From Candidatus Pacearchaeota archaeon CG1_02_39_14 (GTDB taxonomy: Archaea > Nanobdellota > Nanobdellia > Pacearchaeales > GW2011-AR1), in assembly GCA_001872315.1 (NCBI GenBank), contig MNVZ01000023.1, forward strand, positions 1-36,965: a DNA stretch of 36,965 nucleotides, read 5' to 3'. The notes under the pieces were generated by a model that saw only the letters and a list, made by a program, of their open reading frames with translations, had not been told where the DNA came from and made no database searches. Made by a program: the position numbers and the translations under genes. Each line of letters opens with the position of its first letter. Within the stretch, counting starts at the first letter, position 1. This document shows positions 1-36,965 of the stretch, in pieces.

Positions 1-122
1 GCGACTATTATCCTGTAAGCGTACCCTAAAATTTTGGAAAACACAATCGCGACGAAGACTAGAACTGAAGCCCTTGCTAAAAACTTTAGAGAATCATTGA
101 GTTCCTGATTTTCAAGGCCCAT
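1..122 (-). CDS. Oligosaccharide flippase (Wzx/MATE-like), N-terminal fragment running off the window
   Basis: Reverse-strand reading from ATG at 122: MGLENQELNDSLKFLARASVLVFVAIVFSKILGYAYRIIVA; typical first TM segment of polysaccharide flippases; not in ORF track because truncated. Confidence 0.7.
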   Translation of the reverse strand, partial: MGLENQELNDSLKFLARASVLVFVAIVFSKILGYAYRIIV

Positions 123-175
123 ATTTAATGAAGAATTCTTCTGTTTATAAAACCATAGATTCAGCTTACATTCGA

Positions 176-1825
176 TTATTTAATCAGCTTCTCCTTTGCT
201 GATTTTAGAAAGAATCTCAGAAGGACCGGGTTCTTAAGAGCCAAATAGATGAGTCTGTAAGCATATTTGCTTCCAAGAAGTCTTTTTCTCCTTAATAGTG
301 AGGATAGCTCTACTATGAAGTTTTTTTGATGGAAGAACTCATTGAAAACTTCAGAATCCATATTATTTATTTTATTTAGTCTGAGGAGAGGTATTGAAAT
401 AAAGCAAGTATTTTTCTCGTTTAGCATGTCAATTTCCTTTCCTTCAAAAAAAGACCTGAATTTGGATATGTTTTTCATAAAATATTCATTTGAAACTGAA
501 ATCTGATTTATTGTCAAGGCCTGAGAGACCTTGCGCTTATCCAAAATGCCAAGTGCCCTAAGAATATTGGATGCGAGATAGTCTTTTAGAATTTTGTCAT
601 GAATGTAATAGTCGCAGCAGCTAATTTGTTTTTTTGTTTTTTCTAAGGAATAAGCCTGAAGATAGTCTTTATACCTTAGAGGGTTGGCATTTCCATTGGA
701 AAAAGTGATGTAATTAAATCTCTTAGCTAGAGTCTTAATTTCGGAATCGGACTTTTTCATGTCTTCTTTTGTCAATACTCCAATAGTACCTTTTGTTTTG
801 GGTAATTTGTGCAAGAAAATTTCTGGATTTTCTATTATTTTTTTAAACATTTTTAAAAATTCTTCTAGAATATTGCACCTCTTTATTGCTGCTTTGTAGG
901 AATTTCCAGCTACTTTTTCTCTTTCTTTTTCATTTTTCAAATAATATTTTATTTTTTCCAATAGATCGATGTCATTTCGAACCATAACAATTTCTTTGTT
1001 ATTCTTAAAAAATTTGAAATATCCTTCAAAATAATCCACCAAACTAAATGACTTACAGGAAGCGATTTCAAAAATCCTCCATTTAAAAGCTGATTTTCCA
1101 TATTTGTTTTTTGATAATCCCAGATTGATTTTTGTCTGGTTTATTATACCTGCCATTTCTACTGGACTTATATAACCCCGGCAAAAATCCTTAAATTCGG
1201 GGTAATTATCCCATCTTCCTCCAAATATTTTCAAATTTACTCCATTATTAATCAAGAATCTCATTGTTCCAACGCGCTCTTCTACAGCGTTTCCTACAAA
1301 CACTACGTCATAAATTTTCTTAAGATTCATTGGCCTGAATATTTCAGTGTTTATTCCAAGTGTTGGAAATATATTTTTTATGCTCTCCCTATAATAATTT
1401 TTTAAATAATTAATCTGATGTATAATTGTGCAATCCATGAATAAGGCGTGATATCTTTTGACAGAGTCAAAATCCTTGTCGTCATCCCCGGATATCGAGA
1501 TTATTTTCGTCTTAGGTGAAGCTTTCCTAAGCCTATCAAGAGTTTCAAATGTTAATTCATCCCTTCGGGAATTAATGAATATATATTCCGGTTTTTCCTT
1601 TTTGACTAATGAAATAAAAAGCCCTTCCATTTTTTTATATCCGTTTAATGCTGTTTCTTTCAGCGGGTCAAACAAAAAAACTTTTCCGAACAATTTTTTG
1701 AGCGGGAGGCAGTAATTCTGATACAGGGAGTCTCCCTTAACAGAACAGTTCAGAAAAGCAAACACAAGTTTTTGTTTTTTCAACGTCTTTTCAACTTTTG
1801 AGAAGGGTAAATTTTTATTTTTCAT
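176..1825 (-). CDS. CgeB-like glycosyltransferase with extra C-terminal domain
   Basis: 549 aa; GT1-like C-terminal lobe (IFGGRWDNYPEF...KWRIFEIASCKSFSLVDYFEG); close paralogue of 16398..18071. Confidence 0.75.
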   Translation of the reverse strand: MKNKNLPFSKVEKTLKKQKLVFAFLNCSVKGDSLYQNYCLPLKKLFGKVFLFDPLKETALNGYKKMEGLFISLVKKEKPEYIFINSRRDELTFETLDRLRKASPKTKIISISGDDDKDFDSVKRYHALFMDCTIIHQINYLKNYYRESIKNIFPTLGINTEIFRPMNLKKIYDVVFVGNAVEERVGTMRFLINNGVNLKIFGGRWDNYPEFKDFCRGYISPVEMAGIINQTKINLGLSKNKYGKSAFKWRIFEIASCKSFSLVDYFEGYFKFFKNNKEIVMVRNDIDLLEKIKYYLKNEKEREKVAGNSYKAAIKRCNILEEFLKMFKKIIENPEIFLHKLPKTKGTIGVLTKEDMKKSDSEIKTLAKRFNYITFSNGNANPLRYKDYLQAYSLEKTKKQISCCDYYIHDKILKDYLASNILRALGILDKRKVSQALTINQISVSNEYFMKNISKFRSFFEGKEIDMLNEKNTCFISIPLLRLNKINNMDSEVFNEFFHQKNFIVELSSLLRRKRLLGSKYAYRLIYLALKNPVLLRFFLKSAKEKLIK

Positions 1826-1841
1826 CTTTAATAATGACCCA

Positions 1842-2681
1842 TTAGAATAACTTTTTAAATTTTTTATTATTTGAAGATATGTGCTCTTCTAACGCTTCCT
1901 GCCAAGAGCGCAATTTTATTTTATTTGAATTCAAACACTCGCTGGGAGATCTTTTTACCTTTGAGCTGAATTCGGCCACAGTTTTCCTTTTTATTCTTAT
2001 ATTCCTTCCAGCATATCTAATAGCCTCCTCCACAAATTCAACTGCTGAAGCTCTTCCTTGGTTAGCTACATGATAGATTCCCGAACAATTCCTGGAAATA
2101 AGCTTTTTAATCTCCGTCACCAAGTCTTTTATATAAGTAGGAGAGCCCTCCTGATCGTATGTAGCAATTATTTCGTCTTTATCCATAACTAAATCGAGCA
2201 TTTTATCAAAAACCCCCTTCTTTGAGTCTTTGCTAGTCCCAAAAACCCATCCTGTTCTGATGACCAAATTTCTATCAGAACTTCCCAGGGCAAAAACTTC
2301 CGCAATATATTTCGTTTGGGCATAAATGTTTACAGGGTTTGGAAAACTATCTTCGTTAAATGAATCCTTAATTGAACCATTAAAGACGGATCCTGTGGAA
2401 AGCATAATTAAAGGAATTCCTCTTTTTTTCGCTTCTCTTGCAAGATGGTAAACGCCGATTGAATTTACCCTGTATGCATTCAGAGGATTTTCTTCTGAAT
2501 CTCTGATATTGATGCTTGATAAGGAGAGAATTGCCGAAGGATTATACTTGTCGCAGGCCAAACTTATGCTTTCCGGATTTGTCACATCAAACTCGGATTT
2601 GTCAGGTTTTATGCCAAAATCCAGGTTAGAACCGATCATACCGTGGCCCCCTGATATCAAAATTCTCCCTAAATCAGCCAA
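1842..2681 (-). CDS. dTDP-4-dehydrorhamnose reductase-like SDR
   Basis: ILISGGHGMIGSN nucleotide-binding motif, YAQTK (YxxxK), RTGWVFG; RfbD-like length. Confidence 0.75.
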   Translation of the reverse strand: MADLGRILISGGHGMIGSNLDFGIKPDKSEFDVTNPESISLACDKYNPSAILSLSSINIRDSEENPLNAYRVNSIGVYHLAREAKKRGIPLIMLSTGSVFNGSIKDSFNEDSFPNPVNIYAQTKYIAEVFALGSSDRNLVIRTGWVFGTSKDSKKGVFDKMLDLVMDKDEIIATYDQEGSPTYIKDLVTEIKKLISRNCSGIYHVANQGRASAVEFVEEAIRYAGRNIRIKRKTVAEFSSKVKRSPSECLNSNKIKLRSWQEALEEHISSNNKKFKKLF

Positions 2682-3906
2682 ATTGCATTACCTCCAGTTT
2701 GGGAAATGGAATAATTATTCTAAATGGCTCATTCAATTCTTTCAATCTTGACAAGAAGTAGTCTTTGTAGTTCCACGACAAAAGCAAATAGGTCTTTTGC
2801 TTGCCTTTTTTGATCTCCTCCCAAGTTTTTACAGGGATATGGACCCCGGGAGCAACCTTATTTTGCTTCAAAACAGTATCATCTACCAAATAGTCTATGT
2901 CATCGCAACCGATTTTGCAGTGATTTAGTATTACAACCCCTCTCGCAGGAGCTCCCAGACCTATCAATTTACCGTTTCTTTTCTTTTCTTCATCGATCAT
3001 TTTTCTCAACTCGTTTTTATAGTTCTCGACCTTCAGAGCTACACAATCATAAGTCTCGGGCTTTGTTAAGCCCGATTTTTCTTCCTCTTTAAGCAAGTTT
3101 TTTAAATTTTCTGAAGCAGGAATAGCATTTTCACTCTTCATCACAAAAACCCTCAAAGATCCTCCTTGTGTTGGAATTTTTTCGACATCCACAATTGTTA
3201 ACCCTGCCATTAAAAATGTCCTAACAAGGGAATAGAGTGAAAATGTGTATACATGCTCATGATAGATTGTATCAAATTGTCCATCAAGAATAGTTTCCAG
3301 TGCATAAACTCCTTCCATGACAAGATTTCCAGAATCTTTCATCACAATTCTCGCTGCTTTCAAAAGATCAATATTATCAGGTGTATGGGGTATGACATTC
3401 AATGCAACAATAAGGTCAAACTTTCCACGTGTTTTTGCTATCTCCGAGGCCGTGCTTGTGTCAAAAAATTCTGGCATATAATCTATCCCCTTTTCTTTAT
3501 TCATTTCAACCAAATTTCTTGCAGGATCAACTCCCAATAAATTTGAAGTATATTTTTTGAAAAATGAAAGTAAGGTTCCATCGTTAGACCCAATCTCAAC
3601 TATTTTGGTTTTGTTATTCACTTTAAATTTGCTAGAAAGATAATCAGCAACTTCATTCAAATGCGAAATATTTGACTTGGAACCGGCCGATAAATGGAGG
3701 TAGTTTCTAAATAATTTTTCTGAAGGGACTGTTTTTTCTAATTGAACGAGAAAGCAGTCAGGACAATAGGACAAATTCAGGGGATAAATTTCTTCATCTG
3801 CTATGTCTTTTTCATCAATAAAGGCATTAACTGGAGGCATATCTCCTAACTCTAAAAATCTTTTGATTCCTTCGTAACCACAAACCTTGCACTTCAAATT
3901 ATTCAT
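2674..3906 (-). CDS. Zinc-binding SAM-dependent sugar C-methyltransferase (TylC3/TcaB9-like architecture)
   Basis: N-terminal CxxC...CPDC zinc motif, VEIGSNDGTLL SAM motif, C-terminal GLGAPARGVVILNH domain. Confidence 0.8.
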   Translation of the reverse strand: MNNLKCKVCGYEGIKRFLELGDMPPVNAFIDEKDIADEEIYPLNLSYCPDCFLVQLEKTVPSEKLFRNYLHLSAGSKSNISHLNEVADYLSSKFKVNNKTKIVEIGSNDGTLLSFFKKYTSNLLGVDPARNLVEMNKEKGIDYMPEFFDTSTASEIAKTRGKFDLIVALNVIPHTPDNIDLLKAARIVMKDSGNLVMEGVYALETILDGQFDTIYHEHVYTFSLYSLVRTFLMAGLTIVDVEKIPTQGGSLRVFVMKSENAIPASENLKNLLKEEEKSGLTKPETYDCVALKVENYKNELRKMIDEEKKRNGKLIGLGAPARGVVILNHCKIGCDDIDYLVDDTVLKQNKVAPGVHIPVKTWEEIKKGKQKTYLLLSWNYKDYFLSRLKELNEPFRIIIPFPKLEVMQFG

Positions 3907-4006
3907 GGAAAATATTTAATTTGACCTCTTAAATACTTTATTATACCACAATCTCTTGTCTAATAAATGAAAATTCTTCAAAGTGCGTCCATCATTTACT
4001 TAGAGT

Positions 4007-5077
4007 CTATTTTCCATTATAATCTATAGCCCACCTAGGACTAGTTGCCACACTATACTCTACCAGTGGCTCTTTTAATACCTTTTTCATAACCTCCAGA
4101 TTGTAGTACTTCATGTCATCCATATCCCCAAGTTTCCCTGACTCAAAGGCCTCTTTTATTTCTTTTAAGGCATCTTCAATTCCATATAATGCATTGAAAT
4201 CACAAATCTTCTCAAACTTTCTGAAACTGACCATGTAAGATCTATTGTCCTTATTTTCCTCTACCTTTTCTATTCTGGAATTTGGAAAATAAGAGCTTAT
4301 GAGGGGGACAAGGTCTTTAATCATAAAGTTCAGCTTGCTGTTTCCAACATTGAAAACCTGCTTGTTCACTATGCTTGAATCTTCTGCGATGACCTTCATT
4401 ATCGCTCTTGAGGCATCTTTGACGTGAAGAAATGGCCTATATTGCATTCCATCTCCAAAAAGCAAGATGCTTTTTCCCTGTAATGCCCTTTTAGCCATGA
4501 CATTGACGGCAAGATCAAACCTCATTCTTGAAGAGTATCCAAAAAGAGTCGCAAATCTTAGTGTTGTCACAGAAAAATTTGAGTCTGCTAATGGTAGCAG
4601 CTCATTTTCGCATTGCAATTTAGAGAGAGCATATAAGGTTACAGGACCTACTTGTGACTGCTCATCAAGAAAATTTGAGCCGCTTGCCCCGTAAACGCTG
4701 CAAGATGAAATAAATATAAATTTTTTCACACCTTCTGCTTTTGCCCGTCTTGCCAGGGACATTGTTGCCAGAAAGTTCGTCTGAATTGTTAAATTGGGGT
4801 CAAGGTCTCCTGAAGGGTCATTTGACATTCCTGATAGATGCACCACCGCATTAACACCCTTAAACAGATTTGGGACATTTTCATGATGCGCAACGTCAAG
4901 CTCTGTGATGGTAAGGTTTGGATTTGAAAGATGCTTCTCGAGAGAATTTTTTCCAAAATAAAAGATATCTATTACATGCACTCTGTATCCAGCTTCTAGA
5001 AGCAAAGGGACCAGAACGCTTCCCAAATATCCTGCCCCACCAGTAACAATGATAGTTCCTTTTTTTTCAAATTCCAT
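4007..5077 (-). CDS. NAD-dependent epimerase/dehydratase family SDR
   Basis: VTGGAGYLGS, SSCSVYG, YALSK (YxxxK); lacks TDE of 4,6-dehydratases. Confidence 0.85.
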   Translation of the reverse strand: MEFEKKGTIIVTGGAGYLGSVLVPLLLEAGYRVHVIDIFYFGKNSLEKHLSNPNLTITELDVAHHENVPNLFKGVNAVVHLSGMSNDPSGDLDPNLTIQTNFLATMSLARRAKAEGVKKFIFISSCSVYGASGSNFLDEQSQVGPVTLYALSKLQCENELLPLADSNFSVTTLRFATLFGYSSRMRFDLAVNVMAKRALQGKSILLFGDGMQYRPFLHVKDASRAIMKVIAEDSSIVNKQVFNVGNSKLNFMIKDLVPLISSYFPNSRIEKVEENKDNRSYMVSFRKFEKICDFNALYGIEDALKEIKEAFESGKLGDMDDMKYYNLEVMKKVLKEPLVEYSVATSPRWAIDYNGK

Positions 5078-5130
5078 TTTCTACAGATTAGCCATTTTTT
5101 AGAGATTTATAAATTTTTAGATAGAAAAGG

Positions 5131-6312
5131 CTAAAACTGTTTTTCCTTAAGAAGTGATTCTGCTGCATTTATTACCTGATCCACACCTATATTCTTCAGG
5201 CAGTTGTAATTGTCCCTGAATGGGAGCTTTCTCATGCTCTTATAGCATCTTCCTCTATCTACTAATATTCTGTGCCTTGGGCTGTCAGTTGGCCAAGCAC
5301 CTACAGATTCAGGTATAGAGGACCCCATTAATTCAACAATTCTTGCGTTTATAGGATATTGATAAGCAAGATGAACTATACTTGTATCTGTTGCAATCAA
5401 AAGACTGGTTTTTTTCAGAAGGCATCCAACTTCCCTTATTGAAAGCATACCACAAGCATTTATCATCATTTCCTTGTTCCGACAATGCTTTTTTATTTCG
5501 TCAAATAATATCTGCTCGCTCTTTGTTCCTGTAACAACTATTTTGTATCCTTTTTGGGAGAAATGGTCTGCAACCTCCGCATATCTTTCAAGGTTCCATA
5601 AATGCGGAGGCCATTTTCCCTCTTTATATGCTTCAGACACATATTTCCCCCCGGGATGAATTATTATGAACTTGCTAAGATTATTTTTTCTTATGAATGA
5701 ATCGGCTTTTTTGTTTTCCTGTCTGGTGAATTCCAAAAATGGCTTTTTTTCCCTGAATTTGAATCCGAGCGCCTCAAACATCCTGAACCTTCCACCAACC
5801 ATATGGTCACCGATTCTTGCCAGTGTTTTCCTTGTATAGCCGAAGCTTTTTCTTCTCATAAGCCCCCTCAACCCAAAATGAGTGGTTCCAACTCTGTATG
5901 GGATAAAGCTAAAATCGTTGGTGTTCAGATTACCAGGATTTAGAAAAACAACTGCCTGAATTTTTTTTTTCCTTAATTTATTCAGACTATCCTTCCCAGA
6001 GTATTCTATAAAATTCATCATTTTTGCCCTCCCGAATTGTTTTATTGTGCTCCTATCACAAAATACCGAAAGGTTTATTTGGGGATGCTGTTTCTTAAAT
6101 GAGTTCAGCACCCCGAGAGTCACAAAGTCTCCTCCAACATTTCCTTTTTCTTGATTTACTAAGACAACTAAAATATTCTTGATTTTTCTGGTTTCAAGAT
6201 TCTTTATTCTTGCAGAATCAAAGAGGAACCACAAAAGATAATCAAAAGCCGAGGCTATTTTTCTCGCTTCCATGTGAATCTGGTTTTTTAGTTTGAATAT
6301 CCAGTCAAACAT
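5131..6312 (-). CDS. Glycosyltransferase family 9 (heptosyltransferase-like)
   Basis: Two-lobe GT9 pattern: IIIHPGGKY...W...RYAEVADHFSQKGYKIVVTGTKSE...LLIATDTSIVHLA. Confidence 0.8.
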   Translation of the reverse strand: MFDWIFKLKNQIHMEARKIASAFDYLLWFLFDSARIKNLETRKIKNILVVLVNQEKGNVGGDFVTLGVLNSFKKQHPQINLSVFCDRSTIKQFGRAKMMNFIEYSGKDSLNKLRKKKIQAVVFLNPGNLNTNDFSFIPYRVGTTHFGLRGLMRRKSFGYTRKTLARIGDHMVGGRFRMFEALGFKFREKKPFLEFTRQENKKADSFIRKNNLSKFIIIHPGGKYVSEAYKEGKWPPHLWNLERYAEVADHFSQKGYKIVVTGTKSEQILFDEIKKHCRNKEMMINACGMLSIREVGCLLKKTSLLIATDTSIVHLAYQYPINARIVELMGSSIPESVGAWPTDSPRHRILVDRGRCYKSMRKLPFRDNYNCLKNIGVDQVINAAESLLKEKQF

Positions 6313-6353
6313 TACCTATAAGTCCCGAAGGTTTTATAAATCTTCATCAAAGA

Positions 6354-7292
6354 TTAATTTTTTTCAGAAATTTGTGATAAAAATCCTTCATATGCCAAAA
6401 CCATACCTTCTTCCAAAGAAACTCTTGGCTGCCAACCCAACCCTTTTATTTTAGAAGAATCTAAGAGCTTTCTCATCATCCCGCTTGGCTTTGTTATATC
6501 AAAAAATACCCTCCCCTTGTAACCTACTGTCTGCCTAACAACTTCGGCTATTTCTCCAACCGAATAGTCTCTTCCAGTTCCCACGTTTATAGGATCTGGA
6601 GATTCGTAAGTATCCATTAAAAACAAACATGCTTGAGCCAAATCATCAACATACAAAAGCTCCCTTCTCCTTTCCCGACTTCCCGAAATAGAAATTGATT
6701 CTAAATCCTCTTTTTTTGCCTCGTGACATCTTCTTATCAAGGTCGGAACAATATGTGAATTAACCAAGCCATAATTATCTCTTGGTCCAAACAGACTTGC
6801 CGGAATGACTGAAATAAATCTTGCACCATACTGCCTGCTAAAAGCATTGCACATTTCAATCCCTGCCAGTTTTGCTACAGCAAAGGGCTGATTTGTAGGC
6901 TCTAACCGGCCTGTGAATAAAGCTTCCTCATTCATCGGCTGTTCGCATTCCTTAGGATATGCACAATTGCTTCCAAGATAAAGAAGTTTTTTCACTCCAG
7001 TCTTCCAAGCAGAAACAAGAACGTTAGTCTGCATTTGAATATTGTCCGTAATGAATTCTGCTCTTCTTGTATTATTTGCCTGCAGACCTCCAACTCTCCC
7101 GGCGGCAAAAAAAACATAATCTGGTTTTTCGGAAGCAAAAAAGTCTTTTGTAGCTCTTTGGTCACACAAGTCAATTTGGCCATGTGGAACGAGAGCAAGG
7201 TTGCGGAAACCCCTTTCCTTTAGGGCCCTTACAATCGCAGAACCAACAAGCCCCGTATGTCCTGCAACATATACTTTTTCATCTTCTTTCAT
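6354..7292 (-). CDS. GDP-L-fucose synthase (GMER/ColC) homologue with Tyr-to-Phe substitution in YxxxK
   Basis: GHTGLVGSAIVRAL, GSNCAYPK, EPTNQPFAVAKLAG, FGPRDNYGLVNSHIVP; aligns along its length with WcaG/Fcl. Confidence 0.85.
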   Translation of the reverse strand: MKEDEKVYVAGHTGLVGSAIVRALKERGFRNLALVPHGQIDLCDQRATKDFFASEKPDYVFFAAGRVGGLQANNTRRAEFITDNIQMQTNVLVSAWKTGVKKLLYLGSNCAYPKECEQPMNEEALFTGRLEPTNQPFAVAKLAGIEMCNAFSRQYGARFISVIPASLFGPRDNYGLVNSHIVPTLIRRCHEAKKEDLESISISGSRERRRELLYVDDLAQACLFLMDTYESPDPINVGTGRDYSVGEIAEVVRQTVGYKGRVFFDITKPSGMMRKLLDSSKIKGLGWQPRVSLEEGMVLAYEGFLSQISEKN

Positions 7293-8429
7293 TTACCTGA
7301 ATTTTTCATACATATGGAGACTTTCTGTGATGTGATCCAAATCTGACCTATTAAGACCCTGATGAACTCCAATATGGAGACCATTATCTCCGACATATTC
7401 TGCCTCTGGAAATTCTCCGAGTTGATGTCCAAGAAAAGCAAAGCCCCTATGTTGCGTGGGCATGCTCCCAAAGTTTCTTTTACAATTTATTGATAAGTCT
7501 TGCAGATGCTGATAGAGTCCTGTATAGTCCAAGCTTGGATCTCTCAAGGTAACGCTAAATCCATGAGGGCATATAACCTCATCCCTGCCCTCCTCACTAA
7601 ATAAAACAAATTTGCTAAGGTCTTTATTTTGATCCCACAAATATTTTAAGTTGTCCTTTCTTGTTTCAAAAACATTCCAGAAATCCTCTAAATGTGCTCT
7701 TCCAATTGTAGCATGAAAATCACTCATTTTTAAATTTAATCCTGGAAGTATGTGATCCATATATTGAGAGCCGGCAACCCTTCCGTGATTCCTGACAGCC
7801 CTTACGCTATTTGCTAGGTCCTCTCTGGCTGCAGAAACCATTCCCCCCTCTCCGGCCCAAACCAAGTGAGCCATATAGAAACTAAACGTGGCCATGTCAC
7901 CGAAGCTTCCTATGAATTGTCCTTTGTACTTTGCCCCATGAGCCTCGCAAGAATCTTCTATTACAAAAAGATCATGTCTTCTGGCTATATCCATAATCCT
8001 GTCCATCTCACAAGGCTTTCCCATTGTATGGACGGGCATTATTGCTCTTGTTCTATCTGTTATTCTTTCTTCTATTAAGCCTGGATCTATATTCAATGTT
8101 TCTCTGCTAATATCAGCAAAAACAGGTTTAAATCCTGCAGCTAAGGGAGCGTTAACCACTGAAATCCATGCAAGGGCAGGGACTATCACTTCATCTCCTC
8201 TTTCTGCTCCGTGATTATAAAGCGCTAACAAAGCCCCAATATCTGCTGCAGTTCCCGAAGCAACGGAAACGTTATGCTTATAATCAAACAAGGCTCCCCA
8301 CTCATCCCCAAATCTTTCAGCCTCTTGCCACGCCACTGCTGTTGGAAGAAATTTCCCTTCTGCGACTCTTTCCAGGTTGGATTTTGCTTTTTGAGATAAT
8401 TCCCCAAATCCAAATTCAACTCTCGCCAT
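7293..8429 (-). CDS. DegT/DnrJ/EryC1/StrS-fold PLP enzyme, predicted ColD/RfbH-type sugar 3-dehydratase
   Basis: SGTAADIGALLAL, VIEDSCEAHGAKYKG, FSFYMAHLVWAGEGGMV with His where aminotransferases have the PLP-Lys. Confidence 0.85.
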   Translation of the reverse strand: MARVEFGFGELSQKAKSNLERVAEGKFLPTAVAWQEAERFGDEWGALFDYKHNVSVASGTAADIGALLALYNHGAERGDEVIVPALAWISVVNAPLAAGFKPVFADISRETLNIDPGLIEERITDRTRAIMPVHTMGKPCEMDRIMDIARRHDLFVIEDSCEAHGAKYKGQFIGSFGDMATFSFYMAHLVWAGEGGMVSAAREDLANSVRAVRNHGRVAGSQYMDHILPGLNLKMSDFHATIGRAHLEDFWNVFETRKDNLKYLWDQNKDLSKFVLFSEEGRDEVICPHGFSVTLRDPSLDYTGLYQHLQDLSINCKRNFGSMPTQHRGFAFLGHQLGEFPEAEYVGDNGLHIGVHQGLNRSDLDHITESLHMYEKFR

Positions 8430-8539
8430 GAATTTTTGTAAGATGCCTAGTTTAAAAACATATCTGGGGCCTGAAACAAGGTTAAAAAGGTTATAGTAGA
8501 GAACATATTATTTTATAAAACCCAAATTGATTTTTTTTA

Positions 8540-9490
8540 ATGGCGAAAGAAAGAGTTTTAATAACTGGGGGAGCAGGATTTTTAGGAAACGTTCTTACGC
8601 GCCGTTTTCTTGGAGAAGGGCATAAAGTCACTTGCCTAGATAATTTGATGTATAGGCAAGATCAGTCAATAATGCCTCTGGCCGCAAACCCTGATTTTGA
8701 GTTTGTATTTGGAGATGTAAGAGATAGGGCTTTAATGGAAGAACAGGTTCCGAGACACGATATAGTTTTTCACATGGCTGCAATTGTAGGCGCTCCTGCT
8801 TCAGAGCAGAGGCCTTTTGATACAAAATCTATTAATCAGGATTCAGTTGCCATTCTGGAGAGTGTAAGAGGGAAAGGGCAGAAAGTTGTCTTTCCAAACA
8901 CTAACTCGGGCTATGGAACGAAATCCGGTCAGTTTCATTGTGATGAAACAACTCCCTTGGAGCCTATTTCTTTATATGGTGTGACAAAATGTGCCGGAGA
9001 GGATATTCTTCTTCAATCAGGCAAGGGGGCTGTTGTTTATAGGTTAGCAAGTGTTTTTGGAATTTCTCCTAGGATGAGACTTGATTTATCTTTCCATGAC
9101 ATGGTTTTGCAGGCATTATCGACAGGAGCAATTGTTATGTCTGAAGGAAGTTTCACTAGAAATTATGTCCACATACAAGATGTAGCGTCTGGGTTCCAGC
9201 ATGCTATCCAAAATTATGACTCTATGGTTGGAGAGGCATTTAATTTGGGATCTGATGGAGCAAATATTACAAGAAAAGATCTCGCTATGAAAGTTTCACA
9301 ACGTATTCCTGGGACCGTTGTTTATGAGAATGAGGGAAAAGCGGATCTCGACAAAAGAAACTACCTTGTCTCGAATGAAAAATTAAGAAGAGTGGGATTT
9401 GAAGCAAATAGGACAATTGATCAAGGAATAGAAGAGGTAAGAAGAGGACTAGCAATAATGCTTAAGAATAATCCATACAGAAATGTTTAG
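8540..9490 (+). CDS. NAD-dependent epimerase/reductase family SDR
   Basis: VLITGGAGFLGN, TNSGYG, YGVTK (YxxxK); similar to 4007..5077. Confidence 0.85.
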   Translation: MAKERVLITGGAGFLGNVLTRRFLGEGHKVTCLDNLMYRQDQSIMPLAANPDFEFVFGDVRDRALMEEQVPRHDIVFHMAAIVGAPASEQRPFDTKSINQDSVAILESVRGKGQKVVFPNTNSGYGTKSGQFHCDETTPLEPISLYGVTKCAGEDILLQSGKGAVVYRLASVFGISPRMRLDLSFHDMVLQALSTGAIVMSEGSFTRNYVHIQDVASGFQHAIQNYDSMVGEAFNLGSDGANITRKDLAMKVSQRIPGTVVYENEGKADLDKRNYLVSNEKLRRVGFEANRTIDQGIEEVRRGLAIMLKNNPYRNV

Positions 9491-9505
9491 GTATCTACAA
9501 GTAAA

Positions 9506-11545
9506 ATGATTAAGGCACTAATTTTAATTAAAGGCTATAAAACAAAATTTGGAACAGACTTAGAAGACACTCTTCCTATGAATTATATTGTCGGCAAGCC
9601 TTTTCTCGAGCATCAAATCGAATTTCTTAAATCACAGAATGTAAAAGAAATGATTTTTGTTATCGATAAGAATTCTGATAATATAAAATCATATTTTGGC
9701 AATGGATTAAGTTGGGGGGTTGAAATAACTTATTTAGAGAGCGAGATTCCATTGGGAAGCGCTGGGGCGATAAAAAAAGCAGAAAAATATTTGGGCGATA
9801 TGTTTATTATAATGAATGGCGACTCATACAGCCATGTCGATATAGGAAAATTAATTGAAGTTCATGAAAGAAATAGGCTTGTTGCAACAATCTGTCTAAC
9901 AAGGGCAAAAGATTCTTCGGATTATGGATATGTTGTTCTTGAAAAAGAAAAAATCAAGAGCTTTTCGGAAAAATCATTCAGTGGAGAAGGGCTTGTAAAT
10001 AGCGGAGTTTATTTATTTTCCCGCGGAATTTTAGATTGGATAGAGGAAGACAAGTTTTCTAGTCTTGAAATAGACGTTTTTCCTAAACTTTCATTGAAAG
10101 GCAGTTTGGCGGGATATTTGTATGATGGATATTTTATGGATCTGAAAAAACCTGAGACTTATAAAAAATTCAGAGAAGATGTATTATCGAGCCTTCTTCT
10201 CAAACCGACAGGTACTGTTAAAGACGCTTTGAAAAAGATAGTTCAAAGTGGAATAAATATTGTGCTGATTGTTGATGAAAGTATTAGACTGCAAGGAGTC
10301 CTAACAGACAGAATAATAAAAAATTTCCTTCTTAATGGGGGAGATATTAATGATTTTGCAAAAAAGGCTATGATCGATAACCCAATTATTGCGAGAAATA
10401 CGGATTCAAAGGAGAAGATTAATGAAATTCTCCTGAAAGGTATTAACAGTCTTCCTATAATTGATGAACAAGGAAAGGTAATTGATGTTGAATTCAGGAC
10501 TGACCGGATAAAAGAAAACCTTTTTCCGATTGTAAGGGGAAGGGCTCCCCTGAGAATAGGCCTTGCCGGTGGAGGAACGGATTTACCAAACTTCTTTGAA
10601 AAATATGGGGGGGTAGTTATTAGTTCTACAATTGACAAGTACTGCTATGGAACAATTATAAAAAGAGCTGATAACAAAATCATTATAGACTCAGATATAA
10701 CTTCTGATAAAGATGTTACTGTATCTTCAATAAAAGATTTAAAATATGATGGAAAATTTGATTTGATAAAAGCCATAATAAAACTGATGAATCCTGACTT
10801 TGGCTTTGAACTATATTTACACAACGATGTTCCACCTGGAAGAGGCCTTGGCTCTTCTGCCAGCTTATCTGTTTTGGTTATTAGCCTTCTGGCATATATG
10901 CAAAATAAAAGCTATGACGAGTACAAAATTGCGGAAATTGCATATAATGCTGAAAGAGAAGAGCTGAAAATAAGAGGCGGGTGGCAAGACCAATATGCTG
11001 CTGCAATTGGAGGTTTTAATTTTATGGAGTTTTCAAAAGACAAGACCCTTGTGTATCCATTAAGAATAAAAAAAGATATTATAAGAGAACTTAACGGGCA
11101 CATGCTTTTATGTTATGTTGGACAAGAGCATTTTTCAAGCGACATTCATAAAAGCACTGAAGAACAAATGGAAAGGGATGAGGGGGAAGTTTTATCAAAT
11201 TTAAAAAGAATAAAAGAGATTGCACTTGAAACAAAAGATTGTCTTCTTAAAAATGAAATCAAAAGAATCGGCGAATTGCTCCATGAATCCTGGGAAAATA
11301 AAAGGAAACTAGGAAATAAAACCTCCAACCCTGTCATAGACGAATTTTACGAAATCGGACTTAAAAATGGAGCTTACGGAGGCAAACTTTTGGGAGCGGG
11401 TGGAGGAGGATATATTTTATTCTTTTATTCCCCTAAAAAGAGAAATCAACTTGTTAGGGCACTAAAAAATGCTGGTGGAGAGATAATGACCTTCAATTTT
11501 GAATCAGAAGGTGTAACTCTGTGGACTTCAAAAAACAAAATTTAG
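9506..11545 (+). CDS. Fusion: nucleotidyltransferase-like domain, CBS-like pair, GHMP sugar kinase (HddC-HddA-like)
   Basis: N-term GKPFLEHQIEFL and MNGDSYSHVD; middle VKDALKKIVQSGINIVLIVD...SLPIIDEQGKVI; C-term RAPLRIGLAGGGTDLPNF and PPGRGLGSSASLSVL. Confidence 0.85.
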   Translation: MIKALILIKGYKTKFGTDLEDTLPMNYIVGKPFLEHQIEFLKSQNVKEMIFVIDKNSDNIKSYFGNGLSWGVEITYLESEIPLGSAGAIKKAEKYLGDMFIIMNGDSYSHVDIGKLIEVHERNRLVATICLTRAKDSSDYGYVVLEKEKIKSFSEKSFSGEGLVNSGVYLFSRGILDWIEEDKFSSLEIDVFPKLSLKGSLAGYLYDGYFMDLKKPETYKKFREDVLSSLLLKPTGTVKDALKKIVQSGINIVLIVDESIRLQGVLTDRIIKNFLLNGGDINDFAKKAMIDNPIIARNTDSKEKINEILLKGINSLPIIDEQGKVIDVEFRTDRIKENLFPIVRGRAPLRIGLAGGGTDLPNFFEKYGGVVISSTIDKYCYGTIIKRADNKIIIDSDITSDKDVTVSSIKDLKYDGKFDLIKAIIKLMNPDFGFELYLHNDVPPGRGLGSSASLSVLVISLLAYMQNKSYDEYKIAEIAYNAEREELKIRGGWQDQYAAAIGGFNFMEFSKDKTLVYPLRIKKDIIRELNGHMLLCYVGQEHFSSDIHKSTEEQMERDEGEVLSNLKRIKEIALETKDCLLKNEIKRIGELLHESWENKRKLGNKTSNPVIDEFYEIGLKNGAYGGKLLGAGGGGYILFFYSPKKRNQLVRALKNAGGEIMTFNFESEGVTLWTSKNKI

Positions 11546-11551
11546 CTAAAT

Positions 11552-12055
11552 TTAGCTAAATTCTTCCTCTATTTTTTCGGAAATAAGATGAATTATCGAT
11601 AAATGTTTTTCCTGTATCTTGGAGCTTTCGTCAGACTGAACTATAATTGACAGGTCGCACAAGTCCTTTAATTTACCTCCGTCCTTCCCTAAAAGGCAGA
11701 TTGTAAAACAATCAAGATCTCTTGCTTTTTTTATGGCATTTATTATATTTTCTGAATTCCCTGATGTACTTAATCCAATCAAAACATCCCCTTTTTTAGC
11801 ATATGCTTCAATTTGCCTTTCAAAGATTTTTTCAAACCCAAAGTCATTTGCTATGGAAGTTATCATCGGTAAATTTGAAGTTAAATCTAAGCATTCAATA
11901 GGTTTTCTGTTAATTTTGTATCTATTAATAAGATTCGCAGCCATATCCTGCGATTGTGCGGCGCTTGAGCCGTTCCCGCATATCAAAACTTTCCCGCCTT
12001 TTTTGTAAGAATCAATGATCTTCTCGATTGCCTTAAATATAAGATTAAATTCCAT
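11552..12055 (-). CDS. gmhA: SIS-domain phosphoheptose isomerase (GmhA-like)
   Basis: LICGNGSSAAQSQDMAANL, SIANDFGFEKIFERQ, LSTSGNSENI, IQEKHLSIIHLI. Confidence 0.8.
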   Translation of the reverse strand: MEFNLIFKAIEKIIDSYKKGGKVLICGNGSSAAQSQDMAANLINRYKINRKPIECLDLTSNLPMITSIANDFGFEKIFERQIEAYAKKGDVLIGLSTSGNSENIINAIKKARDLDCFTICLLGKDGGKLKDLCDLSIIVQSDESSKIQEKHLSIIHLISEKIEEEFS

Positions 12056-13691
12056 TCTGATGTTGCTCTACTACTAACCTTCTTGAAGGAGCTTTTGCAT
12101 TTACTTTTATGAATTTTTGAGCATTTTCTACACCGAATCTTTGGGCGAGCATTTCAGAATATCCTTTATTAGTAAAATATGCTGCTAAAGCTTGATCTCT
12201 AAATGCTATAATTTCTCCGGGATGTAGGTGCTCGGTTGGCAGTGGCCAGGTTTCATAAGCATGTTGTGAATAGCCTAACCAGCCTGGGCCTCCCTCATCC
12301 TCTGGAAGAAGAGCCCTATTTGGATTCCAATCTTTTGGGACGGGAAGGAGACGATCTAACACTGCAAGACTACCCCTCTGATAAACTTCTGATTGCGCCC
12401 TTTTTAGGGTTCTTGAAGTATTTTGAGCCATTCTATGCAGCTCAGAACCTGGATAGGCCATTGCACAGTAGAAGTTTGGTCTTTCGCAGTTTAATTCCAG
12501 AGAGAGGTCAAGAGTTTCCTGCATTGTGCGATTGGTGTCATCAGGAAGACCAAAAATGAAATTTCCTACAACGTAAATCCCTGCGTTTTGAACCATTGCA
12601 ACATTCTTCGCTATTTGCTCGTAACCAAATCTTCCTTTTTCTATTCCATCTCTCACATGGTCGCTTGCGGATTCTATTCCCAAAGCCAGCCATCTAATTC
12701 CTGCCTGTCTAAGAGTGTCCAAAGTGTCTTCTCTCAGAGTATCCACCCTTGCATAAGCCCAGATGTTGAGTCTTTCTCCTAGACCTCTTGTTATCAATTC
12801 TTTTGCAATCGACATATAATGTCTTCTATCAAGAACAAACATTTCATCTATTATTTTTAGATTTCTTACTCCGTGTTCTTCAACAAGAAACTGAATTTCA
12901 TCTACTACATCCTTTGGATTTCTAAATCTAATTGCGTTTTTCGTCTCTCCTTCTTCATTGAAGGGGGCGTTAATGCAACAGAAACTACATTCAAAGGGAC
13001 AACCAAAACTTGTATAGACTGCACCATATGGTTGTCTGTTATCCAGATCTTCAAGGGCATGCCAATCATGAGCCCTATATTCTTTAACAGGAAGCAGGTC
13101 CCATGCAGCTCTTGATAATCCTCGACTTAGATCATCATTTGTCATCAACTTTGAAGGAAGACCTTGCACAACCTTCCCAGATTCTTTATACCACAGTCCT
13201 GGAACCTGAGAATTTGGAGCTCCTTTCAATAAAGCAGTTGCTGTGTCAAATCCATCTCCTCTGCCTACAAAATCGCATGCTTCTTCTTCAAGAGTTTTTC
13301 TTGGTAGCGCTGCTGGATGGGTCCCCGTAAGAAGAATCTTTGTTTCAGAGTCAGAATCTTTTACTTTTTGACAAACTTCTCCGACCCAACCCATTAATTG
13401 AGATGAAGCAGAGGGTTGATTTCCGTGAACTATAATCTGGGTTAATCTTGAATTTGCTTCAACTATTCTAGCAGTAGCTTCATCTGAACTTAAACCAAGA
13501 ACGTTTGCATCGAGAATGTCTGCCCCATATCCTCTGTTTCTCGCAAATTCTGCTGTAAGTGCTGCTAGATATGGGGATTCTAAAGCAGGATATCCTTCTG
13601 CTTCCAGACCTTCATGGTAAACTCTCGTGTGAGATGGGTTGACAAGTAAAAGATCCAATTCACTTTTTTCTGTGTTTCGGGGGTCATTCAT
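12045..13691 (-). CDS. Radical SAM protein with N-terminal B12-binding-like domain
   Basis: CPFECSFCC (CxxxCxxC); Rossmann-like N-terminus LLVNPSH...ILLTGTHPAALP; start moved to the internal ATG (MNDPRNTEKSE) preceded by AGGT, removing overlap with the upstream gene. Confidence 0.8.
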   Translation of the reverse strand: MNDPRNTEKSELDLLLVNPSHTRVYHEGLEAEGYPALESPYLAALTAEFARNRGYGADILDANVLGLSSDEATARIVEANSRLTQIIVHGNQPSASSQLMGWVGEVCQKVKDSDSETKILLTGTHPAALPRKTLEEEACDFVGRGDGFDTATALLKGAPNSQVPGLWYKESGKVVQGLPSKLMTNDDLSRGLSRAAWDLLPVKEYRAHDWHALEDLDNRQPYGAVYTSFGCPFECSFCCINAPFNEEGETKNAIRFRNPKDVVDEIQFLVEEHGVRNLKIIDEMFVLDRRHYMSIAKELITRGLGERLNIWAYARVDTLREDTLDTLRQAGIRWLALGIESASDHVRDGIEKGRFGYEQIAKNVAMVQNAGIYVVGNFIFGLPDDTNRTMQETLDLSLELNCERPNFYCAMAYPGSELHRMAQNTSRTLKRAQSEVYQRGSLAVLDRLLPVPKDWNPNRALLPEDEGGPGWLGYSQHAYETWPLPTEHLHPGEIIAFRDQALAAYFTNKGYSEMLAQRFGVENAQKFIKVNAKAPSRRLVVEQHQNGI

Positions 13692-13725
13692 ATTATTACC
13701 TGAAGTTTGTTGTTTATGAATCTTT

Positions 13726-14295
13726 TTATTTGAAATGCAAATCTCCATACTCGATTAATAAGCTTGGACCTTTTCTTTCAAGAGCTCTTTGATAGGCTGG
13801 AACAATTTGTTCTGGTTGAGTTAACCTTGTTACATTGACTCTCTGAAGCATAGAGGTAAAAGCGCCTGTGTGATCCTGACAATGTTGAGGACCAGGATAA
13901 ATAGGGTTTCTGCTCCCTACAACTGCTCTGATTATTACATGCGGATCATGTTGTCCTCTTGACATTTCATGCATTTTATCTAAGTGATTAACTAGTTGAT
14001 TCGATGCAAGAAGGAGAAAATCTACTCTTGGATAGACTGTTACCGGAATATATCCCTCGAGAGCCATTCCTATAGACATTCCCATTTGAGTGTCTTCCAT
14101 AATAGGAAGTTCTATCCTTTTTTCTGCAGGAATATCTTCCAGAGTGCCGAAGGTAAATCTGCTTCCAGGGAATCCGACTGTTTGTCCTAAAAAGATAGTT
14201 CTTTCGTCATCCGCCAGAATCCCCATGGCCTCTTTTAGTGCGGCCCTGTAAACGTTTGTTCTTTCAGGCACATTTACAAGCTCATTTGTTATCAA
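13726..14295 (-). CDS. TPP-dependent dehydrogenase E1-beta / transketolase PYR-domain protein, short
   Basis: ELPIMEDTQMGMSIGMALEGYIPVTVYPRVDFLLLASNQLVNHLDKM; retains the E1-beta Glu; only 189 aa. Confidence 0.8.
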   Translation of the reverse strand: MITNELVNVPERTNVYRAALKEAMGILADDERTIFLGQTVGFPGSRFTFGTLEDIPAEKRIELPIMEDTQMGMSIGMALEGYIPVTVYPRVDFLLLASNQLVNHLDKMHEMSRGQHDPHVIIRAVVGSRNPIYPGPQHCQDHTGAFTSMLQRVNVTRLTQPEQIVPAYQRALERKGPSLLIEYGDLHFK

Positions 14296-15050
14296 AATCC
14301 AACCTCCTTTCCAACTCCCTGATGTGGAAAATCATTATTATAGGCATAAACTAATACCCTGCCCTGCAATCCTGAAACCATTGAATTTCTTTTTTCTAAA
14401 CCCCAAGATTCTTGAGTTGGAGTATCAACACTATACCCGTTGTCTTCAACCACGAAGGTAATTGGCAGGTCGTTTCTAAAAGCATATTTTGTTGCTTCAT
14501 GAAAGGCCCCTGTCTCTGCAGCCATGTCTCCGCAAAATGCCCAGACGTGCTCTGGTCTTCTCTGTCTTTTAAGAGCCAAGGCGGCCCCAGTTGCAATCGC
14601 TAGATGTCCTGGGACAATTGCCGAAGTAATATGCCTATAATCGCTGTTTATTGGATGCATGCTCCTTCCCGCAAGAATTTCTTCTTTAAGATGATCTGTA
14701 GGAACCCCTTTTAATAGAGCTGCGTAATGACATCTATAGGAAGAAAATAACCGGTCTTCTCTCTGTATTCCCTTAAAAACAGGGTCCTGTTCTTGCAGAT
14801 TATCTGGTACTAATATCATTTTTGAACTTTCCAAATCCTCTCGAGACATATTTGAAGCCTGAGAGTAGGTAATATATTCCCCTGCCCTTAATCCTCTAAA
14901 GATTCTTATTATTTGTTCTTCGTTTCCCCTGGAAAAGTGGGCCGGCCCATTAACCTGGCCTTCCTGAGCTAATCTTGCCAATTCTATTTCAAAAGCAATT
15001 AATTCTGCCTTAGCTCTTTCTAAGTCTCCCAGGTCCATATAACAGCCCAA
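14292..15050 (-). CDS. TPP-dependent dehydrogenase E1-alpha-like protein, short
   Basis: SYRCHYAALLKG, VWAFCGDMAAETGAFHEATKYAFRNDLPITFVVEDNGYSVDTPT; ATGA overlap with 13726..14295. Confidence 0.8.
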   Translation of the reverse strand: MGCYMDLGDLERAKAELIAFEIELARLAQEGQVNGPAHFSRGNEEQIIRIFRGLRAGEYITYSQASNMSREDLESSKMILVPDNLQEQDPVFKGIQREDRLFSSYRCHYAALLKGVPTDHLKEEILAGRSMHPINSDYRHITSAIVPGHLAIATGAALALKRQRRPEHVWAFCGDMAAETGAFHEATKYAFRNDLPITFVVEDNGYSVDTPTQESWGLEKRNSMVSGLQGRVLVYAYNNDFPHQGVGKEVGF

Positions 15051-15088
15051 GGGGGCAATTATTTAAAGATTTGTATAGCAAGATAAAA

Positions 15089-15778
15089 TTAAATTTGGGC
15101 TTTGGACGCTCTAACAAGAGCTTTGGAATCGTAGACAAATTCGGATTCGTAATCTTTGAAAGAGGCCCTTGGGTCTCCAATAACTGTTGCTATTAATGTA
15201 GAAGGAAATGGAATCTTTGTGTCAAATTTATAATTCAAAATCGGGGCTGTTGCATAGGCTGTTGAGAATTCTCCTCGCGGATTATTCGCAAGTTCATCCA
15301 GAGTGAATATCCCAAAAAGGCCCTCACCCATCATACGCCTTTGATTCTTAATTTCCAAATCTACCCTGTCTATAACTTCTTCCGGAATAACTGATTGAAA
15401 AACACTATAAACTGCAGAATACGGATTATTTCCTCCTGGAATGGAACCGGCCTCAACATAAAAATCCATGAAAGGGATTACATTTCCCAAAAGCGCATTT
15501 CTTACTGCTCTAATTGCTGCAGGATTAGACCAACTCACATGACCTAGATTAATTTTTTTCAATGCGTGATTTGGATCAAATTCTTCGCTTACTTCCCTTA
15601 TCAGAACATTTTCGGGAGAATCCTCGCCTGGCTCAGGATTGCCTCCAAGATTGTTCGCAGATAGCCTATAAGCCGGCTTCGAGTATTCTTCGTCATAAAC
15701 CCCCATCAAAAGACGAACCCTTTTTGGGGAAAAACATAGGACTACTGATGGATGAGCATCAATCTTTCTTCTGGTCAT
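15089..15778 (-). CDS. NUDIX-like hydrolase
   Basis: GGNPEPGEDSPENVLIREVSEEFD resembles the Nudix box but with one extra residue between E and RE. Confidence 0.6.
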   Translation of the reverse strand: MTRRKIDAHPSVVLCFSPKRVRLLMGVYDEEYSKPAYRLSANNLGGNPEPGEDSPENVLIREVSEEFDPNHALKKINLGHVSWSNPAAIRAVRNALLGNVIPFMDFYVEAGSIPGGNNPYSAVYSVFQSVIPEEVIDRVDLEIKNQRRMMGEGLFGIFTLDELANNPRGEFSTAYATAPILNYKFDTKIPFPSTLIATVIGDPRASFKDYESEFVYDSKALVRASKAQI

Positions 15779-15821
15779 GAAAAAAATTATATTTCTTCTA
15801 TATAAACTTTTTGTATAAAGA

Positions 15822-16307
15822 TTATAGCTCTTTTATTTTTCTTATTAATTCAGAAGTAGAAATTTTACCAAATTCAGGAGGGCAGGTTCTCGGGAGTATC
15901 TTGAGATTTATATTGAGCCTTTCGCACAAAGTTTTTCTATAGGGCATATCAAAAGCATCCTCGTTTACTACATAAAAATCTGGTTTCAGCTCTTCTAGAA
16001 CAAAATCAATAAACTTTAGCCTGTTTCCTATGTTTGAGATTTTGTCTAAAAGTACCAAATCTACAGGTTTCAGGGAATCTATTGTTTTTAGCCTTATGTG
16101 CTCATTAAGAATCACTCTTTTTTTGTTTTCAAACATTATGCTATCTCCTCCAATGCCTACCACTAACAAATCTCCCAACCTTTTGCAGTCTTCAAAGAAC
16201 AGTATGTGTCCTGCATGAGTTAGATCAAAATTTCCTGAACAAAACACTATTTTCCTATCCTTGTTCTGTTCCCTAATTTTTCTTAATTCTTCGGAATTAA
16301 TTATCAT
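15822..16307 (-). CDS. Cytidylyltransferase-family protein (RfaE2/TagD-like)
   Basis: VFCSGNFDLTHAGHI and ISTSELI motifs. Confidence 0.8.
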   Translation of the reverse strand: MIINSEELRKIREQNKDRKIVFCSGNFDLTHAGHILFFEDCKRLGDLLVVGIGGDSIMFENKKRVILNEHIRLKTIDSLKPVDLVLLDKISNIGNRLKFIDFVLEELKPDFYVVNEDAFDMPYRKTLCERLNINLKILPRTCPPEFGKISTSELIRKIKEL

Positions 16308-16397
16308 ATTTTTCTCAACAAGCGAAGGTTTTTTAATTTTTCTATACTAAAACCACCTAAAGAATTATAAAGGATTTATTAATTTCCTATTTAAAAT

Positions 16398-18071
16398 ATG
16401 GCTTTAAAAAGAAAAAAGATTTCCTTATCGGAAGCGGAAAAAATCCTTAAAAAACAAAAGATAGTATTTTCCTTCTGGAATTGCTCTAGTAAGAGAGATA
16501 CGCCTTACCAGAATTACTATCTTCCTATGAAAAAAATTTTTGGGAAGGCTATCCTTTTTGACCCAAGAAAACTCAGGGCAATACATGGGTCTGAAAAAAT
16601 GAATAATCTTTTCCTTTCCATGATAAAAAAAGAACAGCCTGACTATATTTTTGCAAATATAAGAAGAGATGAAGTGACCATCAGCACTATGGAAAAAGTA
16701 AGGCAAGCCTCTCCAAAGACTAAAATAATCTCTTTTTCGGGGGATGACGAGAGAGATTTTGAGCCATTAAAGAGATATCAGGCCTTGTTTGTTGATTGCA
16801 CTCTTGTGGCACAAGTTGATTATTTGAAAAATTATCTGAAGGACGGAATTAATAACATCTATCCTACCTTTGGGATAAATACAGACATATTCAAGCCCAT
16901 TGATACAAAGAAGATTTATGACGTAACTTTTATAGGCAAGCCCTTGAAGCCTAGAATAGATATAATGAGATTCCTGATAAAAAACAAGGTAAATCTGAGA
17001 ATTTTCGGCCCGGGATGGGAGGCTTATCCTGAATTCAAAGAGCTTTATTTGGGGGCTCTTCCCACAGAAGATATGGCAAAAACCATAAGCCAAAGCAGGA
17101 TAAATCTCTCCCTGTCCAAAAATGCAGATGGAGTCCCGCACCTCAAAGGAAGAACTTTTGAGCTTGCCGCTTGCAAATCTTTCTGTCTTGTAGAATATTT
17201 TAAAGGTTATCTGGAATTTTTTGAGGAAGGCAAAGAAATTATTATGGTAAAGAATAAAAAAGATCTTCTTTCGAAAATAAATTATTATCTAAAGAATGAA
17301 AAGAAAGGGGAGAAAATAGCTGAAAATGCCTACAAGAAAGCTGTCAAAAACCATAGCGTACTGAATGAATTTAAGAATATGTTTAAAGAAATAATGGAAA
17401 GGCCTGAAATTTTTAGGTCTGGTCTCCCTAAGATTAAAGAAAATATAATCATGCTTGATAAAAAAGACCTTGAAAAAAAGGATTTAGAAATAGAAAATAA
17501 GATAAAAGCTTTTGATTATATCTCCTTTTCTGACGGCAATGATATTCTGCTAGACAATAAAGATCAGCTTCAGACATATTCCCTGAAAAAGACAGGAAAA
17601 GATGCAAGTTGCTGTGATTATTATGTTCATGATAGAATCCTTGGAAATTATTTAATGACTAATGTTTACAAGGCATTTAATTATTTAAGCAGAGAACAAA
17701 TATCTCAGATGCTCTGTCCAAATCAAATTATGGTTAGGAAGAAATTTTTTCTTGCAAATTTAAATGAATTCAGGAAATTTTTTAGAGGTGAAAATAATCT
17801 CCTATTTAACAAAAAAAATACCTGTCTTATCTCAATTCCTCTTGTTGCAGTCAAAACACTAAGGAAAATGGATCCTGGAATCCTTTTTTCAGCTGCATTT
17901 CACAAAGAATTTGCCATCAAGGCCTACTTGCTGATGAAGCAAAAAAAGATTTTAATAAATCCCTACATATACAGATTGGCCTATCTTATTGTAAGGGATC
18001 CATTATTGAGGCATTGCTTTATAGACGCCCTAAAGAATCGAAAGAATTGGGTATTACAATCTAATCATTAG
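16398..18071 (+). CDS. CgeB-like glycosyltransferase, paralogue of 176..1825
   Basis: Strong similarity to 176..1825 along its length, including the C-terminal SCCDYYVHDRIL block. Confidence 0.75.
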   Translation: MALKRKKISLSEAEKILKKQKIVFSFWNCSSKRDTPYQNYYLPMKKIFGKAILFDPRKLRAIHGSEKMNNLFLSMIKKEQPDYIFANIRRDEVTISTMEKVRQASPKTKIISFSGDDERDFEPLKRYQALFVDCTLVAQVDYLKNYLKDGINNIYPTFGINTDIFKPIDTKKIYDVTFIGKPLKPRIDIMRFLIKNKVNLRIFGPGWEAYPEFKELYLGALPTEDMAKTISQSRINLSLSKNADGVPHLKGRTFELAACKSFCLVEYFKGYLEFFEEGKEIIMVKNKKDLLSKINYYLKNEKKGEKIAENAYKKAVKNHSVLNEFKNMFKEIMERPEIFRSGLPKIKENIIMLDKKDLEKKDLEIENKIKAFDYISFSDGNDILLDNKDQLQTYSLKKTGKDASCCDYYVHDRILGNYLMTNVYKAFNYLSREQISQMLCPNQIMVRKKFFLANLNEFRKFFRGENNLLFNKKNTCLISIPLVAVKTLRKMDPGILFSAAFHKEFAIKAYLLMKQKKILINPYIYRLAYLIVRDPLLRHCFIDALKNRKNWVLQSNH

Positions 18072-18936
18072 ATTTGTTGTTAAAACTATTCCCTGATACT
18101 GCTCCTGGTATGTCGAGCCAGTCTTTTTTTGTTCTTACTTTTTCATTTAAAGCCCATACGGATTCAAGAAGATGCGGCCTGTATCCCTTCTCTCTGGCAA
18201 GATAGATAAGGGCATTTATATCTTTTGGAAGGCATTTCCCTCCAAAGCCGAGATCTCCATCAGGACCAGGAACATTGATGTTGGTTGCCATATTTTCATG
18301 GAATAGCATGGCTTCTTTAACAACATTATAATCTATTCCAAGTGAAGAGCAAATCTGGTAAAGTTCATTCGCAACTGAAACCTGGGAAGCAAGCATTGCA
18401 TTGGTTGCATATTTTATCATTTCTGCCGTTTTTCTGTCTACAATGATATATCTAGCATCAGGAAAAAGCGGCTTGTAGACATCTAAAAGCTTTTTTTGGC
18501 TCTCTTCATCTTCCACGCCAATAACAACGTGTTTTGTGTGATTCATATCTTCTAGGGCTCTTCTTTCTGTGAGAAATTCAGGATTAAAAGCAAATTTAAA
18601 ATCATATTCCCTGGCGAACTTGTCCGTCGTGCCTGAAACAGCAGTGGAACGAATTACAATTAAAACTTTTTTCTTATCCTTTTTATTCTCCTCGAAAGAG
18701 TGATTTAGAAGATTTAAGGCATCATAGATATAATTGTAATCTATTTCTCCACTTATTTTCATTGGGGTTGGAACAGAAACGAAAATGACCTCTGAATTTT
18801 TAACAAGCTCGGTTAAATGCTCTTGTGAATTATAAGGCCCCTTGTATTTGTCATATGGATATATCTTATGCTTTTTCTCCATAACTTGGGCAGTTGTCTT
18901 CCCTATAATTCCCATTCCCATCATCCCAATGTTCAT
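18061..18936 (-). CDS. UDP-glucose/GDP-mannose dehydrogenase family protein, short form
   Basis: MNIGMMGMGIIG, SVPTPM, FNPEFLTERRA, GFGGKCLPKD catalytic-Cys motif; C-terminal nucleotide-binding domain absent. Confidence 0.8.
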   Translation of the reverse strand: MNIGMMGMGIIGKTTAQVMEKKHKIYPYDKYKGPYNSQEHLTELVKNSEVIFVSVPTPMKISGEIDYNYIYDALNLLNHSFEENKKDKKKVLIVIRSTAVSGTTDKFAREYDFKFAFNPEFLTERRALEDMNHTKHVVIGVEDEESQKKLLDVYKPLFPDARYIIVDRKTAEMIKYATNAMLASQVSVANELYQICSSLGIDYNVVKEAMLFHENMATNINVPGPDGDLGFGGKCLPKDINALIYLAREKGYRPHLLESVWALNEKVRTKKDWLDIPGAVSGNSFNNKSND

Positions 18937-20441
18937 TTTTTATCCTCTATTTTCCTTATTATCTCTGCGAAGGCAGGTCTGGAGATGAAGACTCCTGCTG
19001 TAATTCCGATTATAGAAGTTATTGCAAATCCCTTGAACAATCCTGCTCCCGCCCAGTACAAAGGAAGCAAAGCCACCATGGAGGTTAGATAAGCAGTCAT
19101 AACAACAAAAAGCGCCCTCTTCATTCTTTCTTTTATTGAAGTCTCTTTTCCTGTTCTCGCCTCATCCATTATTACTATCTGGTCATCTATCCCTGTTCCG
19201 ATTGTTGCAAGGATTCCTGCTATTGAAGGTAGGTCTAGGTTCCAGTTTATGAAAGATGCCACTCCTAAGATTATTGCAATTTCCGAAAGCGAGATTGACA
19301 AGAGAAGAATTGACGATTTGAAATTTCTGTATCTTATCAGGATTACAACTCCGACTGCAAGGATTGCAGAAAATCCCCCAAGAAGAATCAGGTAAATGAA
19401 TTCATCTCCAAGAAGAGGAGAGATTGTATCAAGTTTTACTATGTTGAGCTTAAAAGGAAGGCTTCCAGTAATAAGAACAGTCTGGAGATGATTCATGTCA
19501 CTCTGTGTATTTCTGAATGCTTCTTCCTGAGTTGCCCCCTGTCCTGATCCCTGTATTGAAATCTGTGTTGTCTCTCTTCCCTTCAATCCCGAACTTATTT
19601 TCAGACTATCAACTTCCACATCATCGAGAAATAGGAAAAGGTCTTCCTGAAGATACTGCCCTGTCGAGTCGAGAGGAATTCCTGCCGTAATATCTGCATG
19701 CCTTTTTGCCGCCTCAGCACTTAAGAAGACAGAAAACTGGAAGTTGCAGGCGTAGCCCCCCTCTACCTGAAAGCACGAAGTTATAGCTGCACAAGTCGCA
19801 TCATTTCTGCAAACATCAACTATGTCTCTTTCCCCTCCGATAAAAACAGTCTGGTTCTTTATCTTTGCCTCGAACTTGCCCTGCTTTGAAACTAATTCCT
19901 CCAAATCTGTTGGCGTCGCTCCTGCAACTTCAACAAGCATGAACTGATTTCCTGACAAATCCCTGACGGGTTTTATCTGCACATCTGAAATACCAAAAAT
20001 GTTAAACCTGTTCTGGCTTATTTCTATCAAATCCTGAAGCTGCGTATCTGTCAGAGTTTCTTCAGGCTGAATCAGAGCACGCGCTCCTCCTCTGATATCC
20101 AGACCCGTCTTAATGTTTGTACTTGGGACATCCTGAACAACAATCTCCGGAGAGCTGTTTGTGAATAATATGAAACTCCCCTGGTCTGTAACAAAATCTA
20201 TTCTTCTCTCTTCTTGAGAAGGAAATAAAGAAGAAATAATTTCCCCATAATCCTCAAAAGAGGATATTTCTTTTTCATTAATCTGTTTTATTATCTGGCC
20301 CTGCCTTAACCCCTGTTCAAAGGCCTGGGAATCTGCATCAACCGACTTGATTAGTGCCCCTGATTGAAAAGAAGGCTTTATTGCCAGTAATGCAAGAATA
20401 ACTGCGATTATTAGTATCCATGTCCTTATTCCTATTTTCAT
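18933..20441 (-). CDS. secD: Protein-export protein SecD, with PDZ-like N-terminal insertion
   Basis: TGLDIRGGARALIQPE, C-terminal TM block GILATIGTGIDDQIVIMDEA. Confidence 0.9.
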   Translation of the reverse strand: MKIGIRTWILIIAVILALLAIKPSFQSGALIKSVDADSQAFEQGLRQGQIIKQINEKEISSFEDYGEIISSLFPSQEERRIDFVTDQGSFILFTNSSPEIVVQDVPSTNIKTGLDIRGGARALIQPEETLTDTQLQDLIEISQNRFNIFGISDVQIKPVRDLSGNQFMLVEVAGATPTDLEELVSKQGKFEAKIKNQTVFIGGERDIVDVCRNDATCAAITSCFQVEGGYACNFQFSVFLSAEAAKRHADITAGIPLDSTGQYLQEDLFLFLDDVEVDSLKISSGLKGRETTQISIQGSGQGATQEEAFRNTQSDMNHLQTVLITGSLPFKLNIVKLDTISPLLGDEFIYLILLGGFSAILAVGVVILIRYRNFKSSILLLSISLSEIAIILGVASFINWNLDLPSIAGILATIGTGIDDQIVIMDEARTGKETSIKERMKRALFVVMTAYLTSMVALLPLYWAGAGLFKGFAITSIIGITAGVFISRPAFAEIIRKIEDKK

Positions 20442-21340
20442 TGTATTCCTTTAGCCTCCGCATACCATTTCAGGATTGAAGCGTTTGTTATCCATGTATT
20501 AAAGATATCAAATCCAAGCCCTATCAGAAGAACCGTGAAAATCTGCCTGAGTACATCAGAGAAAGTGTAAATTACTATAAGAGCAACGAGAACTGCTATC
20601 AATGAGGTGAGGGTCATAGTAAGCCCCGTTTTGAGAGCCCCGTACATTCTTGAATTCAACGATTCCCCTTTCTTCCTTAGCACTCTTGTTGTCAGGAGTA
20701 TGTCCGTATCAACCGAATAACCAATCAGCATCAGAAGAGCCACAATTCCTCCGGTAGATAAACTTATTCCAAGAAGATTGAGAAGAGCGATAGTCATCAC
20801 AATATCAGCAAATGCTGAAAGAATCACTGCAAGGCTTGGAACAGGCGTCCTGAAAATTATGAATACCACTAAAGCCATGAAAATAAAAGCAAGAATCATA
20901 GCAAACTTAAGTTGGGCGTAAAACCCTTCTGAAATTGTTGATCCTGTGAACTCAACAGAAGAATTTTCGGTGTTTAAAGAATAACCAAGATAAGATTCCA
21001 GAGCTGGACTTATCTCTCCAGGATCCGCGGAAGTCTCCACAAAAAAGCCCTGCTGTTTTCCTGTCCTTAAGTCTGAAATCCCTCTTACCAAAACATCTGG
21101 AAACTGCACAGATAAAAAGTTCCCAAGAGCACCTAAATCCACCTCAGGGTCGAGAACAGTTATAGTTGTTCCTCCTGTAAGAGAAACATCTTTGTAAATC
21201 ACATCTCCATTTTGGGATACAAAATATCCAAGATAACCTACACAAAGAAGAATTAGAATCAAGGATAAAATAAGCATTTTTTTGTAAGTCTTGTCATACC
21301 AGTTCTTTTTTTCTTGCTCAAGCATTAGTTTATACAACAA
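20438..21340 (-). CDS. secF: Protein-export protein SecF
   Basis: KDVSLTGGTTITV, LIGYSVDTDILLTTRVLR; overlaps secD start by 4 bp. Confidence 0.9.
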   Translation of the reverse strand: MLYKLMLEQEKKNWYDKTYKKMLILSLILILLCVGYLGYFVSQNGDVIYKDVSLTGGTTITVLDPEVDLGALGNFLSVQFPDVLVRGISDLRTGKQQGFFVETSADPGEISPALESYLGYSLNTENSSVEFTGSTISEGFYAQLKFAMILAFIFMALVVFIIFRTPVPSLAVILSAFADIVMTIALLNLLGISLSTGGIVALLMLIGYSVDTDILLTTRVLRKKGESLNSRMYGALKTGLTMTLTSLIAVLVALIVIYTFSDVLRQIFTVLLIGLGFDIFNTWITNASILKWYAEAKGIQ

Positions 21341-21364
21341 AAGGGGTTTAAAAACATTAAGAAG

Positions 21365-21435
21365 TGCGCGGGCCGGGAGTCGAACCCGGGCCGTCGCCTT
21401 GGAAGGGCGAAATCATACCGTTAGACCACCCACGC
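21365..21435 (-). tRNA. tRNA-Gly(TCC)
   Basis: GCGTGGG/CCCGCGC acceptor, anticodon loop CTTCCAA, T-arm GGTTCGACTCC; TATA-like GTTTAAAAC upstream. Confidence 0.95.
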
Positions 21436-21477
21436 ATAATATTCTATCGGAAAACTGGTTTTAAACTTTATGTTAAA

Positions 21478-21565
21478 CGCCCGAGACAGGATTTGAACCT
21501 GCGACCCCCACATTGCCCCATATTTTAGGAGTGTGGTGCTCTAATCCAGGCTGAGCTACCCGGGC
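21478..21565 (-). tRNA. tRNA-Arg(CCT) with predicted 12-nt intron at 37/38
   Basis: GCCCGGG/CTCGGGC acceptor; anticodon stem CCACA/TGTGG encloses 19 nt (CTCCTAAAATATGGGGCAA); removing 12 nt leaves CTCCTAA and a 76-nt tRNA. Confidence 0.85.
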
Positions 21566-21566
21566 A

Positions 21567-21651
21567 TGCGGGGAGAAGGATTCGAACCTTCGTAGGCACT
21601 AAGCACACTGGATCTTGAGTCCAGCCCGTTTGACCACTCCGGCATCCCCGC
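21567..21651 (-). tRNA. tRNA-Leu(CAA)
   Basis: GCGGGGA/TCCCCGC acceptor, loop CTCAAGA, long variable arm. Confidence 0.95.
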
Positions 21652-21677
21652 ATTAAAAAGATAGCTAAAAATCAGTT

Positions 21678-22283
21678 TTAAAGGTTTGCTAATATCCTTT
21701 CTGCGACTTCTTCTGCAGAAAGATTTGAAGTGTCTATAACCAAATCTGCTTCAGCCTCCTGATTAAAATAGTCAAATCCGTAAATTCTTTTCCATTCTTC
21801 TCTTTCCTTTTTTTCTTTGGCCATCAGAACTCTCCTTGCGTTCTCCACGCCAAGATTATCCCTAAAATTAATCCTCTCTGCCCTCTTTTCTAAACTTGCC
21901 TTAAGCCAGATTTTCAAGCCCGCATTTGGAATCATATGGACTGCCAATTTTCCTTCAATCACAATATTTCCTATTTCTGCAAGCCTTTTGGGAAGTTCGT
22001 CAATGGTTTCATGAAAGATTTTGCTTTTTCCAAGATTGGTGTCCCAGATATTCATGGCTGCATGGGAATCATTATCATTTGAAAAGTCAGGTATGGATAT
22101 TCCTTTCTCCAGACAGAGCTGGTGAAAGATGGGATAATAGTGTTGGCTTTTGTAAGTTCCTTTCCCTATGTCTTTAAAGAGCTGCCCTGTACTGAAGTAT
22201 GGAACGCCCAGTTTTTTTGAGATTATTTTAGCTACAAAGGTATTTCCTGAACTTGGCTGGCCTGAAATGGCTATTGTTGGCAT
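21678..22283 (-). CDS. cmk: Cytidylate kinase
   Basis: MPTIAISGQPSSGNTFVAKIISKKLGVPYFSTGQLF; ERINFRDN. Confidence 0.8.
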   Translation of the reverse strand: MPTIAISGQPSSGNTFVAKIISKKLGVPYFSTGQLFKDIGKGTYKSQHYYPIFHQLCLEKGISIPDFSNDNDSHAAMNIWDTNLGKSKIFHETIDELPKRLAEIGNIVIEGKLAVHMIPNAGLKIWLKASLEKRAERINFRDNLGVENARRVLMAKEKKEREEWKRIYGFDYFNQEAEADLVIDTSNLSAEEVAERILANL

Positions 22284-22300
22284 TATCTTGAAAGAGAAAC

Positions 22301-22310
22301 ATTTTTAAAT
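22301..22310 (+). promoter_or_regulatory. TATA box for 5S rRNA
   Basis: atttttaaat about 25 bp upstream of the 5S 5' end, preceded by purine-rich gagaaac. Confidence 0.6.
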
Positions 22311-22330
22311 AACTTTTCTCAGGGATAATT

Positions 22331-22442
22331 GAAGACGGCCATAGTAATGGGGAAACACCTGTTCCCTTTCCGAACACAGAAGTTAAGCCCACTACGTCTG
22401 CTCTTAGTCTCCGACAAGAGGCGAACCGCAGATGCTGTCTTC
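22331..22442 (+). rRNA. rrf: 5S rRNA
   Basis: CACCTGTTCCCTTTCCGAACACAGAAGTTAAGCCC core; 9-bp terminal helix GAAGACGGC/GCTGTCTTC. Confidence 0.93.
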
Positions 22443-22477
22443 GTTTATTTTTTATAGTATTGTTTCTTGGATTAATC

Positions 22478-22921
22478 ATGGCAATGAAATATCTTTATCA
22501 TGGTAGCGCAGGCAGGATAAAAGGAAAAAAACTTCTTCCAAAAAAACCAAAAGATTTGGAAAATAATCCTGAAAATCTCATACGGGGGGTATATGCCACA
22601 GATATTAGGGAATTAGCTATAGGAATGGCATTGATATCCTGCAAGGGCGTACTTGCCTCTGGAATCAACTTTGAAAAAGGCAGGGCAAAGGGAATTATTT
22701 ATGGAGGGTGGCCCAATCAGAAATCTTTTTTTCTTTATACGCTATCCTCGCAAGGATTTAAGCAGAGTAGAGGGATAAAAAATCAGTTTGTATCAAGACA
22801 TTCTGTGATAATAAAAAGAGAAGAGGAACTGCGGGTTTCAGATTATATCCGATTAATAAGGAAGGCTAACAAAAAAGAGCTGGATAAGTTCAAGAAAAAA
22901 TATCCTGATGTGATGCTATGA
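22478..22921 (+). CDS. Hypothetical protein, possible ADP-ribosyltransferase-like fold
   Basis: MAMKYLYHGSAGRIKGKKLLPKKP...GVYATDIRELAIGMAL; start moved to ATG 22478 from the TTG of the ORF track. Confidence 0.6.
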   Translation: MAMKYLYHGSAGRIKGKKLLPKKPKDLENNPENLIRGVYATDIRELAIGMALISCKGVLASGINFEKGRAKGIIYGGWPNQKSFFLYTLSSQGFKQSRGIKNQFVSRHSVIIKREEELRVSDYIRLIRKANKKELDKFKKKYPDVML

Positions 22922-23175
22922 AAAAAGAGTTATCCAAGGCAGATGCGAAAAAAGCTATGGAGGATTATTTTTCCTCTGGTAAATTATCGGCTGAAAGAAC
23001 GAGAAAGATGAAGAGGCTGGCTATGAAATATAAAATCTCCCTGAAAGATTACAGGAAGAAATTCTGCAAGAAATGTTTTTCTGATTTGCAGAAAGGCAAA
23101 ATCAGGATAACAAAAAACTATAAGACTATTGAATGTAAAGAATGCGGATACAAGAACAGATGGAAATTAAACTAA
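22918..23175 (+). CDS. rnp4: Ribonuclease P protein component 4 (Rpp21/Rpr2)
   Basis: 85 aa; ARRT-like basic helix then CKKC...CKEC zinc ribbon. Confidence 0.8.
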   Translation: MKKELSKADAKKAMEDYFSSGKLSAERTRKMKRLAMKYKISLKDYRKKFCKKCFSDLQKGKIRITKNYKTIECKECGYKNRWKLN

Positions 23176-23636
23176 ATATCCCTGTTTCCTGTAATTAAGG
23201 CTATTTCTTCTGCGTATTCTTTTGATTTATCAAAAAAGTGACTGCGGAGAAGGAGGTAGTCAGATATTTCTGGGCCCCTAAACTCACCTTTTCTTCCTGG
23301 TATGGGTCTTGGACATTCCCAGGAATGACGAATTACTATAGGGTCTACTCCTTGGTTTGCAAAGAAATCTCCCTTCTTAAGAGAATAATCCACTTCTTCA
23401 AATGATGGATAAACAACCATTATCATCCGAGGATACCTTCCTTTTAACCTTCCTGTGAAGAAGAATTCCAGAATCGCATCTGAACCTCCAGGAACAACTA
23501 ATCCTTCTATATGAGCAGAGAGCAATTCGGCAGATCTTTTTTTACTTGGGGGTTCTATAATTTTTATTCTGGCAAGATTTTCCAGTTTCGGATTATTTAA
23601 ATCCGGTCTGTAAACCAATCTAGAAACTCCTTCCAT
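23172..23636 (-). CDS. Hypothetical protein
   Basis: 154 aa ORF convergent with rnp4, 4-bp overlap; no recognised motif. Confidence 0.5.
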   Translation of the reverse strand: MEGVSRLVYRPDLNNPKLENLARIKIIEPPSKKRSAELLSAHIEGLVVPGGSDAILEFFFTGRLKGRYPRMIMVVYPSFEEVDYSLKKGDFFANQGVDPIVIRHSWECPRPIPGRKGEFRGPEISDYLLLRSHFFDKSKEYAEEIALITGNRDI

Positions 23637-23677
23637 AAAATTGACTTAATCCGGGGTTTAAGAAATTAGTTGTTCTA

Positions 23678-23875
23678 TCAGGATTTCTTGAATTTACTTA
23701 TTTCAGGAAGCATATCGGCATGACCCAAAAGTGCAGACCTGCAGCAATACCTCTGCAATCCAAGATCATTTAGAACTCTTCCGGCTTCTTCCCCGGCCTC
23801 TGTCCTTCTCTTGTATTCTTCCCATAGCTGGGCAATTGGCTTACCACAGGAAAAACATCTGACTGGAATAATCAT
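23678..23875 (-). CDS. rpoN: DNA-directed RNA polymerase subunit N (Rpb10)
   Basis: MIIPVRCFSCGKPIAQLWEEY...LGLQRYCCRSALLGH. Confidence 0.95.
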   Translation of the reverse strand: MIIPVRCFSCGKPIAQLWEEYKRRTEAGEEAGRVLNDLGLQRYCCRSALLGHADMLPEISKFKKS

Positions 23876-23949
23876 GAAGTTAACTGATAAAAAGGATTTT
23901 TAAACGTTTGCCTAGGAAAGTTTATAAAACATTAATCTCTAAACAGGGA

Positions 23950-24126
23950 ATGGCTAAGAGGTGTGTGTATTGTTCAAAAGAAATATCGCAGGAGAGCGTT
24001 GTAGATGTCTGCGACAGATGCGGGCTTGGCGTCTGGGGCGATAGGATGTTTAATGCGATAAAGCAGAATATGCAGGGCATGAAGGACAAGGGCAACCTAT
24101 ACCAAGGATCTGTGACAGATAACTGA
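23950..24126 (+). CDS. Small C4 zinc-finger protein
   Basis: MAKRCVYCSKEISQESVVDVCDRCGLGVWGDRMF; start moved to ATG 23950 downstream of TATA-like tttataaaac. Confidence 0.65.
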   Translation: MAKRCVYCSKEISQESVVDVCDRCGLGVWGDRMFNAIKQNMQGMKDKGNLYQGSVTDN

Positions 24127-24166
24127 TTCTGCAAAGCTTTTTAAACTGGTATTTTTAAATAAAACT

Positions 24167-24430
24167 ATGCTTAAACATAAAAGAATCAGAGAAAGGGGAA
24201 AAGTTTCTTTCATGAAATTTTTCCAGAAATTCAATGAAGGCGATTTTGTAGCTGTTGCCAGGGAACTTAACCAGGGAGCTGGATTTCCAAAGAGGATTCA
24301 GGGAAGAACAGGAAGAGTAATAGCAAAGAGAGGAATGGCCTATGTTGTTGAAATAAATGACTTTGCCAAGCCGAAACAATATATTATTAAGCCCGTGCAC
24401 CTTAAAAAAATAGAGGTTACAAAGAAATGA
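24167..24430 (+). CDS. rpl21e: Ribosomal protein eL21
   Basis: GDFVAVARELNQGAGFPKRIQGRTGRVIAKRGMAYVVEI. Confidence 0.9.
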   Translation: MLKHKRIRERGKVSFMKFFQKFNEGDFVAVARELNQGAGFPKRIQGRTGRVIAKRGMAYVVEINDFAKPKQYIIKPVHLKKIEVTKK

Positions 24431-24729
24431 GAGTAATGGATATGATTCCTGTGCACCTTGCGGATGTAAAAGAGCTAGCTGGGGATGTAGATGAGAAAAA
24501 GAGCCTTAAGGATTATCTTAAGAAATTTGGAAAACTCGACAAGAAGAAATCTGATGAACTTGCAGAGGAGCTTAGAGAGCTTAAGAACCTAAAGATTAAG
24601 GAAGAGGATATAATGAAAATTGTAGACTTCCTTCCAAAAGACACGGAATCTGTAAATAAAATTTTCAAGGATGTTTCCTTGGACGAGAAGGAGGCAAATG
24701 ACGTCGTGGAAATTGTCAGGAGATATTGA
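24427..24729 (+). CDS. rpoF: DNA-directed RNA polymerase subunit F (Rpb4)
   Basis: Helical Rpb4-like sequence between eL21 and DUF655, the usual archaeal order. Confidence 0.85.
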   Translation: MRVMDMIPVHLADVKELAGDVDEKKSLKDYLKKFGKLDKKKSDELAEELRELKNLKIKEEDIMKIVDFLPKDTESVNKIFKDVSLDEKEANDVVEIVRRY

Positions 24730-25271
24730 AAATGATGCAGAAAAAAGACGATTATGCGTTCGTGCTAGATTACTTACCCTATGGTTATCCCTTAGAGGGA
24801 AAAATGACTCCTCTAGTCCAGGCTATAGGTGAACAGCATTTATCTCTACTTGAGCTTGTCCCAAGCAAAGGCGTGAGTTTTACAATAAATGAAAAAGTTT
24901 ATATAGGCCCGGAGAAGAGAGATAAAATATACTTCATAAGGGGTAGGCTTCCAAAAGAGAAGCTTACTGAAGCTGCGAAGATCCAACTGCAGAAGTTCAT
25001 AGAAAACGTGGTTGCGGAGCAGGAGAAGAAATACCTAGATTTCTTTAACACTGCTCAGGCGATAAACACGAGACTCCACAGGCTGGAGCTTCTGCCAGGT
25101 TTTGGAAAAAAGCACACCAAGGAAATTGTTGAGGCAAGGGAACAAAAGCAGTTCGAGTCCTTTGACGACATCAGAGAGAGGGTGAAGGGAGTCCCTGATC
25201 CAAAGAAGGCGATAGAAAAAAGGATTTGGGAAGAAATAATGGAGAACCCTCGCCAGAGATTGTTCACTTAA
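24726..25271 (+). CDS. DUF655 family protein
   Basis: DYAFVLDYLPYGYP...LELLPGFGKKHTKEIVEAREQKQFESFDDI (HhH). Confidence 0.85.
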   Translation: MKMMQKKDDYAFVLDYLPYGYPLEGKMTPLVQAIGEQHLSLLELVPSKGVSFTINEKVYIGPEKRDKIYFIRGRLPKEKLTEAAKIQLQKFIENVVAEQEKKYLDFFNTAQAINTRLHRLELLPGFGKKHTKEIVEAREQKQFESFDDIRERVKGVPDPKKAIEKRIWEEIMENPRQRLFT

Positions 25272-25272
25272 A

Positions 25273-25770
25273 ATGGCAGAAGAGATAAAGGAAAAGAAAC
25301 CTGAGAGAAGAGAAGAGAAAAACACAGAGGAAACTTTAGTCAGAATTTTTAATAAGGACCTTCCTGGGAGTAAAAATATTTATTCCGGACTTACAAAGAT
25401 AAAAGGAATTTCCTGGGCCGTTTCAAGCGCAATCTGCATAAAGTCAAAAGTTGACAAAGTGAAGAGGATAAGGGACCTTAACAGGGAGGAAATAACAAGA
25501 ATCGAAGAAGTTATGAAAGATTTTAATTTCCCTCACTTTCTGAAAAACAGGCAGAAGGACTTTGACTCCGGGGAAAACAAACACATTCTTGCTGTTGACC
25601 TGGACTTAAGAAATGAATTTGATATAAAGAGACTGAAAAAGATTAAAAGTTATAGGGGAATGAGGCACTCTCTCAAGCTTCCTGTAAGAGGACAGAGAAC
25701 AAGAAGCCACTTCAGAAAGAGTGGAATTGCAGTCGGAGTGAGAAAACCTAAGACAGGAAAGAAGAGCTAA
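25273..25770 (+). CDS. rps13: Ribosomal protein uS13
   Basis: LTKIKGISWAVSSAI...SYRGMRHSLKLPVRGQRTRSHFRK. Confidence 0.93.
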   Translation: MAEEIKEKKPERREEKNTEETLVRIFNKDLPGSKNIYSGLTKIKGISWAVSSAICIKSKVDKVKRIRDLNREEITRIEEVMKDFNFPHFLKNRQKDFDSGENKHILAVDLDLRNEFDIKRLKKIKSYRGMRHSLKLPVRGQRTRSHFRKSGIAVGVRKPKTGKKS

Positions 25771-25773
25771 ACA

Positions 25774-26301
25774 ATGAAGAGAAAACACAAGCTATACGCA
25801 AAACCGAAGAAAAGCTATGATAGTGCGAGAATAAGCGCTGAAAACAAGCTGGTCGCAAAATATGGGCTGAAAAATAAGAGAGAAATCTGGAAGGCGGAAG
25901 CAAGAGTCAATTATTACAGAAGCCGGGCAAAGAGTCTGATTACTGCGGATAGAGACGTACAGCAGGCTTTTTTTGCAAAGCTTAATCTTATAGGCCTTAA
26001 TGTTAACTCAATTGCAGATATCCTTGCGCTTACAAAAGAAGATTTTCTTAAGAGAAGATTGTCTACAATCGTTTCCGGAAAAGGCCTGGCAGATACTCCA
26101 AAGCAGGCAAGACAGATGATAGCCCACAAAAGAATCCTTGTTGCAGGAAAGATTGTCAACTCCCCAAGTTATCTTGTGAAAGTTGATGAAGAGACGGATA
26201 TTAAAGTTAAAGAAAAGAAAAAAGTAAAAATTGAAAAAAAGGAAGAAGCTGTTGAAGAAAAGAAGGAAGAGTCAGAGCCAAATGAGGAGGAAGAAAAATG
26301 A
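25774..26301 (+). CDS. rps4: Ribosomal protein uS4 with acidic/Lys-rich C-terminal tail
   Basis: MKRKHKLYAKPKKSYDSARI...RRLSTIVSGKGLADTPKQARQMIAHKRILVAGKIVNSPSYLV. Confidence 0.93.
   Translation: MKRKHKLYAKPKKSYDSARISAENKLVAKYGLKNKREIWKAEARVNYYRSRAKSLITADRDVQQAFFAKLNLIGLNVNSIADILALTKEDFLKRRLSTIVSGKGLADTPKQARQMIAHKRILVAGKIVNSPSYLVKVDEETDIKVKEKKKVKIEKKEEAVEEKKEESEPNEEEEK
26240..26270. repeat. 31-bp perfect direct repeat, copy 1 (3' end of rps4)
   Basis: aggaagaagctgttgaagaaaagaaggaaga, identical to 26341..26371. Confidence 0.95.
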
Positions 26302-26768
26302 ATGAAACTGAAGAGACAAAGATTGAAGAGATAAAAGAAGAGGAAGAAGCTGTTGAAGAAAAGAAGGAAGACGCTATCAGGAAAGAGAAGAAAAAGGATG
26401 AGAGAATAGGGATTGCCTACGTGTATAGTTCTTATAACAACACTCTTGTTCATATCACCGACTTGTCAGGAAATACGATTTCAAGAGTCTCTGGAGGAAT
26501 GGTAACTAAGCACAGCAGACTGAAAGCCAATCCTACTACTGCAATGTTTGTTGCAAAGAAGGCTGGAGAAAGGGCAAAAGATGTCGGGCTGACTGGGCTG
26601 TACATAAGAATGAAATCCCAAACAGGAAATCCTGGGATGGGTCCAGGAGGACATGAAGCCGTTAAGACTCTTGGTAAAGATTTCAGAATTGTGAGCCTTA
26701 CAGATACTACAAAAGTCCCAAGGGGCGGACCAAAGAAGAAGGGAGGCAAGAGAGGAAGGAGGGTATAA
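26298..26768 (+). CDS. rps11: Ribosomal protein uS11 with acidic N-terminal extension
   Basis: IGIAYVYSSYNNTLVHITDLSGNTISRVSGGMVTKHSRLKANPTTAM...RGGPKKKGGKRGRRV. Confidence 0.95.
   Translation: MNETEETKIEEIKEEEEAVEEKKEDAIRKEKKKDERIGIAYVYSSYNNTLVHITDLSGNTISRVSGGMVTKHSRLKANPTTAMFVAKKAGERAKDVGLTGLYIRMKSQTGNPGMGPGGHEAVKTLGKDFRIVSLTDTTKVPRGGPKKKGGKRGRRV
26341..26371. repeat. 31-bp perfect direct repeat, copy 2 (5' end of rps11)
   Basis: Identical to 26240..26270; offset 101 bp. Confidence 0.95.
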
Positions 26769-26794
26769 ACTTTTAAAAGGAAACCTTTCATAAA

Positions 26795-27499
26795 ATGAGC
26801 ATGGAAACTATAGAAAATACGCAGGAAAAATTAATCCTTAGAATGGATGCAAATTACAGCCTGGCTAATGCTATAAGAAGAAGCATAGAAGAAATTGATA
26901 TACTTGCAGTTGACGAAGTTGAAATTTTTGCAAATGACTCTGCGTTATATGATGAATATCTATCACATAGAATTGGATTGATACCATTAAAAACTGATAA
27001 GAGAATGGGTGAAAGCACAAAAGTTGAAATGAAACTTAAGAAAAAAGGCCCATGCTGGGTTTATTCCGGAGATTTGAAAGGGGCCGGAAAAGTAGTTTAT
27101 GAAAACATTCCTATAACCTTGCTTGAGGAAGGGCAGGAGATAGAACTTATTGCCACGGCTACTCTTGGAAAAGGTGTACAGCATGCAAAGTATTCACCAG
27201 GATTGTGCTATTATAGAGATTTGGTTGAGATTAAATCAGCTAAAGCGGAAGTCGAAAAAATAATAAGAGAATCAAAAGGAGTCATAAAACCTGAAAAGAA
27301 AGGAAATTCATGGGTGTGTGACCTACCGGAATCAGATGTAGATAAAATAAAAGAGATTGACAAAGAATCAATCAAAGATGCAGGGGAAATAATTATATTC
27401 ATAGAGTCATGGGGGCAAATTAGCGCGAAAGATATTTTGTCTGGTGCAGTCGATGTATTAGGCAAAAACCTCGACATGTTTGAGAAGTTAATCAAGTAG
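26795..27499 (+). CDS. rpoD: DNA-directed RNA polymerase subunit D (Rpb3)
   Basis: LANAIRRSIEEIDILAVDEVEIFANDSALYDEYLSHRIGLIPLKTD. Confidence 0.95.
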   Translation: MSMETIENTQEKLILRMDANYSLANAIRRSIEEIDILAVDEVEIFANDSALYDEYLSHRIGLIPLKTDKRMGESTKVEMKLKKKGPCWVYSGDLKGAGKVVYENIPITLLEEGQEIELIATATLGKGVQHAKYSPGLCYYRDLVEIKSAKAEVEKIIRESKGVIKPEKKGNSWVCDLPESDVDKIKEIDKESIKDAGEIIIFIESWGQISAKDILSGAVDVLGKNLDMFEKLIK

Positions 27500-27500
27500 C

Positions 27501-27584
27501 GCGGGGATGCCGGAGCGGTCAAACGGGCCGCGTTAAGGCCGCGGTGGCTTAGTGCCTGCGAAGGTTCGAATCCTTCTCCCCGCA
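27501..27584 (+). tRNA. tRNA-Leu, predicted anticodon AAG
   Basis: GCGGGGA/TCCCCGC acceptor, anticodon stem CCGCG/CGCGG around loop TTAAGGC, variable arm TGGCTTAGTGCCTGC, T-arm GGTTCGAATCC. Confidence 0.9.
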
Positions 27585-27599
27585 TTAGGGTCCAAAAAA

Positions 27600-27968
27600 A
27601 TGATGAGCAGAACAAAAATCAAGTTTAGAAAAAGAAAGAAGACAAATACTGAACTAGTTGAAACTATTGAGCTTGCCCTTAGGAGTCCCGCGTGGGGTAA
27701 GGTTGCTATGATCCTTGCAGGTCCAAAGTCAAACTACTCGACAATCAATTTGAAAGAAATAGATGAAAAAACCAGTGCGGGAGATACTGTTGTCATTCTA
27801 GGAAAAGTTCTTTCTGTCGGAGAAATAAAAAAGAAGATAAGAATCTGTGCAATTTCATTTTCAAAGAATGCAGAAGAAAAAATAAAGAAATCTAAAGGAG
27901 AGGCAGTTTCAGTCCTTGAGGAAATAAAAAAGAATGCTAAAGCAGAGGGAATAAAAATTATAAGATGA
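27600..27968 (+). CDS. rpl18e: Ribosomal protein eL18
   Basis: Start reassigned to MMSRTKIKFRK at 27600; ORF-track start lies inside the tRNA. Confidence 0.92.
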   Translation: MMSRTKIKFRKRKKTNTELVETIELALRSPAWGKVAMILAGPKSNYSTINLKEIDEKTSAGDTVVILGKVLSVGEIKKKIRICAISFSKNAEEKIKKSKGEAVSVLEEIKKNAKAEGIKIIR

Positions 27969-28378
27969 AAACCATAAATGCCGATATAATTGTGGATGCA
28001 ACTAATGCGACTCTTGGAAGACTTGCAAGTTATAGCGCAAAGCAGGCGCTTCTTGGGAAAAAAATAATTATTGTAAATTGTAATGATGCAGTTATTGCAG
28101 GAAAGCCAAGAGGAATAATTAATGAATACAAAGACATAAGGAGCAAGGGTGGTGCCAGCTTGCATGGGCCTTTCTTTCCGAAGTCTCCTGAAAAGATTGT
28201 CAAGAGAACAATAAGAGGGATGCTTCCACACAGGCAACAGAGAGGCAGAAGCGCTTTAAAGAATATAGTCTGTTTTAATGACTTGCCTGAAGAATATAAG
28301 GATTTGAAAAAACTTGCTGCAGGAAAACCTAAAAATACAAAAACTATTTCGCTAAGACTGTTGAGCAGGGAAATATAA
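27965..28378 (+). CDS. rpl13: Ribosomal protein uL13
   Basis: DATNATLGRLASYSAKQALLGKKIIIVNC...RGMLPHRQQRGRSAL. Confidence 0.93.
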   Translation: MKTINADIIVDATNATLGRLASYSAKQALLGKKIIIVNCNDAVIAGKPRGIINEYKDIRSKGGASLHGPFFPKSPEKIVKRTIRGMLPHRQQRGRSALKNIVCFNDLPEEYKDLKKLAAGKPKNTKTISLRLLSREI

Positions 28379-28379
28379 T

Positions 28380-28787
28380 ATGGCAGACAGACAAATAATG
28401 GTTTCAGGGAAGAGAAAAACCGCAGTTGCGAAAGCAAGAGTAAGGACGGGAAAAGGAAATATAGTCTATAATGGAATCCCGTATACTGAATTGAGAATTT
28501 TTCACAAGTTGTCTTTGATGGAACCAGTTGAAATTTGCAGAAAAATTATTGGGCATTTTAACTTTGATATAGAAGTAAAGGCCACTGGTGGAGGGACTGA
28601 AGGGCAGATACAGGCTGCAAGACTTGCAATTGCAAAGGGGCTTGTAAAGTTTACGGAAAGCCAGGACTTGAGGAAGGCAATAATTGATTATGACAGGAAC
28701 ATGCTCGTTGCAGATGTAAGAAGAAAGGAAACCAGAAAACCTGGAGATTCTAAGGCAAGAGCAATGAGACAGACATCTTACAGATAA
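28380..28787 (+). CDS. rps9: Ribosomal protein uS9
   Basis: VSGKRKTAVAKARVRTGKGNIVYNG...GGTEGQIQAARLAIAKGL...RQTSYR. Confidence 0.95.
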   Translation: MADRQIMVSGKRKTAVAKARVRTGKGNIVYNGIPYTELRIFHKLSLMEPVEICRKIIGHFNFDIEVKATGGGTEGQIQAARLAIAKGLVKFTESQDLRKAIIDYDRNMLVADVRRKETRKPGDSKARAMRQTSYR

Positions 28788-28803
28788 ATCAAACTGAAAT
28801 TAT

Positions 28804-29613
28804 TTATAGTCCGTCAAGCGGATTCGCAATCTTCTTTAATTCGTCTGTTGATACATGAGTATAAATCTGTGTTGTGTTTAGGGAGGAGTGCCCTAAAAGC
28901 ATCTGTATTTTTCTTATATCTACTCCTGCCTCTAAAAGATGCGTCGCAAAACTATGCCTTAGGGTGTGAGGCGTCACTTTTTTATTCAGTCCGACCTTAT
29001 TCCTCAAATTCTTAACAATTTTCTGAACATTTCTTGTTGTTAGGGGCTTCTCTTTAGAAAAAAGATATTGCCCATCTTTTCTTTTCTTTAGATAGAATTG
29101 GAGATCACGGGACAGGCTTTCAGATATTGTAAAAACTCTATCCTTAGACCCTTTTCCTTTTTTTACCCTTCCTATATTTTCCTCGAAGTTGATATCTTCC
29201 GGTTTCAGATGGACTATTTCAGACACCCGAAGCCCCGAAGAATAAAGCAGAGAAACCATCAGCCTTGACTTTCTTGTTTCTGCATTATCTATCAACGACT
29301 TTACTTCATCTTTTGTAAGGACTTCCGGGAGATGTCTGTCTTTTTTAGGAACTCTGATGTTTCCGACTTCTTTCTTTAAAATTTCCTTGAAGAAAAATTT
29401 TATCGAAGCGGCTGCAAGCATGATGGTATTTTTTGATTTATCTTCAAAAAGAGTTCCAAGATAACTTTTCGCATCATCTTCAGTCAATTCCTGTCCTGCC
29501 TTCCCCGTACTCTTAAGAAATTTGTCGACGAAAAAAGTGTAATTTCTGACTGTTAGCGGAGAGAAACCCCTCAACTTCAGCTCTGTTTCAAGTTTTTGAA
29601 TATCAGTAGACAT
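28804..29613 (-). CDS. xerA: Tyrosine recombinase (XerA/XerC/D-like)
   Basis: LLYSSGLRVSEIVHLKPEDI, HTLRHSFATHLLEAG, LGHSSLNTTQIYTHV. Confidence 0.92.
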   Translation of the reverse strand: MSTDIQKLETELKLRGFSPLTVRNYTFFVDKFLKSTGKAGQELTEDDAKSYLGTLFEDKSKNTIMLAAASIKFFFKEILKKEVGNIRVPKKDRHLPEVLTKDEVKSLIDNAETRKSRLMVSLLYSSGLRVSEIVHLKPEDINFEENIGRVKKGKGSKDRVFTISESLSRDLQFYLKKRKDGQYLFSKEKPLTTRNVQKIVKNLRNKVGLNKKVTPHTLRHSFATHLLEAGVDIRKIQMLLGHSSLNTTQIYTHVSTDELKKIANPLDGL

Positions 29614-29715
29614 ATTAACCTCTTTTATACGACTATTAACACGAACCTGTATTTAAAGATTGCTTTGTTTTCAGATTAGGTGAATGTTTTTAAAGATAAT
29701 TGAATATTAGTTTTT

Positions 29716-29988
29716 ATGGGAGAGAGATTGGAAACCTTGATGAGGCTTGTTGTAGGAATTATAAGCGGAGTCATCCTCTATGTATGGGCTTACCTTATAG
29801 GGGTTTTCATTTTTATCAACTTTATCTGGACACTTATCTCAGGTAAAAGAATAAGAGAGATTGCAGAGCTCTGTGAAGTATGGAACACCCAAAAGTATAT
29901 GCTTGTGAGATATATTCAATTTCTTACAAACGAAAGGCCATTTCCATTTAATAGACTTTCAAAGAGTATTAGCAAGTTTAGAAAATAA
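29716..29988 (+). CDS. DUF4389-like membrane protein
   Basis: Two TM segments, WTLISGKRIREIAELCEVWNTQKYMLVRYIQFLTNERPFPF. Confidence 0.7.
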   Translation: MGERLETLMRLVVGIISGVILYVWAYLIGVFIFINFIWTLISGKRIREIAELCEVWNTQKYMLVRYIQFLTNERPFPFNRLSKSISKFRK

Positions 29989-30447
29989 TCAGACGCAGGG
30001 CTCTACTTCTGAAGACTGAAGAACACACTGGTCTACCTCAATAATTAGTGTTTCTGGAGATTGCATTCTGACTTCTTCGAGAGTATAGGTTTTTGTCGCT
30101 CCACGCTCCTGGATTATGCATTCCGAACATGTACTTCCACCACAGCACCATTCTTCTAAGGCTCCTTCAGACCCAATGCCCCTAAAGATTATCTTACTTA
30201 TTTCAACATCATTGAGAGACCTTTGGATTGTTGCCCTTATTTCTCCTGAATCCTGGTCAAAGCAAGCCATTCTAATTTCAAGGGGCTGCTGTATTCTTAG
30301 TTCTGTACATGATAACTGGGGAGATAACTGCCGGGCTGGCCCAAGTATCGCTGCCGAAAAAATTGTGATTGAAGCAATTGAAAGAAGAATGATAAGGACT
30401 ACAAGGATTACCTCTGCCATCCCTTTTTTGTTCATTATAGGTGACAT
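29989..30447 (-). CDS. Type IV pilin-like / class III signal peptide protein
   Basis: MNKKGMAEVILVVLIILLSIASITIFSAAI N-terminus; Cys-rich ectodomain. Confidence 0.6.
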   Translation of the reverse strand: MSPIMNKKGMAEVILVVLIILLSIASITIFSAAILGPARQLSPQLSCTELRIQQPLEIRMACFDQDSGEIRATIQRSLNDVEISKIIFRGIGSEGALEEWCCGGSTCSECIIQERGATKTYTLEEVRMQSPETLIIEVDQCVLQSSEVEPCV

Positions 30448-31676
30448 GCGACTTCTCCTCCCAAATTCTGCAGGGTTTCCTGCGTCTCTGCACCGGTAGT
30501 TTCTTCAATTATCTCTATCTTCGAGGCTGATTCTGAATATGGGGAGGTTATGAAGAATATTTCTCCTTCTTCCAGGACACTGTAGGTCTCGCCTTCTATT
30601 TCTTCTGTCCCATCCTGCTGAACATCTGTAAATATATTAAGATTTCTGCTGTCTTCGAAGATTAAGGTTTCATCTTCCGCGAAAACTCTGTAGGAAAAAT
30701 CTGATTCAAAATTTGAGGATGAAGGGGCACATCCTGGCTCTATTGACTTGGAAATCACAACTATTTTCCCATCTAGGTATTGCGCTTTTAGCAAAAAGTA
30801 ATTCTGATTTTCACAGGAATTGTCTTCTGATACCACTGCGCCCATTCGGGTTAAACTACAAAGATGATTTTTATGACGATTTTCACAGGAATTGTCTTCT
30901 GATACCACTGCGCCTGTCAGTCCCTTTACAGGCTTCTTTGATCTAATTACTTCTCTTATTAGATTTGAATTAAAAAGCCCGTAATCAGAAGTTGAAAGCG
31001 TCCTCATCACCCCATTTTGGATTGACCGATAGTATGAATCTTTTGAACATTCCTGAAAACATCCGTCTGTTTCGCCTTCGAAGCCCTCACAGGAAGACTT
31101 GCAGTTTTCTGACCCCCGAGGAATTCTTCCATCAGTCTTATATTCTTCTGCAAAGTTGAACCCTGCATGACCGAATTCATGAAGAAATACCGTCAATGAA
31201 TGTCTTGAGTTGAGGCTCATCACATTAAGATAAGCCGAGCTCCTTATATTTAAGGGCTGCCTGTCTATGACTACTATATAATCGTGCGGACAGGATGCTG
31301 CTTTTCTTATGATCTCCTGATCATAACAGAGAACTGCTGCTCCTTTGTAGATTTCACAATCAGGTTTGTAATTGTCAGGGCCTATGTAGTAAAAATTAAA
31401 TGACTCGGGATTTTCATTAAATGGGCTTGCCTGTAAAAGATAAGAAGAATATTCGACAGCTTCCTCTTCGGATGAAAAGAACAGAATGTTCATTGAAGCT
31501 TCTTCATTGTAAACAAGAGACTTACAGTCTTCTAGCTCATACTGGCCGGAAATAGGGGGATTTGTCTGAACAGTTTTTGTCAGATAAAACCCAAGGGATG
31601 CAACGAAAAGAAGCAGGGCAAATCCAAAAAAAGCAAAAAGTTCAGTTCTTGTTTCCATCAGCCTATTAGGGTTCAC
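30435..31676 (-). CDS. Membrane-anchored zinc metallopeptidase (M64-like)
   Basis: N-terminal TM; FLHEFGHAGFNFAEEYKTDGRIPRGSENCK. Confidence 0.7.
   Translation of the reverse strand: MNPNRLMETRTELFAFFGFALLLFVASLGFYLTKTVQTNPPISGQYELEDCKSLVYNEEASMNILFFSSEEEAVEYSSYLLQASPFNENPESFNFYYIGPDNYKPDCEIYKGAAVLCYDQEIIRKAASCPHDYIVVIDRQPLNIRSSAYLNVMSLNSRHSLTVFLHEFGHAGFNFAEEYKTDGRIPRGSENCKSSCEGFEGETDGCFQECSKDSYYRSIQNGVMRTLSTSDYGLFNSNLIREVIRSKKPVKGLTGAVVSEDNSCENRHKNHLCSLTRMGAVVSEDNSCENQNYFLLKAQYLDGKIVVISKSIEPGCAPSSSNFESDFSYRVFAEDETLIFEDSRNLNIFTDVQQDGTEEIEGETYSVLEEGEIFFITSPYSESASKIEIIEETTGAETQETLQNLGGEVACHL
30806..30842. repeat. 37-bp perfect direct repeat, copy 1
   Basis: gattttcacaggaattgtcttctgataccactgcgcc; identical to 30878..30914, period 72 bp. 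Confidence 0.95.
30878..30914. repeat. 37-bp perfect direct repeat, copy 2
   Basis: Identical to 30806..30842. Confidence 0.95.
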
Positions 31677-31727
31677 TGGTTTAATAATTTAGTGTAAGGT
31701 TTATATTTCCGAGGTTCCTTAATTTAA

Positions 31728-32111
31728 ATGGATGAAGATAAATGGAAAAAGAAACTGACAAAAGAGCAGTATAGAATTTTAAGAGAGAAAGGAACTGAAA
31801 TGCCATTCACTGGAAAATTTTTGCATAACAAAGGAAATGGAAAATATGTCTGTGCGGGATGTGGAAATGTTTTATTTGACTCTGAAACGAAATTTGATTC
31901 AGGATGCGGATGGCCAAGCTTCTATGATGCAAAGAAAGGAAGCATTGAGTTTAAGGAGGATAAAAGCATTTTCATGAAAAGGACTGAAGTTATCTGCTCT
32001 AAATGCGGAGGGCACCTCGGGCATGTCTTTGACGATGCTCCTCAAACTCCAACAGGCAAAAGGTACTGCATAAACTCTGTTTCCCTTGGTTTCAGGAAAA
32101 AGAGAAATTGA
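31728..32111 (+). CDS. msrB: Peptide-methionine (R)-S-oxide reductase
   Basis: [27 protein letters not shown]...[25 protein letters not shown]. Confidence 0.95.
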
Positions 32112-32179
32112 ATAGATAGTTGTCATTATCCAATTACACAATAAAAATGTTTAAATACCCCCTTTCTGGTGAGGTTTAT

Positions 32180-33364
32180 ATGAAAAAATTCGCTTTAATT
32201 GCTATTAGCCTTTTGATTCTTGTAGGAATAGCAGGATTTACAAGCCATGAAGCGGGCGCAATAGATGATTCTTACGTTATAATAAATGTCACCCATTATG
32301 GTAACTTTGAAGACCCTAACTACCCTGATGACAACCCAGATATGTCTGACAGAATCTTTGTTGGAAACAGTAGCGAGGAAGCCGGAAGAGGATATTTGGT
32401 TCTGCAGCTTACAGACAACGGAGAGCCAATAATTGATTTAAGCGAGGATTACTTCAACCCGCAAGATGACTTCCCAGGGATTCATATCCTGAGAGGAGCA
32501 GATGAAAATGGGAGTTTCATACAATTCAATTCCCATGGATTTAATAATAATAAAACCCGAGAAGATATAATCTTTGAGATAAGCCTTGTCAACGCGGTGA
32601 TAGCCCAATTTGGACAGGTCCCTATCCAGATATACGACCTTTATGAAGGTGTGCCTTGTGGTGTGGACAAGAATAATCCAGAGAACAGCACAGGAGTAGA
32701 TACAGTAGTTTTTGATATTGGTGGGACAGAAGCAGAACTCTGTGGCACAACAGGGTCTGGAGCTGACAGAGGAAGAATATATTATAATCCCCAGGACATG
32801 ACTGCCCCTGAAATTGAGATTACTGACACTGACCCGAACATGCCCTATACAAATTTCGGGGGAGAGAAAAATATCAGCATCCATTTCACAAGCAGTGAAT
32901 TTCCTATAGATGTGGACTTCCGGCTTTTGAATTCTACGCAGGACATCATAGATGTCCAAGGGACTCATACTGTGAATAATGAGAGTGAAATCCCACTTAT
33001 TTACACTCTTCCAGGAGATCTTGCGTTGGGAGACTATCAGCTCTGGATGATTGCAGAGGACCCTGATGAGAATGCTGCAGAGGTATTGGTAGGGGATATT
33101 AGAGTAAGAGATGAGAGAACAAGAAGTGGAGGGGACGAAGATGATGAAGATGATAATGATGGAATAGTTATTTTTGATGAAGACCTCTCACTTGATGTTA
33201 AAAGAATTGATACCGGCATTAATGACCTCTTAAATGACCCTATAAGCCTGAACGGAGATTACGAGAAAGAAAGCGGGAGCTGGGGCGCCTGGATAATAGT
33301 AATTATAATAGTTGATTTTATACTTCTGCTTATCATTCTTGCGGCATTAGGACTAAAGAGATAA
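32180..33364 (+). CDS. Secreted, C-terminally membrane-anchored surface protein
   Basis: Signal peptide MKKFALIAISLLILVGIAGF at 32180, Ig/beta-like ectodomain, Asp/Glu-rich linker, C-terminal TM. Confidence 0.7.
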   Translation: MKKFALIAISLLILVGIAGFTSHEAGAIDDSYVIINVTHYGNFEDPNYPDDNPDMSDRIFVGNSSEEAGRGYLVLQLTDNGEPIIDLSEDYFNPQDDFPGIHILRGADENGSFIQFNSHGFNNNKTREDIIFEISLVNAVIAQFGQVPIQIYDLYEGVPCGVDKNNPENSTGVDTVVFDIGGTEAELCGTTGSGADRGRIYYNPQDMTAPEIEITDTDPNMPYTNFGGEKNISIHFTSSEFPIDVDFRLLNSTQDIIDVQGTHTVNNESEIPLIYTLPGDLALGDYQLWMIAEDPDENAAEVLVGDIRVRDERTRSGGDEDDEDDNDGIVIFDEDLSLDVKRIDTGINDLLNDPISLNGDYEKESGSWGAWIIVIIIVDFILLLIILAALGLKR

Positions 33365-33440
33365 TGCAAAGACTTAAATACGCTGTTTTTTTCGCCAGTT
33401 TATCTGTTGGGACAGATTTAGTTCTTTCAGAGTTTTTAAT

Positions 33441-33899
33441 ATGAAAGTTAAGAAGGGAGATAAGATAAAAGTAAGCTATGAGGGCAGATTTGAAGATGGA
33501 ACTGTCTTTGATTCTTCTGAAAAACATGGGCAGCCACTCGAATTCATAGCAGGGGTTGGACAAGTAGTGCCCGGATTTGACAAGGAAGTTATAGGAATGG
33601 AAAAAGGAGAGGAAAAAGAGATAGTTATTGAGCCAAAAGAGGGCTATGGGGAGCTTAATCCTGACTTGAGAAAAGCAATACCAAGAGATATGCTTCCTAA
33701 AGACCAGGAGCCAAAAGAAGGAATGATTTTAATGATGCAGGCACCGAACGGACAGCAATTCCCTGCAAAGATAACAAAAGTTGATGAAAAGACAATAACG
33801 ATAGATTTAAATCACCCTCTTGCTGGTAAGAAATTGATGTTTAAGATAAAAATGGAAGATATAGATTCAGGAGATAAAGGAATTGAAAGCAAAGTTTAA
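33441..33899 (+). CDS. FKBP-type peptidyl-prolyl isomerase (SlyD-like)
   Basis: VSYEGRFEDGTVFDSSEKHGQPLEFIAGVGQVVPGFDKEVIGMEKGEEKEIVI. Confidence 0.93.
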   Translation: MKVKKGDKIKVSYEGRFEDGTVFDSSEKHGQPLEFIAGVGQVVPGFDKEVIGMEKGEEKEIVIEPKEGYGELNPDLRKAIPRDMLPKDQEPKEGMILMMQAPNGQQFPAKITKVDEKTITIDLNHPLAGKKLMFKIKMEDIDSGDKGIESKV

Positions 33900-33921
33900 T
33901 TCTAAGTTATAAGGAGGACAT

Positions 33922-34089
33922 ATGGAAAAAAGATTTAACGACAGGCGAAGAAATGACTTCAATCGTGGCCCACCAAGGCAGATGCATAAAGCTACCTGCG
34001 ATGAGTGCAAGCAGGAATGTGAAGTGCCTTTCAAGCCAACCCAAGGCAAGCCTGTTTACTGCAGAGACTGCTTCAGGAAAAGAGCTTAA
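33922..34089 (+). CDS. Small CxxC...CxxC zinc-binding protein (55 aa)
   Basis: MEKRFNDRRRNDFNRGPPRQMHKATCDECKQECEVPFKPTQGKPVYCRDCFRKRA; SD aaggagga; below ORF-track cutoff. Confidence 0.85.
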   Translation: MEKRFNDRRRNDFNRGPPRQMHKATCDECKQECEVPFKPTQGKPVYCRDCFRKRA

Positions 34090-34121
34090 ATAATAGAGAT
34101 TATTTTTTTATTTATTGTATT

Positions 34122-35729
34122 TTGATGATGAAAAAAACAAAGAACAAGGGATTTATGAAGAAAGGAAAGAAAGAACCGATTAGAAGCCTTAATATTGAGG
34201 AAATTAATTCTGAACATATTGGAAGAGTGATTTCGATAGAAGGATTATTAGAAAATGTGGTGCAAACGAGCGGGCCTACTCTTTTTGCAATAAATGATGG
34301 GACCGGAACTTTAATGATAAAAGGATTTCTTGCCCCAGGAGAAAGGGCTCATCCTGAAATAGAAGAAGGAGATTATATCTCTGCGAGGGTGAAGATGAAA
34401 GAGTATAATGAGGCATTTGAAGGGGAGATTCTTGGGATAAACGAGCTTTCTGGGACAGAGAAGGATAGAGTTAAGGAGAAGATGAGCAGCATTTTAAGAC
34501 AGAGAAGCAAGGCGAGAGATGTTGAATTTATGATTAAAAGCCCTATACTGGATAAACTGAAAGAGGGGTTTTCAAAGGCTGCAAGCGAAATAAAGCTGGC
34601 AGTAATGCAGAACAGGCCAATTATAGTAAGGCACCATAACGACGCAGATGGATATGCTGCAGGATATGCTCTTGAAAAGGCAATAATCCCCCTTGTTGAA
34701 AAGCAGCATGGTGGAGGAAAGAGCGCGTGGGAATTTTTTACAAGAGCTCCATGCTCCGCTCCCTTCTATGAAATAGACGATTCTATAAGAGACACAGCAA
34801 CTTCATTAAGGAATGTGGCTAAATTTTCAAATAAAATGCCACTTGTTGTAATAGCAGACAATGGAAGTGGCGAGGAAGACTTGTTTGGAATCAAGCAAGG
34901 AAGGGTGCATGGAATGGAATTCATTGTGATAGACCATCATTATTTTGACGAAGACGTTATTTCTGCAGAAGTATTAGCCCATATAAATCCATTTTTAGTT
35001 GGAGAAGATGGACAAAAATTCTCTGCGGGAATGCTTTGTTCAGAGATGGCCAGATTTATCTCTGATGTTGAGAACATGGAGCAGATTGCTGCGATGTCCG
35101 GGATGGCAGACAGAATAGATTTAATGAACCCTGATGCAGTTAATCAGTATGTGAAAATTGCCGAGAGTGAAGGATATTCTAAAAAATTGCTAGAAGAAAT
35201 AGCAACAGTTATTGACTTTGTCTCTGCAAAACTAAGATTCATGGAGGCAAGAGAGTATATTGAAATTGTTTTTGGTGAGCCAAGAGAACAGCAGAAGAAT
35301 CTTGTTGAATTAATGGCCCCATATATAAAAAATCTTGAAAAAAAAGGTTTGGAGATGGCCAAGGTCGGATCCAGGATTGAAGAAGCTGGACAGGTTACAC
35401 TGCAATTGCTTGATGTTGAAGGAAACTTTCCGGGATTCGGGTTTTATCCAAAACCGGGGAAGGTTGTAGGAATGCTTCATGACTATATTCAGAAAGAAAA
35501 AGGGCTTGATTCCGTAGTTACCGTCGGCATTTTATCCAGCGCAATAACTATCAGAGCAACTGACAAGGCAGGATTTTCAGTTCATGAGCTTATTAAGGAG
35601 CTTGGTAAAAAGCTACCTGGTGCATTTGCGACCGGTGGCGGGCACAAGAATGCTGGAGCTATTACATTCCTGCCAAATAAGAAAGAGGAAGTTTTGGAGA
35701 TTGTAAGAAAATTTGTAGGAAGAAAATGA
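34122..35729 (+). CDS. OB-fold plus DHH/DHHA1 phosphoesterase (archaeal RecJ/GAN-like)
   Basis: N-terminal OB-like segment, RHHNDADGYAAGYAL, VIDHHYFD, ATGGGHKNAGAITF. Confidence 0.88.
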   Translation: MMMKKTKNKGFMKKGKKEPIRSLNIEEINSEHIGRVISIEGLLENVVQTSGPTLFAINDGTGTLMIKGFLAPGERAHPEIEEGDYISARVKMKEYNEAFEGEILGINELSGTEKDRVKEKMSSILRQRSKARDVEFMIKSPILDKLKEGFSKAASEIKLAVMQNRPIIVRHHNDADGYAAGYALEKAIIPLVEKQHGGGKSAWEFFTRAPCSAPFYEIDDSIRDTATSLRNVAKFSNKMPLVVIADNGSGEEDLFGIKQGRVHGMEFIVIDHHYFDEDVISAEVLAHINPFLVGEDGQKFSAGMLCSEMARFISDVENMEQIAAMSGMADRIDLMNPDAVNQYVKIAESEGYSKKLLEEIATVIDFVSAKLRFMEAREYIEIVFGEPREQQKNLVELMAPYIKNLEKKGLEMAKVGSRIEEAGQVTLQLLDVEGNFPGFGFYPKPGKVVGMLHDYIQKEKGLDSVVTVGILSSAITIRATDKAGFSVHELIKELGKKLPGAFATGGGHKNAGAITFLPNKKEEVLEIVRKFVGRK

Positions 35730-35760
35730 ATTCTAATCAAAATTGTAAGGAGGATTTGAA

Positions 35761-36009
35761 ATGAAGGTTTACGTTGGAAATCTGCCTTGGAGTGTAGATA
35801 ATGAGAAGCTCAAAGAGCTTTTCTCTGAATTCGGCGAAGTAACTGAAGCGGTTGTCATAATTGACAAGTATTCCAGAAGATCGAAAGGTTTTGGATTTGT
35901 TACTTTTGTAAACGATGAAGACGGCCAAAAAGCTATTGAAGCTATGAATGGCAAGGAAATCGAAGGCAGAGAGTTGAAAGTGAATGAAGCAAAGCCAAGA
36001 GACGAATAA
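35761..36009 (+). CDS. RRM-domain RNA-binding protein
   Basis: KVYVGNLPWSVDNEKLKELFSEFG (RNP2) and SKGFGFVTFVN (RNP1). Confidence 0.95.
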   Translation: MKVYVGNLPWSVDNEKLKELFSEFGEVTEAVVIIDKYSRRSKGFGFVTFVNDEDGQKAIEAMNGKEIEGRELKVNEAKPRDE

Positions 36010-36024
36010 ACTCGCGGCTTTTTT
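35991..36024 (+). terminator. Hairpin plus T-tract, intrinsic-terminator-like
   Basis: AAAGCC/GGCTTT plus GAG/CTC stem with a 2x2 internal loop, followed by Ts; overlaps end of the RRM CDS. Confidence 0.6.
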
Positions 36025-36051
36025 GCTTTTTATTTTTTTTTAATTTTTAAT

Positions 36052-36396
36052 ATGAATAAAGATAGCAGGACGGGTATTGTTTTAGCGAGAAGAAGGGTCC
36101 TTTATAGCCTGAAAAATCTTTGTGATTCTGAAAAGGAGAGCAACCTATACTTCACTGCCAGTAGGATTTTAGAAGAAATGCCAAAACATCAGACCGAAGT
36201 CACCCCCAGATATGGAAGCATTTCTCTTGGTGATGCTGAATGGCTCCTTGAAGATTATATCAGAGAAGGAATTGTCTTGCAGATCAGAATATCTACCTCT
36301 AAAAATAGGCCTGCAAGGAACAGAGGATACAGAACTAATAATGACAGAGAGGATGAAATCCTTGCAATTCTCAAAGAAGGAACAAGAAACCCTTAA
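36052..36396 (+). CDS. Hypothetical protein
   Basis: 114 aa intact ORF in an otherwise empty interval; no recognised motif. Confidence 0.5.
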   Translation: MNKDSRTGIVLARRRVLYSLKNLCDSEKESNLYFTASRILEEMPKHQTEVTPRYGSISLGDAEWLLEDYIREGIVLQIRISTSKNRPARNRGYRTNNDREDEILAILKEGTRNP

Positions 36397-36442
36397 TTGA
36401 AAAGTTTTTTGCTGTAAAAAGCTTGCCCAATATTTTATGAAT

Positions 36443-36727
36443 TTAGTAACTCTTTGGATTTAGGTATCTTGAGGTCAGAAGAATTATTAACAACCCTATC
36501 AAAGTGATCGTTATTGAAGTCAATACCGACAAGCCGGTAGAATTTTCAATATGTGTTATTGCCTGGACAGCCCATTGAGTGGTGTCAAATATTGTCTGTC
36601 TCCAGGTGAAAGCGATTGTGAAGCCTAAAGTAACTATAATTAGAAAACGTAATTGTGATATCAATTCTTTCTTAAAATAGTCTCCACCTATAAAATAATT
36701 ATGGGTTTTTTGCCTTATAATCTTCAT
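36443..36727 (-). CDS. DUF5654-like small membrane protein
   Basis: Two TM segments: FLIIVTLGFTIAFTWRQTIFD and LTSITITLIGLLIILL. Confidence 0.6.
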   Translation of the reverse strand: MKIIRQKTHNYFIGGDYFKKELISQLRFLIIVTLGFTIAFTWRQTIFDTTQWAVQAITHIENSTGLSVLTSITITLIGLLIILLTSRYLNPKSY

Positions 36728-36733
36728 TTAATG

Positions 36734-36895
36734 CTAAAATGGAGAGAAGCTTAAATAATTTCCTGTAAGCTGAAGCACACCAAAGATTATCAGATACAGG
36801 CCGACAGCCCATCTCAAAAGCTTAGGAAACACCAATACAACTATTCCAAGTATTATTGCAAGAACTGCTGATATTGTCAGGGATATTGCTACCAT
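36734..36895 (-). CDS. DUF3096-like small membrane protein (53 aa)
   Basis: Reverse-strand reading MVAISLTISAVLAIILGIVVLVFPKLLRWAVGLYLIIFGVLQLTGNYLSFSPF; below ORF-track cutoff. Confidence 0.65.
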   Translation of the reverse strand: MVAISLTISAVLAIILGIVVLVFPKLLRWAVGLYLIIFGVLQLTGNYLSFSPF

Positions 36896-36965
36896 GTTTA
36901 TTAGATGTGAACGGAGTATATATAGTTATGCTGTCGGTGAACATTGAACCATGAGAATAAAGCAT

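Follow-up and report, generated by a model that had tools for sequence, protein, structure and literature searches.

An archaeal locus predicted to make a GDP-activated, 3-deoxy, C4-branched heptose shares its core genes with viral contigs and bacteria

Introduction

The closest described systems are the GDP-heptose pathways of Campylobacter jejuni (Cj1427, the HS:5 3-dehydratase and Cj1428/Cj1430), with which the archaeal locus analysed here would have in common a GDP-heptose, its oxidation at C4 and a PLP-dependent 3-dehydration. The Campylobacter epimerases are RmlC-type and not GMER-type enzymes, unlike the one encoded in the archaeal locus, and the described pathways contain neither an E1 pair nor a radical SAM step, both of which are encoded here. 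These epimerases, characterised by a His/Tyr dyad, make up a group of their own (PMC10440746), and Cj1427 together with the 3-dehydratase produces GDP-3-deoxy-4-keto-heptose in vitro (PMC10680097). In Campylobacter, 3-deoxy-D-glycero-heptoses were described as novel in vitro products.

Yersiniose biosynthesis (RfbFGH/YerE/YerF) follows a similar logic, from a 4-keto sugar through a 3-deoxy sugar to a TPP-dependent two-carbon branch at C4. However, YerE is a flavoprotein of the decarboxylase superfamily with a CDP-hexose substrate, whereas the archaeal locus carries a compact E1-type pair for which a GDP-heptose is predicted. Two-carbon branches are also added to ketosugars by TPP-dependent alpha/beta enzymes in antibiotic biosynthesis (PMC12247030). 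AviB1/AviB2, Pau11/Pau12 and KbDH-alpha/beta, which are likened here by description and belong to the alpha-keto acid dehydrogenase 2 type, are E1-alpha/beta pairs that place a C2 unit on a ketosugar. They belong to antibiotic clusters and are larger (325 and 345 aa for Pau11/Pau12, PMC4425429), whereas the subunits studied here (252 aa for E1-alpha-like, 189 aa for E1-beta-like) have no C-terminal transketolase domain and occur in glycan loci as well as in phages and archaea.

GDP-colitose biosynthesis (ColD/ColC) also has a DegT-His 3-dehydratase and a GMER-family epimerase. The archaeal locus differs from it by having no gmd, by carrying a C4-dehydrogenase candidate and heptose genes, and by the replacement of the GMER tyrosine with phenylalanine. 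No description of the whole gene combination was found in the open-licence literature.

Results

Gene content of the locus

The window is the whole analysed stretch of 36,965 nucleotides from Candidatus Pacearchaeota archaeon CG1_02_39_14. The named genes are long ORFs at 176-18071 (Table 1), and the ORF list and profile scores upheld both their places and most of the families given to them in a first-pass annotation, with the exception of a 'flippase fragment' at 1-175, for which Pfam gives no match. The genes are distributed over both strands and form several transcription units. The backbone is archaeal, with the gene order S13-S4-S11-RpoD-L18e-L13-S9 and SecD/F. The core cluster genes have a GC content of 40-42%, which is the level of the backbone, so GC content was rejected as a sign of recent transfer; only the glycosyltransferase genes are low, at about 32%.

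Table 1. Genes of the locus, with predicted functions and the basis of each assignment
Feature	Position	Strand	Basis or remark
CgeB-type glycosyltransferase	176..1825	-	PF13524
RmlD-like 4-ketoreductase	1842..2681	-	TIGR01214, 166 bits, under cut-off
C-methyltransferase, TylC3/TcaB9 architecture	2674..3906	-	PF08421+PF13489+PF08484
SDR1, extended SDR, TDE motif absent	4007..5077	-	second, weaker 6vo6 relative, 131 bits
GT9 heptosyltransferase-like glycosyltransferase	5131..6312	-	profile match
GDP-fucose-synthase homologue (GMER-Phe), predicted C5-epimerase without 4-reductase	6354..7292	-	alignment to E. coli enzyme
DegT-fold PLP enzyme, His for Lys, predicted 4-keto sugar 3-dehydratase	7293..8429	-	H188 at PLP-lysine position
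SDR2, predicted GDP-heptose C4-dehydrogenase, Cj1427-type	8540..9490	+	best PDB match 6vo6/6vo8
HddC-CBS-HddA fusion, heptose-1-P guanylyltransferase and heptose-7-P kinase	9506..11545	+	profile matches
GmhA, sedoheptulose-7-phosphate isomerase	11552..12055	-	TIGR00441, 186 bits (cut-off 209)
B12-type radical SAM enzyme	12045..13748	-	profile matches, AlphaFold model
Compact E1-beta-like TPP subunit, PYR domain only	13726..14295	-	catalytic Glu67
Compact E1-alpha-like TPP subunit, PP domain	14292..15050	-	unique in-frame insert of about 33 residues
Nudix-box-like protein	15089..15778	-	no family match
RfaE domain-II-like nucleotidyltransferase	15822..16307	-	55-57% homologues in L246, L243 clusters
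Second CgeB-type glycosyltransferase	16398..18071	+	PF13524

Predicted heptose supply and the probable source of the 4-ketone

The HddC-CBS-HddA fusion (679 aa) scored 298 bits for HddA and 115 bits for HddC, both under the curated cut-off, and the identical fusion type is present in the archaeal clusters L240, L243, L246 and L247. A GmhB-like HAD phosphatase is encoded elsewhere in the genome (C18:13360-13830, E 5e-20, under the curated cut-off).

SDR2 matched the structures 6vo6/6vo8 over residues 4-313 with 265 bits (E 6.6e-78), the next structure reaching 102 bits, and both NTNSGYG and YxxxK are kept in the 6vo6 alignment. We take these entries, whose PDB title is only 'putative sugar-nucleotide epimerase', to be the Campylobacter GDP-heptose C4-dehydrogenase Cj1427. 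By this similarity SDR2 is likely to be the source of the 4-ketone, without 6-dehydration, in which case a 4,6-dehydratase would not be needed. A motif check confirmed the earlier statement that no 4,6-dehydratase is visible, the TDE motif being absent from both extended SDRs (SDR1 and SDR2) and from two further genomic SDRs. The suggested look-up of gmd elsewhere in the genome found neither gmd nor any other 4,6-dehydratase; this genome is 86% complete, hence the missing enzyme is not proof of absence.

The same genes could be read as an ordinary GDP-colitose-like hexose pathway that uses GDP-mannose, in which case the annotation of the heptose-like genes would be wrong. The pairing of GMER with DegT-His is that of colitose biosynthesis, the profile comparison places HddC near mannose-1-P guanylyltransferases, and in the archaeal cluster L046 a gmd-like gene accompanies DegT-His, GMER and E1. 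However, SDR2 is far nearer to the GDP-heptose enzyme than to any hexose enzyme of known structure, GmhA is present alongside the HddA fusion, and the genome, as far as it is complete, yielded no dehydratase for such a route, which we regard as very unlikely.

Active sites of the DegT and GMER homologues

At the position of the PLP lysine the DegT enzyme has histidine (H188), and so has every one of its 59 relatives from the first locus set. Among the DegT neighbours of the E1-beta-centred set, His stands at this column in all 56 that have a residue there and Lys in none; seven more could not be scored. With histidine in the active site throughout, a function as aminotransferase is not supported. 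The score against the RfbH family was 215 bits, under the cut-off of 423; the enzyme is therefore described as having a predicted RfbH-like mechanism and not as a member of RfbH.

The altered active site ascribed to the GDP-fucose-synthase homologue (GDPFucSynFcl 403 bits, under the 500-bit cut-off) was borne out by alignment: the equivalent of Tyr136 is Phe, and those of Cys109, Lys140 and His179 are retained. The Ser-Tyr-Lys reductase triad is broken and the Cys/His epimerisation pair (C109/H179 equivalents) is intact. Phenylalanine at this site recurs in one archaeal relative only (L249:18555-19496) and in none of the phage or bacterial GMER-family relatives, Nitrospira having Tyr. As a general marker of the pathway it was rejected.

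A compact TPP enzyme

The E1-alpha/beta-like TPP pair of the first reading is present, but it is compact and its beta subunit has no transketolase C-terminal domain, therefore these are not ordinary E1 subunits. The TPP site is conserved among the E1 relatives (catalytic Glu in 70/70, G174 in 74/74 and N204 in 73/74), and when the beta domain of a fused E1 homologue was superposed on PDH E1-beta, about 176 columns fitted at about 1.9 A. The insert, unique to the window, could impair its E1-alpha.

Split transketolases are common in archaea, and a true one (Transketolase_N; Transket_pyr + Transketolase_C) adjoins the radical SAM gene in the archaeal cluster L240. Transketolase and DXP synthase are also among the fold matches of the E1 pair, which could accordingly be a split transketolase that supplies sedoheptulose-7-phosphate and takes no part in branching. 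However, its Pfam match is E1_dh, with neither Transketolase_N nor Transketolase_C matched. Across E1-beta-centred viral clusters, E1 tracks the 3-dehydratase (DegT in 22/36) and not GmhA (2/36), and it is also found in 3,6-dideoxy-hexose-type clusters. We consider a split transketolase improbable.

The radical SAM enzyme

The CxxxCxxC motif is kept in 88/88 relatives of the radical SAM enzyme. The closest folds to its AlphaFold model (pLDDT 88) are TsrM and AprD4, about equally. AprD4, whose substrate is the aminoglycoside paromamine, gave the higher target coverage (TMt 0.74-0.75) and a family HMM match of E 1e-21. The enzyme could thus be an AprD4-like radical diol dehydratase, with a product that is further deoxygenated and not radically methylated, which would be a variant of the pathway proposed below and not a full alternative to it. 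On the other side, the lowest E-value in the fold search belongs to the cobalamin methyltransferase TsrM, the best family HMM is HpnJ, and the Pfam B12-binding score of 30.0 bits is just under the cut-off of 32.1. The data fit both activities, and we give the AprD4-like variant less than an even chance.

The radical SAM proteins of archaea group in a single clade with support of 95/93, so that recent transfer from a phage is not supported. Among named phages, the search for relatives gave only a distant Streptomyces phage match.

Recurrence in viral, bacterial and archaeal loci

The suggested check for co-occurrence of DegT-His, GMER-Phe, E1-alpha/beta and radical SAM genes in other genomes was positive for E1-alpha/beta, DegT-His and radical SAM, which recur jointly, together with SDR2, in viral contigs, Nitrospira, other bacteria and archaea of the same family; it failed for GMER-Phe, with its single archaeal relative. 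The core set is not archaea-specific, being common in viral contigs.

Radical-SAM-centred viral loci formed 58 clusters at 80% identity, and among the 47 of at least 14 kb the E1 pair was present in 33, DegT in 38 and SDR2 in 27. The background was very low, with E1-alpha present in 6 of 50,697 named phage records. Relatives of E1-beta are encoded on at least 528 viral-contig stretches, and DegT lies directly downstream of E1-beta in 35/79 loci. The 36 E1-beta-centred viral clusters included HddA in 4 and SDR2 in 5. As this rare gene set is shared by hundreds of uncultured phage contigs and a few bacteria, it looks like a real, previously undescribed shared pathway.

In Nitrospira (L056/L060), a single run holds radical SAM, HddA, GMER, E1a, E1b, DegT-His, HddC and SDR2, and in L056 this run adjoins an ABC-2 exporter. 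The archaeon G068 has RmlA-like, RmlB (500 bits), RfbH (490 bits) and fused E1 genes together, which is the yersiniose-type requirement. Archaea of the same family as the window carry varying subsets of SDR2, the HddCA fusion, GMER, DegT-His and radical SAM.

The locus could instead be a mosaic island, in which the heptose genes make a plain or 3-deoxy heptose and the E1 pair, the radical SAM enzyme and the C-methyltransferase/RmlD/SDR1 group serve at least one different sugar that is encoded by chance in this variable locus. Heptose genes are missing near most phage E1-DegT cassettes, the C-methyltransferase and RmlD rarely accompany the cassette, and the window itself uses both strands in several transcription units. 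Archaeal relatives also have SDR2, HddCA, GMER and radical SAM with no visible E1 pair, which is absent from L243/L249 and L246 within reach of their contigs. However, in many phage loci, and also in Nitrospira, Albibeggiatoa and Omnitrophota, E1 genes are near HddA/HddC and/or SDR2. In the window, SDR2, DegT and GMER are direct neighbours, and the linkage of radical SAM to E1 is strong. We hold a mosaic island to be unlikely.

Discussion

We give an even chance to the reading that the locus produces, for a cell-surface glycan, a heptose that is GDP-activated, 3-deoxygenated and branched at C4. Each of the three properties first proposed for the sugar (heptose-based, deoxygenated and branched) finds support in independent loci where the genes occur together and in the conservation of catalytic residues. 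From the gene families, these residues and the repeated linkage we infer the following reactions, their order, the donor and the destination of the sugar.

Sedoheptulose-7-P would be converted to GDP-D-glycero-D-manno-heptose by GmhA, the HddA domain, the GmhB-like phosphatase and the HddC domain, and SDR2 would oxidise C4 in the manner of Cj1427, without 6-dehydration. DegT-His could then remove the 3-hydroxyl, giving GDP-3-deoxy-4-keto-heptose, and GMER-Phe would invert C5 and leave the ketone in place because its Tyr proton donor is missing. The compact E1-alpha/beta pair would add a two-carbon unit, with pyruvate as the probable donor, onto the C4 ketone by a chemistry like that of YerE and AviB1/AviB2. 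The radical SAM enzyme may methylate or deoxygenate the sugar before or after branching, an SDR would reduce the branch ketone, and the CgeB/GT9 enzymes would transfer the finished sugar onto the glycan.

More tentatively, at somewhat less than an even chance, this could be a mobile pathway of phages, bacteria and archaea for GDP-linked 3-deoxy, C4-branched, radical-SAM-modified heptoses that are not known to have been isolated, with a compact TPP enzyme distinct from YerE and, by description, from AviB. If this is true, both the class of sugar and the subfamily of branching enzymes would be new, and the C4-oxidised, 3-deoxygenated GDP-heptose chemistry so far joined in the test tube would have a natural use. 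One glycan chemistry would be common to archaea, bacteria and uncultured phages, and surface-sugar function in phages and archaea would become testable with a few soluble enzymes.

The left-hand genes (RmlD, C-methyltransferase and SDR1) may belong to the pathway of another sugar. CgeB genes are also found within the related archaeal clusters L240, L241, L243/L249 and L246, and the Nudix-box-like protein is matched at 31% by a single homologue (L243:9045-9746), which belongs to one of these related clusters.

Likely source of the 4-keto sugar

The contig belongs to an archaeal genome of 688 kb (86% complete); the right half carries the usual archaeal backbone genes (S13-S4-S11-RpoD-L18e-L13-S9, SecD/F), and a sugar island fills the left 18 kb. 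The gene-family assignments of the first-pass annotation held for the island genes except at the start of the contig, where the 57 readable residues matched no Pfam model. The left block of the island (RmlD, C-methyltransferase, SDR1, GT9) is seldom found together with the core genes and may serve another sugar. The UDP-glucose dehydrogenase-like protein (291 aa) has no C-terminal nucleotide-binding domain; similarly short relatives (~260 aa) adjoin the cassette in some viral contigs, L085 among them.

The substrate of a ColD/RfbH-type 3-dehydratase must be a 4-keto sugar. That no 4,6-dehydratase is visible in the window, as first reported, was borne out, and none was found elsewhere in the 86% complete genome: a model search for gmd gave a top score of only 24 bits, and the TDE motif was absent from the SDRs on contigs C5 and C31, outside the window. 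One SDR on C31 has the motif ASTNKVYGD, which recalls CDP-tyvelose/paratose 2-epimerases.

SDR2 matched PDB 6vo6/6vo8 across its whole length with 265 bits, the next structure scoring 102 bits; the PDB title is itself vague, and we take these entries to be Campylobacter jejuni Cj1427. Cj1427 introduces a ketone at C4 of GDP-D-glycero-D-manno-heptose, with alpha-ketoglutarate serving to recycle NADH, and with a 3-dehydratase in vitro gives GDP-3-deoxy-4-keto-heptose and then novel GDP-3-deoxy-heptoses (PMC10680097). A similar role for SDR2 would fit a supply of GDP-heptose by GmhA, the HddC-CBS-HddA fusion and a GmhB-like phosphatase, the last of which is present on contig C18. In another locus, L240, a true split transketolase pair adjoins radical SAM and HddC-CBS-HddA genes, and is perhaps a source of sedoheptulose-7-phosphate.

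Coordinates of features in the window and in compared loci
Feature	Location	Positions
Readable residues at contig start	window	1-175
SDR1 (extended SDR)	window	4007-5077
DegT-His (PLP enzyme)	window	7293-8429
SDR2	window	8540-9490
HddC-CBS-HddA fusion	window	9506-11545
GmhA	window	11552-12055
Radical SAM enzyme	window	12045-13748
E1-beta	window	13726-14295
E1-alpha	window	14292-15050
UDP-glucose dehydrogenase-like protein	window	18061-18936
Radical SAM gene with apparent intein	L045	12422-14953
SDR with ASTNKVYGD motif	L054 (C31)	3544-4533
Split transketolase pair	L240	6953-8736

Proposed deoxygenation and branching

In the DegT-fold enzyme, His occupies the catalytic-lysine position, as it does in 59/59 relatives in a first set of loci. 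In a second, E1-beta-centred set, sharing a few contigs with the first, all 56 DegT neighbours with a residue in that column had His and none Lys (7 were unscorable), although the model was built from His-type enzymes and distant Lys-type enzymes are possibly under-counted.

Alignment to the E. coli enzyme shows that the GDP-fucose-synthase homologue has lost the reductase Tyr and retains the Cys and His used in epimerisation as well as the Lys. From these residues we infer an epimerase that would leave the 4-ketone in place, suited to a later branching step. The change to Phe was found again in one archaeon of the same family (L249) and in none of the other relatives examined.

Branching of the proposed GDP-activated 3-deoxy heptose at C4 may fall to the E1 pair, a role suggested mainly by gene linkage. 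Both TPP proteins are compact, and relatives conserve the catalytic Glu (70/70), Gly174 (74/74) and Asn204 (73/74). In a model of a naturally fused homologue (pLDDT 88), the second half fitted PDH E1-beta at ~1.9 A; the whole chain matched DXP synthase with poor superposition. Any assignment to a particular TPP subfamily is therefore provisional. Enzymes of this type place C2 branches on ketosugars in antibiotics (PMC12247030; PMC4425429). The window E1-alpha carries an in-frame insert of ~33 residues, present in 0/152 relatives, and could be impaired or altered.

CxxxCxxC was conserved in 88/88 radical SAM relatives. The closest structures to the model (pLDDT 88) were the methyltransferase TsrM and the sugar diol dehydratase AprD4; the reaction may be methylation or deoxygenation. 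Archaeal members form one clade (95/93). In the viral contig L045, an apparent intein that includes an HNH-like stretch (CLTGDTVV... to ...ANNVLVKNC) splits the radical SAM gene; it sits inside the CxxxCxxC motif, immediately before the second cysteine.

Linkage and spread

Database scans took at most the best 80 loci, so the frequencies describe close relatives; viral status follows the IMG/VR classification. Among these, the radical-SAM-centred viral contigs gave 47 clusters with at least 14 kb, of which 33 held both E1 genes, 38 DegT and 27 SDR2; of 36 clusters of E1-beta-centred contigs, 22 held DegT and only 2 GmhA. Among the E1-beta-centred matches listed, DegT directly followed E1-beta in 35/79 loci. 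A second common order, in L152 and similar E1-centred viral loci, is E1a-E1b-DegT(His)-three SDRs-RfaE2, with neither radical SAM nor heptose genes.

Some cassette contigs are of phage origin, as hallmark genes are present: in L079 the cassette lies between the major head and tape-measure proteins, and L085 and L093 carry PhoH. Two Nitrospira genomes have radical SAM-HddA-GMER-E1a-E1b-DegT-HddC-SDR2 as a single run, adjoined in one (L056) by an ABC-2 exporter; a homologue of GmhA is encoded at another site in the genome. Parts of the set occur in Albibeggiatoa, Omnitrophota and Parcubacteria.

Within the archaeon's own family, G282, G357, G388 and G376 each carry part of the set; these parts overlap, and the HddC-CBS-HddA fusion is conserved. 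Some archaeal clusters have no E1 pair as far as their sequence reaches, which may reflect contig ends. The archaeon G068 has a fused E1 together with an RmlA-like gene, RmlB and RfbH, the genes expected where a 3,6-dideoxy-4-keto hexose is made; YerE acts on substrates of this kind. In cyanophages P-TIM68 and S-SM2, too, E1-alpha and E1-beta are fused; the gene bears the annotation 'transketolase central region' and is surrounded by phosphoheptose isomerase, kinase and nucleotidyltransferase genes.
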